A stretch of 64,000 nt of DNA from Malassezia japonica (Eukaryota > Basidiomycota > Malasseziomycetes > Malasseziales > Malasseziaceae). The notes below the pieces were generated by a model. That model was not told the DNA's origin, searched no databases, and was given only the letters and a program-made list of their open reading frames with translations. Below are positions 1 to 64,000 of the stretch, one piece after another (within the stretch, counting starts at the first letter, position 1; the number at the start of each line of letters is the position of its first letter). The position numbers were made by a program, and so were the translations under genes. The DNA lies in contig NC_083370.1 in NCBI RefSeq assembly GCF_029542785.1, forward strand, positions 1,488,001 to 1,552,000, in the 5' to 3' direction.

Positions 1-1057
1 GCCACGCATCGCCAAAGTGAGCGAGCAGCGGGGCGTACATGCCGCGCGTCCGCCACGCCAGCGGCAGCGTCTGGACGTAGGCAAACGCCTCGTCCAGTGC
101 GCCGTTGCGGCACAGGCGCCGTGCGACGTCTGCGAGCAGGCGCACGTCCATGTCTGGCACGGCCGTGTGCGCCACGAGCGCGGCCCACTGCAGGAGCGTG
201 GCGTGCATACGCAGTCCAGCGAGCTGCGTGAGCATCGCCGCAAATGTGTGCGCGCGCATGTCGGGCGGCGGCCGCCGGCAGATCGCGTCGCACGCCTCTT
301 GCAGCGCGGCACGCACCGACTGCTGTGGGTCGACGCCTAGCGGCGGCGCGCGGCGTACGCGTGCCGTGCGCCGCAACAGCATGCCGAGCATATGCTTGGG
401 CTGCGCCGGACGCAAGCGAGCGTCGTGGAGAATGCACGCTGCTCCGTGCAAGCGGCTTGCCTCGAGTTCTGCATGGAATAGGCGATAGAGTGCCGCGCGC
501 TGGAGGCGCCGGAGCTCGGGTGCGGCGTCGGTGGGCACCATGTGCAGGGTATCGTCAAACGCGGCGTTCGGATAGTACGTCGCGCTGATGCGTGCGAGGG
601 GGAGGCGGCGCTGGGCGACGAGGTACATGAGGAGGACACACTGCAGCTCCTCTTTTCGCACATCGCCCCCTTGCTCCGCCAGGCGTGCGCTCGCCGGCGC
701 CGCGCGCGCCACGGCCGTCGGCAGCGCGCGCTCCGCCGCGAGCTCCGCAGCAGCGGCGTGAACAAACTGCCCGCGCTCTTTTTCGGTAAGTGTGCTCGAC
801 CAGAGTCCCCGGGAAGACTCTGCTGTCCTTGTCTCTGTGCTGCGCTCCATGTCGCGCGCATAGGCGCTCGCGAGCGGCACGCGTGGAGGATTTGCGCGCA
901 CCGGATCGGCTGTTCGGGGCGTATACGCTCGTGCGGCGCGCGGAAAACGCGCAGGTCTATGTACATCCACACCCTGCACCCATCTCTGCGCCATACGCCG
1001 CACAAACGCCCCCGCGTGCCACGGATCATGGACGATCCATGGCCCCGACGCGCGCAT
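1..1057 (-). CDS. PPR-like helical-repeat protein, partial (3' end outside window)
   Basis: An open frame runs on the minus strand from about 1108 to the first base of the window without a stop, so the C-terminus is missing. The translation near the window edge contains paired-helix repeats such as LADVARRLCRNGALDEAFAY, which resemble pentatricopeptide repeats; such proteins usually bind organellar RNA. The N-terminal part is arginine-rich, compatible with a mitochondrial presequence. Two in-frame ATGs are possible, at 1057 and at 1108; I prefer 1057 because both CACGTG boxes (1087, 1109) then lie upstream. No intron signature is visible. It is divergent from RPP0. Function beyond the repeat type is inference. 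Confidence 0.6.
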   Translation of the reverse strand, partial: MRASGPWIVHDPWHAGAFVRRMAQRWVQGVDVHRPARFPRAARAYTPRTADPVRANPPRVPLASAYARDMERSTETRTAESSRGLWSSTLTEKERGQFVHAAAAELAAERALPTAVARAAPASARLAEQGGDVRKEELQCVLLMYLVAQRRLPLARISATYYPNAAFDDTLHMVPTDAAPELRRLQRAALYRLFHAELEASRLHGAACILHDARLRPAQPKHMLGMLLRRTARVRRAPPLGVDPQQSVRAALQEACDAICRRPPPDMRAHTFAAMLTQLAGLRMHATLLQWAALVAHTAVPDMDVRLLADVARRLCRNGALDEAFAYVQTLPLAWRTRGMYAPLLAHFGDAW

Positions 1058-1086
1058 CGGCAAGGTCGCGACCGTCTGTGCGCCGC

Positions 1087-1114
1087 CACGTGGGAGACGA
1101 AAATGCATCACGTG
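1087..1114. promoter_or_regulatory. Two CACGTG boxes in divergent promoter
   Basis: CACGTG occurs at 1087-1092 and 1109-1114 between the PPR-like gene and RPP0. It is the core site of bHLH factors such as Cbf1. A TTTAAAT stretch near 1178 lies closer to the RPP0 start. Confidence 0.5.
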
Positions 1115-1256
1115 ACGAATACAGTTTGCGTTTCTTCGTGCGCCGCCGCGCTGACGGCCCTCACCGTCTACCATCCCTTTAAATTTCCTTTCAACCCGCG
1201 AAGCGAGGTGTTAGGAAGGGCAAGACAGCAACTGAACAACTTAACAACTAACAGAA

Positions 1257-2201
1257 ATGGGTGTTACTCGCGCTTCTAAGGAGGCTTGGTTCTCCAAGCT
1301 CACCGAGCTCCTCGACACGTACTCGTCGCTCTTCGTGGTGAACGTGGACAACGTCAGCTCGCAGCAGATGCACCAGATCCGTTCGTCGCTCCGTGGCGAG
1401 GGTGTTGTGCTCATGGGCAAGAACACCATGGTCCGCCGTGCTCTGCGCATGATCATCAACGAGCGCCCCGACCTCGAGAAGCTGATGCCCTTTGTCCGCG
1501 GCAACATCGGTTTCGTGTTCACCTCGGGTGACCTCAAGGACGTCCGCACCAAGATTCTCGAGAACCGTGTGGCCGCTCCTGCCCGTGCCGGTGCTTTCGC
1601 CCCGTCGGACATCTATGTCTCGGCTGGCAACACTGGTATGGAGCCCGGTAAGACCTCGTTCTTCCAGGCCCTCGGTGTGCCCACCAAGATTGCCCGTGGT
1701 ACCATTGAGATTGTCTCGGACGTCAAGGTCGTCGAGGCTGGCAACCGTGTCGGTCAGTCGGAGGCTACCCTGCTTAACCTGCTCAACATCTCGCCGTTCA
1801 CCTTCGGTATGGTTGTTGTGCAGATCTTCGACAAGGGCAACGTCTTTGACTCGAGCGTGCTCGACGTGAGCGAGGACGACCTCATCGCCCGCTTCGCTCT
1901 CGGTATCAAGCAGGTGGCTTGCGTTTCGCTCGCCATCAACTTCCCGACCATCGCCTCGGTCATGCACACCCTTGTCAACTCGTACAAGAACCTGCTTGCC
2001 GTGTCGATCGCCACGGACTACGAGTTCGAGGGCTCGGCCAAGATCAAGGAGATGCTCGCCAACCCCGAGGCCTTTGCTGCCGCCGCCGCCCCGGCTGCTG
2101 CCGCTGGTGGCGACGCTGGTGACGCCGCTCCTGCTGAGGAGGCTCCCAAGGAGGAGGAGGAGGAGTCGGACGGCGACATGGGCTTCGGTCTCTTTGACTA
2201 A
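1257..2201 (+). CDS. RPP0: 60S acidic ribosomal protein P0 (uL10)
   Basis: The 314-residue product is the P0 scaffold of the ribosomal stalk, which anchors P1/P2 dimers and recruits elongation factors to the GTPase centre. The N-terminal rRNA-binding domain is complete ([20 protein letters not shown], then [15 protein letters not shown]), followed by an alanine-rich hinge and the diagnostic acidic tail ending [11 protein letters not shown]. Length is normal for the family. The ATG at 1257 follows a purine-rich leader. No intron is seen. Codons are visibly different from neighbours, with many T-ending codons such as GGT, GTT and GCT, as expected for a very highly expressed gene. Confidence 0.98.
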
Positions 2202-2631
2202 GTGCGTCGCTTCTAGCTCGGTTGTAGTTTGCTAGCCAAAAAAACTGTGTATTGCAGTACATTTAGGAATGGGCAGGATGGGAAATTGGGGGGAGCAAAT
2301 TGGGAATGGAAAAACAGTGGTCAGGAACGAACAGCAGCTTGGCAGAGGATAGAGGACTGCCGGGCAGACGCGCAATAGGAGCGTGGCGTAGAGCCGTGAA
2401 AATGCACCGGCACACGTACTGAAACGTCTGCAGCCGCCATAGTAGCTGCAGCCTCTCTTGTCCATGACGAGCAGGCACCAAAAACAAACCGCGAAAGTGA
2501 TACAGACACGACGCGACCTTTGCCGACGCGACTCCCCTCGCCCCCTCTGTTACGCAATCCCCATCTCAAGCCCATATACTTACATTGCGCTAGCTATGAC
2601 GAGGATATCAAAAGAGCCGCGACTCGCGCAG
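2202..2631. other. Convergent 3' intergenic region
   Basis: About 430 bases lie between the stop codons of RPP0 and the GPI-anchored protein gene. I see no conserved coding frame, no tRNA and no branch-site/acceptor motif. It presumably holds the two 3' UTRs. Confidence 0.5.
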
Positions 2632-3159
2632 CTACAACAACAAAGCGCCACCCACCACCGCCACGGCGAGGGCAAAGAGCACCGGCACGGCTTTCTGCGA
2701 GCTCGCGCCGTTCTGCGTGTTGACAGCGACCGTAGTATACTTCTTTCCGTCCGACGATACGACCGTGTTAAACGTCACGGACGTCGGCTGCGGCACCGGC
2801 GTGGTAGGGCCGCTGTAAGGGTTCTGCGCGTAGGCCTGCGAGCCGCCCTGCTGCGCGAGCGAGTCGACGTACGAGCGGCTTGCCGACGCGTCCGTCAGGT
2901 TCGGCACGCTGTGAGATCCCGGCGACGTCACGGGCGAATATTGCGTCTCGGTCTTGAAGGTATTGGAGCCTTTGGTACTGGGTTAGTGTTTCGCGACGTA
3001 CCAGTCACCGTATTGCACACAGCCCGACTGGCCGTTTGCGGACGTCGTCGGCTTCGTCACCGGTGCCATAGAAGACGGCACCGACGACGAGCTCTGCGAC
3101 GCAACCTGCGCAGCAAAGAGGAGCACGAGCGCGGCGAACGTCGCAACGAAACGAACCAT
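2632..3159 (-). CDS. Small secreted GPI-anchored surface protein
   Basis: Two exons (3159-3002 and 2977-2632, intron 2978-3001 of 24 nt) give 167 residues. The N-terminus is a clear signal peptide (MVRFVATFAALVLLF...), followed by a Ser/Thr/Pro-rich segment, a short cysteine-containing patch (GCVQYGDC after splicing), and a C-terminus with a small-residue cleavage region followed by a hydrophobic tail (VPVLFALAVAVVGGALLL). This layout is that of a GPI-anchored wall or membrane protein. I recognise no catalytic domain, so its role is unknown; a lineage-specific cell-surface protein is likely. Divergent from GAD1. Confidence 0.75.
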
Positions 3160-3210
3160 GCTGTGGAGCAAAACGAGTTGCGGGGCACGCGTCGAGCCTT
3201 GGGGCAAGAA

Positions 3211-3224
3211 TCATCACGTGATGA
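3211..3224. promoter_or_regulatory. Palindromic CACGTG element
   Basis: TCATCACGTGATGA is a perfect 14-bp palindrome centred on CACGTG, in the 208-bp divergent promoter of the GPI-protein gene and GAD1. Confidence 0.5.
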
Positions 3225-3367
3225 ACGCTGGGGCGCGTGGCTTTGGTCGGAGGCTCGTGCGCAGATGACGGGCCCGCGCGTGGCGAAATGCACGCAGGCG
3301 AAATTTCGGGCGCATCGGCCCTGGCTGGCGGTGCAGACGGCCCGTTCGTTCTCTCCTACCAGCCGCC

Positions 3368-5053
3368 ATGCCTCTGTCGCTCAGCATTGACCCCGACCAG
3401 CTCATCGAGAAAGCCCAAGATGAGGAGAGCTCGCACCTAATGAGCCTTGCCCGCGGCGACAGCATCGCGCACTCGTTCTACAGCGGTGCGCACGCCGGCC
3501 GCTACGCCACGGCGCCGGTACCCAAGTACCATCTGCCCGACACGGGTGTGTCGGAGGAGGCCACCTACCAGCTGCTCAAGGATGAGCTGCTGCTGGATGG
3601 CAAGCCGAGCCTGAACCTGGCCTCGTTCGTGCACACCTGGATGCCCGACCGTGCGACGCAGCTCATGACCGAGACGATTGGCATCAATCTGTGTGACCAG
3701 GACGAGTACCCCGCGACGATGGCGGTCCATGCGCGCTGTATTTCGATCCTCTCGAACCTGTGGAAGGCGCCGAAAGACACCTCGAAGGACGGCAAGCGCC
3801 TCGCTGCGATGGGCACGGCGACGACCGGTTCGTCGGAGGCCATCATGCTGGGCCTGCTCGCCGCCAAGCGCCGCTGGCAGCACAAGCGCAAGGCCGAAGG
3901 CAAGGACATCCACAACCCTGGCCCCAACCTGGTCTTTGGCTCGAACGTGCAGGTGGCCGTGGAGAAGTTTGCGCGCTACTTTGAGGTCGAGGAGCGCCCG
4001 GTCGACATTGACGAGTCGACGCACTACTGCCTCGACGCGAAGCGCGCCATGGAGAAGGTCGACGAGAATACGATCGCGGTCGTCGTCATCCTCGGCTCGA
4101 CCTACACCGGCCACTACGAGCCGGTGGAGGAAGTGGCGAAGGAGCTCGACGAGTACGAGAAAAAGACGGGGCACAACATCCCGATCCACGTCGACGGTGC
4201 GTCGGGCGCGATGGTCGCTCCGTTCGCCACGCCCGACCACAAGTGGTCGTTCGACATTGAGCGTGTCGCCTCGATCAACACGTCCGGCCACAAGTTCGGT
4301 ATGGTGTACCCCGGTGTCGGCTGGATCGTCTTCCGCTCCGCGGACCTAGTACCGGACGAGCTGGTGTTTGAGCTGCATTACCTCGGCTCGGTCGAGTACT
4401 CCTTCGGCCTGAACTTCTCGCGCCCCGCCGCGCCGGTGCTGGGCCAGATGTTCAACTTTATCAACCTCGGCCACGAGGGATACCGCGACACGATGAACAA
4501 CAACCTGAAGAATGCGCGTCTCTTGTCGCGTGCGCTCGAGATCAGCGGCCTGTTCCTCGTGATCTCGGACATCCACCGCCCGGTCAGCAAGGTCGCCGAG
4601 GCCGGCTTCAAGACGCACACGGTCAACGAGGGCGATGCGGTGAACTACGTGCCAGGCCTGCCCGTCGTCGCCTTCCGCTGGACCGACGAGTTCAAGGAGC
4701 GCAACCCCAAGCTCGAGCAGCGCTGGGTCCAGGTCCTGCTGCGCGCCAAGGGCTGGATTGTGCCGAACTATGAGCTGTCGCCCAGCCTGCAGCACGTCCA
4801 GATTCTGCGTGTCGTCGTGCGTGACAGCATGACCGAGAGCATGGTCGACGCGCTCGTGCACGACATCATCACCATCACTCGTCAGCTCGAGGGCAACGCG
4901 GACTCGATCCCGGTGCACCTGGCCGCCGACGACAACACCGCCGAGTCGTCGAGCAGCCGTCACCACCCCGCGCTGAAGAAGCGCAACGACGCGCACCACG
5001 GTCGCCCAGAAGGCAAGGGCGACAAGGGCCGCGGATTCAGCAGCCAGTGCTAG
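3368..5053 (+). CDS. GAD1: Glutamate decarboxylase
   Basis: The 561-residue protein is a PLP-dependent group II decarboxylase converting glutamate to GABA and CO2. The GAD signature is intact: substrate-site region SFVHTWMPDRATQL, PLP-phosphate contacts TGSSEAIMLG, the aspartate in HVDGASGAMVAPF, and the Schiff-base lysine in NTSGHKFGMVYPG (about Lys309). The C-terminal tail after about residue 510 is polar and basic, longer than in bacterial enzymes. GABA metabolism in fungi is linked to oxidative stress tolerance and acid resistance. No intron is seen. Its stop codon is 7 bp from the convergent AP endonuclease stop. Confidence 0.96.
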   Translation: MPLSLSIDPDQLIEKAQDEESSHLMSLARGDSIAHSFYSGAHAGRYATAPVPKYHLPDTGVSEEATYQLLKDELLLDGKPSLNLASFVHTWMPDRATQLMTETIGINLCDQDEYPATMAVHARCISILSNLWKAPKDTSKDGKRLAAMGTATTGSSEAIMLGLLAAKRRWQHKRKAEGKDIHNPGPNLVFGSNVQVAVEKFARYFEVEERPVDIDESTHYCLDAKRAMEKVDENTIAVVVILGSTYTGHYEPVEEVAKELDEYEKKTGHNIPIHVDGASGAMVAPFATPDHKWSFDIERVASINTSGHKFGMVYPGVGWIVFRSADLVPDELVFELHYLGSVEYSFGLNFSRPAAPVLGQMFNFINLGHEGYRDTMNNNLKNARLLSRALEISGLFLVISDIHRPVSKVAEAGFKTHTVNEGDAVNYVPGLPVVAFRWTDEFKERNPKLEQRWVQVLLRAKGWIVPNYELSPSLQHVQILRVVVRDSMTESMVDALVHDIITITRQLEGNADSIPVHLAADDNTAESSSSRHHPALKKRNDAHHGRPEGKGDKGRGFSSQC

Positions 5054-5060
5054 ATAGTTT

Positions 5061-6110
5061 CTACAATGGACCTTTAAGATCGGCAATCACTGGGACGTGG
5101 TCGCTTGCGCCGTAGATTTCGTGCCGGATTTCGCACGCCTGCATGCGTGCTTGGGCAGAGGGCGTCGTGATAAACGTGTCGATGCGCCAGCCGGCGCCGC
5201 GCACACGACAGTTGCCGCGCCAGCCATAGTAGGTGTAGTGCCCGACGGCATCGGGGTGCAGGACGCGCCACGCATCCTGCATCTTGGTCGCAGCGAGGAC
5301 GCGGCGGTGCGCGTCGCACTCGGCCTGCGTGTAACCCGCCGACTTGTTCCATTTCTTCGAGGCACCGGCGAGGTCGCGGTCGTCCCAGACGACGTTCAGG
5401 TCGCCGCACCAGATCAGGTCGCGGTCCGCGTACTGCAGCAGGTGTTTTTCCAGCGCGTCGTTCCAGCGCATCTTGCTGTCGAGCGTCTTGAGGTTGTCGC
5501 CCGCATTCACAGCATACGTCCCGACGAGCACCGTATTGGGAAACTCGACCGTGAGCAGACGCGCGCGCGCGCTGGGGTCGTCAAAACCGGGCAGGCCGTA
5601 CTCGACCTTGGTCGGCTTGACCTTGGAGAGGACGGCGATGCCGGCATACCCCTTCTTCTCGCCAATGCCCCAGTACTGGTGGGGGTACATGGAATCGAGG
5701 CCCGCGTGGCCGGGCGGCGCATTCACTTTGGTCTCGGACAGGACGAGCACGTCGGCGTCCTCGGCCTTGAGGTAGCGCATCAGCCCTTTGGCGTCGGACG
5801 ACTTGAGCGACGTGATATTGTAGATCATCACACGCACATCACCCTCGGCAGGGCGCGCGAACTCGAGCGTGCCGCTCGGCAGCGCGCCATTCTTCGGCAC
5901 CCACTCGGGTGCACTGTGGTCGACGCCGGACGGCGCAGCAGGCGACGTCTCGACCGGCGCACTCTTGGCGACGCGTTTCGGCTTCGCTTCTCCTTCATCC
6001 TCGCGCACACGCTTCGGCGCAGCAGACGCTGCACTCGCAGCAGCACGCTTTCCCATCACGACAGACGCTCGCGGAACACTCGACACGACTCCACGCACGA
6101 CGCGCTGCAT
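5061..6110 (-). CDS. Exonuclease III-family AP endonuclease
   Basis: The 349-residue protein belongs to the ExoIII/APE1 class of base-excision-repair nucleases, which cut DNA 5' of abasic sites. The metal-binding glutamate (VLVLSETKVN), GDLNVVWDDRD, WRIDTFIT and the catalytic ASDHVPVIADL motifs are all present. The N-terminal 75 residues are alanine/lysine-rich with a nuclear-localisation-like patch (KRVREDEGEAKPKRVAK). No C-terminal GRF zinc finger is present, so it is closer in size to APE1 than to fungal Apn2. An alternative ATG at 6056 (MGKRAAASA) would remove an arginine-containing leader that could target mitochondria. Divergent from CTF18 with 45 bp between start codons. Confidence 0.93.
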   Translation of the reverse strand: MQRVVRGVVSSVPRASVVMGKRAAASAASAAPKRVREDEGEAKPKRVAKSAPVETSPAAPSGVDHSAPEWVPKNGALPSGTLEFARPAEGDVRVMIYNITSLKSSDAKGLMRYLKAEDADVLVLSETKVNAPPGHAGLDSMYPHQYWGIGEKKGYAGIAVLSKVKPTKVEYGLPGFDDPSARARLLTVEFPNTVLVGTYAVNAGDNLKTLDSKMRWNDALEKHLLQYADRDLIWCGDLNVVWDDRDLAGASKKWNKSAGYTQAECDAHRRVLAATKMQDAWRVLHPDAVGHYTYYGWRGNCRVRGAGWRIDTFITTPSAQARMQACEIRHEIYGASDHVPVIADLKGPL

Positions 6111-6155
6111 AAAGAGGCGGCGCGTGTCTGACTAAACATTCGACGCGTTACGACG

Positions 6156-8616
6156 ATGTGGCCGGAGCGTGCGTCGCAGCGGCGCGCGTACGAGCCCGAG
6201 GACGAGGATCTCGAGGCGCTGCTTGCGGCCGAGGAGGAGATTGCGGGAGAGTGGGCGCCACCGCGCGCGTTCGATGACGAGCCGAGTCACGACCCCCAGG
6301 ACGTGCTGTTCCTGGGGATGGACGAGGACGAAGACGCGCTCGACGCGATGCGCGAAGCCGAGGCCGAGGAGCACACGCCGGTGCACGACGAGGACGTCGA
6401 GATGGCCGAGGCGCCGGCGGCGCCGGCGGCACCGGTCGTGCCGGCCGTGCCTGTAGCGCCCGTGGCGCCACAGGCGGTGCCGTCCACGTCTGCGATACCC
6501 AAATACATTCCTGCCGAGCCGATCCAGGCGGTGACGTCCGACGGGACGCCTATTACCATCTCACGCCGCCGGCGCACGCGCGGATGGAAGGTAGGTCTCT
6601 TTCTAACGCAGCCCCCTGTTGCGCAGCCGACGTCGTCGAGTGAATTCCTCGCCGAGCCACTCCAGCGCCTGATGCAGCGGGCGCGCGAGCCGCTGCCCGA
6701 GCGGCCGCGCATGCGCGCACGCACTGCATCGCCGGTGATGTGGGTCGAAAAGTACCGTCCCCGCAAGTTTACCGAGCTCATCGGCGACGACCGCGTGCAC
6801 CGCGACGCGCTGCGGTGGCTCAAAGAGTGGGACCCCTGTGTCTTTGGCCGCGAGGGCCCTGCAGCGCGGAAGCGCTTCCACGACGACGAGGAGGAGCGTG
6901 CGCCGGATGCGTACAGGCGTCCTCACGAGCGCGTGCTCCTCGTCTCCGGCCCCCCCGGCCTGGGCAAGACGACGCTGGCGCACGTCATTGCTGAGCAGGC
7001 CGGCTACCGAGTCTATGAGCTGAATGCAAGCGATGCGCGCACGGCCGGCGACGTCGAGGCGCGTGTGCGTGTGGCGCTCGAGTCGGATAGTCTGCGTGGC
7101 GCCGGCAAGCCGACGATGGTCGTCATTGACGAGATCGACGGAGCGACCGGCGGCGAAGGCCTCGGCACAGCGAGCTTTATCCGCGCGCTCGTGCGCCTGA
7201 TTGAGCGCGGCAAAGGCGACAGTCGCCGGCACCGCGGCACGGACGTCGGCAAGAAGAAGAAAGCGCCGCCGCCCATCCTGCGGCCGATTGTGTGTGTGTG
7301 CAACGATCTGTACGCGCCTGCGCTGCGTCCGCTGCGCCCGTTTGCGCGGATTCTGCGCTTCCACCGCCCCCCCACGCCTGCGATTGCGCGGCGCCTCTCG
7401 CAGATCTGCGCCGGCGAGGAGCTCAAGGCGGATACACGCAGCCTGTCGCTCCTGTGTGAGCTGACGCACGGCGATATCCGTGCGTGTCTGCACGCGCTCG
7501 AGATGCTGCGCAGCCGCGACGTGGCGGTGAACGACGAGGCGATCACGCAGTCTACGATCGGGATCAAGGACAGCGTCGTGTCGCAGCAGCGGCTCTTTGC
7601 GCAGCTCTTTTGCGCGGTCGACGCAACCACCTCGTCCTTCCACGCGAAGCGCACGCGGCAGGCCAAGGCGACGCTCCACGACCGCGTGCAGGCGCTCGTG
7701 CACGAGATCACGGGCCACGGCGAGTACGACCGCCTGGCGCTGGGGTGCTTTGAGCACTATCCCCACCTCCGCCTCGCCGACCAAGGCTGGCACCGCTACC
7801 GCGACGCGCACGACTGGCTGCACTTTGCGCAGGCCATGACGCAGCGTGCGTACGGCGCGGGCGGCTCGCCGGCCTACGAGCTTTTTGCGTTCCTGCCGTG
7901 GGCGTTTGTCCCGTTCCATCTGCTCTTTGCGAACCTCGCGAATCCGCTGCCCGAGCAGATGCCGCGCACGGACTATGAGAACCACTTGCGGCTTACCGAG
8001 ATGCACGAGCTCGTGGCGACCGTGCGCACGCACCTCCCCCCCGCGAGCCTGCCCTTTTACGGGCGACAGGCGATCGCAACCGAGCTTGGCCCCGCGCTTG
8101 TGCGCATTCTGAGCCCCGACTTGAAACTGGTACGTTGTCCTACTTACGCAGCACACGCAGCAGGCGAGTGCCGCGTCCAAGGGCGAGCTGAGTGCGCTCG
8201 TGGATACCATGCTTTCTCTGTCGTTGTCCTTTGCGCCCGACCGCACTGAGGACGGCGCGGTGGTGCAGCGGCTGCAGCCTGTCCTCGACGCGTTTGGCGC
8301 GTTTGGCGACGAGATCAAGTGCGACGTCGGTCCCCAGCGCCACGGCGTGCGTCAGCAGGTGCAGCGCGAGGTCGAGCGCGAGGCCGCGCGCCGCCGCCCG
8401 GTGGTTGAGCATGCGTCTCGGTACGACGTCGCGCCGGTCAAGGAGCACACCAAGCAGAGCCTCGTGACGCTCGACTTTTTCGGGCGCCCCGTCGCGGCGC
8501 CTGCGCCGCCGACCCCCGCCAAGGTCGAGCGCAAGGAGCTGCGTGTCTTTTACCGGTACCACGAAGGGTACTCGAATGCGGTCCGCAAAGCGATCAAGCT
8601 GTCTGCACTGCTGTAG
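6156..8616 (+). CDS. CTF18: Ctf18, large subunit of alternative RFC clamp loader
   Basis: Three exons (introns 6591-6611, 21 nt; 8130-8151, 22 nt) encode 805 residues. The AAA+ ATPase core has the RFC-like opening VMWVEKYRPRKFTELIGDD, Walker A SGPPGLGKTTLAH near residue 256, Walker B VVIDEIDGA, and a large-subunit lid region. The acidic N-terminal 180 residues and the C-terminal tail (HEGYSNAVRKAIKLSALL) match the Ctf18 pattern. The Ctf18-RFC complex loads PCNA and supports sister-chromatid cohesion. The first intron is a multiple of three and has no stop, so an unspliced transcript would add seven residues. Stop codon is 12 bp from the SNU114 stop. Confidence 0.93.
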
Positions 8617-8628
8617 TCTATATAGGTA

Positions 8629-11538
8629 TCACGCCACCTCGATCCCCGCCTGCGCCAAGGCGACGACTAGGTCGTTTTCCAGGTAGGAGCTCACGGCGAT
8701 CGCGTCCGAGAGACCCTTGCGTCGCCGCATCTTGAGCACAAAGTCGCGCGCGAGGCCGAGCGGCGGCGCGGGCTCGAGCGGGCGCAGGACAATCGACGTG
8801 TCGGTCGGGTCGCCCGGCACCACGCTCCAGTGGTCAAAGGACTGGAGGCAGAAGGCCTGGCCCTGCGTCAGGACGCGCAGGTCCGTCTCGAAGCCGTTCG
8901 CGTCCATCGCCGGGAGGTACGCCTTGACGGTCACGAGCGGCGTGCCGGCCTTGGGCACGTCCTGCACGACGTGGCCACGGCGGCGGGCGAGGAGCGTGTA
9001 CACGGCGCTGACGCACTCGGCCGGCGCCTGCACCTCGGCCGCAAAGATGGGCTCCATCAGGCGCGGCGTCGCGAGGAGGAACGCGCCGTAGGCGGCGCGG
9101 CGGGCGGTGGGAATGATCTGGCCGCCGCCGCGCTGGATCGGCTCGGGCGCGACTTCTGCGTGGACGATGCGGAACTTGACGTTGCGGATCGGCTCGTCGC
9201 ACAGCGGCCCCTCGCGCGTGGCCCACTGGAAGCCCTGCTTGATGTGCTCGCGGATCAGGTAGAGCTGCTTCTTGTCGACCTCGTCGGGAAGCGTGTCGTC
9301 CACGAGCACGTTGGGCCCGTCGTCCGCCGGCCCAAACGCCCAGATGGAGCGCGCGGCGAGCGCGTCCCAGCCGTAGCGCTCCTGGAACACCTTGGCGAGC
9401 TGGCGCGGCGGCAGGCGCACGTCGAGCGCGCCGCGCTCAATGTCCTCGGCGATGCCCTTTTCGAGCGGCTCGGCGATGAGCGTGAGCTTGTTCTTTTGGT
9501 TCGGCGTCACCGCGTAGCACTGCACGGCGGACGTCTCGACGACCGTCTCGCAGAACTTTACGACCGGGTCGCTGATCTTGACCTCGACTTCGGCGTAGAG
9601 CACGCGCAGGTCGTGCATGACGCAGTCGAGGTACAGCTCGCCGGTGCCGAGCAGCGTGTGCTCGCCACTCTCCTCGACCTTGGTCGTGACGAGCGGGTAG
9701 GTCTTGTTCACCTTCCGCAGCCCGTCGAGCATCTTGGGCAGCTCGGCGGGGTTCAGCGGCTCGACCGCGACCTTGAGCACGCTCTCAGTCATTTGCACGA
9801 CCGGGCGCAGGGTATAGGTCTCGCTCGGCGCAAGCGACTGCGCTACGAGCGTCGCGCTCTTGATGATCGACGTGTCGATGCCGCCCAGGAGCACGAGGCT
9901 TCCCGCCGGCACGGCCTCGGCCGGGACGACGTACCGGCTCTCGGCGATCCATACGTCGGCGACCGTTTCGAGGGCCATGTCTTCTTCGTCGTCCTGCGAG
10001 TACCCCTCGCCGAGGACCTTGATCGTGTCGCCGCGCGCGATCGTGCCGCTCAATACACGGCCCAGTGCACGGAACTCGGTCGCATCGGTCGTGGGAAAGA
10101 GTTTGGCGACCTGCACGAGGAGCGGCCCGTCGCGCCCGCCCTTGGCCGCCTCGGTGGCGAGGTGTGCGTCCGGGGGCGCGGCGAGCGTCTGTGCGACTTT
10201 TTGGCGTGTGGCGTCCGCCGCGCTCGGGAGCGACGCAAGCATATCGACGAGTCCCGCCGGTGCCCCAAAGAACTGGTTCAGGACGAGGCGCAGCAGCGGG
10301 CGCACGTCCATCTCGAATGCACTGGGGCGCAGGTGGATCTGCAGGCGGTGCAGCGTCTTTTTGAGGGCGTTTGTGTCCGCCGAGAGGACCTGCGTGTAGA
10401 GCTTGTAGAGCGGCTCGAGGATAAAGTGCGTAAAGGAGCGCGGCGCGTCCGCGTGCGGCGCCTTTCTGCTAAAGCCGCGCGACGAGGCGTCAAAGTACAT
10501 GTTGCCCCAGAGGCGCTGTGCGAACGCGTCGACGTCCACCGGCGCGTTTTGTGCGTACATCTTGGCAAAGGAGCGGAGGGTGAAGCAGTAGCCCATGTCG
10601 GTCGACGCAAACGCGACGTTGCCGCGCTCTGGCGAGAGGCGCAGCGCGGGGTTCGGGTCGTGCGCGGCAATCACGCTGTTCACCTCTTCGATCGTGTGGC
10701 GCACCTTGAAGTAGGCCTCTTGGGGCGGCAGACGCAGCTCGAGGATCAGGCGGTCCATCTTGTTTACGACGAGCGTCATCGGCATGCGCTCGCGCAAGCA
10801 GAACTTGATGATCGCCTCGGTATTCGCCATGACGCCCTCGACGACGTCGACGACCAGCACGGCGCCGTCGACGAGGCGCAGCGCCGCCGCGACCTCATCC
10901 ACAAAGTTGGGGTGCCCCGGCGTGTCGACAACGTTGACGAGGTAGCTCTTGTCGCGCGTCGTGCGCATCACGAGCGACATCGGCGTGCACCGGATCGACA
11001 TGCCGCGCTCGCGCTCGAGGACGTGCGTGTCGGTATACTTGAGCGGCTTGTCCACGTCGATCTCGAGCTGGTGCGTCTCGTAGACGAGCATGTCCACGAG
11101 GCTCGTCTTGCCGTGGTGCAGGTGGCCAACGACCGCGACGTTGCGCACCATCTCGGGAAAGTTGAGCATGTTCATCATAAACGCGCGGTCGAAGCGGACC
11201 TCGGGCAGGCCCTGCTCCTCGATCGCAAAGCTGCGCACCTTTTCCGGCTCGACGATCGGCTGCGTCAGCGGCTGTGTATCCTCTTCCTGGACGAGCGTCT
11301 CGACATCCTCGCCATACACCTCCGAGGCACTCGGATAGTACACCTTGTCCTCGTGCAGGACGACGGCCTGCGACGGCGCGTCGTCGACCTGCATCACCTG
11401 CAGGCCCGCGTCCTGCGCGGGAGGCGCAGGCGGCGCCTCCTCGAGCTCAGGCAGCTCCTCCACCTCCTCTTCCTCGACCTCGGAGCCAGAGTCAGAGAGG
11501 GGGCCGATATAGTTGCCGAACTCGTCGTAGTCGTCCAT
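8629..11538 (-). CDS. SNU114: U5 snRNP GTPase Snu114 (EFTUD2)
   Basis: The 969-residue protein is the EF-2-like GTPase of the U5 snRNP, which regulates Brr2 and spliceosome activation and disassembly. The start at 11538 gives the family-typical opening MDDYDEFGNYIGP; the longer frame begins with GTG and is rejected. An acidic N-terminal domain is followed by the G domain (GHLHHGKTSLVD around residue 135, DTPGHPNFVDE, NKMDRLILELRLPP) and EF-2-like domains II-V to the end. It is uninterrupted by introns. Its product acts on the unusually short introns found throughout this window. Confidence 0.96.
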   Translation of the reverse strand: MDDYDEFGNYIGPLSDSGSEVEEEEVEELPELEEAPPAPPAQDAGLQVMQVDDAPSQAVVLHEDKVYYPSASEVYGEDVETLVQEEDTQPLTQPIVEPEKVRSFAIEEQGLPEVRFDRAFMMNMLNFPEMVRNVAVVGHLHHGKTSLVDMLVYETHQLEIDVDKPLKYTDTHVLERERGMSIRCTPMSLVMRTTRDKSYLVNVVDTPGHPNFVDEVAAALRLVDGAVLVVDVVEGVMANTEAIIKFCLRERMPMTLVVNKMDRLILELRLPPQEAYFKVRHTIEEVNSVIAAHDPNPALRLSPERGNVAFASTDMGYCFTLRSFAKMYAQNAPVDVDAFAQRLWGNMYFDASSRGFSRKAPHADAPRSFTHFILEPLYKLYTQVLSADTNALKKTLHRLQIHLRPSAFEMDVRPLLRLVLNQFFGAPAGLVDMLASLPSAADATRQKVAQTLAAPPDAHLATEAAKGGRDGPLLVQVAKLFPTTDATEFRALGRVLSGTIARGDTIKVLGEGYSQDDEEDMALETVADVWIAESRYVVPAEAVPAGSLVLLGGIDTSIIKSATLVAQSLAPSETYTLRPVVQMTESVLKVAVEPLNPAELPKMLDGLRKVNKTYPLVTTKVEESGEHTLLGTGELYLDCVMHDLRVLYAEVEVKISDPVVKFCETVVETSAVQCYAVTPNQKNKLTLIAEPLEKGIAEDIERGALDVRLPPRQLAKVFQERYGWDALAARSIWAFGPADDGPNVLVDDTLPDEVDKKQLYLIREHIKQGFQWATREGPLCDEPIRNVKFRIVHAEVAPEPIQRGGGQIIPTARRAAYGAFLLATPRLMEPIFAAEVQAPAECVSAVYTLLARRRGHVVQDVPKAGTPLVTVKAYLPAMDANGFETDLRVLTQGQAFCLQSFDHWSVVPGDPTDTSIVLRPLEPAPPLGLARDFVLKMRRRKGLSDAIAVSSYLENDLVVALAQAGIEVA

Positions 11539-11577
11539 ACGCGCTCCCTCCGCCGCCGCGACGGCGAAAGAAATCTG

Positions 11578-11583
11578 CACGTG
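11578..11583. promoter_or_regulatory. CACGTG box in divergent promoter
   Basis: Single CACGTG in the 65 bp between the SNU114 start (11538) and the transporter start (11604). Confidence 0.45.
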
Positions 11584-11603
11584 ACTTGTGCCCGTGCGCT
11601 GCC

Positions 11604-13438
11604 ATGGCGGAGAGTGGGGTGAGCGTGGCGCGGGAGCGCGGCGCGCGCTGGCTCCGGTTTGGGACGCTGACGCTGGGCCTGGCGGGCTCGCAGATCATAT
11701 GGAGCTTGGAGCTGGCGTAGGTATTTTTTTTTCTGACGAAGCTATGGGACGCCGTACCTGCTGGACATTGGCCTGTCGAAGCAGGCAACCGGCCTCGTGT
11801 GGATCGCCGGGCCGCTGTCGGGCCTTGTGACGCAGCCGGTGCTGGGCTCGCTGTCGGATTCGTCGACGTCGCGGTACCGCCGGCGCAAGTACATTGTCGG
11901 CTCGGCGCTGATGGTGGCAGTGGGGACGTGCACGATTGCGTTTAGCGAGCCGATTGCTGCCGTGCTCCTCGACTCGCTCGGCGTGGGCTACGGCGACTGG
12001 GACCCGGTGCGGAAAGAGCGCGTGGCGCTGGTTGTGCAGACGTTGAGCGTGCTCGGCTTCTGGGTGCTCGACTTTGCGGTGAACGGCCTGCAAGTCATTT
12101 CGCGCGCGCTGATCCTCGACAATGCGGGCAGCAGCGAGCAGAACGAGGCGAATGCGTGGCAGGCACGTATGCTGCATGCCGGCAACATTGTCGGCTACTG
12201 GTGCGGGTGGGCGAACCTCGCCGAGTGGCCTGCGCTCCGCTGGGTCGGCGGCGGCCAGTTCCGCAAGTTTGCCATGCTCTCGATCGCGGGTATGGCCGCG
12301 TGCGTCGCGGTGACGGTGCTCGGTACGCCCGAGACGGCGTACCGCCACACGACGCCGCCGCCGACGCGCGGCTGGCAGCGCGTATACGTGTCGCTGCAGC
12401 AGGTGTGGCACGTCGCCAAGCAGCTGCCGCTGTCGATCCGGCGCGTGTGCCAAGTCCAGCTTTTGGTACGTAACGGTGCTGACACAGGCGACGATGAGCT
12501 GGTTTCCGTTTCTCTTTTACAGCACGACCTACATTGTGGACGCCGCGCGGCGGCACCACGACGGGCGAGATGCGAGCGAAAAGATCGGCAGCTTTGGCAT
12601 GCTCCTCTTTGCGCTCCTCTCGATGCTTGCCGGCTCGTTTCTGCCGGTCGTTACGGTCGCGGGGCACGCTTCGCCCCATGCGGATGGCGGCGCGGTCGCC
12701 CCCCTCCGCTCTGCCTGGCGCCAGGCGACGCTCCGCTCAATGTGGACGTTTGGGTGCCTGAGCCAGGCGCTGATCCTCTTTGCGACGTTCTTTGTGCACA
12801 CCCAGGAGCAGGCACTGGGCTTGGTGATGCTGATGGGCGTGCCTTGGAGCATCTGGACGTGGGTCCCCTTTGCGCTCCTCGGCGAGTTTGTGCGCGAGGC
12901 CGAGGCCGAGCCGGCGCAGGACGCGGTCGAAGACCAGTGGTCCGCGCAGCAGATCATGGACCGCCACGAGCCGCGGCAGCGCACCTCGGTGCACGACCTC
13001 GAGAATCCGAGCCGCCGCACGAGCGCGCACGAAGGTGTGGCGCCGCAGCGCATCGTCTCGGGCTCGCACGTCTCGTCGGTCGTCTCGCGCGGGCGCGAGG
13101 TGCCTGCCGACGGCGCCGCGCCGCTCGAGGACAGTATCCGAGGCGGCACGATCCTCGGCATTCATAACCTCGCGATCGTCCTGCCGCAGTTTCTGGTGGC
13201 GCTCATTGCGTCGCTCATCTTTCGCGTGACGAGCCACGCCCCGAGCAAGCACCGCCGTGGCGACGACGGCGACGTCGCGTGGGTGCTGCGTTTTGGCGCG
13301 GTAATGGCGCTCTTTGCCGCGGCACTCACGCGGTACATCCCCCTCACGCAGTCCGAGCGTGCCGCACGCAACATTGCCGGCGTGCGCCTCCCCCTCGACG
13401 ACGACGAGGAGCCCGAGGCGGCGCACGATACGCCGTAG
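11604..13438 (+). CDS. Sucrose/SLC45-type MFS (GPH family) transporter
   Basis: Three exons (introns 11717-11741, 25 nt; 12466-12487, 22 nt) give 595 residues with about 12 hydrophobic segments. The loop-2 region LGxS...WIAGPLSGLVTQPVLG followed by SLSDSSTSRYRRRKYIV is the hallmark of plant SUT, animal SLC45 and fungal Sut1-type glycoside-proton symporters. A long hydrophilic central loop, rich in arginine and acidic residues, sits before the last membrane segments. Substrate is likely sucrose, maltose or a related glucoside by family; this cannot be fixed from sequence. The first intron has an AAG acceptor and a T-run, unlike most others here. Confidence 0.85.
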
Positions 13439-13475
13439 CCCGATCTGTAGCCCGATCCCCGATCGTGTTGCGACG

Positions 13476-14120
13476 ATGGCGAGCGCGCAGGCCGCGCCGA
13501 CCGATTTGCGGCAGGAGGTCTCGCTGAAGAAGAAGCTTGTCGTCGTGGGAGATGGTGGCTGTGGCAAGACGTGTCTGTTGATCGTCTACTCGCAGAACCG
13601 CTTCCCCGAGGAATACGTGCCGACGGTGTTTGAGAACTATGTACCGATCGTCGAGTTCGACGGCCAGCTCGTCGAGTTTGCGCTGTGGGACACGGCGGGG
13701 CAGGAGGAGTACAACCGACTGCGCCCCCTGAGCTACCCCGAGACGGACGTGATCCTCGTGTGCTTTGCGGTGGACTATCCCGCGAGCCTCGTCAATGTCC
13801 AGGACAAATGGCTGCCCGAGATCCTGCACTTTTGCGAAGGCGTGCCGTTTCTCCTCGTCGGCCTCAAGACAGACCTGCGCGAGGACCAGAAAGCGCTCGC
13901 ACTCCTCTCTGCACAGGGCATCAAGCCGACCACCGCCGAGCAGGGCGCCGCACTCGCACAGGACATTGGCGCGCGCCGCTACGTCGAGTGCTCCGCCCGG
14001 ACCGGGCACAATGTCCAGGGCGTCTTTCAGGCCGCGCTGGAGGAGGCCTGCGAGCGCAAGCGCAAGCGCGGCTGGCGCCTGCGGAAGGGAAACGCACGCA
14101 CAAAGTGTAGCGTACTGTAG
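13476..14120 (+). CDS. Rho-family small GTPase (Rho4-like)
   Basis: The 214-residue GTPase has GDGGCGKTCLL (G1), effector loop VPTVFENYV, WDTAGQEEYNRLRPLSYPETD (G3 and Rho-type switch II, seen in two parts), and LKTDLRED (G4, with the Rho insert following). It ends in a polybasic stretch and the CAAX box CSVL, where the final leucine predicts geranylgeranylation. SYPETD...LHFC resembles Rho4 more than Rho1 or Cdc42, but assignment within the family is tentative. Rho4 proteins act in septation and wall remodelling. It follows the transporter on the same strand after 37 bp, one of few tandem pairs here. Confidence 0.9.
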   Translation: MASAQAAPTDLRQEVSLKKKLVVVGDGGCGKTCLLIVYSQNRFPEEYVPTVFENYVPIVEFDGQLVEFALWDTAGQEEYNRLRPLSYPETDVILVCFAVDYPASLVNVQDKWLPEILHFCEGVPFLLVGLKTDLREDQKALALLSAQGIKPTTAEQGAALAQDIGARRYVECSARTGHNVQGVFQAALEEACERKRKRGWRLRKGNARTKCSVL

Positions 14121-14175
14121 CTGTATATCACCGTTAATACTATGCACGGGGGGGGTTGGTATCACATGCACAGCC

Positions 14176-14976
14176 CTAGAGGCACAATATATCCTGCTCG
14201 AGCAGCGCCGTCATGTCTGGCAGCTGCTTCGAGACGTCCCACATGGGCGCATCCGGCGGCGGCGCCGCACGCCGCGCGTGCTCGATCCGCTCGCCGAGGC
14301 GCACTCGCAGCTGCGCCCAGGCTTTTTCGTCGTCGTCGAGGCGCGCCATGTCTTTTGTCACGTCGTCGCGCGTCTTTTGCAGGAGCGCCCGGCGCTCAAG
14401 CAGCCACGCACGCAGCGCGTCCGTACTCGGCGGCGCAGAGAGCATGCGCGGCGCCATCGGAATCAGCGTAGGGGGGCTATACGCAGGGACCGCCGGCGCC
14501 GGACGCACCTTGGCCGGCCGTGGCCGCTTGGCGCGCGCGCCCTCGCTCGGCGAGCGCTTCACCGGCGCAGTACCGGGTGAGTCGGACGACGACGCGCTGC
14601 TGCCGAGCCACATGGACGACGCCGAGGTATCCGGCGTGCCAGGCAGCGAGAGCCCTGCGCCAGGCCACGCAAGGTGGCCCGCCGCCGAGGGCAGGGCGTG
14701 CAAATCTTTGGCTGTAGGCGGTGGGAAGGTATAGGCATCGCCAAATAGCACACCAATATCCTGCGCAAGCACGTCCCAGTCGTCATGGGTGTGCGACATG
14801 CGCAGCGTGGCAAATCCGTGGTCGGCCTCGGTCTCGGGGCCGAGGAGCATCGGCGTCACGTCCGAGGTGCACGCACTTTCGCCGTCGACCTGAGAAGAAG
14901 CGCTTGTTTGCAGCTCGGGCGTAGGACACGAACCGTCGGATCGCGACATGGATCGCGGCGCCCGCGCACTCGCCAT
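14176..14976 (-). CDS. Unrecognised protein with basic region and C-terminal helix
   Basis: The 266-residue frame from the ATG at 14976 shows no family I recognise. It is Ser/Pro-rich in the first 160 residues, has a basic NLS-like patch (RAKRPRPAKVRPAPAVP) in the middle, and a charged, probably coiled-coil segment (LLERRALLQKTRDDVTKDM) before the end. The conserved-looking part is the last 100 residues. A nuclear protein is plausible from composition only. The same frame stays open upstream into the antisense of the RecQ gene; that extension is not coding. Divergent from the RecQ gene, convergent with the Rho gene (55 bp). Confidence 0.65.
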   Translation of the reverse strand: MASARAPRSMSRSDGSCPTPELQTSASSQVDGESACTSDVTPMLLGPETEADHGFATLRMSHTHDDWDVLAQDIGVLFGDAYTFPPPTAKDLHALPSAAGHLAWPGAGLSLPGTPDTSASSMWLGSSASSSDSPGTAPVKRSPSEGARAKRPRPAKVRPAPAVPAYSPPTLIPMAPRMLSAPPSTDALRAWLLERRALLQKTRDDVTKDMARLDDDEKAWAQLRVRLGERIEHARRAAPPPDAPMWDVSKQLPDMTALLEQDILCL

Positions 14977-15029
14977 TCCCCGCCACGCGCTCGCCGTCCG
15001 CAAGCTTCGCAACTTTTCGCTGCGTGAAT

Positions 15030-15057
15030 CACGTGGGTGTGGAGTGACATCCACGTG
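15030..15057. promoter_or_regulatory. Two CACGTG boxes in divergent promoter
   Basis: CACGTG at 15030-15035 and 15052-15057. The second directly precedes the ATG at 15058, so it would lie in the 5' UTR if that start is used. Confidence 0.5.
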
Positions 15058-17688
15058 ATGGACGCGACGCGCCGAGACCAACATTCGCTCGACGCGGTGG
15101 CGATGCCGGGGCGGTTTCAGTTTGTGCCGGACGCGGAGTGGGGCATGGCGCCCGAGGGCGGCGGGGTGTCTTTGGCGCCGAGCTCGAGCGGGAGTGCGCC
15201 GCGTGCCTCGCCGCGGATAGCCCCCGAAAACAAGGAAAATACGCCGGTGCACACGCCGCAGTCGTCGAGCCCTGCGCGCAAGCGGCCGTGTGTCGCGCCA
15301 CGCGCTACGCTCACGCCGAGTACGAATGCGCCGCGGCAAGGGGGGACGCCGATGAGCGCGCGGTGGGCGCAAAAATCGGACGACGAGCTGCGGGAAAAGC
15401 ACCAAAAGCTCACCGAGCTGCGGCACACGTCGATGCTCCAGCGCGCGGCGCTCGCGTGCGGCGACGACCTCATCGACGATAGCCCCGAGTTTCTCAAGCT
15501 GCAGGAACGCAGCTGCACCGCGCGCATCCTCGAGATCGAGCAGGAGCTCCGCGCGCGGAACGCGTCTGTGCCGTGCGCGAGCGCGGATACCTCGTCCTCG
15601 CTTCCGTCCCCGAGTCCGACCGAGGCCGTGGCGCCGCGGCGGTCGCCGCGCAACGCGCGCGTCTCGAGCGTGGGCTCGGTCGTGTCGGTGCCGGGCGGCG
15701 CAAGCAAGGCAGTGTCCGTGGACGATTCCGACGAGTTTGTCGTGGTCGACGCACGCCCTGCGTCGCAGCGCGAGCGAGCGCCGCGCGTGTCCAGCACGCC
15801 GCCGCAGCATGCGCCCGCGCGGCCCAACCGCTGGGACGCGCAGGTGACGCATGCGCTGCACCGCCTCTTTAAGCTGTCGCAGTTCCGCACCGACCAGCTC
15901 GAGGCAATCAACGCGACGCTCGCCGGCAAGGACGTCTTTTGCCTGATGCCGACCGGCGGCGGAAAGAGTTTGTGCTACCAGCTGCCTGCAACCATCACGC
16001 AAGGGGCGACCGAGGGGCTGACGGTCGTCATTTCGCCGCTCATTGCGCTCATCCACAACCAGGTCAAGAACCTGCTGCGCCTCGAGATCCCGACGCTTGC
16101 CATCACGGGTGACATGTCGGAGGAGGACCGCCGCTTTGCGAGTGCCGAGCTGTACAAGCGCGACCTGCACGTCCGTCTCTTGTACGTGACGCCCGAATTT
16201 GTGTGCAACTCGCGCCTGGCGGCGAATGTGCTGTCGCACCTGTACAACGTCCGGCGCCTCGCGCGGTTCGTGATTGACGAAGCGCACTGCGTCGACCAGT
16301 GGGGCCACGACTTCCGGCCTGACTATGTGCGTCTCGAGATGCTGCGGCAGAATTATCCGGACGTGCCAATCATGGCGCTGACGGCGACCGCGCGTATCGA
16401 CACTGTCGAGGATATCCAGCGGCGGCTCGGCATGCGCAACGCGCTCGTGCTGCGGCAGTCGTTCAACCGCCCGAACCTCTCGTACAGTGTCGTGCCGAAG
16501 CGGCGGGGCGGCGCGACGCTCGAGAGCATTGCGGCCTTTATCCAGCAGCACCACGCGAACGAGTGCGGGATCATCTACTGCCTCAGCCGCCGCGACTGCG
16601 AAAACCTGGCGAGCGACCTGGAGTCCAAGTACGGCATCCACGCGCGCCACTTTCACGCGGGGCTCGATACCCAAGACAAGCTGCGCATTCAAGATACCTG
16701 GGAGGCAGGCCAGTTCAAGGTCATTGTCGCGACGATCGCCTTTGGCATGGGCATCGACAAGGCCGACGTGCGCTTTGTCATCCACCACTCGATCCCCAAG
16801 AGCCTGGAGGGCTACTACCAAGAGACCGGCCGCGCGGGCCGCGACGGGAAAAAGTCCGAGTGCGTGCTGTACTGGACGATGGACGACGCGCGGAAGCTCG
16901 AGGGGATGATCAACGACTCGGAGGACGCGTCGCCGCAGCAGAAGCAGCACCAGCTGCGCAACCTGCGCCAGGTCACATCGTTCTGCCAGGCGCTCACCGA
17001 GTGCCGCCGCACCAACATCCTCAAGTACTTTGGCGAGACCTTTGAGGCGGCCGACTGCCACGCGTCGTGCGACAACTGCCGGCGCGCGCCGGTGCACACG
17101 GTGGACATCACGACGCCGGCCAAGGACTTTGTCAACATGGTCAAGCTCATTGGCGGCGGCAGCCAGCGCACGCACCTGACCAAGGCGTACTACACTGCTG
17201 TCTTTAAAGGGAGCATGAAGAAGGACATCAAGGACAAAGGGCACCACCGCAACCTCTACCACGGCCGCGGCTCCAAGTTTTCCGACGAGGAGCTGAAGCG
17301 CATCGTCGACCATCTGCTCAACCAAAAGTACCTGGAGGAGTACGCAAAGAAGGCCGCCTACCAGCGCTTCCCCAGCCACTATCTGCAGCCGGGCCCGCAG
17401 GCAGGCAAGCTGCTCGCGGGCCACGCGCAGGTGCAGCTCGAGATGGCGAGCGCGCCTGCGCCCGCCGCAGCGGTGCGCCGCGAGACCTATACGACGCCCG
17501 AGCCCGACGAGTTCGATCTCGCCACCGTCTCCCTGAGCCCCACCGAGCTGCGCATGCTAGACGCTGCTGCGGGCGCGCCGAAGCAGCGTGGCCCAAGCGC
17601 GCCACGTGGCGCGCCGCGCACGGCCGTTGCGGCGCGGCGCCCGGCGATTGCGCCGATGCCCATGGGCCACTTTGCGCGTGGTGTGTAA
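15058..17688 (+). CDS. SGS1: RecQ-family DNA helicase (Sgs1/BLM type)
   Basis: The protein of 876 residues (831 if the second ATG at 15103 is used) is a 3'-5' DNA helicase for recombination-intermediate and fork processing. A disordered N-terminus of about 250 residues precedes the helicase: motif 0 FRTDQLEAINA, Walker A LMPTGGGKSLCYQLPA near residue 300, DEAHCVDQWGHDFRPDY, TATARIDTVEDI, and QETGRAGRDGKKSECVLYW. The RecQ-Ct zinc cysteines (CRRTN...CHASCDNCRR) and a winged-helix region follow. I see no HRDC domain, and the N-terminus is much shorter than in yeast Sgs1 or Rqh1. Stop lies 14 bp from the GND1 stop. Confidence 0.93.
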   Translation: MDATRRDQHSLDAVAMPGRFQFVPDAEWGMAPEGGGVSLAPSSSGSAPRASPRIAPENKENTPVHTPQSSSPARKRPCVAPRATLTPSTNAPRQGGTPMSARWAQKSDDELREKHQKLTELRHTSMLQRAALACGDDLIDDSPEFLKLQERSCTARILEIEQELRARNASVPCASADTSSSLPSPSPTEAVAPRRSPRNARVSSVGSVVSVPGGASKAVSVDDSDEFVVVDARPASQRERAPRVSSTPPQHAPARPNRWDAQVTHALHRLFKLSQFRTDQLEAINATLAGKDVFCLMPTGGGKSLCYQLPATITQGATEGLTVVISPLIALIHNQVKNLLRLEIPTLAITGDMSEEDRRFASAELYKRDLHVRLLYVTPEFVCNSRLAANVLSHLYNVRRLARFVIDEAHCVDQWGHDFRPDYVRLEMLRQNYPDVPIMALTATARIDTVEDIQRRLGMRNALVLRQSFNRPNLSYSVVPKRRGGATLESIAAFIQQHHANECGIIYCLSRRDCENLASDLESKYGIHARHFHAGLDTQDKLRIQDTWEAGQFKVIVATIAFGMGIDKADVRFVIHHSIPKSLEGYYQETGRAGRDGKKSECVLYWTMDDARKLEGMINDSEDASPQQKQHQLRNLRQVTSFCQALTECRRTNILKYFGETFEAADCHASCDNCRRAPVHTVDITTPAKDFVNMVKLIGGGSQRTHLTKAYYTAVFKGSMKKDIKDKGHHRNLYHGRGSKFSDEELKRIVDHLLNQKYLEEYAKKAAYQRFPSHYLQPGPQAGKLLAGHAQVQLEMASAPAPAAAVRRETYTTPEPDEFDLATVSLSPTELRMLDAAAGAPKQRGPSAPRGAPRTAVAARRPAIAPMPMGHFARGV

Positions 17689-17702
17689 TTCTACGCTACT
17701 TA

Positions 17703-19271
17703 TTAGGCAATGTAGGTCGAAGCCGAGACGTTGCCGCCGCGGCCGGTCCAGTTGATGTGAATGTCCTCGCCCTTCTTCAAGTGGTCGTTCTCCTTGCCCG
17801 GCATCACACGGAAGGTGTGGGCGCCAAAGTAGTCGCGCTGGGCCTGGAGCAGGTTCGCCGAGCCGGTCGCGAGGCGGTAGCCGTCGAAGAACGCGAGCGC
17901 GGACGAGAAGGCAGGCGTGGGGACACCCCACAGGACGCCCTGCGCAATGATGCGGCGCCAGCCGTCCTCGGCCTTCTGGATGGCGTTGGCAAAGAAGTCG
18001 TCAAAGAGCAGGTTCTCCAGCGTCGGGTTCTTGCGGAAGGCGTTGGTGATGTCCTTGAGGAAGACGGAGCGGATGATGCAGCCGCCGCGCCACATCAGAG
18101 CGATCGAGGGGTTGTTCAGCGTCCAGTTGTACTCCTTGGCAGCCTCGCGCATGAGCATAAAGCCCTGGGCGTACGAGACGATCTTGGAAGCGTACAGCGC
18201 CTGCTCGAGGTCGTCGATGAACTGCTTCTTGTCGCCATCGAACGGCTTGATCTTGGGGCCGCTGAGGACCTTGGAGGCACGCTCACGCTCCTCCTTGAGC
18301 GCCGACAGGCAGCGGGCAAAGACCGCCTCGCCGATCAGCGTCACGGGCTGGCCGAGGTCCAGCGCGTTGATCGCGGTCCACTTGCCGGTGCCCTTCTGGC
18401 CCGCGCTGTCGAGGATCTTGGGCACCATCGGCTGGCCGTCGGTGTCGTTGTACGCGAGCACATCGCGCGTGATCTCGATCAGGAACGAGTCGAGCACGCC
18501 CTTGTTCCACTGGCCAAAGATCTCCGAGATCTCCTTCTCCTCAAGGCCGAGACCGAGCTTGAGGATCGAGTAGGCCTCGGCAATGAGCTGCATGTCGCCG
18601 TACTCGATACCGTTGTGGACCATCTTGACGTAGTGGCCCGCACCGCCATCGCCGACCCAGTCGCAGCACGGCTCGCCGTCGCTCTGTGCGGCGGTCTTCT
18701 GGAAGATCTCCTTGATCTCGGGCCAGGCGGCAGCGCTGCCACCGGGCATCAGCGAGGGGCCGTGGCGCGCACCCTCCTCGCCACCGGACACACCGGAGCC
18801 GACAAAGAGCAGGCCCTTCTCCTCGAGCTCCTTCGTGCGGCGGTTCGAGTCGGGGAAGTGCGAGTTGCCACCATCGATGATGATGTCACCCTTCTCAAGC
18901 AGGGGGATGAGCTGGTCGATGAACGAGTCGACCGCGGGGCCGGCCTTGACCAGGAGGATGATCTTGCGGGGGCGCTTGAGCAGCGACACAAACTCCTGGA
19001 GCGAGTGCGCACCGACCACCTTGGTGCCCTTGGCCTCGTTCTCAAGGAAGTTGTCCACCTTGGAGGTCGTACGGTTGTACGCAGCGACCGTGAAGCCCTT
19101 GTCTACATCAGCCAGTGCACGTACCGTTCATGTTGAGAATCAGGTTCTGGCCCATGACAGCCAGGCCTGCGTTAGCACTCCCTCTACACGAAACATACCG
19201 ATCAGGCCGATATCAGCACTGTATTAGCAAAGTCCTCTCTCCAAGAATACATACACAGCTTGCGTCGTCAT
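17703..19271 (-). CDS. GND1: 6-phosphogluconate dehydrogenase, decarboxylating
   Basis: Four exons (introns 19219-19254 of 36 nt, 19167-19198 of 32 nt, 19103-19124 of 22 nt) give 492 residues starting MTTQAVADIGLIGLAVMGQN. It oxidises 6-phosphogluconate to ribulose-5-phosphate with NADPH production in the pentose phosphate pathway. The NADP fold (GLAVMGQNLILNMNDKGF), catalytic motifs GVSGGEEGARHGPSLMPGG and VKMVHNGIEYGDMQLI, and the C-terminal ending NWTGRGGNVSASTYIA are present. The first three coding exons are only 17, 20 and 42 nt. The two upstream introns are the longest in the window. The region upstream contains a CACGTG box at 19337. Confidence 0.96.
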
Positions 19272-19336
19272 CTTCTACGTCTCCGTGGGGGAAGGCAGGA
19301 CCCCGCGCCGCTTCCCGGCGGGTGGCCCTGATCTAC

Positions 19337-19342
19337 CACGTG
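19337..19342. promoter_or_regulatory. CACGTG box upstream of GND1
   Basis: CACGTG 65 bp upstream of the GND1 ATG, in the 102-bp gap to the SGT2 stop codon. Confidence 0.45.
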
Positions 19343-19373
19343 ATATGACTAAAGATGCATGGATCCTTCCGCG

Positions 19374-20357
19374 CTACGGTTTGGCGCCGCCAGCGCCGCC
19401 GCCGGCGCCACCCATAAACTGCTGAGCCATTTGCCGGAGCTGGGGGTTGCTCATCATCGCGTTCAGGTCGGGCATCTGGCCACCGGACCCGCCAAACTGC
19501 TCGGCCATGTTGCGCAGCATCGGGTTGTTCATGAGCTGCTCCAGGCCGCCGTTCGACATCATCTGCTGCGCCATCTGCGCCAGCATGGGGTTGTTGAGCA
19601 GCGAGCCGAGGTCGGGCATGCCGCCCGCGCCGCCGCCGGCACCACCAAGGTTGGGCATCTCGGGCGCATCGCCGCCGGGGGACGCCGTCACTGCGCCGTC
19701 GCGCGAGCCGTCCGCGAGCTTCGCCTTGCACGCGTCGAGACCCGACTTCATGAGCTTGTTCGCAGGGTCGACTTCGTAGCCCTTCTCGTAGGCCGCAAGC
19801 GCCTCATCGTACTTGCCCGAGGCAAAGAGCGCGTGGCCGAGGCGCGAGTACGCCTTGCCAAACTTGGGGTCGATCTCCGCGGCCTTCTTCGCGTCGGCGA
19901 TCGCCTCGTCGTGCTGACCCGTCTGCGAGTAGGCCGCCGCACGGTTCGAGTAAAAGACGGGCGAGTTGCCGTTCAGCTCAATCGCCTTGGTGTACGCGTT
20001 GAGCGCCGCGCCGTAGTCCTTGGCGGTCATGAACTTGTTGCCGTCGTTCTTGAGCTTCTCGGCCTCGGCAAGGTCCGCATCCGAAACGTCCTTCTTCTCC
20101 TCAGCAGCGGGCTTCTCGGCGGAAGGCGCCACCTTCTTCTGCGCCTTGAGGAACACGTCAAAGATGGCCCGCAGCCCGGGCGAGCCCTTGGCGTACGTGC
20201 TGCGGTCGCCCGCACTCGCGGTGTCCACGCCGAACGCCTCGTTAATCAGCGCCGACGCCTGCTTCAGCTTCGTAGCGTCCACATCCGCAACATCCTTGCT
20301 CTGCAGCCAGTCAGAGATGGCAAACGCCAGCGACTTTGATCCTTCGTCCACTGCCAT
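19374..20357 (-). CDS. SGT2: Sgt2-type TPR co-chaperone
   Basis: The 327-residue protein is the small glutamine-rich TPR protein that hands tail-anchored membrane proteins to the Get pathway. The N-terminal dimerisation/Get5-binding segment (LAFAISDWLQSKDVADVD) is followed by three TPR motifs (AEKLKNDGNKFMTAKDYGAA, AIELNGNSPVFYSNRAAAYS, AAEIDPKFGKAYSRLGHALF) and a Gly/Met/Gln/Asn-rich C-terminus with repeated NNPML units. The start at 20357 (MAVDEGSKSL) fits the family; the longer frame has an unrelated leader. It lies head-to-tail upstream of GND1. Confidence 0.95.
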   Translation of the reverse strand: MAVDEGSKSLAFAISDWLQSKDVADVDATKLKQASALINEAFGVDTASAGDRSTYAKGSPGLRAIFDVFLKAQKKVAPSAEKPAAEEKKDVSDADLAEAEKLKNDGNKFMTAKDYGAALNAYTKAIELNGNSPVFYSNRAAAYSQTGQHDEAIADAKKAAEIDPKFGKAYSRLGHALFASGKYDEALAAYEKGYEVDPANKLMKSGLDACKAKLADGSRDGAVTASPGGDAPEMPNLGGAGGGAGGMPDLGSLLNNPMLAQMAQQMMSNGGLEQLMNNPMLRNMAEQFGGSGGQMPDLNAMMSNPQLRQMAQQFMGGAGGGAGGAKP

Positions 20358-20393
20358 CTTGGTGGGAGCCAACGTGGAGGGCAACGTGGCGCG

Positions 20394-20399
20394 CACGTG
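20394..20399. promoter_or_regulatory. CACGTG box upstream of SGT2
   Basis: CACGTG 37 bp upstream of the SGT2 ATG in the 261-bp divergent promoter shared with the SCAP-like gene. Confidence 0.45.
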
Positions 20400-20535
20400 A
20401 TACGCACGCCCATGACCTGATTGTGCACAGCCGCTTGGCACGCTAGGAACAGGCGCTCAATGCTCCGTCGTAGTCACTTTGGTAGAGAGCAATGTAGCGC
20501 GTAGAGAACAAGCGGTATGGATCCCATGGTTTTTC

Positions 20536-20556
20536 TTTTGGCGCTCTGCGCCAAAA
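20536..20556. promoter_or_regulatory. Inverted repeat of an E2F-like site
   Basis: TTTTGGCGC and its exact reverse complement GCGCCAAAA are separated by three bases (TCT). Each arm contains TTTGGCGC, which fits the E2F consensus TTTSSCGC. Located between SGT2 and the SCAP-like gene. Confidence 0.4.
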
Positions 20557-20618
20557 TAATATGGTGTAATGCGCGGCGGCTGAGTGGACACCTTGCTGGC
20601 TGCAAGCATGCATGAATA

Positions 20619-23600
20619 ATGCTCCACCGCCGACGGAAGCTGAGCAATGCGTCGGGGAGCCCAGCTGCCCTGGAGCTCACTGAATGGAGTCAGCGCAGTG
20701 CACCAGAGACTGCGGGCGCGCGTCGCTCGTCCAAGCGGCGCATGGCCCCTGCATGGCGCCGCTGGGCGGACGCTGCAGAACGCATCGAGCAGCGCGTACG
20801 CGCCTCGCTCACACGCAGGTTTGCACACCACGGGAGATGGATCTCGCGGCACCAGACACGCACGCTGCTCCTGTGCAACCTGGTCATTGCATCGCTCTTT
20901 TACCCCGCAGTCGTCATGTACCTCTTGACGACGTCCGAGTCGGCGGCGCTTGGGCCGTCGTCGCATACGTGCGTCGAGCGCCACCGTGTACTCGCAGAAC
21001 AGCCCGCGGCATGCGTGGGGGGGGCGCTCGCGCCGACCAACATCTGGGACGTGGCGCTCGTGTCCCTGTCGGATATCCTGGGGGGCGGCCGGGTGCAGCG
21101 CAGCGACACGAGCTATGCGGTGCACGATCTGCGCCTCCTCTGGGACGAGACGCCGTCCCTGGAGGTCGTGCCGTACCCCGAGGACAGAGCGGACGCGCCG
21201 ACCGTGCACATGGCCCAGGTCCTTGTCACCGCCAAGGCCGTCCAGCAGGGCGGTGGCTCGCCGTACGGCATGCTCGAACCACACGCGCTGCTGGCCGCAC
21301 AGCGTATGCAGGACGCGCTGGAGCGCCGCCTCGCACTGAGCGAGATTAGCTGCGTCGAGTCGGACGGGCAGTGCCTCGTTCTGTCGCCCCTCGACTACTG
21401 GCACAGGAGCGCCGAGGCGGTGCATGCGGACTGGCATCCTGCCAAGTCGTACTCTGGGAGCCCGGTGCGTGCGGTGGTCACGCCGCCTGTCGCGCCGTTG
21501 GTCGCAAACAGCACGATGCCGCTGCTGTACTCGACGACACTCGCGAGCCGCTGGCCGTACCTCCCCCTCTTTTCGCGCGCCGAGTACCTCGTGCTGACCT
21601 TTTTCCTGCACGACTCGCCGGACATCTGGACGCACTGGCGCGCGATTGTCGAGGCGACCGCCGCCGAGACCGACCAGGCGACGCTGTCTGTGCCGACGCA
21701 CGTCGGGCCGGGCGAGACGTTTCTTCGCGTACGTTCTTCTTTTTCTGACCCAGTTTAAGCCACAGTCTCTCACCGCGCGGCCGACGCTCAACATCTCGGT
21801 CGTCGCCGGGGGCTACATGATCCTCCTGTCGTTCATTTTTCGCGGGCTCGTGCAGATGCGCCGCCTGCACTCGCGCTTCGGTATTGCCTTTACTGGGTCG
21901 GTGCAGCTGGTGCTCGACTTGATCATGAGTCTGAGCGTGTGTGCTCTGCTCGGCATCCGCCTCACGGCTGTCCCCTGGTCGATTTTGCCGTTTATTATTG
22001 TCGTCGTGGGGTCCGAGTCGATGCTGTTCATGATCCGCACGATTACCAACACGCCCGTCTCGCTCACGATGCACGCCCGCATTGCGTATGGCCTGTCGCA
22101 GGTCGCCGGGCCCATCACCCTTACCGCGCTGTCGGACATTGTGCTGCTGATCCTCCTTGCGTCGACGATCCGCGTCCCTGCCGTGTTGCAGTTCTGTCTC
22201 TTTACGATCTGCACGCTCGTCGTCGACTACTTTATGCAAATGACCTTTTTCCTGACGGTCCTGAGCATCGACATGCAGCGCCTCGAGCTCGCCGAGGTCC
22301 TCCTGCAAGGCGCCAGCGCTGCGTCTGCGCCGCAGACGCAGATGGTCGATGCACAGCCGCCCCACGAGCCGTACCGCCCGCGCTCGGCGGTCGGCCTGCT
22401 CATGTCGGGCGGACGCGCGCTGTGGCGGACGCGCTCTGTGCGCTCGCTGCGCTTCTCGATCGTGGCGACGGTCGTGCTCACGACCGTCTTTTACTTTGCC
22501 GCGGACGGCACCGCCCGGGCCTACCTCGCCTCGCTCCTCTTTGCGCCCTTCGGTATGACGGCGGATACGGAGAAGGGCGACGTGGCCGATGCTCTTCAAG
22601 GGAGCGCGTACGGCGCGCTGTGGGCCGCCATCAATCCCGAGAAAGCATCGATCGTGCGCATGGTCGTCGAGCCGTGGGCGCTTGTCGTCTTGCGCGACAA
22701 GTCGCTCTCGGGGAACGGCCACACACCGCCGGGCCCATGGCTCGAGCAGCTCTTCTTCCACCGGCGCGGCGCGACGCTCTTTCTCGTGTTCTTGTTTGTC
22801 GTGTGCCCCATCGCAGGCACGATGCTCATCATGTCCGTCGTGCTGCGCTACCTGCGCAAGGACGCCGACCTCCTCGAGACGCAACAGGATAAGTCGGATG
22901 GCGCGGACGCGGGGCTGCAGAGCCTCTTGCAGCCGGGTCGCCCACGCGCAGCGTCCGAGGCGCATGGCGCGCTGCGTGTGCACGTCGAGGCGCTCACCGA
23001 CGAGCTGCACCCTGCTCCGCTGCATGCGATCTGCGCCGACGGCACATGGGTCGCGAGCGCGGACGTGTGCAACACGCTGCGCACCGCGCACGGCCCCCGC
23101 GCATCGCTCGCGGCACTCGCGGCGCTGCGCACCGACGCGGGTGCCGCGCCGGACGGCTCTCGCATCCTGACCATGGCCCTTGCCGCGTCCGGCGACCGCG
23201 CGCTCCTTGCGCTCGGCCAGGCGTCTGGGCGCGTATCGGTCGTGGCGCTCCCCGGTCTGCAGCTGCTGATGGACGCGACCGAGAGCGAGAGCCCGCTGGC
23301 GCCGGTCCAAAACGTGTCGTTCCGCAACGAGACGCTCGTCACCTTCCACCGCGACGGCCGCCTGCTTGCGTGGCGAGGCATCCCCCCGATCCCAGACGAG
23401 GATACGAGCTGGACGCGCCCGGCGGCAATTGCGAGTGCGTACGCGCTTGCGCCGCCGCTGCCGACCTCTGCCTGGACGTACATCACGGTCGAGGCCGCGG
23501 CCGACGTGTGTGGCGTCGTCTCTGCGAAAGGGCAGCTTGTCCTCTTCTCCGTCGCGCCGTCCAAGCAAGCCACCGATACCCTAGCGGCCGACCCCCTGCG

Positions 23601-24339
23601 CCACGTCCAGGCGCCGGCGCTGTGCCGCTGTGCGCTTGTGCTCGACGCAGAAGAGGACGGGGCGGCCGCCGCCGCCACGCCGCTCACGCCGCCGCGGCAT
23701 CCCCAGCGGCGCACGAAGCCGTGGCTCATTGCGGGCGACCAGAGCGGCGTGCTGCACCTCTGGGAGGTCGCCCAGACGCCGACCGCGAGCCTTGCGCTCG
23801 CGCCGGGCGACGGCGCAGTGAAGCGGCTGCAGCGTGTTGGCGGCACGTTCGCACACCCCGTTCTCCTGGCCGCGACGGCGAACCGCGTGTGGTTTGTTGG
23901 CGCACACACCGAGGGCGATACACCGAGCTTTGTGCTCCTCGGGAGCGTCGAGAACACGCGCGGCGCAGCCGACCTGCTCACAGTACCCCCGCGGTGGGTG
24001 CTCGGTGTGCGGCGTGCGCCCGCCGCGCCGAGCACCGCGCCGAGCGACGCGCGCGCGACGCCGCGCTGGGAGGCGTGGCGGATGCGCGTGCCTCGGTTCA
24101 ATCCGGTGGACTTTTCGCCGTCGCAGAGCCTGCCGCACCTCGAGCGCGTCCCGTTCCCCCTGGAGCAGCTGATCGGCGCCGGCGTGCGCCAGCGGCTGGC
24201 CGACCTCGATGCGCCGCCGCCGTCGCGGCTGCCGCTGCTCGCTGCGCGCATCGAAGAGATGGTGCGGGTGCCGAGCGAGGAGGGTACGCAATGGTATATA
24301 CCGTTTGGGTCGTGTCTCGTGACCCTTGCTGCGTCGTAG
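20619..24339 (+). CDS. SCP1: SCAP-like sterol-sensing domain protein
   Basis: Two exons (intron 21730-21754, 25 nt) encode 1231 residues. An N-terminal membrane segment (TLLLCNLVIASLFYPAVVMY) and a luminal region are followed by a cluster of five or more membrane helices forming a sterol-sensing domain (LNISVVAGGYMILLSFIF through VVVGSESMLFMIRTI and ALSDIVLLILLAS), then a further helix and a C-terminal half with WD-like strands (KPWLIAGDQSGVLHLWEVAQ). This order is that of SCAP, which escorts SREBP from ER to Golgi. Patched- or NPC1-like proteins lack the WD region. SREBP-SCAP controls sterol synthesis and hypoxia adaptation in fungi. Its stop directly abuts the RAD21 stop. Confidence 0.82.
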
Positions 24340-26342
24340 CTATGGAGAAGTATACAGGGCCGGCTTGGCCTCGATCTGCACGTCGCCGTACGGCTCGTCT
24401 TGGCGCAGGCGCACACAGTCTTTTGTGCCGAGCACGAGCATCTCGAAGAAGAAGCCTGCAGCCGCGCGGCGGCTCGCGTTGTGCGACAGGCGCTGGAAGC
24501 TCGCCTGCTCGTCGTGCATCGTGCTGCGCAGGACATGCATCGCCTGGAGCGTGCTTGCGTCCCAGGCCGCGAGCGACGCGTCCTTGGGCTGCTCCTGCGC
24601 GCGGCTCTCAAACGCCGCGAGGGGCTGCGCGTCCGAGACGGGCGCCGCGTGCCACTCGGTCTCTTCCGCCTCGGGCGTGCCGAGGCGCAGCTCGGCAGGC
24701 CGCCCGGCGCGTCGAGCGCGCCCGTGTCGCGGCGGCGCGTCGAGCGGCGCAGCTCGGGCTCCTCGACGTCCATCGGCTCGGGGCGGGGCGCCGGCGGCTC
24801 AGGGCGGTCATTCAGCGGGGGGAGCTCGGGCAGGTCGCCGAGCGTAAAGTCGGCGGGCGGCAGCGTCTTTTCGCCGGCGGTCGTGTCCGCCGCCGAGCGC
24901 ATCGTCTCGCTGCTCAGGTCCGCAAACCGCGCCTCGTCGGTGAGCCACGGCGCGTCAGACTGGCGGCGGCCGACTTCGTGGGGGTACTCGTCGTCGACGT
25001 TTTGGCGCGCGGCCTGCTCGTGCACCTGGCGCAGCCAGTGCTGCTTGTCCTGGTGGGGTGCAAGGAGGTCGACACGCTGCTTGCGCGCGGTGAGCTGCAT
25101 CGCAGCCTGCAAGGCAGAGTCGATACGCGGCACGACGGCGCCCCATGTCATGGACAGCGTCTGCTGCACGTCGCGCGCTGCGTTCTTGGGCGCGGTGAGC
25201 AGCGCGAGCTCGGCGCGCGTCGCTGGGAGGCACCGCAGCTCGTGCGGGCTCGTGCTCATTGTCGCAGCGGCGCTGCGCACCTGGAGGACGTGCGAGCGGC
25301 CAATGTCCGTGACGCGGTCCTGCACCGGGCGCTTGCGCGGCCCTTTTTGGAGCGCCGACTCGACACGGAGCAGCGCGGCGCTCCGGAGCTTGGCCGCGGT
25401 GCGTGGCGTGAGCTGTGCGTTGGCCGCAATCGCCTGCTCAAACGTCACGTCGTGCAGCGGCGTGGTCGCACGCTCGCGCGGCGGCGTTGAGGCGTGCATC
25501 GGCGCCTCGAGCTCCATAGGCGCCATGCCCGAGTCCATCGAAAAGTCCATCGAGAGGTCGACGTCGCCGACGAGCGCGCGGACGTGCTCGGCAGCGTCCA
25601 CGATCGGCGCGCCCGCATCACGGCCGACACCGACGCTGGCAAACGAGTCGTCTGCGTCAATGTCCGGCAGCGAGAGGTCCGCGTTTGGGCGTGCAGAGGA
25701 GCGGCGCGCGGAGCGGCGCGGCTTCCATTCGCGTGCGCGCTTCGCCGGGGGGTGCATCGACTCGTCCTCGAGTCCGAGGTCAAAGTGCGCCGAGGTATCC
25801 AGCTCCGGTAGAGGGCTGGCGAGCAGCGCGTCGCTGCCGTGGGGTATATCTTGATCGAGTGCGTCGAGCGTCGCGTCTGGGAGTGTGATGTCGGCAGGCC
25901 GCGCCATGTGCTTGCTGCGCGCCGCCGCGTCGGGGAGCGCCGCGTTCGCCCACACCGGCTCGGGCATGAATAGGTCCGCGGCGGTGAACGTATCCGGTAG
26001 CGTAATGGCAGTGCGCGACAGGTGCAGCTGGTCGTGGGACAGGTCGACGACCGCGCTTGCGCTGCGGAACGCGACCTGAATACGCAGCAGCGCATCATTG
26101 CAGTCGTCTTCGAGGTACTTGGCCTTGCGCGAGTAGATGCGCGCGATACCGAGCAAAAGCTGGCCACTGAGGCGCAGCGCGACCGGCGCGTCGTCGTCGT
26201 CGTCGCCGACGATGGTCTCGACGCTCGTCGGGATACTGGTCTGCAGGAGCTGTGTCTTACTGAGTTTGCGCTCCCAGTGCGCCGCCAGCCATACTTTGGC
26301 CAGCGGCCCCTGCTTTGCAAAGAGCGCGTCCGTGGCGGGCAT
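24340..26342 (-). CDS. RAD21: Cohesin kleisin Rad21/Scc1 (reading frame interrupted)
   Basis: The N-terminal Smc3-binding domain starts at 26342 with MPATDALFAKQGPLAKVWLA and continues GIARIYSRKAKYLEDDCNDA. The C-terminal Smc1-binding winged helix (SRRAAAGFFFEMLVLGTKDC, then RLRQDEPYGDVQIEAK) is unmistakable but lies in another frame, ending at 24340. The frames exchange somewhere between about 24770 and 24630. No intron with the local CTNAC-NCAG signature fits; a 77-nt GT-AG segment (24691-24767) would restore frame but has poor signals. Total span is 2003 nt, two more than a multiple of three. A one-base sequencing error, a real frameshift or an atypical intron are all possible. The gene is normally essential. 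Confidence 0.88.
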
Positions 26343-27007
26343 CCTGGACAAGAGGCAACCCGACGCGACGCGCGCCGCGCGCACGCGTCGCGTGGGCGAA
26401 TCACTCATCACATGTCACGTGCATCTATTGGCCTATGAGCAAAGCGTCCTCGGTCCAAGAGTAGTCTCGCGTCGAGTTGCCTCTGCGAGGCGCCACTGAT
26501 TGCACTCAAGCGCTGGCAGAGCCAGAGCGACCTCTTCCCTCGATAGTTCACAAGTCAGCGTGCGCGCGCGGTACGACGTAGTGATATGACTGTAAGCACG
26601 TGAACAGCGGACGGCGGCCGCGTCGAGCAGACCCGGTTCCAGACCCGGCAGCCGCGCCCCGTGTGTCTCCGAGCGGCAAGCCGGGGAAAGCGCCACGGTA
26701 GCTGCGCGGGTGTCATTGCTGATGCGGGCCAGCTCGGGGCATTACGCACCCCACCCAGCAGGAGCTGCAACGACCGCCGCCATGCTCACCCCGAGGGGCT
26801 CATCGCGGCCATACTCTACCCTACGCCGCCCGCGACACGCACGCTGAATGCTTCCTCACAAACGGAAAAAGAAAAAGAGGCGTACGCGGACCTTCCCACT
26901 CGCAGAACTGAAACAGTGTTAGGGCGAGTACCAGCGGCCTTCGGACCGAGGACTGGCCCACGCGCATGGCGGTGGGCAGAGAAAACCAATGCGTCACGTG
27001 CTGCTCT
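26343..27007. other. Long intergenic region with three CACGTG boxes
   Basis: This 665-bp gap between RAD21 and the upstream arrestin gene (both minus strand) is the largest in the window. CACGTG occurs at 26416-26421, 26597-26602 and 26995-27000. I found no credible protein, no intron-like motif and no tRNA with matched A and B boxes. A non-coding RNA or origin function cannot be judged by eye. Confidence 0.4.
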
Positions 27008-29182
27008 CTATTCGTCGTGGTCCTCGATGCCGGTCGCTTCAAAGTAGGAGGGCGGAAGCTCAAAGGCACCGGCGCCATCGTCGTCGTACGCATTCGCAAG
27101 AATGTCCATAGTCCACGCCTGTTCTTGCTCGGCGGTGAGGGGGCCCGCATCGTGCGGCGCGTCGTCGGGCGGGGGAGCAAGCGACTCTGCATACGCGGCA
27201 GGCTGCGGCATGCTCGCCTCCGCTGGTTGCGGCGCAGCTGCGGGCTGTGTAGGCCGCGGGGGGGTCGCGGGCGCGGGCGCGGGCGCGGGCGCGGGGGTCG
27301 AGTCGTCGTAGGGATTGTGTAGTGCTCCGGGATCGGGAAGAGCAGGGTGAGGCGGCGGCGCGGCGCTCGGATCGGCGCCTGGGAGGTGCGCACGCCCGAT
27401 GCCCGCGACGCCGGCTGCGTGCGGGTCCATCGGCATCGGCGGCGGCATCGGCCGGCCCGCGACACGGCCTGCAGACGCGATCGACGTGCGCCGCGACGAC
27501 GGCGGCGACGATTGCGGCAGCGTCTGGACGCTGTGCACGCTCATCGCGTCTACCGGGCGACGCACCGGTGCCATCGGCATCGACATGACGCTCGGTGGGC
27601 GCGACGACGCAGGCGGCGCTGGCACCGGCCGTGCCGCGGGCAGCTGGCCCTGGGCGTGTGCGTTCTCGCGCGCCTGTGCCAGCCGCGGCGGCGCGCAGTA
27701 GAGGCCCACGGGGATCGTGGTGAGCACCGAGGCCATTGCCGTGTTCAGCGGCTTCACCTGCAAAAAGTACTCGAGGGAGAGTAGCGGCGTATCGAACGAA
27801 GGACTGCACCAGCTCGGGAACTGCACCCAGCCGAACCACTGCTGCATGCCGCTCTTGGTCGCGGGCGATGCCAGGACCTTGGCATGCGAGATGTATTGGG
27901 TATGCGCCGCATTGGAGCGAGCTCGTAGGTGCACCTTTTGTACAAGGAAGACGTGGGGATGGACAACCAGCGGCATCCCTGCACTGTGCACCAGTGTGAG
28001 AACAAAAGGAATTGTTGCGCGGAGGGGAAAGACGGCGAGCGGTGCGCTCGGCAGCGAGATGGCCCACCGCTCGTCCTTGGGCTTGTTTGCGCCAAAGAGC
28101 TTATCGACAAACGAACGCTTGGCCGGCTGGCCGAGCGACGACTGGCTCAGCTGGAAGTACTCGGTGTGCCACTTGCCCGCCGGCTCGGCGAGGCCAGGAG
28201 GGAGGACGACCGGCCCGTGCGCCGCGCGCACCACGCGCTGGATCTGCATCGAGAGCGCCTGCCGCCGGATCAGCGTGCTGCTGATCTTTTCCGGGGGCGG
28301 GGGCAGGTAGATGAACGGCACGAGCAGCCGGTCATTCGAGCGAAAGAGCCCGGGGCGCTCGACGGTCATCTTGATGTACCACTTGACACTCGCCCACTCT
28401 TCCTTGGCCTTGCCGCGGTTGATATCGCTCTCTAGCACGTAGCTCGAGGGGTAGTGCGCGCCGACGCCGGGGAAGACGACCGGGAGCGTGCTCTTGCCAG
28501 AACCTTGCTCGGGGATATCAAACGTAAAGTTCCACTCGTATAGGCCGTTGCGGTCGAGCTTGCCTGTCGCATTCGCCTGCGCCGCAGACTTGTCCGAGAC
28601 GCGGAACATGGCGTCGGCGGCACGCAGCCGGTGGTCGAGCTGCAGCAGGACCTGCTCGCGAGTCGACGTCGACACGCTCGATGGCGTCAGTCCCGAAAAT
28701 GTCGTCATGTCGCCATCCGTCGCCTGCGACGACTTGGGGACATGTACAGATACGACGGCTTTGAGCTTGATGCGCACTTCGCTCGCCTTGTCCTTGTCGG
28801 TGCAGTGCAGCACGACACGGCCGACGACGGCGCCGCGGCCACGCGACTTGGAGCCGCCCATGTACGTCGGCAGGGCCTGCGGCGGCGTATGCAGCTGGAC
28901 GAGCAGCTTGCCCGACGCGCCCGTGTACGTATGCACGGTCTTGAGTGCAGGGCCATTCGCCTTGCGTGTCGCCGGCCGGGGGTGGTACGCCGACGGCGGG
29001 GGGATATAGTTTACAGAGCGAGCATCTGCAGAGCTCGACGAGTAGATCGAGGCGGCGCGCACTGACGCCGCGTCACTTGCCCCGGCCTTGCCCGCATGCG
29101 AAAAGGTGCGGGACATGGGGTCGGTTAGTACAGCCGCCTGGTGCTGTGGCTGCTGGAGGAGCCACTGGTCATTTCTGGACAT
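27008..29182 (-). CDS. Alpha-arrestin (ART-type ubiquitin ligase adaptor)
   Basis: The 724-residue protein has arrestin N and C domains between about residues 85 and 480 (GAVVGRVVLHCTDKDKASEV, then LYEWNFTFDIP, SLEYFLQVKPLN). The C-terminal 200 residues are Pro/Ala-rich and end with ELPPSYFEATG, whose PPSY is a PY motif for WW domains of the Rsp5 ligase. Such adaptors direct ubiquitination and endocytosis of plasma-membrane transporters. The tail includes a (Pro-Ala) run encoded by a GCGGGC repeat. No intron. Start is a true ATG at 29182. A second arrestin gene lies at 50.5-52.2 kb. Confidence 0.9.
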   Translation of the reverse strand: MSRNDQWLLQQPQHQAAVLTDPMSRTFSHAGKAGASDAASVRAASIYSSSSADARSVNYIPPPSAYHPRPATRKANGPALKTVHTYTGASGKLLVQLHTPPQALPTYMGGSKSRGRGAVVGRVVLHCTDKDKASEVRIKLKAVVSVHVPKSSQATDGDMTTFSGLTPSSVSTSTREQVLLQLDHRLRAADAMFRVSDKSAAQANATGKLDRNGLYEWNFTFDIPEQGSGKSTLPVVFPGVGAHYPSSYVLESDINRGKAKEEWASVKWYIKMTVERPGLFRSNDRLLVPFIYLPPPPEKISSTLIRRQALSMQIQRVVRAAHGPVVLPPGLAEPAGKWHTEYFQLSQSSLGQPAKRSFVDKLFGANKPKDERWAISLPSAPLAVFPLRATIPFVLTLVHSAGMPLVVHPHVFLVQKVHLRARSNAAHTQYISHAKVLASPATKSGMQQWFGWVQFPSWCSPSFDTPLLSLEYFLQVKPLNTAMASVLTTIPVGLYCAPPRLAQARENAHAQGQLPAARPVPAPPASSRPPSVMSMPMAPVRRPVDAMSVHSVQTLPQSSPPSSRRTSIASAGRVAGRPMPPPMPMDPHAAGVAGIGRAHLPGADPSAAPPPHPALPDPGALHNPYDDSTPAPAPAPAPATPPRPTQPAAAPQPAEASMPQPAAYAESLAPPPDDAPHDAGPLTAEQEQAWTMDILANAYDDDGAGAFELPPSYFEATGIEDHDE
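27267..27295. repeat. GCGGGC hexanucleotide repeat
   Basis: Four perfect GCGGGC units plus a partial fifth inside the arrestin gene, encoding alternating Pro-Ala on the minus strand. In-frame length changes would only alter the disordered tail. Confidence 0.85.
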
Positions 29183-29400
29183 GGTAAAAACGTAGGGCCA
29201 TGCCCTGCGCGAATAGTGTTCTAGCTAGGTTCGGACGCAGGAATACCTGTCTGACGCCCACAATATACGCCCACGTTTGCCGTTGTCGATGATGGCGCAG
29301 CGCCGGACTTCCTCGGACTCGGCCGAGTCAAGGCCAGGGACCTCGCGAGGTACGAGGGGGCCTCTGGTCTGCGCTGGACCGGCGGCGCACGTACGGGCAT

Positions 29401-29428
29401 GCGTGCGATCGACATGCCGATCGCACGC
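29401..29428. promoter_or_regulatory. 11-bp inverted repeat in divergent promoter
   Basis: GCGTGCGATCG and CGATCGCACGC flank a six-base spacer, with no mismatch. It lies 50 bp upstream of the hydrolase ATG, in the 296-bp region shared with the arrestin gene. A CCTCGCGAGG palindrome sits at 29341-29350. Confidence 0.4.
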
Positions 29429-29478
29429 CTACGGTAGACTAGATAGCGACATAGTCGATCACGATTTTCCTTCCGACC

Positions 29479-30467
29479 ATGACAAGTGGAGCAATGTGGT
29501 CCCAGCGCCTGGGTGCGATGCTGGCGCGTGCGCGCCCGTGTGTGGCGCCGCGCACGTTTGCGACGAGCGCCGTGTCGCGCAGCACCGTAGAGCTCTCGTA
29601 CGAGGTCCAGGAGCCGCCGTCGACCGACCGCCCCGTCGCACAGCACACCAAGGGCCTCGTCGTGTGCCATGGTCTCTACGGCTCGAAACAAAACTGGCGC
29701 ACGATCGCCAAGGCGATGGCCAAGGACTATGGCGTGCCGGTCTACTCGCTGGTACGTGTCCGACCTCACACAGGACCTGCGCAACCATGGCGCATCGGCG
29801 CACACCGACTCGATGACGTACGCGGAAATGGCTGCGGATGTCAAGCGCTTCTTTGACGAGCAGTCGCTCTCGGACATTGCGCTCATCGGCCACTCGCTCG
29901 GCGGCAAGGTCGTCATGTCCATGGCACTCGACCCCGAGCTGCGCAAAGACGCTCTGTCACACCTCGTCAGCGTCGACATGTCGCCCGCCCAAGGCGCGAT
30001 CTCGTCCGAGTTTATGGAGTACGCACGGGCGATGCTCGAGATCGACAAGGCGAACGTCACGTCGCGCAGCGAGGCCGACAAGATCCTCGAAAAGGTCGAG
30101 CCGGAGCTGTCTATCCGCCAGTTCCTCCTGACGAACCTGAAGCGCACCGAGGGGGCGATGCACTTCCGCATCCCGGTCGAGACGATGATCAAAAGCCTCG
30201 ACGAGATTGGGCGCTTCCCGTACGCCCCGGGCAAGGACGGCGAGGCGCCCGAGCGCCAGTGGGACGGCCCCACGCTCTTTATCAAGGGAACCAAGAGCAA
30301 GTACGTGCCGCTACTGACCCAGGTACATCAACAAACACAACATTCCTTTGTGCAAGGCGTACTTCCCGCACATGGAGCTCGTCGAGATGTCGACCGGGCA
30401 CTGGTGCCAGGCGGAGCAGCCCAAGAACTTTATGGATATCGTGCGCGACTTTATCCTCAAGGCCTAA
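29479..30467 (+). CDS. IMO32: Mitochondrial alpha/beta hydrolase (ABHD11/Imo32 type)
   Basis: Three exons (introns 29752-29773 and 30301-30322, both 22 nt) give 314 residues. The N-terminal 35 residues are Arg/Ala-rich with few acids (a mitochondrial presequence), then VVCHGLYGSKQNWRTIAKAM supplies the oxyanion hole and IGHSLGGKVVMSMAL the nucleophile serine near residue 131. DLRNHGAS and the C-terminal GHWCQAEQP histidine match ABHD11. Known homologues are matrix serine hydrolases processed by the mitochondrial peptidases. Its TAA stop is immediately followed by the CTA that is the stop of GNA1 on the other strand. Confidence 0.92.
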
Positions 30468-31023
30468 CTACTTGTACTTGGCCATGTACACGCCCTTGAC
30501 CTCGTAGCCGCACTTGTTATAGAAGGCAACGTTGTCGTCGCTGCAGTCGAGCAGAGTCTTGTACGCACCCGCGTTCTCGCTGAGCGTCGTGAGCGCCTGG
30601 ATCAAAACCTTGCCGACGCCTTTGCCTTGCATCGACTTGTCCACCGAGATGTCCTCAATGTGCGCCGCGCTCGCGAGGTTGCGCAGGAACTTGGGCTCCA
30701 AAAAGACGGTGCCAGTCGCGACGAGCTTGTCGCTGCTCTTGGACACGATCACCACGACAAAGTACTTGCTCGCGGAGCCATTCGAGGCCGCCAGCTCTTG
30801 GTACCGCGTCTTCCACGCGTCCTCACCGGGGTCCACAACACTCGTCAGCGAAGCCAACACCTGGATGTGACCGCGCGCATAGTCGCTCGAGGCGAGCGGA
30901 CGGATCTGCGTCAGGATGCACACGTACGTGTAGATCGTGCTGCGCGAGCTTCTGGTCGAGCTCGGCAGGGATCAGCTTGGGGTCGAACGACAGGTCCAGC
31001 GCAGCGTCTTCGGTGAACGGCAT
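30468..31023 (-). CDS. GNA1: Glucosamine-6-phosphate N-acetyltransferase
   Basis: Two exons (intron 30906-30927, 22 nt) give 177 residues. This GNAT enzyme acetylates glucosamine-6-phosphate with acetyl-CoA on the path to UDP-GlcNAc, needed for chitin, N-glycans and GPI anchors. Exon 1 encodes the N-terminal lead (MPFTEDAALDLSFDPKLIP); exon 2 begins IRPLASSDYARGHIQVLASL. The acetyl-CoA loop GKGVGKVLIQAL, HIEDISVDKS and the ending FYNKCGYEVKGVYMAKY are all conserved. Size is typical of fungal Gna1. Divergent from the AIM18-like gene with 57 bp and two CACGTG boxes between them. Confidence 0.95.
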
Positions 31024-31044
31024 GGCGAGAGGGAGGTTGGTGCG

Positions 31045-31072
31045 CACGTGGCGACGCTTGGGCCACCACGTG
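31045..31072. promoter_or_regulatory. Two CACGTG boxes in 57-bp divergent promoter
   Basis: CACGTG at 31045-31050 and 31067-31072 (the latter within the palindrome TACCACGTGGTA in reverse-complement-symmetric context CCACGTGG) between GNA1 and the AIM18-like gene. Confidence 0.5.
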
Positions 31073-31080
31073 GTACCACC

Positions 31081-31905
31081 ATGATGCGCTTTGTGACAAT
31101 GCGGGCGTTTGCGGGGGCGATGCGCCAGGGAGCGCGGATGCAGGCGCGTCCGTGGGTGCGCACCGGTGCGGTGACTGCTGGTATCCTTGGCGCCACTGCG
31201 CTTGCTGCGCCGCTGTACCTTGACGCGCCGCCGAGCACCGAGCGCCTGGTGCAGGACAAGGCGACGTCCATGGCGCTGCCTGCCGAAATGACCGCAGGGA
31301 AGAGCACGCTGCGGCTTGTCGGCCTCGGCGTGCGCACAGTGACATTCATCGGAATCCACGTTTATGTTGCCGGCATCTATGTCGAAGAAGGCGCGCTGGC
31401 AGAGTCGATGCGCTCGCTCGCTCCGCCGGCGGACCTCGAGGCCCAATTTGCGCAGTGGCTCGAGCGTGGCGTGCCGTGTGCGGTGCGCATCATGCCCGTG
31501 CGCTCGACCGACTTTAACCATCTGCGCGACGGCCTCGTGCGCGCGATCAACGTGCGCGCGAAAGACGCGCGTAAGGAAAGCAGCCCCTACCTGCTGACGC
31601 GCGACGCCGAGTCTGTGCTCGCGAGCAACCTGCGCGACCTGAAAGCGCTCTTCCCCAAGAGCTCTGTGCCAAAAGGCAAGATGCTTGACTTGATTGTGCA
31701 GCGCACTGACAACGCGTACACGCTTACGCTGCAGTTTGACCACAAGCCGCTCGGTACGGTGGTGAGCAATGTGCCTGCGTCGGTGGCGGCACTTCCCTTT
31801 GCGATGCCGATGCACCTGCTGCTCGCGTACGTCGGTGTGCGTCCCGACATTAGTGCGCCGCTGCGTGCGTCGCTCGCGGATCATCTCCACTCTTCTCTGC
31901 CGTAG
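31081..31905 (+). CDS. AIM18: Aim18/Aim46-like mitochondrial chalcone-isomerase-fold protein
   Basis: The 274-residue protein begins with an Arg/Met-rich mitochondrial presequence and one membrane segment (TGAVTAGILGATALAAPLYL). The remainder has the chalcone-isomerase fold signature of fungal Aim18/Aim46 (LRLVGLGVRTVTFIGIHVYV, then RIMPVRSTDFNHLRDGLVRA, and FPKSSVPKGKMLDLIV). Fungal members bind haem and lack plant-type catalysis; their precise function is unsettled. Two adjacent ATGs at 31081 and 31084 are both possible. No intron. Stop codon is 4 bp from the deubiquitinase stop. Confidence 0.87.
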   Translation: MMRFVTMRAFAGAMRQGARMQARPWVRTGAVTAGILGATALAAPLYLDAPPSTERLVQDKATSMALPAEMTAGKSTLRLVGLGVRTVTFIGIHVYVAGIYVEEGALAESMRSLAPPADLEAQFAQWLERGVPCAVRIMPVRSTDFNHLRDGLVRAINVRAKDARKESSPYLLTRDAESVLASNLRDLKALFPKSSVPKGKMLDLIVQRTDNAYTLTLQFDHKPLGTVVSNVPASVAALPFAMPMHLLLAYVGVRPDISAPLRASLADHLHSSLP

Positions 31906-31909
31906 GCTA

Positions 31910-34900
31910 CTAGTTACGAATCCGGATGCCGCGGTCCTGTGCGGCGGTCTGGCCGTACCGGTTGGCGCGGCCGCTCTTGTCGATGTGGTCGACGCCCACC
32001 ACGTCGTCCGGCAGGAACTTGTGGTCGAACAGCACGTCGTCGTCCTCGAGGTACATCGGCTGCTTGTACTGGGAGAGCTGGACGAGGGCGAAGCGGTACT
32101 TGGCAAAGTCCTTCTCCGGGACCTGCATGCGCTCCTGCAGGCGCTTGGCCGTGTCTGCAAAGCGCTCGCCCTTCTTCAGCACAAACTTGAAGGGGACGCC
32201 GTGGGTGCGCATAATGTCCTTGGTAAAGTGACACACGGGCACCAGCTTGTCGTCCTCGCCCGTAGCCAGCTCCTCGGGCCAGACCTCTTCGGCAAAGAGC
32301 TCGACGCCGTCCGGGATGGCGTTCACCGTGTCAGTCGGGGACAGCTCACGCTGCTGCTTGCCGAGCGCCGCCGACTCAAAGATGCGGATCTTTTGCGTGC
32401 CGTCCGGACGGAGCTCGACGAGCTTCGCGAGCTGGTCGGCCACGTCGTGGACTGTCGCCGTCTTGGGCAGGAGGAAGGGATGCGGGGTAGAGTCCTCCTT
32501 GTTGTAGGCGCCCATCCACGTAATCTTGAGCGCGCGCTTCGTCTCGAGCTCAATGATGCTCTCGTCGAGCAGCTCGTAGTACAAGAGACTCGCGGGGCCC
32601 TGCAGGTACGACGTCTGGATGATCTCGTTGATCGTCTGGTTCGCCGTGCGCTTGAGCACCGTGCGCGGCGTGCCGTTGGGGCCGTTCGCGGTCGTGAAGC
32701 GCAGCTTCAGCGGATCGTGCTTCAGGCGCTCGCCGACCTTGGCCGCGAGCATGTCGTAGGTCATCTTTTTGCTGAGCGTCAGCTCGACCTCGTCCGTGTA
32801 TGGCGTGTCCTTGAACCGCGGCTTGAGCAGCAGGCGCACCTGGTTCTGCAAAAAGTCGTAGAACTGCACAGGGTTCGAGTAGAGCGACTGCAGCTCGTAG
32901 TCGCTCGCGTCCTTCTCCGAGAGCTCGATCTGGAAGCAGATCACATCGCCGTCCTGGATCTCGCTCTGGATAAAGGTCGCCTTGGGCTTGAGCTGCTCAA
33001 TCATGCCGGGCTTGATCTCCTCAAAGAGCTTCACCTGCGTCGTCGGCGGCCAGCGCATCAGCTCGTTGATCGTCGGGATCAGGTCGCCGACTTTCATCTG
33101 GCGCTGCACATACATACGCGTCACGCCGAGAAGCGACTGGCGCGAGGTATCAAAGTACTTGAGGAAAATCATGATCGAGTTGCCGGGCGCCGCGATGTCG
33201 AGGTGCGTCGTCGCGAGCGCGTTTGGCTGCAGCACCTCGAGGAAGAGGCGCAGGTCGTGCTGCCGCGAGGCCATGCGGTCGCGCACCGTCTCCATGGTGA
33301 GCGCGGGATCGCTCTCGGGCACCACCGTGTCAGGACGCACGGTCTTGTTCTGGCGGTTGACCAGCACCCAGAGGCGCATCGCCTGCTCGGGCAGGTCGTA
33401 CTGCTGCGCGAGGCGCGCCTTGAAGTGCACAAACGGCTCCGTCTTGAGCACACGGAACGTCGGCAGCTCGGTCGGCTTCGTGACGCGGTCGTCAAACGTC
33501 GCGAGGTCAAAGCCCTGGTGCGACGCAAAGATGTCCTCGGTCACGATGCGCACGGTGAGGTAGAGGTGTTGCTCCTCGCGCTCGCGGCGGCGCGCCTCCA
33601 TCTGCAGGCGCTCCTCTTCAAGGCGCTCGCGCAGGTGCGGCGGCGTGTCTTCCGGCCCAAACGGCTTGAGGATCTCGCCGATTTCCGACTCGCGGATGTA
33701 GACGAGCATGTAGGCGTTGGTGAAGCGCTTCATGGTGCGCACCGGCGCGGTGGCCGACAGGTTGCCCTTGGCGGCGCCCGGCGTGAGCAGCTCGCCGCCG
33801 TAGTTGTCCTCGAGCACCTCTTTTTCGGTCGCGGGCGTGACGCGGTCGTCGTCAAACTTGAACCAGCCGCTGTCGCGCTCGGGCTTGATGAGCGCAAAGT
33901 AGTGGCCGCCGTGCAGGTCGCCCGAGTGGACCAGGACGCCGTGCAGCTTGTATACCCACGGCTCGTTCTGGTGCTCCTTCTCGACGAACGGCGCGAGGTC
34001 GATCGAGAGGGGAAACTCGTGGCGGTCGTTGATCTTGACCATGGTGTCCTTTTCCATGTCATACTCGAAGCGCTTCAGCTGCAGGTGCAAGACGGGAGGG
34101 AACTTTTCGAAGATGACGCCCTTCTTGGTGTCCTGCAGGCCGTAGCCGTCGGCCTGGTATTTGTTGTCGCCCTCGAGCATCTCGACCTGGATGTAGTCCC
34201 AGAAAGACGCCTCGAGGTTCGGCATTCCCTTGACGTTGAGCTGGATGTCGTAAAAGTCCTCGGTGCGCGACGACTCGTACTCGACGTTCACGCAGCGCAG
34301 GTAGCTCTTCATCTTGCCCACAAACAGGTCCGAGATGGCGCCGTCGGCATCCGTGCCCTTCATCTTTGTCTCGAGCTTCTCCTGGAGCACACGGTTGAAC
34401 TCCTGCACGTCGTGCTGCAGGAACGAGTCGAGCGACTTCCAGCCAAAGGACTTGGTCAGCTCCGTGGTCCCGACCGGGTGGTCGGACGTCTGCATCAGGT
34501 AGAATGCGCGCTGCAGCGCGAGCGCGACGCTGTCCGACGGCACGTCGTTCTCCGTCGGGATCTGGTACACGGCGCGGCGGTAGTAGTTGATAAAGTAGAG
34601 CGATTGCAGGAGCGAGTTCATGTAGCACGTCGCGCCCTGGTTCTTCATACCGACGTACCCCGTCTCCTTCTTGGAGTCGTAGTTGATAAAGTTGTGCCAG
34701 AGAACGCCGGTAGGGTCCTTCAAGACGCGCACAAACGCCGAGACCACTGCCTGGTCGTCCTCGATGATCGGGCGCACGCGGTTGTCGAGCGGCACCGCGA
34801 GCTTGCGGAACTCGTTGAAGCGCGTAAAGCCCCAGTCCATCTCCTCCGCAGTGAAGCGGTGGTGCGCCTGGCTCGTCGAGAAGAGCGTCGGGTCGTTGGG

Positions 34901-35321
34901 GTTCGAGATGACCAGCGCGAACTGCGCGCACGCGTGCCATCCCTCGGGTGTGTCCTTGCTATCCGCATAGTCGAGGTACACCGACACCATATCGTACGGC
35001 TGTCCATTGCTGTTGCCAAACGGAAACAGGAGGATGCGCCAGCGGTGGCCGCCACACTCAAACTCGGGGCCGGTAATGCGCTTCTCGAGCGCGTGCCACG
35101 ACTTGATCGGCCAGTGGCACACCTGGAAATCAGCCTCCTCCTGCCCCAAATCCGCGAGGTACTTGTCGACAAACGCCTTGTGGTCCATCACGCTCACGCG
35201 CTGCGCGGGCGCGGCATCGACCTCGGGCACCTCGTCGACGCCCATCGTGTCTTTGTCCATCGGCGCTGACTCAAACGTGGCGTCCAAGTAGGGGTCCTGT
35301 GTTATTCAGTACACGCACCAT
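31910..35321 (-). CDS. UBP15: USP7/Ubp15-type ubiquitin-specific protease
   Basis: The product is 1129 residues. A MATH/TRAF domain (HALEKRITGPEFECGGHRWR) precedes the USP catalytic core with the cysteine box GYVGMKNQGATCYMNSLLQS and histidine box VLVHSGDLHGGHYFALIKP, followed by ubiquitin-like domains to the end. This is the USP7/HAUSP layout. I place the start at 35321: ATG, then a 22-nt intron at 35297-35318 with a GTGCGT donor and ATAAC-ACAG end, then GACCCCTACTTGGACGCC. Exon 1 thus codes only for methionine. If this intron is not used, the first ATG is at 35260 (MDKDTMGVDE). Ubp15 family members act on endocytic, peroxisomal and cell-cycle substrates. Confidence 0.93.
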
Positions 35322-35333
35322 CCACAGTATGGG

Positions 35334-35357
35334 GTGACAGAATCAGCACTCTGTCAC
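35334..35357. promoter_or_regulatory. 8-bp inverted repeat near UBP15 5' end
   Basis: GTGACAGA and TCTGTCAC are separated by eight bases, just upstream of the proposed UBP15 ATG in the 273-bp divergent promoter shared with the CCDC47-like gene. Confidence 0.35.
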
Positions 35358-35594
35358 AATTGCAGACACCTCAGGTCGGGCCGTGCGTATGGGCCGCAAC
35401 GTGGAAGTGGAAGGGAACGCTGACGCCCACTCCACCGCCCCTACTCCACATGCCTTTGTCCCCGAACGTGCCCGGAGGGCCGGCTTTTGGTGCTATGGTC
35501 TAGGTAGTTCATAGTGGGTCTATACGCGTCGCCATCGCCGTCGCGCCGCCGCCTTTGTCGTCGCCGCCGCCGTCGCCACCCATGCGCTGGCACC

Positions 35595-36854
35595 ATGGCT
35601 GTGAGCTCGGCCGATACCACGTGGCACCTTCTCACGACGATGGAGGCCCTTCTGGAGCGATTCACGGAGCCGCTCAAGACGGCGATCGACCCTCTGCGCA
35701 ACCTCGTGCGCCCAGAAGAGGTGCCGATGTGGCAGGGGCAGATCGGAAGCTTTAACGTGGCTTTCTACCCGAGCCAGTTTTACATCCAGGGCGTGCTCGT
35801 GGCGCTCGCCGTGGTCTACGGCCTGTTCGCGCTCGTCGGCCGCTGGCGCAACCAGCGCGCCGCGCAGCCGTTCGAGGAGGTGTTTGGCCGCGCGCTCCAG
35901 GGCGAGTTTGCGCAGGTCGGCGCGAGCGCCGACGCGCCCGAGCTCGTGTGGAACGGCGCGGCAGACGCCATGTTCTTTGCGTCGGGTCGCCGCGGCGTCG
36001 AGTACATGCACGCGACGCTCAAGCTGCAGCCCCGCCACGACGTGCTGATGCACATTGGCAGCTTTTTGTACGACGCGCTCGCGCTCCCCGCGACGCCGTT
36101 CAGCGTGTCGGACCACGTCACGCTGACGTTCCGCCTGCCGCACAACGAGAGGACGCCGACCGGCACGTTTGCCGTGATCGATAAGCACGACCTGCAGCGT
36201 GTGCGTGCGGGCCGCTTCGACCTGAGCTTTGCCAAGGTCGCCGACGGCGAGAACGCGTCGAGCGCGCGCGCGCTCGACGAGCGCTTTGCGATCGCCGCCG
36301 AGACCGGCAACGTGACCGACAAGTGGCTCGGCGAGAGCGGCCAGCGCGGCGACGAGCAGCGCAAGCGCCTCGGCCTCGTCGACGCGCTCAACGGTCCCGG
36401 CGGCCGCTTTGTCGTGAGCCTTGTGTGCTCCGACCAGCCGAGCGAGCGCCCCCAAAACGGCGCCGTGCCGCTGCAGGAGCGCATTGCGCTGACGCTGCGC
36501 CTGCCCCGCAGCAAGGCCGAGGCCGAGGCACAGCTGCCGGTGCTCACTGCGGTGTTTGACGTGATCGACGCATTGCACCTCACGGCGACCGGCCGCGAGA
36601 ACCTGATGGCCCTGCGCCCCGAGACGCAGGCGGCGCTCAAGCGCACGCGCACCGAGGTCAACGCGCTGCTCGACAAGGAGGTCGCACAGCTCAGCGAGGA
36701 GGACGAGAAGGAGGCGCGCGAAGAGGCGCGGCGCAAGGCGCAGCAGGAAAAGTTTGACAAGCTCAGCCCTGCCGAGCAGGCGAAGCGCAAGCAGGTCGAA
36801 AAGAAGCGTGCGCAGCGCAAGGCGCAGACGGCCGCGCTGCGCAGCCGCCAGTAG
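35595..36854 (+). CDS. CCDC47-like ER membrane protein (PAT complex)
   Basis: The 419-residue protein has one membrane segment near residue 65 (FYIQGVLVALAVVYGLFALV), a folded cytosolic domain (LMHIGSFLYDALALPATPFS) and a lysine-rich coiled-coil tail with FDKLSPAEQAKRKQVEKKRA, all typical of the CCDC47 (DUF1682) family. In animals CCDC47 forms the PAT complex, which chaperones multipass membrane proteins at the ER translocon, and its tail contacts the ribosome. No signal peptide is apparent before the membrane segment, as in other fungal members. A CACGTG occurs inside the coding sequence at 35618. Confidence 0.88.
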   Translation: MAVSSADTTWHLLTTMEALLERFTEPLKTAIDPLRNLVRPEEVPMWQGQIGSFNVAFYPSQFYIQGVLVALAVVYGLFALVGRWRNQRAAQPFEEVFGRALQGEFAQVGASADAPELVWNGAADAMFFASGRRGVEYMHATLKLQPRHDVLMHIGSFLYDALALPATPFSVSDHVTLTFRLPHNERTPTGTFAVIDKHDLQRVRAGRFDLSFAKVADGENASSARALDERFAIAAETGNVTDKWLGESGQRGDEQRKRLGLVDALNGPGGRFVVSLVCSDQPSERPQNGAVPLQERIALTLRLPRSKAEAEAQLPVLTAVFDVIDALHLTATGRENLMALRPETQAALKRTRTEVNALLDKEVAQLSEEDEKEAREEARRKAQQEKFDKLSPAEQAKRKQVEKKRAQRKAQTAALRSRQ

Positions 36855-36904
36855 TCGTGTCGCCACATAGTCATAGCATGATGGGATCAAGACATACTAC
36901 GTGT

Positions 36905-39900
36905 CTATACGAGCGCCTCCTCGTCGACCGGCTCGTCAAAGACGGCGCCGCCGGGGACGCTCTGGCCTCGGTAGGTATCAAACGCGTCCTCGTCGACCTC
37001 GTCGGCGAGCTCGGCGCGGTCCTCGGCCATCGCGTCGTCAGGCACGGGCTGCGCGAGGACCTGCGCAAAAAAGGCGCCGAGCTTGGTCTCGTGCACGCAC
37101 GCAGTGAGCGCCGCGTGCTCGTCCTGCAGCGCGGCGTGCAGCTGCTCGAGCTGCGCGGCGGGGAGGCCGCTGAAGCGCTCGGCAAGCATCGCGACCGACG
37201 GCGGGGGGATCGCACACGCCTGCTCGGGGCTCAGGAGGACCGGCGCGGTGCTCTCGTTCGCAAGCACCGCCTGGACCGTCGCAAAGGCGACCGTGCTGCG
37301 CACCTCGCTCAGCACGCCTTCGTCGGTCTTTTGCGCGGTCGCGCTCAGCGCGTACCAGTCGTCCTGGAGGTACAGGCGGCGCCAGAGCAGCGCGAGCGCG
37401 GCCTCTTTGCGCTCACGCGACGCGTCGATACGGACATAGACCTGCGCGGCGATTGCAAAGTCGCTCAGCGCAGCGTCCGCAGGCACCGCGTACGACGCGT
37501 CCTGCAGCGCAAGCATGTCCATCATGTCCTCGCCGGATGCCACCTGGCCAGAGAGCAGGAGCGTGGCCAGCATGACAAACACCGCACGCACCGCGGGGCG
37601 CTCGGCGAGCTGCGGCGCGACGGTCTGCGCCACGCGCTCCGCCACCACCTCGGGCTGCGCGTTGGGCAGGAGCGCCGCGTCGAGCCACTTGTGCTGCAGG
37701 CGCTTTTGGACGTGCACGAGGTCCAGCGCATCGTCCCACGCCTCGAGCGTCGCCTGCTCGGAGGCGTCCGCGAGCTGTGCGTCGAGGTCGGGGAGCGTCG
37801 CGAGCTGCGCGAGCTTGCCGAGGCTGAGCATCGCGTGCTTTGCGCGGATATCCTCCCTCTCGTCTTTGGCACACCGCTGGAGCACGTCACTCGCGCGGTC
37901 AAAGCGGCTCAGCAGCACGTCCTGGATCCAGGCCATGCGGCTGTACTGGGGATGCGCGTCGAGGAACTGGACGACCAGTGTCGCGTGCTCGGGCTGCGGC
38001 TCAAACAGCTTGCGGTATGCGCCGTGCTGGATATAGTACTGGTACAGCTCGTCGGCGAACGGCATGCCGTAGCGGTCGAGGTACTCTTCGACACGCACCT
38101 CGGCAGGCTCGTGCAGCGCGGGGTGCGCGTGCTTTGCCCGCTTGCCGCTTCCCTCGCGCACCTCGGCAAAGCACAGCTCGGTGAGCGTCTTGTAGTCGTG
38201 GTGCTGCTCCGCAAGCGAAAACGCCTTGTCCGCCCGCCCGATCTCCATGAGGGGGTGCAGGAGCGCAGGCCGCGCGTGGTCGTACGCGTCGCGCGTCGCA
38301 TCGAGCGCAGGCGCCGCGCCGTCGCTCGTGTCGTCGCGCGCGGCCGCGTCGAGGAAAGCGATGCGTGCGTCGTACGTGTCCATCGCAAACTCGGCGAGCG
38401 CACAGAGCTGCGTGCGCAGCTCAGCGTGCTTGATCGTGGGCTTTGCACTGCGCTCCGGACGCTGGAGCAGCGGGAGCGTCGCGCGAAAGAGCGTCTCGAG
38501 CAGCTCGATGCTCGACGCGTGCGCGAACCACGGCTCGTAGGGCACCGGCGGCGCGGCCTCGAGCGCGTACGCCTCGCCGTGCTCGGCGCGGAAGCGCGCC
38601 GCGCCAAAGCGCAGCGCCAGGACGAGGCGCGTGGTCTCGACGACCGCCGGCGCCTCGGCGTGCGCGACGCGCGCAAGCAGCGCCTCGAGCAGGCGGGGCG
38701 TGCGGGTGATATCGCGCTCGAAAAAGTGGCGCTCCGCGTCGTGGGCGTCCGACTGCCCCAGCGCCGCGTGGATTGCGGCGGGGAGGACGTGCGCGGTGGC
38801 GCCGCTCTGCACACTATCGTCGTAGAAGCGCCACAGATCGCTTGCGCCCGCCAAAAGTTCCGCATCGCAGCGCAGCTGGAAGCGCGAGGTTTTCGAGAGC
38901 TGCATCAAATAGCCGTTCTGACCAATGAGCCCAACCAGGCGCTTGGCACACGCGACGCGCTGGCCGAGCGCCGTGCGCAGGTCGACGGACGGCGGCATGC
39001 ACGCAAGCGTGCCTTGCACCAAGTCGCTGCTCAAATTCTCGGCGGCCGCTTGGAGGAGGCCGGTATCGAGCGTCGCCGGGAGCGCGTCGAGCTGCAGCGG
39101 ATTCGACGCGTCCTCGCCGAACCACACCACCTTTTCGAGGCGCTCTTGCAGGCGCGCGATGCGCGACGCGTGCATCTGCGGCGACGACGGCTGCTGGTCG
39201 AGCGCAAGCTGCTCGGCCTGGCTGATGTCCATGTCGACGAGCAGCACGCCGCTCGTCGACGTCTGTGCAACCCAGCGGATGGTGTGCGCGCGGTCGTGCA
39301 CCGGGACGAGGCACGCGCCCAGCACGCGGTTCGCGCCGGGCTTGAGGTACAGCGTCTCCTCCACGGTGCCGGCCGTGTCGGAAAGGAGCTGCGTGACGAG
39401 CGCGTCGTCAAACGAGATGCACGCGACGTGCGGCGCGCTCGGCGACACATCGAGGCGCGGCGCGGCGCCGGGGCGGGGGTCCGCCGGCGCCGCGTACTCG
39501 AGCGGCACGACCTGGTGCACGGTAAGTGCGCCGTCGGTCGGAACCGAGACCAGTGCGAGGCCGTAGGCGACCGTCTGCTCGCCGCTGCGGTCTGCATACA
39601 GAACCACTGCGCGTCCCTCGCCGAGCGGCGCAGAGGCAAGCAGCGACAGGTGCGCGCTCGCCGCCGCGCTGTACCGGGCGCCCCGCGCATACATCGCGCG
39701 GCTGGCAATCGTCTTGTGCAGCTGGTCGTCGGCGACGAGCAGCTTAGCGTGGTTCGCCGCGGCGCCGGAGCCCGCGAGTGGCACGCGCCACACCTGCACG
39801 GTGCGTGCGCTGAGGGCATAGAGGAGGACGTGCAGCGCGTCGTCCTGGCACGGCCCGACCGCGAGGCTCGTAATCGCCTCGGTGTGGCCGGCGGGCGCGG

Positions 39901-40517
39901 CGGCGAACCAGCGGCGCAGTAGGCCGCGCGCCTCTGAGTAGAGCGCATGGGCGAGGTGGTGCTCGCCGCGGTGCACGTACGCGTGCACGCGAAAGAGGCG
40001 TGCGTGGCTCGTTCCAAACACGGCTTGGCTCGGCTGGGTGAGTAGAGCGACGTACATCGATGCGGGCGGCGGCCGTAAGTACCTCGCCGGGCTCGAGCGG
40101 CAGCTGCGCCGTGACTATATCTGCGTCGGCCGTCGTGAACGCGTCCGAGACCACGTCCCAGAAGCGCACCTGGCCGCTAGGGCTGGCGAGCAAAACAGCC
40201 GGCTCGGCGCTCTCATTAAGCGGCCGCGGCAGGATCACGACGTGCGGCAGCCGGCCGTCGTCGCCGCCTGCGCGGAACTCGTAGCAGGTGGGATTCGGGC
40301 TGTTGCTGCGCCACACAAAGCAGCGCGCGGGTGCCGCACAGTACACGTACTCCGTCTCGCGGTCGACGCCGGCGGCGACCGGCGTCGTATAGGGGTCGGC
40401 GCGCAGCGCATCGGATGCGCTGGGCGAGAGCGTCTGCACAAACTGCCGCACACGGAACACCGAGTCCTGCAGCAGGAGCAGTGGCTCGCGCGCCGCTCGG
40501 TAGCCCAGCGCCGACAT
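36905..40517 (-). CDS. NUP133: Nucleoporin Nup133-like (Y-complex)
   Basis: Two exons (intron 40034-40055, 22 nt) give 1196 residues. The N-terminal half forms a beta-propeller of the Nup133/Nup155 family (AGPARCF-like FVWRSNSPNPTCYEF, then LLASPSGQVRFWDVVSDAFT); the C-terminal half is alpha-helical with the Nup133 pattern (MAWIQDVLLSRFDRASDVL, KWLDAALLPNAQPEV). Nup133 sits at the tip of the Y-complex in the nuclear pore scaffold. Nup155/Nup170 is the alternative but is longer. Start at 40517 (MSALGYRAAREPLL) is 35 bp from the divergent TRM140 start. NUP192, another scaffold nucleoporin, lies 4.3 kb away. Confidence 0.82.
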
Positions 40518-40535
40518 CGCGATGGAGGAAGGGAA

Positions 40536-40547
40536 GCCACGTGGCTC
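40536..40547. promoter_or_regulatory. 12-bp palindrome AGCCACGTGGCT in 35-bp bidirectional promoter
   Basis: AGCCACGTGGCT is its own reverse complement and fills a third of the only 35 bases between the NUP133 and TRM140 start codons. The CACGTG core is 10 bp from one ATG and 20 bp from the other. Confidence 0.6.
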
Positions 40548-40552
40548 CGACG

Positions 40553-41476
40553 ATGGCGGACAGCGCACGCCCGATCCCAGGGAACGTGCCGAGGGACGCG
40601 CCGGCGGGCGATGCGGCGGCGGTCCTTGCGCAGAACCGGCGCGTGAGCACGCCGTTCGTGGTAGAAAAGACGCAGCGCGAGGCGGGCAAGGCGTGGGACA
40701 AGTTCTACAAATCGCACCAAGACAAATTTTTCAAGGACCGGCACTGGACGGACCGCGAGTTTAGCGAGCTGCGTGCGGCGAGCGCCGCGCCCGGCACCGA
40801 ACTCGACGAAGGGGAGCAGGCGCGCATGGAGACGCTGCTTGCGTCCGATGCGCCGGTGCTCCTCGAGGTCGGCTGCGGCGTGGGCAATACGGTGTACCCC
40901 CTGCTCGAGAAAAACGCGGCGCTGCGCGTGCACTGCTGTGACTTTTCCAAGCGCGCGGTGGACCTCGTGCAGGCGCACCCTGACTATGCGGAGGAGCGTG
41001 TGAACGCGTTCGTATACGACCTCGTCGGCGAGCGCACGAGCGACGCGCTGGCGCAGCACCTCGCGCGCCGCGCGTGGCCGCCGATCACGACGCTCTCGCT
41101 GATCTTCGTGCTCTCGGCGATCCCCCCGCACGAGCATGTCGACGTGCTGCGTGCACTCGTGCGCCACGTCCCGGTCGGCGCGACGATCGTTTTTCGCGAC
41201 TATGCCAGGTGCGACCTCGCGCAGCTGCGTTTCCACACGCGGCGCGACGCGCAGTGGGCCGAGCCGAGCCTGCTGAGCGACGACTACAACTGGTACCGCC
41301 GCGGCGACCAGACGATGGCGTACTTTTTTACGCGCGACGAGGTCCAGGGCATCGTCGACGCCGTCGGCGGCCTCGAGGGCGAGGCGGAGGAAGTGGTAAA
41401 AGTAAGCACGAACCGGCGCACTGGAGCGGTGATGGACCGCCGTTTCATTCAGGCGCGGCTGCGCCGCGTCGCCTAA
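40553..41476 (+). CDS. TRM140: tRNA N3-methylcytidine methyltransferase (Trm140/METTL2 type)
   Basis: The 307-residue SAM-dependent methyltransferase makes m3C32 in tRNA-Thr/Ser anticodon loops. The family lead WDKFYKSHQDKFFKDRHWTD is followed by motif I VLLEVGCGVGNTVYPLL, CCDFSKRAVDLVQ, and the METTL2/6/8-specific FRDYARCDLAQLRF and NWYRRGDQTMAYFFTRDE. It is the stand-alone form, without the actin-binding N-terminus of budding-yeast Abp140. Start at 40553 (MADSARPIPG). No intron. Stop lies 14 bp from the MGR2 stop. Confidence 0.94.
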   Translation: MADSARPIPGNVPRDAPAGDAAAVLAQNRRVSTPFVVEKTQREAGKAWDKFYKSHQDKFFKDRHWTDREFSELRAASAAPGTELDEGEQARMETLLASDAPVLLEVGCGVGNTVYPLLEKNAALRVHCCDFSKRAVDLVQAHPDYAEERVNAFVYDLVGERTSDALAQHLARRAWPPITTLSLIFVLSAIPPHEHVDVLRALVRHVPVGATIVFRDYARCDLAQLRFHTRRDAQWAEPSLLSDDYNWYRRGDQTMAYFFTRDEVQGIVDAVGGLEGEAEEVVKVSTNRRTGAVMDRRFIQARLRRVA

Positions 41477-41490
41477 TACCCGTAGACTAC

Positions 41491-41873
41491 CTAGTCGTGC
41501 TTGCGCGGCGCCATCGCGACACGGTTGCCGTTGGCACGGAACGCCGCGCGCCACTGCTCGTCCTGGAGGAGCGACGACTCGGTACGCAGCACCGAGCCGA
41601 TGGACATGAAGAAGCCGAACGTCGCACCGGACGACAGCATATACTGCGACAGCGTCGCGAGCGCGCCACGGGGGCCGGGGCCGGCACTGCGTTAGGACGA
41701 CCACGTACCGCAGGATCTGGAAGCCACCGCCGATGAAGCCAATCGTCAGGCCGACGAGCGAGCCCATCATGGCGCCCATGCCGACTGCGTTAGAACATGT
41801 ACATACGCTTCGAGAGGAGCGTCGGCTCAGCCGGCACCTGCTGCACATACACTTGCTGCTGGGGAGCACTCAT
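41491..41873 (-). CDS. MGR2: Mgr2/Romo1-family TIM23 component
   Basis: Three short exons (introns 41785-41806 and 41687-41708, both 22 nt) give 112 residues. The protein has two hydrophobic helices with glycine packing motifs (VGMGAMMGSLVGLTIGFIGG, then LSQYMLSSGATFGFFMSIGS), the hallmark of Mgr2/ROMO1, which gates lateral release from the TIM23 inner-membrane translocase. The N-terminal exon is Gln/Val/Pro-rich. Without splicing the frame stops after 27 residues, so the gene is easily missed. Divergent from the macrodomain gene with 62 bp between starts. Confidence 0.92.
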
Positions 41874-41935
41874 GCTGGAAGAGACGAGAGAAAATTGCAA
41901 ATCTGCCGCGGTGCTCGGGCCAGGTGGAGAAAACC

Positions 41936-42657
41936 ATGACGCTCCGTGCGCTGCCGTACGCCAACGCCCTAGCGCAGAAAGTCGCGCTCTGGAAGGGGTA
42001 GGTCGAGAGACTGACGCAGCGACATTACCAAGCGTACGTGTGCGCACTGACGCAGTCGACGTCGACGCGATCGTCAACGCTGCAAACTCGTCGCTGCTCG
42101 GTGGCGGAGGAGGTACGTGGCACGGCTTACGCAGTCGACGGCGCGATCCACCGCGCTGCGAACGACCCCCGCTTCCTCGAAGAGTGCCGCAAGCACAACG
42201 TATGTCTAGAAGCTCACACAGGGGTGTGCGACGGGAGAGGCCAAGCGGACCAACGCGTACAATTTGCCGTGCAAGGCCGTGATTCACACAGTGGGGTACG
42301 TCGCACGACTAACGCAGCCCCATCTGTACGTCGCCGTGCTCAGCTCACCAGACTCTCAGCAGGCCGCGGGAGAATCACGCGCGCTGCTCCAGGCCGCGTA
42401 CCGCAATTCGCTGCAGGCCGCCACCGACGCGGGCCTGCGCAGCATTGTACGTCGCGCGTCTCACGCAGGCGTTCCCTTCGATCTCGACCGGCGTGTACGG
42501 CTACCCCATTCGGGACGCGACCGACGCCGCGCTCGAGCAGGTCAAGGCGTTCCTCGCGGGCCCGAGCGGCAGCAAGCTCGACCTCGTCGTCTTTTGCTGT
42601 TTCTCGCAGTCCGACCTGCAGGTCTACGAGGAGCGCGCGCCTACATACTTTTCCTAG
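41936..42657 (+). CDS. Macrodomain ADP-ribose/O-acetyl-ADP-ribose hydrolase
   Basis: Eight exons give 187 residues. Introns: 41998-42019, 42034-42055, 42113-42134, 42200-42221, 42296-42317 (22 nt each), 42326-42351 (26 nt), 42447-42468 (22 nt). Spliced, the protein reads GDITKLDVDAIVNAANSSLL, then GGGGVDGAIHRAA, CATGEAKRTNAYNLPCK, HTVGPIY, and AFPSISTGVYGYP, an intact MacroD-type domain with the catalytic asparagine and VDGAIH loop. Such enzymes remove mono-ADP-ribose from acidic residues or hydrolyse O-acetyl-ADP-ribose. Unspliced, no frame covers more than a fragment. The last 17 coding bases overlap the end of COG6 on the other strand. Confidence 0.93.
42318..42325 (+). other. 8-nt microexon of macrodomain gene
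   Basis: CCCCATCT sits between a 22-nt and a 26-nt intron and supplies the Pro-Ile of the conserved HTVGPIY segment. Exon 2 of the same gene (42020-42033) is 14 nt. Confidence 0.8.
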
Positions 42658-44812
42658 TGGATAGCGCGCCGTCCAGTAGTGCACGCGGCGGCTCGTGCGC
42701 GGCCGCCTGCGCGTCCAACACGATCTGCACCTCGTCCGGCGCAGGGCCGCTGCCGCTGTACGCATTCGCATACGCCTGCGCGATGCGCACGAGTGCCGCC
42801 TTGTGCACGGCGGTAGGGAGCGTCGCGTGCAGCGGCGCGAGGCGCTCGGGCGCGATGAGCAGGTTGGGCAGGGCAAGGAACGCGTGCAGCGCTTCGCTCG
42901 GCGGCGTCTTGCCGTCGTGCAGCGCACCGAGGCCCGCATCGTTTACGAGCGCCGTGTACTGGGTGAGCAACGAGACGTACGTGGCGGTCGCAGAGGCGCT
43001 CGAGCGCACTCGTTACATGGCCGCGGATCGCGGCGCACCGCTCGTTCACCTCGGCTTCGAACGGCTGCAGGGATTGCTGCGTTAGCACAAGCACGTACCC
43101 ATAGCGGCACGAGCGCATTCACGTAAAAGACGTCGGCGTGCCATTCGTGCGAGTCGCAGACGTGCTGCGGCGCGTTCGGCGCGGCGCCCCAGCGCAGGTA
43201 GCGCCCCCACCCGTCCTGCGCCGGCGCCTCGGGCGGCTGTGCGCCGAGCGCCATGACGCGCGCAACGACCGGGTCGACAAAGTGCGCGAGGACGTGCTGC
43301 TCGAGCGCACGGACGTCGCCTGTACCGACATCCGCCTCGCGCGCCTGCGCACACTCGGCCAGCACACTGTGCACGAGCCGCGCCGCAGCGTGCACCGCGG
43401 CGAGGGCCTCGCGGCCGGGCCCATGCAACGTGCCGAGGTGCTCGTCGTAGAGCTGCTGGAGTGCATGGAGGAACGCGTCCTCGCCGACCTGCATCAGCTC
43501 GGCGAGCGTCTTGCTGAGCGCCGCGCGCGCCCCGATCGTCTGCTGCATCGTCGAGGCATAGAAACGCAGCAAAAAGTAGAGGCGCAGCACGACCACCGCG
43601 TCCGTCTGCGCTTTGAGCGTCTGCAGGATGCGCGTCTTCATTGGGCGGCAGCAACCCGCCACGTTGCGGTCTAGCACGCTGCGCACGAGCGCGTCGAGGA
43701 CCGGCCCGTCGAGCGTCGCCTGCCCCGGGCGCAGCAGCGGCCCGGCCCCGCCGAGGTCCACGCTAAAGTCGAGGCCGCCGTGCCGCTCGCCGATGCGCCG
43801 GCGGTGCCCGAGGCGCGGCGTGCCCGGCGCGCTCGACGGCGGCGCGAGACGCAACAGGAGCGTCGCGACCAGCTCGCGCTCGTTCGCCAGCAGCTGGTGT
43901 ACCCACGCAAGGATATCTGCGACGTACCGCGCCGCGTCGTGGGCGTGCATCTCGATCGGGCGCGGCAGGTAGGACGGCGGCCCGCCGCCGACGGTGAGCG
44001 CGCGCACAAACGCGTCGGGAAGCGACGCCGCGCGCGTCTCGGCAAACGCGGCGAGTGCGCCGCGAAAGAGGTCCTCGCGGTGCGCGAGGCGCGCAAGCGC
44101 TTCGCGCAGCAGCGCGCTCGACTCGGCGCCTTCGAGCGGCAGGCGCCGCATCGCCGCCGACGCAAAGTGCGCGACGCGGCGGTAGGCCGCGTCGAGGCGC
44201 GCGGATGCGCGTGCGCGCACGTCGTGTGTCGCCCGCGCCTCGTCGGGGATCGCCCCCGGCGCCGCGTCGCTGGTGCTATCGATCAGGAGGAGCGACTCGT
44301 CGAGGATATTTTGGAGGCGGTCCATCGCCGCAAAGTACGCGAGCGACACGTCGCCGTCGAGCGTCGTCTCTTCGTCTGGGGTGAGTACGAGGCGCGCGAC
44401 GAGGCGCGCGGCGAGGTCCTCGTGCAGCCGCGCAGTGGTGCTGGGTGAGCGGCGCGACGTACATTTGCTTGTCGAGCGCCGCGGCGTGCTCGAGCACCGC
44501 CGCGGACGAGCTCTGTGCGCGGTCCATGGTCGCGAGCACCGCATCGCACCGCTCGGCGGCGTGGTGCGTCTCTGCGCACACCTGCGCGAGCGCCGCGTCG
44601 ACGCCGGCGAGCGCGGCGCAAAACGCGTGCGTCGACCGGTTCGCCTCCGCCTGGATATCGCGCCGGACGTGCGCGCGGACGCCCTTGAGCTCGCGCGGCG
44701 CGTCGTCGTACATCCCGCTCAGCGTGCGGAACGCCGCAGCGGTCGTCGCCGCGTCGTGCGGCGTCGCGAGCAGCACACGCAGCGCCCCCCGCGTCCGTTC
44801 CGGGCGGTCCAT
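42641..44812 (-). CDS. COG6: Conserved oligomeric Golgi complex subunit 6
   Basis: Four exons (introns 44441-44462, 43077-43098, 42960-42981, all 22 nt) give 701 residues. COG6 is a lobe B subunit of the COG tether for retrograde intra-Golgi vesicles. The N-terminal coiled coil (REL...HVRRDIQAEANRSTHAF) and the conserved core (AYFAAMDRLQNILDESLLLI, RVAHFASAAMRRLPLEGAES, ALLREALARLAHREDLFRGA) match the family; the C-terminal helical region ends with ALSTRKSM. The start is only 36 bp downstream of the NUP192 stop on the same strand, so its promoter must lie within or at the end of NUP192. The final 17 bp overlap the macrodomain gene. Confidence 0.88.
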
Positions 44813-44848
44813 CGTATCGGGAGAGAGATCGGGTTCGCTACGGGTATG

Positions 44849-47800
44849 TTATTCTTGGCGTGCGCCGAGGTACTCGCTCGCGAAGCGCTCCAGGACGCGC
44901 AGGAGGGGCCGCTCGTCCACGCACACGCTGTGTGCGACGCGCAGCGCCGCGTCAATGTCGCGCCCGAGGCCCGCGGCGATCTCGGCGTCGGCCTGTGCGG
45001 CCTTTTCCTGGCACGACGCCGCGTCCGCGGGCAGTTTTCCACGCGCCCACACCACGGCCTGCGTCGCGCAGAGGCCGATGCACTGCACGAGTGCGGCCGC
45101 GGCCTGGGCGTCGCGGCCAGTGCGCGCCGCGTCCCCGAGGGCGCTTGCGGCCTCGAGGAGCGTGCCGAGCGACGCCGGGGCGCCCGGCGCGCTGTGCAGC
45201 GTCGGCTGGATGAGCGCAGGGAGCGGCGGCCACTCGCTTGCGTCGCGCAGGAGCACCGCGCTTGCTCCACCGAGGTCCCACAGCAGGCCGAGGAGCGCGC
45301 ACAGGCAGTCGCGCAGCGCAGCGGACGCCGCGTCGGCGATGGCGTCGTCGTCGGTGCCGAGGAGCGTGCGCAGCTCGCGGGGATGGTTGTATAGGTACGC
45401 CAGCTGCTGCAAAACGTACGGCGCACGCTCCAAAAGCTCCGCGCCGAGGGGGAGCGCCCGCGCGAGGGCCGCAGGCGTACCCGCGGCGGGCGACGCGGCC
45501 GCCTTGGCGCGCCACATGACGCAAAACAGGCGCAGCACCGCGCGGACTTCGTGCAGCTGCGCGGGGTCGAGCGCAAGCGGGGGCTGCGGCGGCGCAAAGC
45601 GCAGTGTGCGGCGCAGCTGCGGCGCATAGAGCTGCACGAACGCGTCCGCGTCCGACTCGACAAACTGGCTGCCGACGGCCGCGTGCGCGTCGGTGAGCGA
45701 CGCGACGAGGCTCGTGACGATCTGGAGCGAGAGCAACCAGTGCAGGTGCAGCGGGTTCGCGTCGCCAGTCGACAGCGTGGCGCTCAGGCCGCCCTGCTCG
45801 AGCTCGGCACTGAGCGCATTGCTGCATAGCGCATAGACCATCCCGTTCTGCGCCAGGAGCTCGCACGAGGCGCGCTCCGCGGCGAGCGTCGCACAGAGCT
45901 GCAAGAGGGGCGCGAGGTACAGGACGTGGCCGACGCCCCACGCCTCCTCGCTCACCGCCCGCGGCGCCTTGGTGACCAGGGCCACGAGGCCGTCGACGAG
46001 GCGCGTCTCGCGCAGCGGCTCGGCCCACACCGCCGCCGAGCGGGGCAGGTGGATGGCGTGCTGCAGCGCGGCGCCCAGCACTTCGAGCTCGAGCGACGCG
46101 GCGTGCGCATCCGCGCTCGACGGCGCATAGTGCGGCGCGGCGGCGACGACGTGCACAAGCGCGTGGACCGTGCGCTGCGTGACGACGGCCATGCTTGCGA
46201 GGCCGGACGCGTCGAGCGCCGTGCGCCGCGACGCGGCACACGTCACGAGCATCAGCTCGGCAAGCGGCGCAGAGAGCTCGTTGCGCTCGCTTGCAGCATA
46301 CGCGGGGTGCTCGAGCAGGCTCGCGAGCAGCGCCGCCATCGCGGGGAAGGACGCCGGGCTGCTGCGTGCCCAGCCGGCGGCGAGGAGCACGCTCAGCAGG
46401 CGCAGGCGCGCGACGAGCGCCGCGGGCGGCGTGTCCTGCGGCACGTCGGCGGCCTGGCGCGCGAGGCCGAGTGCCGCGTCGGTGCACGGCTTGACGGCGC
46501 TTTCGTCGAGGCGCGATGCGCTCGATGCCAGGCAGTCGGTCCACGCGGCGGCGCGCGCGGCCTGTGCGTCGACCATGCCCCACGCGAGGCTCGCGCTGGT
46601 GATGAGCACCGTCGCGTCGTGGCGCACGTCGTCCTCGGGCACGACGCCGGCGAGCTTGAGGAGGTAGGCGTCGCGCACAAAGACGTACGCGTCGCCAAAC
46701 GTGCGCGACACGTCAAAGTCGTCGTAGTGTGGCGGGCGGCGCAGCGGCGCGAGCGGCACGCCGGGCACGAGCGCCGCGAGGTGCTCCTCGAGCGCCGCGG
46801 GCGCCTCGACTTCCGACGCGAGTGCCGTGCACAGCGTGCGCGCAAACTGCGGCGCGTCGCGCACGAGGCCGCGGAGGACGCGCGTGCCCTCCGCCGCGCC
46901 TTTTTGCGTGACGGTCAGCTGAAAGAGGCGCAGAGTGCGTGCCTGGGCCATGACGCGGTGGGCGTACGTGCACACCGCGTCGCTCGCGCCCGGCGCGTCG
47001 AGCGCCGCCTCCGACGCCGGCGTCGGCGGCACGGGCTCGGTGCTGCGTGCGAGCAGCGCGCCGAGTGCGTCCCAGAGCGCTGCGTCGGACTGCAACGGCG
47101 CAAAGACGGCGGGGTGCTCGTACGCGTGCCCCCAAGCGACACCGAGGAACTGGACGACGGCGTCGAGGAGCGCAGGCGCAATCTCCCAGAGCTCCGACCA
47201 GACGCCCGCCGTCTCGACCGCGAGCTGGAGCGCGGTCGTGCCGTTGGCCTGTTCGCCGCGGTGCCCGCCGGTGAGGAGGAGCGTTGCGAGCGCGGGCTGC
47301 GAGTCGGCGAGCGCGCTCAAGAGGCGCCACACGGCGACACGCAGCCCCTCGTCGCCGTAGGTGTTTTCGAGCACGCCGTGCAGGCTCTTGACCGCCGAGT
47401 CGAGCTCGTGCGTGGACCCGAGGCTGCCCGCGAACGACACGGGCGCGTCGGCGCGGCGCACGCTCCCGCACACGGCCGTCGCGAGGTACGCGGCGGCGAT
47501 CGCGACGCTCGGCGGCATCGGCGACCAGATGTACTGCAGCACCGCGCCGGCGAGCTCGCGGCGCACGCCCGGCGCGCCGCCGTCGACCTGCGTGTGCTGG
47601 AAGAAGAGCGTCGCGAGGGGGTGCGGCGACGTGCCGTGCACGCGGTGGCGCACGAGGAGGAGCGTCGAAAGGTACAGGTACGCCTCGGTGACCTCTTCGG
47701 CGAGGCGCGCGTCGCTCGCGTGGCCCGCGCGGTACAGCGCACCGACCGCCGTGTGCCCCGAGCCGATCGCGGTGAGCAGCGGGCGCAGGCGCATCGGCGT

Positions 47801-50468
47801 GCACGCGCTGATCAGGAGCGCGTCGACGTACGCGGCGAGCGGCTGGAGGCCCGGCTCGCCCGACGCCATGCACGGGTCCTCGACGAGCGCCGTGATGATG
47901 CGCACGCACCGCCGCCCGATCTCGAGCTGCTCGCGCGGCGCGGCGTACGTCCAGTGCTGGTACTCGGGCCAGATCGCGTCGGCGATCCACTGCACGGTGC
48001 GCACGAGCACCTGGCTCTTGATCGCGAGGAGCTCGGTGGCGTCGGCGTACACGGCCGTCTGCAGCTCGTGCACGAGGCCCCCGACGAGGTCCAGGAGCGC
48101 AATCGTGCCCGGGAAGCGGCCGCGCTGCACCTCGTCGGCGAGCAGCACGGAAAATGTCTCGCGGTCCGCGCTGCGCAGCGACGCGTACGACGCAAGGAGG
48201 GGAATCGTGCCGGGCGAGCCGATGAGCACGTTGGACGAGCGCACGCGCTGCCACACCTCGTTGGGCTGCAGGGGAAGCAGGACCTGCAGCAGGCGGTACG
48301 CCGCACAGATCATCGCCGACGGGAGCGGGCGCAGCGGCAGCGCGATGCGCAGCATGTCGAGCGCGATGGCCACGAGGCCGCCGCCGCCGTCGAGGTGCTC
48401 GAGCAGCGCCGCGGCAAGGCCTTCGTCCGCGCCGAGCACCGCCGCAAACGCGTCTGCAATCTCGGCAACCACCTCCCAGTCGCCCGGCACGCAGTCAGGC
48501 GAGAGAAAGTCGACGCGCGGCGCCGGCGCGCTGTGCCACAGGTCCTCGTCCGAGACGCGGGGCGGCGTCGGCGACACGTACAGCGCGAGGACGTCGCGCA
48601 AAATGCGCCACGCACTCGCGGGCTCGGCCAGCTGCCACAGGACGACCTGCGGCGTGCTGCCGAGCGGCGAGATGAGCGTGCCTTTGGTGCCGACCGGGAG
48701 CTCGATGCTCGTCGCCGGCACGGCCATGGCGCGGCGCACGCGGTACTGCACCGTACCTGCGCCCGGTGCGTCCACGAGCTCGTACGGCGCGAGGCCCGCC
48801 GGGCCGCCGGGGAGGATCAGCGCGAGGGTCGGGAGCTGCGCGAGGTAGTCGAGCGCCGCGGCGCTTGCCTCGGCCGCAGCGCTGCCTGGCTGGGGCGTGT
48901 GGAACACGTCGAGTGCCGCGTTGCCGCTGAGCGCATGTGCGAGGCGCACGAGCGGGCGCAGGCTCGCGGGGAAGCGCCGCCGCGCGGTCGTGAGCACGCT
49001 CGCACGCGTCGGATGCGGCATGTCGGCCGTCCAGAACTGGAAGCAGAGCGACGCGACGCCCTCGGCCGCGTCCTGCGCGAGCCCGTCGCGCGATGCGCCA
49101 AACGTCGCCGCGTACAGGCCGACGAGTGCGTCGAGATCTGGGATGTACTCTGGCTGCACGATCTCGGTGAGCGAGAGGAGCAGGCCTTTGAACACGGCGC
49201 GGTACGCGAGCGCAGAGAGGTTCGACGCGCCGAGCACCGCGCTCTCGGCGCCGCCGAGGAGCGGCGACGCAAGCAGCGCGTTCAGCACGCCAAAGAGGTC
49301 CATCGACGGGTCCATCGCACCGTGGGCCATGCGGCGCCATATGGGCGGCCCGTTGTCGTGGACCGCCGTGGCGTTTTGGAGGCGCGGGTTTTCGGCGGTC
49401 TCGAGGTACTCTTCGAGGCGGCGCAGGAGGAGTGCCCAGCCGAGGAGCAGCGGCGAGTAGCACACGAGTGCGCCTGCGCCGTCGAGGATCTCGAGCACGC
49501 CCTCGAGGCCGTCGGGGTCCGCGAGGAGCGGCGCGAGGGCCGCGTCCGACTCGCCGCCGAGCGGGTCGAGCGCCGCCTCGAGGCTCAGGCACTCGACCGC
49601 GAGAAAGAGGAGGAGGTGCGCGACGCAGTCGACGAGCACCGACGACGGCCCGTCGAGAAAGCCGCTGTTGGCCTGGTTCTGTCCAAAGTGTGTGCGCTTC
49701 GCCGCGCTGAGCGTCGCATTCATAAAGGCGCACGTCGGCTGCAGGCGCCCGTAGTACATGAGGAACACGACCTCGAGGAGCGCGAGCTGCTTGCAGAGCC
49801 CCTGCTTGGCCCACAAGAGCGAGTAGCGTGCATCGTTGCGGACGTGCACCGGGAGTGCGCGCTGTGCCTCGTCCTCGAACCACGCGAGGACCTGCGTGGC
49901 AAACGCCGCGTCGCAGAACTTGTCGAGCACGGCTACGGCCATGGCGTACAGCTCGTTCTGCGCGTCCTCCGAGATGCGGAGCAGCGCCGCGATGCAGCGC
50001 ACGACCGCGAGCTGCTCCTCAAAGTAAAAGACGGTGAATGCATCGAGAAACTCGGTGAATGCGTCGCTGCTTTTCGGCGCCAGCGCGTCGAGCAGGCGGT
50101 GCTCACTCTCGAGAAAGGTGCGCAGGAGCGCGAGTGCCTCGAGCTCGTCGACGTCGAATCGCTCGCTGATCGCGACACACAGCTCGCGGTGCACGTCGCT
50201 GATTGACACACGCACGCCGCGCACCTCGGCGCTCTCCTTGTCGAGCGCTGCGCGCGACGCTGCCGAGCGCGGGGGCAGCGGCGCGCCGCACGCCTGGAGG
50301 CGGCCGAGGCGCGCGTCGAGCAGCTGCCCGAGCTCCTCCGGCGCGCGCGTCTGGCGCGCACGCTCGAGGTGCTCATATAGGTCGTGGAACGATCTGTGTG
50401 AGCCGCAACACCTACAGAAACGCGGGAGCATCCCCCGGCGCAGGCACCGCGCCTGACCGCTGCTCCAT
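44849..50468 (-). CDS. NUP192: Inner-ring nucleoporin Nup192 (Nup205)
   Basis: Two exons (intron 50394-50415, 22 nt, GTAGGT donor) give 1865 residues starting MEQRSGAVPAPGDAPAFL followed by SFHDLYEHLERA. It is a huge, almost purely alpha-helical solenoid with the Nup192/205 N-terminal motifs (LLWAKQGLCKQLALLEVVFL, then YYGRLQPTC and NANSGFL-like QANSGFLDG). Nup192 bridges Nup93/Nic96 and the channel nucleoporins in the inner ring. An in-frame ATG at 50431 lies partly in the intron and is rejected. It stands in a same-strand run of three genes (arrestin, NUP192, COG6) with gaps of 38 and 36 bp. Confidence 0.88.
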
Positions 50469-50506
50469 CCCTGGAGGAAGCACGATGATGAATTCTATCG
50501 GCCGAA

Positions 50507-52200
50507 CTACCGCGGGGGACGCCCGGCGGGCGCCGTGGCAAAGTAAAAGGAGGGAGGGTCGCTGGCTTCTGCCGGGGTCGCGGGGTAGCTCTCGGAGAGC
50601 GCGCGTGTGTAGACAAAGTCGGTAGCTGGGGGGAGAGGCGTGTGGACGACGTCCATCGGCGGAAGGAGCGCGTGCACCGGCGGCTGGCTCTGGGCCGACT
50701 CGTAGCTCGGCAGCGACACCCACTCGAGCGAGGTATGCGAGTGCGTGAGTGTGATCGGCACGCCAATCACGATATCGACGACGCGGCGGCGACTCTCGCT
50801 CTCGGAGGGTGCCATCGGCACGGACCCCGGCGCGGTGGGCGTGGGCGCGTCGCCGCGCTCCACGCGGATCGTGATCTTGAGCAGGTGCGACACGGTAATG
50901 TTGGACTTGGGGTGCTGGCACGAGATGTTGACCTTCTTTTGCTGTGCCATGCTCACGCACAGGTCCATCGCGAGCTCCCACGGGCCGTTGGGGTCGAGCG
51001 GCGCGACGCGGATCGCGTCGGCCTGCGCCACGTTCTGCGCCGCGGCCGCGTCAATGTATGGCAGCAGCGGCGAGGCCGCGAGGGGGTCCGCGTCGTCTGA
51101 TAGGATAGGAAGGAGTGGCTTGCCCGCGTCGCCCGCGAGGCGCAGCATCGTCCACTTGCGGGGGACTTCGCGCCGCATCGTCCGCCGCTCGTTCGCATAG
51201 TAGTCGGTTTGCTCCTCGAGCGCGACCGTGATGCGGTGGACCCTGATTTTGCCGATCGGCACCATCTTGAGCGACACGGGGATATGTGTGCCGATCGGAA
51301 AGCTGCGGCCACTGATGGCCAGCATGTAGGACAGCATGTCTTCACACGTCCGCGACACGACAATCGAGTCCGCGGCACACGACGAGTCCGCATCGGGCAT
51401 CTGCACGAGCGTCACCTCTTGCTGGGTCGTGAGGTTCGCAGCGAGGGGGCCGCTGCGGTACACGGTCGCCTTGAGCATGTACTCGAGATGCCCAAAGTCG
51501 GCGTGCAGCGTCGCGGGCAGGTCGACCGGCAGCGACATGCTAAACGGGTACTCGTACAGCCCTTTGCGCAGCTCGAACCACTCGGCCGCGGCCGGCGCGC
51601 CACCGGGCGGCGGCGGCGGCGGCGGCGGCGGCGCGTCCGCGCCGGGCAGCGGAGGGAGGCGCAGGCCATCCAACAGCCCTTTGAGCGGCTGCTTGCGCCG
51701 CGGGCCGGACTGCGCGAGCGCCGCGTGAACGTCGTGGCTGCGCTCGCGCCCGATATCGTCGAGGCGCGTAAGCACTGCGCCTTTTCCGGGCACACTCGGC
51801 GGCAGCGGCGCGGGCGGGGGGCGCGTCGTCTCTGGAACGCGCCCCAGCGCAATCGGCATGCCGGTATTCGATCGGAAGATGGACGTCTTGAGGCGCAGAA
51901 TCGGCACCTGCTCGGCCATCTCGATGCGGTTCTGCCCGATACCTTCGGGCCAGTCGGTGCGCCCCACGCCGGTAAGCGAGAGCATTATATCCTTGACGCG
52001 CGTCGCCTTGGGCAGCGACAGGACGACTTTGCCTCGCAGCTGCGGCGGTGGCGCATCCGTGTCCTCGGTGATGGGCGGGCCGCCCTCTGCGTGAGCCACT
52101 ACACATACCTTGAGGCGGCGTCCCGGTCAGGAACACGACGGGCTCCGATACTGCGTTAGTTCGTCAACATACACTCGATTTGCAGCGTCGGTCCTACCAT
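50507..52200 (-). CDS. Second alpha-arrestin (Rog3/Rod1-like)
   Basis: Three exons (introns 52151-52172 and 52088-52109, both 22 nt, GTATGT donors) give 549 residues beginning MVGPTLQIELSEPVVFLTG. The arrestin N domain includes LRGKVVLSLPKATRVKDIML and FELRKGLYEYPFSMSLPVDL; the C domain includes GRSFPIGTHIPVSLKMVPIG. After it comes SLPSYESAQ, the LPSY form of a PY motif used by fungal arrestins to recruit Rsp5-type ligases. A nine-proline run is encoded by a CGG repeat. Likely a transporter-endocytosis adaptor. Confidence 0.87.
51608..51631. repeat. CGG trinucleotide repeat
   Basis: Eight perfect CGG units inside the second arrestin gene, encoding polyproline on the minus strand. Confidence 0.9.
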
Positions 52201-52277
52201 AGCCCAAAACGCGCAGCAGCCATCCCCGGCGCGAAACAATAGCGCGCCCACCCCCACTTTATTTTTGGTTGACTAAG

Positions 52278-52283
52278 CACGTG
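52278..52283. promoter_or_regulatory. CACGTG box upstream of TUM1
   Basis: CACGTG 16 bp before the TUM1 ATG in the 99-bp divergent promoter shared with the second arrestin gene. Confidence 0.45.
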
Positions 52284-52299
52284 CCACTACGCCTCCACC

Positions 52300-53392
52300 A
52301 TGTCGCTGGCCAAAGGCGCTGCTCTGCCGCCGCTGCTCCTCTCGCCGAAGCAGCTCTCGGGTCTGCTCGGCGCCGCGCGCCCGATCCGTCTCTTGGATGC
52401 GACCTGGTTCCTGCAGATGCCGGGCCAGCCCGTGCGCAACGCGCACGCCGAGTTCCTCACCGGACCCCGCATTCCCGGCGCGCTCTTTTGGGACGTCGAC
52501 AAGGTCGCGACGGTCGGCGCGGCAGTGCACAACATGCCGCACATGATGCCTACCGGCCCTGTGTTTGCCGAGGCCGCACGTACGTAGCACCGCTCACGCA
52601 GGCGCACTCGGAATCGCCAGGGATACGCACGTCGTCGTCTATGTACGTTGCATGACTCACACAGGACACGCATGGGTACGTCGTGCGTCTGACGCAGCAT
52701 CTTTTCGTCGCCGCGCACTGCGTTCACGTTCTCGGTACGTGGCCTGGCTCACGCAGGCGTTCGGACATGAAGCCGTCTCGGTGCTCGACGGCGGCCTCCC
52801 GGCATGGGCCGACGCGGGCTTTCCGCTCGACACACAGGCACTGACCAGCGACCCGGCCGTGCAGGCGTCCGAGTACGCCACGCCGACGCTCCGCGAGGGA
52901 TGGGTGCGCTCGTTCGAGGAGATACTCGCCAATACGAGCATGGGTCCCCGCGCACAGACCGTGCTCGACGCACGTCCCAAGGCGCGCTTTGACGGCCACG
53001 GGCCGGAGCCGCGCCCGGGCCTCGCGTCGGGGCACATTCCGGGTGCGCGCTCGCTGCCGTTCTCGAGCGTGCTCGACACGCACACGACGACCGACAAGCA
53101 GATCCCCGAGAGGACGTTTACGACGCTCAAGCCGCAGCACGAGCTGTGGAAGCTCGTCAACGCGGCCGTCGGCGGCGAGGACGGCATCGAGAAGCTGCGC
53201 CACGACAGCAGCGCGCGTGGCTCGCTCGGCGTGTCGCTGTCGTGCGGCAGCGGCATGACTGCGAGCGTGCTGTGGCTCGTGCTGCAGCAGCTCGGTGTCG
53301 ACGCTGCTGTGTATGACGAGAGCTGGCTGGGCTGGGGCCGCCGTGGCGCGCAGGGCGAGGCGCCTGTCGAGGTGTCGCCCAAGGACGAGTAA
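52300..53392 (+). CDS. TUM1: 3-mercaptopyruvate/thiosulfate sulfurtransferase
   Basis: Five exons (introns 52580-52601, 52643-52664, 52676-52697, 52735-52756, all exactly 22 nt) give 334 residues with two rhodanese domains. The N-terminal inactive domain has IRLLDATWFLQMP and RIPGALFWDVDKVA; the C-terminal domain has VLDARPKARFDGHGPEPRPG and the catalytic loop LSCGSGMTASV with Cys286, of the mercaptopyruvate type. Tum1 passes sulfur to Uba4/Urm1 for tRNA thiolation and is a likely source of H2S. Exon 3 is only 11 nt. Start at 52300 fits family length. Confidence 0.95.
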
Positions 53393-53557
53393 AAAAAAAG
53401 CGGGTATAGGTAGATCTCGTTTGGAGTGCTGTGCTCTGGGTCGAGTGGCGGGAACGGCTTCTTCAGCGTCCTCTGCCCATGGGCACGATTCGCGCACACG
53501 CAAGCGCGGCTCCATTCGCATACAGATAGCGCCTCGAAAAGCCCGGCTCGGTCCTAC

Positions 53558-54211
53558 TTATGCTACGAGTGCATAGTCGTACGTGACGCCCTCTGCGGTT
53601 AGTCACACCACGTACTTAGTGTGCCACCCGCGAGCGCGCGGCGCACATTGTTGGCAAACGCCGCGCGGTCGCGGCGCAGATCCTCGGCGGCCTCCTTGTT
53701 CAGCGGGTCGTCGGGATTAGGGTCGAGAAACAGGAACTGCAGGCCGACGAGCACCGAGTTGAGGTTCAGGATCGGGTTCCACTCCTCGCGCAGAATGTTT
53801 AAGCACACGTTCCCCTCCAGGTCGAGGTTCGGGTGGTAGAGCTGCGTGAGCAAGTGCAGCGTACCTTTTGCACGCACTTCACCTTGGGCGGGTCGTGGGG
53901 ATAGTTGTTGTTGATCGCAATCGTAAACCTGAATGCACCCCCTTTGTACATGCCTGCGTCAGACTCGCTACCTACCCTCGTCCGGCGTGATGGTCAGCGT
54001 AAAGTTCATCGTATCGGAAGGGTTCGGAAACTGGGTCTGCATCGTGCTCGGCAGCTCGAGCTCCGTGAGGTCTGCGTCAGCCGCGCCACGCACCCTTCTG
54101 CACACGCAGCTGCGCAGGCGAGGTCTTTGGCCGCTGCTTCTTCGCCTCGTCCGCCTCTTTCTTCTGGCTCCAGAGCTGGGTGAGTGCGCACGCGCCACGT
54201 ACGTTGATCAT
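53558..54211 (-). CDS. UBC12: NEDD8-conjugating enzyme Ubc12
   Basis: Six exons (introns 54176-54202 27 nt, 54072-54093 22 nt, 53954-53975 22 nt, 53842-53864 23 nt, 53593-53615 23 nt) give 178 residues. The protein reads [26 protein letters not shown]-like [27 protein letters not shown], and [18 protein letters not shown] with active Cys105. The N-terminal extension, which docks on the NEDD8 E1, is present, and the C-terminus ([15 protein letters not shown]) diverges. It loads Rub1/NEDD8 onto cullins. Exon 1 codes for only three residues (MIN). Divergent from MAP2 with 40 bp between start codons. Confidence 0.94.
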
Positions 54212-54251
54212 GCTGGTCGCTGACTAAACAGTGGCGTCTTTGCTTGTGACC

Positions 54252-55607
54252 ATGACGGACGCTGCGGCGGTGAACGGCAGCGGCGCTGCCGACGAGCTGG
54301 CTACGAAGCTGGACGCGACCAAGCTCCCCGAGGCCTCCGAGGCCCCGCCCACCGGTGACCATGCCGAGGGCGATGAGGACGACGAGGACGACGAGGACGA
54401 GACCCCCGGCGCGGGCGATGCGGAGAAGAAAAAGAAGAAGAAAAAGAAGAACAACAAGAAGAAGAAGAAGAGCGGTAAGCCTGCGCTCGTGCAGACCGAG
54501 CCGCCGACGATCCCAGTCAGCAAAATGTTCCCCAGCGGCGTGTACCCCGTCGGCGAGATCCAGGAGTACGACACGTCCAAGTTTGACGAGTCGCGCAAGC
54601 GCGTCACTGGCGAGGAGCTGCGTGAGCGCGAGCGTATCCAGCAGCAGGCGGAAGGCTACGACTACCAGCTTGTGCGCCGCGCCGCCGAGGTGCATCGCCA
54701 GGTGCGCCAGTACGCCCAGCGCACGATCCGCCCCGGCATGAGCACGACCGAGATTGTGAATTTGGTCGAGGACGGCACCCGTGCGCTTGTCGAGGCAAAC
54801 GGCTTCGAGAGCGGCATCGGTTTCCCGACCGGTGTGAGCCTGAACGAGGTGGCTGCGCACTACACGCCGAACGCAGGCGACAAGCGCATCCTCCAGTCGT
54901 CCGATGTGCTCAAGGTCGACTTTGGTGTGCACGTCAAGGGCCGCATTGTCGACAGTGCCTTTACGCTGAACTTTGAGCCGACCTGGGACCCCCTGCTTGC
55001 GGCGGTCAAGGAGGCGACGAACGCGGGTGTCGCTGCGGCCGGCATCGACGTGCGCCTCGGCGACGTCGGCGCGGCCGTCCAGGAGGTGATGGAGTCGCAC
55101 GAGTTTGAGGCCGAGGGCAAGACGCACCAGGTCAAGTGTGTGCGCAACCTGAACGGCCACAACATCGAGCCCTTCCGCATCCACGGCGGCAAGTCGGTGC
55201 CGATCGTCGCGATGCCGAACCTCGACGTGAAGATGGAGGAGGGCGAGTACTTTGCCATCGAGACGTTCGGCAGCACAGGCCGCGGTCTCGTGATGGACTC
55301 GGGCGACTGCTCGCACTACGCCCGCAAGGCGAACCCCCCGAGCGTGCCGCTGCGCGTGAGCAGCGCGCGCCAGCTCCTCTACACGATCAACAAGAACTTT
55401 GGCTCGCTGCCCTTCTGCCGCCGCTACCTCGACCGCCTCGGCGAGCAAAACTACCTGCTCGGCCTGAAGCACCTCGTCTCGCAGGGCATCGTGCAGGACT
55501 ACCCCCCGCTCGCAGACATCCCGGGCTCGATGACCGCCCAGTACGAGCACACGATTCTCTTGCGCCCTACCTGCAAGGAGGTGGTGTCGCGTGGCGACGA
55601 CTACTAG
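54252..55607 (+). CDS. MAP2: Methionine aminopeptidase 2
   Basis: The 451-residue metalloprotease removes initiator methionine. An N-terminal acidic stretch and a polylysine block (about residues 58-75) for ribosome association precede the pita-bread domain. Metal and active-site residues are visible in [17 protein letters not shown] (Asp pair), [18 protein letters not shown] (His), [12 protein letters not shown] (Glu) and [11 protein letters not shown] at the end. Insertion of the type 2 helical subdomain is present. The upstream in-frame codon at 54231 is GTG and not used. No intron. Stop lies 10 bp from the PIG-X stop. Confidence 0.97.
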
Positions 55608-55617
55608 AGCAGATAGA

Positions 55618-56583
55618 CTATACGGACGCCGCATGGCGCACACTCTTCACCACTGCGCGCGTCGCAAAGAGCACGGCAAGCAGCGTCATGAGCAGCACCG
55701 CAGGGTATAGCGCCGCATTTCCGATCGGAACCTCGGCGCTCGTCGGCTCGTCGGTGTACGATGCAGCGATCGGCGTGTACAGCGGCGAGGTCTGCGTCGC
55801 GAGCGCACCGTTGAGCTCGGCGAGCAGGTGGGCGTGCTCGCCATGGAGCAGCTGCGCGGGGGCTGCACACGTCAGTAAGGTTTACGTACCCGTCTCCTCC
55901 CAGATCATCGGGTCCGGCGGCTCGCTGCACGACGCAAACACGACCGGGCCCGCATTATTCGCGAGCAGCGGCACATGCTCGTACTGTGTATGCGTCCAGC
56001 GCGCAAGGTAGGAGTCAGTAAACTGCTGCCAGCGGTGCTGTGCGTGGGCCAATGCGTGCGTCGCACGGCCCCAAGCGCTGCCGTCGTGCGCCGCCGGGGG
56101 GTCGGCAGGCAGCACGTCGGCGTCGCGTGCCTGCGCCGCGTGGTAGCGCACATGTAGCGGCACGTTTAGGTGCACATCCAGCTCCGCGGTGTTCGTAGCG
56201 GGGTCGAGCTCGAGGAGTAGCGCCGTGTGCTCGCACGCTTTGCCGTGGCACGACTCGAGGCGCGCCGCGGGGGGCGCGAGATCGGGGTCCTGGAAGTCGT
56301 TGCGCTCCCACCACGTACGCCGTACCTCGTCCTCGTATGCGCCTTCACCCGCCCAGCCCACCGCCTTTTCCAGCTCGAGGTGGCCGAGGAACTGGGCGTC
56401 GCTCACCGCTTCCGAGCGCTCGATGCGCGCAGTGAAGGGATCATAGAGCAGTGCGGGCGGTAGCGGGATCAGTGTAAAGACGGTGCACTTAGTCTGGCGA
56501 GCAATCTCCGCTGGAATGTCGACGCTGAGCTGCGGCGCGTACGAGCGCCGCTGCAGGAACCCAAACCGCGCACGATGGTCCAT
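55618..56583 (-). CDS. PIG-X/Pbn1-like GPI mannosyltransferase I subunit
   Basis: Two exons (intron 55863-55889, 27 nt) give 312 residues. The family-typical luminal beta-rich region (QLSVDIPAEIARQTKCTVF, then LPPALLYDPFTARIERSE) and the repeated LDVHLNVPLHVRYH motif, followed by one C-terminal membrane helix (ALYPAVLLMTLLAVLFATRA), match PIG-X, the stabilising partner of the PIG-M/Gpi14 mannosyltransferase in the ER. No signal peptide is seen at the start (MDHRARFGFLQRR), so an upstream exon or poor conservation is possible. The longer frame starts with GTG and is rejected. Confidence 0.82.
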
Positions 56584-56593
56584 GGTGGGGAAA

Positions 56594-56613
56594 CGCACGT
56601 GGCGCCACGTGCG
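56594..56613. promoter_or_regulatory. 20-bp perfect palindrome with two CACGTG boxes
   Basis: CGCACGTGGCGCCACGTGCG is its own reverse complement and holds CACGTG at 56596-56601 and 56606-56611. It occupies almost half of the 47 bp between the PIG-X and PFK2/FBPase2 start codons. Confidence 0.65.
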
Positions 56614-56630
56614 ACGCTCAAGCCACGACC

Positions 56631-58700
56631 ATGCCGCAAACGCCGCCGATGGAGCCGGTCGCGGAGCCGGTGCGCGTATCGCGCTACACCGGCGCGAGCA
56701 GCAATCCGAAGCACCCGTCCAAGATGTCGGAGCCGCCGCTCATGCCGAGCGCAGCCACGGACGAGTTTGAGGACGACGCCGCGGACGAGACGTCGGCGTC
56801 GGCCTCCCTCACGCCTCGCCCGGACACTTCGGAAGAGCTCTCACGCCCTGCACCGCCCCCCGATCCACTGGAGCGCCTCAAGTTCGAGGAGCAGGTCGCC
56901 TCGACGCCGCTTGGGTCCAACACGTCCGACGGCCTGCTCGCGCTGCTGCGCGATCACCCCGAGCTCGTCTCGGACGAGCTGGCAAAAGAGGCCGAAAAGA
57001 TACTCCCGAGCGAGGTCGCGCTGCCTGGGACGCAGCCGCTCAACTCGTACACCACGACGCCGCACGAGGCGAACAATGTCACGAGCACCCTCTTTCCGGG
57101 CGAGAGCGAAACCGCGTCGCCCACCGAAGCGATGCACGGCGGCCCGTCGTACGCGCTGCCCGAGGCGGCGCAGCCCATGTTTCGCTCGCTGAGTGGCTCG
57201 GGCTCGTTGCAGCCGATGCATGTTGTCGGCTCGTCGCGCAACTCGATCGCGACCCCGAACCTCGGCCAGACCGTCGGCAAGCCCGACAATGGCGAGGAAG
57301 AAAAGATTGTCGTTGCGATGGTCGGCCTGCCTGCGCGCGGCAAGAGCTACCTAAGCAATAAGCTGATGCGTTTTTTGCGGTGGCGTGAGTACAATGTCAA
57401 GGTCTTTAACGTCGGCCAGCTGCGCCGCGCCACGGCGCGCAAGCGCCAAGAGACCAGCGGCGTGAAGGAAGAGCAGACGGCCGCCTTCTTTGACTCGCAC
57501 AATACGATTGGAAAAAAGATGCGCGACGAGCTCGCGCACGAGTGCCTCGAACAGCTTATTGGATGGCTCAAGACGGGCGGCGGCGACGTCGGTATTCACG
57601 ATGCGACCAACACGACCAAGGCACGGCGCCGCGAGATTGCTGATCGCGTCGCGAAAGAGCCGGGCATGCGCCTCGTGTTTCTCGAGTCGATCTGCACGGA
57701 TCCCAAGGTGATTGCGGATAACATTGCAGTCAAGGTGTCGAGTGGTGACCCAGACTACAACCGCATCAGCCCGGAAAAGGCCAAGGAGGACTTTTTGCGC
57801 AGGATCAAGCACTACGAGGACGTGTACCAACCCGTGGACCAGGACGGCACCGAAAAGATGTACACCTACTGCAAGATTGTAGACGTCGGCCGCTCCGCGA
57901 CGATGAACCTGGTCAGCGGCTACCTCGAGTCGCAGATCGCGTTCTATCTCCTGAACCTACATGTCACGCCGCGCAACATTTTCTTCTCGCGCCACGGCGA
58001 GTCGCAGTTCAACGTCGAGGGCAAGATCGGCGGCGACTCGGACCTGTCCGAGAACGGGTGGAAGTACGCCAAGGCGCTTCCAAAGCTTATTCACGACAAT
58101 ATCGGCGACGCGCCTCTGACCGTGTGGCACAGCTCGCTGCGGCGTACGGGCCAGACGGCGAGCGAGCTCAACTATCCCAAGCTCGTCTGGAACTCGCTCG
58201 ACGAGCTCGATGCGGGCGTCTGCGACGGCATGACGTACGAAGAGATTGAAAAGTATTATCCAGAGGACTACGCCAACCGCGACGAGGACAAGTTCAACTA
58301 CCGCTACCGCGGTGGCGAGAGTTACCGTGACGTGCTCGTACGCTTGGAGCCCGTTATTATGGAGCTCGAGCGCCAGACAAACATTCTGATTATCGGCCAT
58401 CAGGCTATCATCCGCGCACTGTACGCATACTTCCAGGGCTACGACCAAAGCGAGCTGCCGTATATCAAGATCCCGTTGCACACCGTGATCCAGCTCGCGC
58501 CCAAGGCATACGGATGCGACGAAAAGCGGTACCAGCTTCCGATCGAGGCCGTGGATACACATCGCGAACGGCCGCAGCACTCGTTGGCATCGAGTGTCTC
58601 GACACTGAACCTTAACGACGAAGAGGAGGAGCGGATGCGTGCGTCTACGAGCAAGCCACCTAGCCAGTCACGGCCCGAGCCAGAGATCCATAAAGTATAG
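56631..58700 (+). CDS. 6-phosphofructo-2-kinase / fructose-2,6-bisphosphatase
   Basis: The 689-residue bifunctional enzyme sets fructose-2,6-bisphosphate, the activator of glycolysis. After a disordered N-terminus of about 220 residues, the kinase P-loop AMVGLPARGKSYLSNKLMR (about residue 230) and YNVKVFNVGQLRR are followed by the phosphatase RHGESQFNVEGKIGGDSDLS (catalytic His about 454), HSSLRRTGQTA and IGHQAIIRALYAYF. Both sites look intact, so either or both activities are possible. The tail carries a basic/serine segment that may be phosphorylated. No intron. Confidence 0.95.
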   Translation: MPQTPPMEPVAEPVRVSRYTGASSNPKHPSKMSEPPLMPSAATDEFEDDAADETSASASLTPRPDTSEELSRPAPPPDPLERLKFEEQVASTPLGSNTSDGLLALLRDHPELVSDELAKEAEKILPSEVALPGTQPLNSYTTTPHEANNVTSTLFPGESETASPTEAMHGGPSYALPEAAQPMFRSLSGSGSLQPMHVVGSSRNSIATPNLGQTVGKPDNGEEEKIVVAMVGLPARGKSYLSNKLMRFLRWREYNVKVFNVGQLRRATARKRQETSGVKEEQTAAFFDSHNTIGKKMRDELAHECLEQLIGWLKTGGGDVGIHDATNTTKARRREIADRVAKEPGMRLVFLESICTDPKVIADNIAVKVSSGDPDYNRISPEKAKEDFLRRIKHYEDVYQPVDQDGTEKMYTYCKIVDVGRSATMNLVSGYLESQIAFYLLNLHVTPRNIFFSRHGESQFNVEGKIGGDSDLSENGWKYAKALPKLIHDNIGDAPLTVWHSSLRRTGQTASELNYPKLVWNSLDELDAGVCDGMTYEEIEKYYPEDYANRDEDKFNYRYRGGESYRDVLVRLEPVIMELERQTNILIIGHQAIIRALYAYFQGYDQSELPYIKIPLHTVIQLAPKAYGCDEKRYQLPIEAVDTHRERPQHSLASSVSTLNLNDEEEERMRASTSKPPSQSRPEPEIHKV

Positions 58701-59055
58701 AAATGGGCCAAATAAAAGGTGTGGAGTAAATTCAAAATCGGACGGCCGTCGGACAACGGTGGTCGAATGGCCCATGACAGGACAATAAATAGGCTGCGGT
58801 ACGAAAGAGATCGTTGGGAGTCATAGTATGGGTACAGCAAAGAGATCAGAAGGTAGGGTGCTGTTGTACAGGAACGGCAAGCGTCGATTATTTTTTATTT
58901 TTTATTTTTTGGACTTGCACAATCATGCTGTCCCATTTGCTGCAGCACGCACTCGTTCTATTTCAAGTATACCCCACGCCGCAACCGCGACAAGCCTTTC
59001 GCACTCTCACACACCACGCAATACACACCACGCAAAACCGCCCTCTATGCACCCT
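58701..59055. other. Convergent AT-rich intergenic region
   Basis: The 355 bp between the PFK2/FBPase2 and TCD1 stop codons contain repeated T-runs near 58889-58913, much more AT-rich than the rest of the window. No coding frame or RNA gene is supported. It probably holds both 3' ends. Confidence 0.45.
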
Positions 59056-60780
59056 CTATCTCCAATGCGACATGCGCTTTTCTTCCGCCTGGCGCCGACG
59101 CACCATCTCGGCCACTTTGGGACCCCAAAACTCGGCAGGGTCGCTCTTGTCTTTGAGTACCTGCTCGTGCTCGCGTGCCTGCTTCCTCGAGAAGAGCACG
59201 ACATTGTCATAGTCGAGCGGCTTGCGAGGATCCCAACGCACGAGCTGCCCCGTGGCCAGTGATTCGTACGGCGGCACGACGGTGCGTCCCCGGAAGAGCT
59301 CCTCAAAGAGGTACGCACAGTCGTTCACGCTGAACGGAATACGGACGACTGGCGGCGGTCCCTTGGCCGTAGCCGTCGAGCGGTAGTTCGGCGGGATGTC
59401 CTCGTCCGTGAGCACCTTGCGATTTGCGGGCACTGGACGTCCATTGTCGATCGGTGGCGAAGGGTAGCGCGACTCGGTCACGTTGAGGTCTGCAAACAGC
59501 TTCTCATACAGCTTGCGGCGCCCCTTGACAGCGAGCGGCTCCATTTTGTGGTGCGCCAGGTCGCACAGGATATACGTCGCAGCAGCGAGACCAAACATGG
59601 CCGGCAGCGGCCCCAGCACCGGCAGGATGCGGACGCGGAAGTCGTCAAACGCAGCGAGCTCGCCGACGTCGCCCTTGTCCATCTCTTCCTCGGCGAGCGG
59701 AAGAAGGCGCACGTCCGACTTTTCCGTCGAATAGACGCACGGAATGGTCCACTCTTGTGTAAAGTCGGCGTCGGTAAACGAGGGCTTGGCGTCCTTTTTC
59801 TCCTCGGGCTTCTCGGACGGCGACCCGTACGGCGTGTCGTATGCCTCGGAGCCCGTATCGGACGTTGTCGATGTGCGGCGCATGTTCCGTGCCGCCGAAC
59901 GGCCGTCGCGCTTCGGCTGTGGGTCCGCCTTGCCGCCCGGGTCTTTGGCAGGCTCAGCAATGCCGCCCGGGATCGTCGGGACGCCAGCCGCGCGCAGTTC
60001 GCGGCGGACGACGCGTGCGAGCGGATCCTCTACGGTGGTCGAGATGTCGCTGATCTGGATGCGACTCGGATCCGCCTTGGCGCCTGCGCCCATCGACGAG
60101 AACACCTTGAGGTGGTGCTTGGCGCAGTACTTGAGCAGTTCCACCTTGGTATCGAGGTTGTCGATCGCATCGATGACGTAGGTCGGCCGCCCCTCGAGCA
60201 GGCGCTCCGCGTTCTCCTTGCGGAACAGATCGACGCACGCCTCGACGTCGGCCCACGGCGCGATGCGGTGGAAGAACTGCTCGCAGCAGGTCACTTTTGG
60301 CCGGCCTACGTCGGCGAGCGTCGCACACGCGTGGCGGTTCAGCGACGAGAGCGAGACTTGGTCAAAGTCGATGAGGCGCAGACGCCCGACGCCCGAACGC
60401 AGCAGCATGAGCGCTGCCCAGCTGCCGACGCCGCCGGCGCCTACGACGATGACGAATGCGTTACGCACCGCATCCATCCCCTCTTCGCCCAGGAAGCTGT
60501 AGTTGCGGCTGAGCTGCTCGCGGATCAGCTCCTCATCGTACGCGCTTGGCGGCGCGTCGTTCTCCTCGTGCACGCTCGACGCGAGGCTTTCCACTGGCCG
60601 ATCCGGCATCGGCGACGGCTCCATGTGCGCCTCGCGCTTGACTTCGGCCGCGAGCCGCTTCCTGCGCTGCACGCGTGCCACATGCTGGTACCCAAGCACG
60701 CTTGCAAGCGTCGCGACCGACGATCCGAGCGCCACTGCGCCCACCACCAGCGCCGTTCGGCCCCGCAGCGATTCGGTCAT
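59056..60780 (-). CDS. TCD1: tRNA threonylcarbamoyladenosine dehydratase
   Basis: The 574-residue E1-like enzyme cyclises t6A37 of tRNA to ct6A. An N-terminal membrane helix (ALVVGAVALGSSVATLASVL) suits the mitochondrial outer membrane location of yeast Tcd1/Tcd2. The ThiF/MoeB-like adenylation fold follows: VIVVGAGGVGSWAALMLLRS, RLRLIDFDQVSLSSLNRHA, AIDNLDTKVELLKYC, and VFSSMGAGAKADPSRIQ. A polar insertion of about 80 residues separates the core from the C-terminal region typical of fungal members. No intron. Divergent from RPA190 (92 bp) with a CACGTG box. Confidence 0.93.
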   Translation of the reverse strand: MTESLRGRTALVVGAVALGSSVATLASVLGYQHVARVQRRKRLAAEVKREAHMEPSPMPDRPVESLASSVHEENDAPPSAYDEELIREQLSRNYSFLGEEGMDAVRNAFVIVVGAGGVGSWAALMLLRSGVGRLRLIDFDQVSLSSLNRHACATLADVGRPKVTCCEQFFHRIAPWADVEACVDLFRKENAERLLEGRPTYVIDAIDNLDTKVELLKYCAKHHLKVFSSMGAGAKADPSRIQISDISTTVEDPLARVVRRELRAAGVPTIPGGIAEPAKDPGGKADPQPKRDGRSAARNMRRTSTTSDTGSEAYDTPYGSPSEKPEEKKDAKPSFTDADFTQEWTIPCVYSTEKSDVRLLPLAEEEMDKGDVGELAAFDDFRVRILPVLGPLPAMFGLAAATYILCDLAHHKMEPLAVKGRRKLYEKLFADLNVTESRYPSPPIDNGRPVPANRKVLTDEDIPPNYRSTATAKGPPPVVRIPFSVNDCAYLFEELFRGRTVVPPYESLATGQLVRWDPRKPLDYDNVVLFSRKQAREHEQVLKDKSDPAEFWGPKVAEMVRRRQAEEKRMSHWR

Positions 60781-60802
60781 GGCACGGTCGCCACGTTGCC
60801 GG

Positions 60803-60808
60803 CACGTG
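60803..60808. promoter_or_regulatory. CACGTG box in divergent promoter
   Basis: CACGTG between TCD1 (start 60780) and RPA190 (start 60873), next to an AT-rich ATAAAATTTTT stretch that could serve as a TATA-like element. Confidence 0.45.
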
Positions 60809-60872
60809 ATACATAAAATTTTTCGGGCGCACGGCGCTTCCTCTGAGCGTCGGACGATCGCGAGGGGGAGCG

Positions 60873-63800
60873 ATGGACATTACGCGTGCGATCACGTCGC
60901 ATGTCAAGTCGGCGTCCTTCTCGTTCCTGACGGCCGAGGAGGTGCGCAGCATCTCTGTGCGGCAGATTGTGAACCCTGTTCTGCTGGACAATGCGAATGC
61001 GCCGACGGAAGGCGGCCTGTACGACCCGGCGCTCGGCCCGATGCGGCTCGACGATATCTGCCGGACGTGCCACATGAACCATTTCGAGTGCCCGGGGCAC
61101 TTTGGGCACATGGAGCTGCCCTCGCCCGTGTTCCACCCGCTGTTTATGAACCACGCCTACTCGCTGCTGCGCGGGACGTGCGTCTTCTGCCACCACTTTA
61201 AGATCTCCAAGGTGGCGATGGCCAAGTACACGGCGCAGTTCCAGCTGCTCGAGTACGGCCTCGTGGACGAGGCCCAGCTGATTGCCGCCGAGCAGCTGCG
61301 CCGCCCGCTGGCCGACCTCGAGGAGGAGGACGAGGAGGAGGACAGCAAGCGCTCGCGCGCCAAGATTGAAACTGTCGAGGAGTTTGTGCAGCGCATCAAC
61401 GACGCCACGCGCAAGTACATCAAAAAGGCCGTGCAGGCCGGCGCTTCCAAGGGCGCCACGCACGGCTCGGCAGAGTACGCGGCCCGCCGCGACCTGCGTA
61501 ACGTGTTCCTCAAAGATATCCTGCGCCGCCGCTGCGAGCGCTGCCTAGCGTACGTATCTCTACTTACCCAGCATGAATCCTACCCTGCGCAAGGACGGCT
61601 TTGTAAAGATCACCGAGCGTGTGCTCTCGGCGCGCGACGCGGCGATCCACGAGGCGCGTGGCATCCGCCGTGACAATGTGCTGCTCGACCGCGGCGTGCC
61701 TATGTCGGGCGAGACGGACGGAACGACGGTCGTCGACAGTGCCGATGCGGAAACGCCGAGCACCATGTCGATGAAGGAGGCGCGCAAGCTGAGCAAGGAC
61801 GCCGCCGACACGACGCGCGTCGTGCCTGCGAGCGAGTGCCGTGCGAACCTGCGCCGCCTCTTTGCGAACGAGGCCGAGATCTGTGCGCTGATCTTTGGTC
61901 GCCATCCGATGTTTGCCAACGGCGGCTCGGCGCCGAGCGCCGACGTCTTTTTCATCGAAGTGATCTGTGTCACGCCGACGCGCTTCCGCCCGGCGAGCGT
62001 GATGGGCGACCAGACCTTTGAGAATGCGCAGAACGAGCTGCTGACCAAGATTCTGAACACCGCCTTTACGGTGCGCGACCGCAACGCACAGGCGCAGGCG
62101 TTCCAGAAGAAGAGCAACTACCCCCTGCTCGACGGCGTAAGCGAAGAGCAGGCCAAGACGCTGCAGCAGCAGTGGGAGCAGGACCGCCGCATGGCGATGG
62201 ACCAGCTCCTCGGTGCGATGATGGAACTCCAGGTGAGCGTGAACTGCTACATCGACTCGTCCAAGAACCCTGCGCCGATGCGCCAGGGCCAGGCGCCGCC
62301 GCCGGGTGTGAAGCAGGGCCTCGAGAAGAAGGAGGGCCTTTTCCGCAAGCACATGATGGGCAAGCGTGTCAACTTTGCCGCGCGCTCGGTCATCTCGCCG
62401 GACGTCAACATTGAGACGAACGAGATCGGCGTGCCGCCCGTCTTTGCCAAGCGCCTGACGTACCCCGAGCCGGTGACGGTGCACAACTACGAGCTGATGC
62501 GCCAGCTCGTGATCAACGGGCCGGATACCTACCCCGGTGCGCACGCCGTGCGGGCCGAAGACGGCACCGAGACCCTGCTCAAGCACCTCTCGGTCGAAGA
62601 GCGCACGGCGTTGGCGAACCAGCTGCTCACGCCCCAGGGCCAAACGTCGCGCCAGGCGCTCGGCACGTTTGGCGGCGTTGGCGGTAACCTGCGCACGCCG
62701 GTGGCCAACAAGCAGGTGCTGCGCCACCTGCGCACCGGCGACATCCTGGTGATGAACCGCCAGCCGACGCTGCACAAGCCGTCCATGATGGCGCACAAGG
62801 CGCGTGTTCTCCAGGGCGAGCGCACGATCCGCATGCACTACGCGAACTGCAACTCGTACAACGCCGACTTTGACGGTGACGAGATGAACATGCACTTTCC
62901 CCAGAGCCAGATGGCGCGTGCCGAGTGCTACAACATTGCCAACACGGACAACCAGTACCTGGTCCCGACTAGCGGTAACCCGCTGCGTGGTCTAATCCAG
63001 GACCACGTCGTGGCGGGCGTCTGGATGACGTGCAAAAACACGCTGTACACGCGCGAGGAATACAACCAGTTCCTCTTTGGCGCGCTGCGTCCGGAGAACT
63101 ACGGCGCGGGTGGCCGCATCCTCACCGTTCCGCCGGCGATCGTCAAGCCCGTGCGCCGGTGGACGGGTAAGCAGGTCATTTCCACGATCCTGCTCAACGT
63201 CAAGCCGGCCAACGCCGTCGGCCTCTACCTGCAGTCCAAGGCCAAGGTCGCAGGCCGCTTCTGGGGGCCTGGCCACAAGGAGGAGGAGACAGTGGTCATT
63301 GACGACGGCGAGATGCTGACCGGTGTGCTGGACAAGTCGCAGGTCGGTGCATCCGCCTACGGTCTCGTGCACGCCGTGCACGAAATCTACGGCCCGGAGA
63401 GCGCAGGACGCCTGCTGAGTATCCTTTCGCGCCTGTTTACCATGTGGCTGCAGCACAACGCCTTTTCGTGTCGTATGGACGATCTCTTGCTCAGCACAGA
63501 GGGCGACGCGACGCGCCAGTCGCTGCTGAGCGAAGGCGCGACGCACGGCTTGGACGCGGCGATGCACAACGTCGGCCTCGACGGCAAGAACGCCACGGAC
63601 CCCGATGTGAACTACAATTTGCGCCGCCGCCTCGAAGAGGTGCTGCGCGACGATACCAAGCTTGCGTCGCTCGATGCCGAGATGATGTCTGCATCCAACA
63701 AGCTGACGTCGTCCGTCATTAACGCGTGTATTCCCGGCGGTCTCTTGCGCAAGTTCCCCGAGAACAACATGCAGATGATGACCGTGTCGGGTGCCAAGGG

Positions 63801-64000
63801 TAGTGCGGTCAACGTCTCCTCGATCTCGTGCCTGCTCGGTCCGCAGGCGCTCGAGGGCCGCCGTGTGCCGGTCATGGTCTCGGGCAAGACGCTCCCGTCG
63901 TTTAAACCGTTCGAGACCGCGGCGCGCGCCGGTGGCTTCGTCGCCGGCCGCTTCTTGACGGGTATTGCGCCCCAGGAGTACTACTTCCACTGCATGGCCG
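60873..64000 (+). CDS. RPA190: RNA polymerase I largest subunit, partial (3' end outside window)
   Basis: Two exons are visible (intron 61550-61571, 22 nt), and the frame is open at the window end. The clamp zinc motif ICRTCHMNHFECPGHFGH, the catalytic NADFDGDEMN loop (about residue 656) and the region LLRKFPENNMQMMTVSGAKG are shared by all large subunits; FTMWLQHNAFSCRMDDLLLS, ALEGRRVPVMVSGKTLPSF and RFLTGIAPQEYYFHCMA are specific to polymerase I. It transcribes the 35S rRNA. About 1035 residues are present, roughly 60 per cent of the expected length. Confidence 0.96.

Follow-up and report, generated by a model that had tools for sequence, protein, structure and literature searches.

Exactly 22 nucleotides (nt) is by far the commonest length among the introns of the skin yeast Malassezia japonica that match a strict motif, and these introns are very probably ordinary U2-type spliceosomal introns that have shrunk to the minimum that the spliceosome of this species can remove. 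Genome-wide motif counts, a frame-shift test, and homology across splice junctions all agree with the spliceosomal nature proposed in the original prediction, and at the level of sequence they support assignment of the 22-nt stretches to the U2-type class. The commonest layout consists of GTACGT (6 nt), a 7-nt spacer, CTNAC (5 nt), and NCAG (4 nt), which together make up 22 nt and place the branch adenosine 16 nt past the first G and 5 nt ahead of the last G.

We re-derived 40 introns in 18 genes of the window, which is the whole 64,000-nt stretch of DNA analysed here (M. japonica NC_083370.1, positions 1,488,001 to 1,552,000). The resulting length table is identical to the one originally claimed: 29 introns of 22 nt, two each of 23, 25, and 27 nt, and one each of 21, 24, 26, 32, and 36 nt. 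Spliced open reading frames (ORFs) remain open across every intron in 18 of the 18 genes, and all 40 introns have GT-AG ends. A CTNAY branch motif is present in 39 of the 40, and its distance to the terminal AG is exactly 2 nt in 36 of these 39, with distances of 1, 3, and 6 nt in the remaining three. The sole intron lacking CTNAY (35297-35318, - strand, 22 nt) carries ATAAC instead. When a GTRNG donor, a CTNAY branch, and an AG were required at a length of 22 nt, 28 matches were obtained on both strands of the window, and none in the reversed control.

Introns with an open spliced ORF include, on the + strand, those of 22 nt at 8130-8151, 12466-12487, and 61550-61571 and those of 25 nt at 11717-11741 and 21729-21753. 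On the - strand they include introns of 22 nt at 40034-40055, 50394-50415 (also called by a gene finder), 52087-52108, and 52151-52172, one of 27 nt at 55863-55889, and one of 24 nt in a gene for a small secreted-type protein (2978-3001), which also has the motif. The same evidence places 22-nt introns in genes for an alpha/beta hydrolase (29752-29773 and 30301-30322, + strand), a GNAT acetyltransferase (30906-30927, - strand), MGR2/Romo1 (41687-41708 and 41785-41806, - strand), and COG6 (42959-42980, 43077-43098, and 44441-44462, - strand). A TUM1-like rhodanese gene (+ strand) has 22-nt introns at 52580-52601, 52643-52664, 52676-52697, and 52735-52756, of which the second and third enclose a micro-exon of 11 nt (52665-52675).

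Homology to proteins of solved structure adds to the evidence from open ORFs in three genes, whose spliced products align across the junctions. The 6-phosphogluconate dehydrogenase gene (- strand) contains introns of 22 nt (19103-19124), 32 nt (19167-19198), and 36 nt (19219-19254, also called by the gene finder), and its product aligns to 2p4q. The UBC12 gene (- strand) has a first exon of only 9 nt and introns of 27 nt (54176-54202), 22 nt (54072-54093 and 53954-53975), and 23 nt (53842-53864), and its product aligns to 2nvu. At the fifth UBC12 junction, one residue is missing in the human chain, and fungal relatives are gapless there. A further 23-nt intron of this gene (53593-53615), across which the spliced ORF is open, is apparently retained in the deposited protein.

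The macrodomain gene (+ strand), whose product aligns to 4iqy, contains 22-nt introns at 41998-42019, 42034-42055, 42113-42134, 42200-42221, 42296-42317, and 42447-42468 and a 26-nt intron at 42326-42351. Between them lie micro-exons of 14 nt (42020-42033, within the open and aligned region) and 8 nt (42318-42325), the latter restoring the conserved motif HTVGPIY.

To count such sites across the 8.43-Mb genome, we defined a strict motif, which at 22 nt reads GTACGT-N7-CTNACNCAG, and used the reversed sequence as a control. At exactly 22 nt, this motif occurs 1784 times, compared with zero times in the control and ~0.2 expected from base composition, which supports exact length as a property of the genome. 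Over lengths of 15 to 45 nt, there are 2233 matches (16 in the control), of which 444, or 20%, form a tail at 23 to 45 nt. Lengths of 15 to 21 nt yield five matches, compared with three in the control, and none of the five is 21 nt long. By extrapolation, we estimate that the genome holds ~2700 introns of exactly 22 nt. Intron length was originally described as ‘quantised’, but the distribution is better described as a mode that rests on a hard floor and has a tail above it. The putative 21-nt intron (6591-6611, + strand) does have the claimed length and the motif, which is its sole evidence, but it is doubtful as an intron because 21 is divisible by three, inspection shows no stop in frame within it, and no strict match of 21 nt exists genome-wide.

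At 46 to 76 nt, there are 110 motif matches, compared with nine in the control. These were considered as a single class of long introns, an interpretation that was rejected at least in good part because at least 12 of 23 matches inspected by eye are micro-exons flanked by two introns of 22 to 23 nt.

The 22-nt mode also emerges when length is not specified in advance. Hard-EM gene finding was applied to 264 kb with uniform lengths of 10 to 200 nt and GT..AG as the only starting constraint, and it placed 85 of 177 introns at 22 nt, whereas five decoy dinucleotide pairs gave one to five introns at this length. Among the 177, 31 are longer than 40 nt and seven are shorter than 22 nt, and many of these are probably false. 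A gene finder with fixed site models and lengths to 80 nt recovered 36 of the 40 window introns; the four that it missed (those starting at 42200, 42296, 42326, and 42447) all belong to the macrodomain gene. Ten additional introns that it proposed (starting at 2632, 24153, 24691, 30541, 42204, 42224, 42501, 42597, 44838, and 50471) were dropped as probable errors. One of these, 30541-30617, is coding, since the acetyltransferase ORF is open without its removal.

Frame analysis bears directly on whether the 22-nt stretches are removed. Of 94 sampled sites, 53 were testable and 41 were not, and the reading frame shifts as expected for 22 nt at 47 of the 53, shifts otherwise at six, and is unshifted at none. 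Among testable control places, the frame is unshifted in 575 of 654, 30 of 30, and 3710 of 4112. An erroneous frame call, or another intron close by, would suffice to produce the six other shifts. It is scarcely credible that the stretches instead remain in the message as coding insertions, assembly frame errors, or recoding sites. This explanation would account for certain proteins of relatives, deposited or predicted, that do read through such stretches, but it is countered by the frame change of the exact 22-nt class, by the restoration of HTVGPIY through removal alone, and by the 1784 strict-motif copies against none in the control. It is also at odds with P0124 and P0153, two named proteins of M. 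sympodialis, which lack stretches that are kept in other predictions of near-identical sequence. Removal is consistent with the deposited M. japonica COPzeta protein, which over 201 residues shows 100% identity with a spliced model from which three 22-nt introns are removed. Public annotation therefore already contains introns of this length.

The floor is visible in the donor-branch spacer. In a spacer test on 264 kb that allowed branch-AG gaps of 0 to 8 nt, a donor-branch spacer of 7 nt was found 115 times, compared with three times in the reversed control, and a branch-AG gap of 2 nt was found 189 times, compared with 41. Spacers of 0 to 6 nt showed no excess in this test (37 in each). Since spacers shorter than 7 nt occur no more often than expected by chance, the 22-nt mode rests on a hard floor, apparently the shortest intron workable in M. 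japonica. Donors at the 94 sampled sites, for which the site pattern itself demanded GTRNGY, are GTACGT (69), GTAGGT (9), GTATGT (7), GTGCGT (6), GTACGC (2), and GTAAGT (1).

We propose that the spliceosome removes the 22-nt introns, that the floor would be set by the closest possible approach of its donor-bound and branch-bound parts, and that deletion pressure could have driven most introns onto this floor. Because such an intron has no space for a polypyrimidine tract, its donor and branch site must be recognized jointly across the intron.

A different constraint might hold the length at 22 nt through frame quality control rather than geometry. Since 22 is of the form 3n+1, a retained intron would shift the frame, create a stop, and expose the transcript to nonsense-mediated decay. 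Stops within -75 to +90 nt of the intron are indeed found at 28 of 67 sites if it is retained and at nine of 67 if it is spliced, and work on ciliates has tied 3n introns to selection (PMC5014332). However, this mechanism does not predict the edge seen in the donor-branch spacer, and introns of the form 3n+2, at 20 or 23 nt, would be equally suitable. Relatives, moreover, apparently prefer 21 and 24 nt, which are multiples of three, although the method by which these lengths are viewed favors such multiples. We therefore consider frame quality control unlikely to be the cause of the fixed length, but it may be an additional factor beside geometry.

Parts of the expected splicing machinery were found by genome search. 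The genome contains genes for U2 and U6 snRNA, whose GUAGUA and ACAGAGA boxes are canonical. A search of the genome for U1 snRNA (RF00003) returned no match, and ATACTTACCT, sought as a candidate U1 5' end, is absent among 57 genomic matches of ATACNTACCT. Donor recognition is thus left without an explanation. The U1 5' end might have changed to fit GTACGT, but the matches of ATACGTACCT may be mere donors on the opposite strand. Loss of Prp18 was considered as a change that might enable so short a branch-to-AG distance, but this idea was rejected because the Prp18 gene is present.

Comparison with other Malassezia species suggests that minimum intron length is species-specific. Predicted proteins of relatives retain introns, mostly at identical sites but at other lengths, 21 nt in M. 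obtusa and 24 nt in M. sympodialis. The donor-branch spacer and branch-AG gap, 7 and 2 nt in M. japonica, appear to be 6 and 2 nt in M. obtusa and 8 and 3 nt in M. sympodialis. The lengths in relatives were read from 12 introns of three genes, are visible in frame only when they are multiples of three, and include two (25 and 36 nt) that match no quantum. The floor would then seem to differ between close species, as a trait of each species' machinery that can change. The chances seem evenly balanced that each Malassezia species has its own spliceosome-set quantum (~21 nt in M. obtusa, 22 nt in M. japonica, and 24 nt in M. sympodialis) at common ancestral positions. If so, the minimum intron would be a fast-evolving trait of the splicing machinery, one that adjusts thousands of introns at once, and Malassezia would offer a natural series for locating the part that sets the minimum.

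These shared positions also bear on whether a mobile or copied 22-nt unit, an introner, has spread across the genome. Sites in three genes are common to M. obtusa and M. sympodialis at differing lengths, and those introns must therefore predate the length. Moreover, no two of 94 introns are identical. Uniform length and motif would fit an introner, as would the 44 pairs of spacers that are alike at six or seven of seven positions among the 94 introns (in 50 shuffles, such pairs averaged 22 and never exceeded 36), an excess that may reflect base composition. Taken together, this makes an introner very improbable, and shrinkage of existing introns to the spliceosomal minimum is the reading that we prefer.

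Most strict-motif introns of M. japonica have a single length below 30 nt (1784 of 2233, with 85 of 177 in the length-blind analysis) and a sharp lower limit (5 of 2233 below 22 nt, with three in the control), which defines an ultrashort, length-constrained intron set. The parallels originally named, nucleomorphs and ciliates, are correct but incomplete, since mikrocytids and Encephalitozoon also belong with them. Introns of Mikrocytos mackini are 16 to 17 nt, for which its authors propose deletion bias acting against a functional minimum (PMC10245619). Mikrocytids resemble M. japonica in having numerous introns of near-single length with conserved motifs, but theirs are all 16 to 17 nt and belong to a parasite whose spliceosome is reduced, whereas M. 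japonica is a yeast with Prp18, U2, and U6 and a 20% tail of strict-motif matches above 22 nt. The tiny introns of Stentor coeruleus are reported as 15 to 16 nt, AU-rich, and without a strong branch consensus (PMC9505925). They share with M. japonica a fixed length and a fixed position of the branch adenosine, but Slu7 and Prp18 are not listed in the table of that report, whereas M. japonica has Prp18.

Nucleomorph introns, the majority of which are 18 to 20 bp (cited in PMC5014332), likewise have narrow lengths near the minimum, but they belong to a relic nucleus, whereas the 8.43-Mb genome of M. japonica is that of a fungal nucleus. Encephalitozoon cuniculi, of fungal kin, shares the 22-nt minimum and strict donor and branch motifs, but it is reported to have only 37 introns in total, of 22 to 76 nt (PMC3629993), compared with the extrapolated 2700 at exactly 22 nt in M. 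japonica. In Yarrowia lipolytica, Trichomonas vaginalis, and Giardia, a constant distance between the branch site and the terminal AG is described, without a polypyrimidine tract (PMC2483917), as in M. japonica. Introns in Yarrowia are much longer, with tabulated values of 204 and 268.75 that are apparently the median and mean, and M. japonica also fixes the donor-branch distance.

The question of what determines how small a removable intron can be has arisen mostly in nucleomorphs, ciliates, and parasites, which are hard to grow or modify. M. japonica, a culturable yeast in which thousands of introns lie at the floor and whose sister species seem to have floors 1 to 2 nt away, makes this question testable through comparison of splicing proteins and snRNAs.

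Published intron statistics for the genus include mean and median lengths of 37.2 and 30 nt for M. restricta and 68.1 and 40 nt for M. arunalokei (PMC9241646) and a mean of 79 for M. globosa (PMC4634964), and Malassezia introns have been termed ‘very short’ in print (PMC7426719). The intron passages of these annotation reports note shortness, as we do, but unlike the present analysis state no mode, floor, or rigid layout. A full-text literature search found no statement of a fixed intron length for Malassezia, and an earlier description is possible. Mis-called short introns damage Malassezia gene models in practice: introns of 21, 23, and 24 nt are read through in deposited or predicted proteins, and others lack conserved residues, which may reflect spurious longer introns in the models.

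The original prediction assigned 40 introns, described by their lengths only, to 18 genes of the window, with 29 of these introns being exactly 22 nt long. These lengths were reproduced exactly by combining a gene finder, a motif list and manual modelling of the macrodomain gene, and each of the 18 spliced ORFs is open. The gene finder was trained on 264 kb (the window, C1:1488001-1552000, plus 200 kb of contigs C2 and C5) of the 8.43-Mb, nine-contig genome, starting with GT..AG as its sole prior and with lengths of 10-200 nt treated as equiprobable. This length-blind run learned GTACGT and CTNACNCAG by itself and yielded 177 introns, including 85 of 22 nt; 25 nt is the second commonest length (10/177), and 7 introns are shorter than 22 nt and 31 longer than 40 nt. 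Decoy runs in which five other dinucleotide pairs replaced GT/AG gave 1-5 introns at 22 nt. The AC/CT decoy returned 37 segments 13 nt long, consistent with the interior of the same introns, from the AC of the donor to the CT of the branch site. When restricted to lengths of 14-80 nt, the gene finder recovered 36 of the 40 window introns and missed four in the macrodomain gene. Ten extra window introns from this restricted run were dropped.

Conserved proteins are rebuilt by splicing, as had been claimed. The spliced UBC12 (5 introns) aligns with human UBC12 (2nvu) over residues 1-172, and the first four junctions are gap-free; at the fifth, one residue is absent from the human chain, and fungal relatives are gap-free there. 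The spliced macrodomain protein (7 introns, with an 8-nt exon) aligns with MACROD2 (4iqy) from residue 10 to 187, and the single-residue gaps in this alignment all lie off the junctions. For 6PGDH, which has three introns within its first 80 coding bases, alignment with the yeast enzyme (2p4q) begins at residue 7 and spans two of three junctions, and alignment with mammalian chains begins at residue 4 and spans the first junction as well. Pfam detects rhodanese, Romo1, COG6, GNAT and hydrolase domains in spliced products. The spliced COPzeta is 100% identical to the deposited M. japonica protein over 201 residues, and that deposited protein already embodies 22-nt splicing. Similarly, the spliced UBC12 is 100% identical to its deposited counterpart over 94% of its own length. 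These two matches identify the species as Malassezia japonica. The deposited UBC12 ends in LSTWCD (3' end of the gene, 53558-53615), as would be expected if the last intron, of 23 nt, were retained; relatives conserve the spliced end, GVTYD.

To examine removal of the 22-nt stretches, a codon model derived from uninterrupted ORFs only was used to call the coding frame on either side of 94 sites. Among the 53 testable sites, 47 shift by the class needed for 22-nt removal, 6 by the other class, and none is unshifted. In contrast, the frame is unshifted at 575 of 654 testable GT-N18-AG sites without the motif (971 more untestable), at 30 of 30 testable GTACG-N15-AG sites without the branch motif (33 more untestable) and at 3710 of 4112 testable random places (4888 more untestable). 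These frame shifts, a proxy read on DNA rather than RNA, suggest that the 22-nt stretches are removed.

The pattern GTACGT-N7-CTNACNCAG occurs 1784 times genome-wide (922 + 862) and never in the reversed control. Spacers of N0-6 with the strict motif give 5 matches of 17-20 nt (control, 3), and spacers of N0-30 give 2233 (control, 16), from which it follows that 444 strict matches are 23-45 nt long. Spacers of N31-61 give 110 matches (control, 9); by eye, at least 12 of 23 lettered matches in this class are pairs of short introns flanking a micro-exon. In the 264 kb, 22-nt copies number 62 with the strict motif and 94 with a looser motif, and extrapolation to the whole genome indicates about 2700 introns of this length. 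When any branch-AG gap of 0-8 nt is allowed in the 264 kb, a donor-branch spacer of 7 nt is found 115 times versus 3 in the reversed control, whereas spacers of 0-6 nt pooled are found 37 times in both. Thus, the length edge resides in the donor-branch spacer. A branch-AG gap of 2 nt is found 189 times versus 41 in the control, and the remaining gaps are close to their controls.

Relatives were compared via protein sets, in which in-frame insertions are visible only if their length is a multiple of three without a stop. The deposited M. obtusa UBC12 (P0008) carries insertions of 8, 7, 7 and 7 residues (24, 21, 21 and 21 nt; N-terminal stretch outside the test) at four M. japonica intron sites. 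When back-translated, these accommodate the splice motif at (spacer, gap) values of (9,2) or (7,4), then (6,2), (6,2) and (6,2). A COPzeta prediction (P0131), identical to a named Malassezia protein (P0124) at 184 of 189 aligned residues apart from insertions, carries three 8-residue insertions absent from P0124. An M. sympodialis RHEB model of older appearance (P0175) and another COPzeta (P0128) each contain one 8-residue insertion. All five fit only (8,3), or 24 nt, among the gaps tested. Although the multiple-of-three bias affects which lengths are seen, it does not account for a gap of 3 in 5/5 insertions, versus 2 as the M. japonica rule. P0127, near M. japonica, reads YVAKLTQ before a frame shift and fits 22 nt (7,2), P0130 fits 25 nt (7,5) and P0006 fits 36 nt (18,5). 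Among random peptides, the rate of fit to the matching motifs is 0 to 0.0006. In M. furfur, the deposited UBC12 and RHEB-like proteins (P0002, P0165) lack 6 and 14 conserved residues directly upstream of intron sites, as though spurious longer introns had been modelled so as to satisfy a length limit.

Micro-exons of 8, 11 and 14 nt are present in the window, and those of 8 nt (macrodomain gene, 42318-42325) and 11 nt (rhodanese gene, 52665-52675) are required for frame. At C1:403157-403232, three consecutive 22-nt intron motifs are spaced 3 and 7 nt apart, and by motif this locus possibly holds a candidate 3-nt exon. Together, the micro-exons and the putative 3- and 7-nt exons are consistent with introns, not exons, being the units recognised.

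Because a 22-nt intron leaves only 7 nt between donor hexamer and branch pentamer and 2 nt between branch motif and AG, no polypyrimidine tract fits. Recognition must therefore rely jointly on donor and branch site. Catalysis looks standard, given the U2 snRNA box GUAGUA and U6 snRNA box ACAGAGA. The donor that best fits the usual U1 end differs from GTACGT at +4. U1 snRNA was not found in the whole genome with Rfam RF00003, and the canonical U1 5' end ATACTTACCT is not among 57 genome matches of ATACNTACCT. A Prp18 gene is present at C4:773657-773987 in two matches ~70 nt apart, a split suggesting that the gene itself is probably interrupted.

Ultrashort uniform introns are already known from several eukaryotes. 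We adopt a model in which deletion would press introns against a functional minimum, as published for mikrocytids (PMC10245619). Other articles mention short Malassezia introns (PMC7426719), a final minimum intron of 15 in M. restricta annotation (PMC6473144) and an intron median of 30 in that species (PMC9241646). In the partial texts searched, whose reach excludes two M. sympodialis genome papers, no description of the 22-nt mode, the floor or the fixed layout was found. Separately, a 500-bp stretch of 21% GC lies inside a 65% GC region at C2:139701 and resembles the core centromeres of Malassezia, described as AT-rich in PMC7025860.
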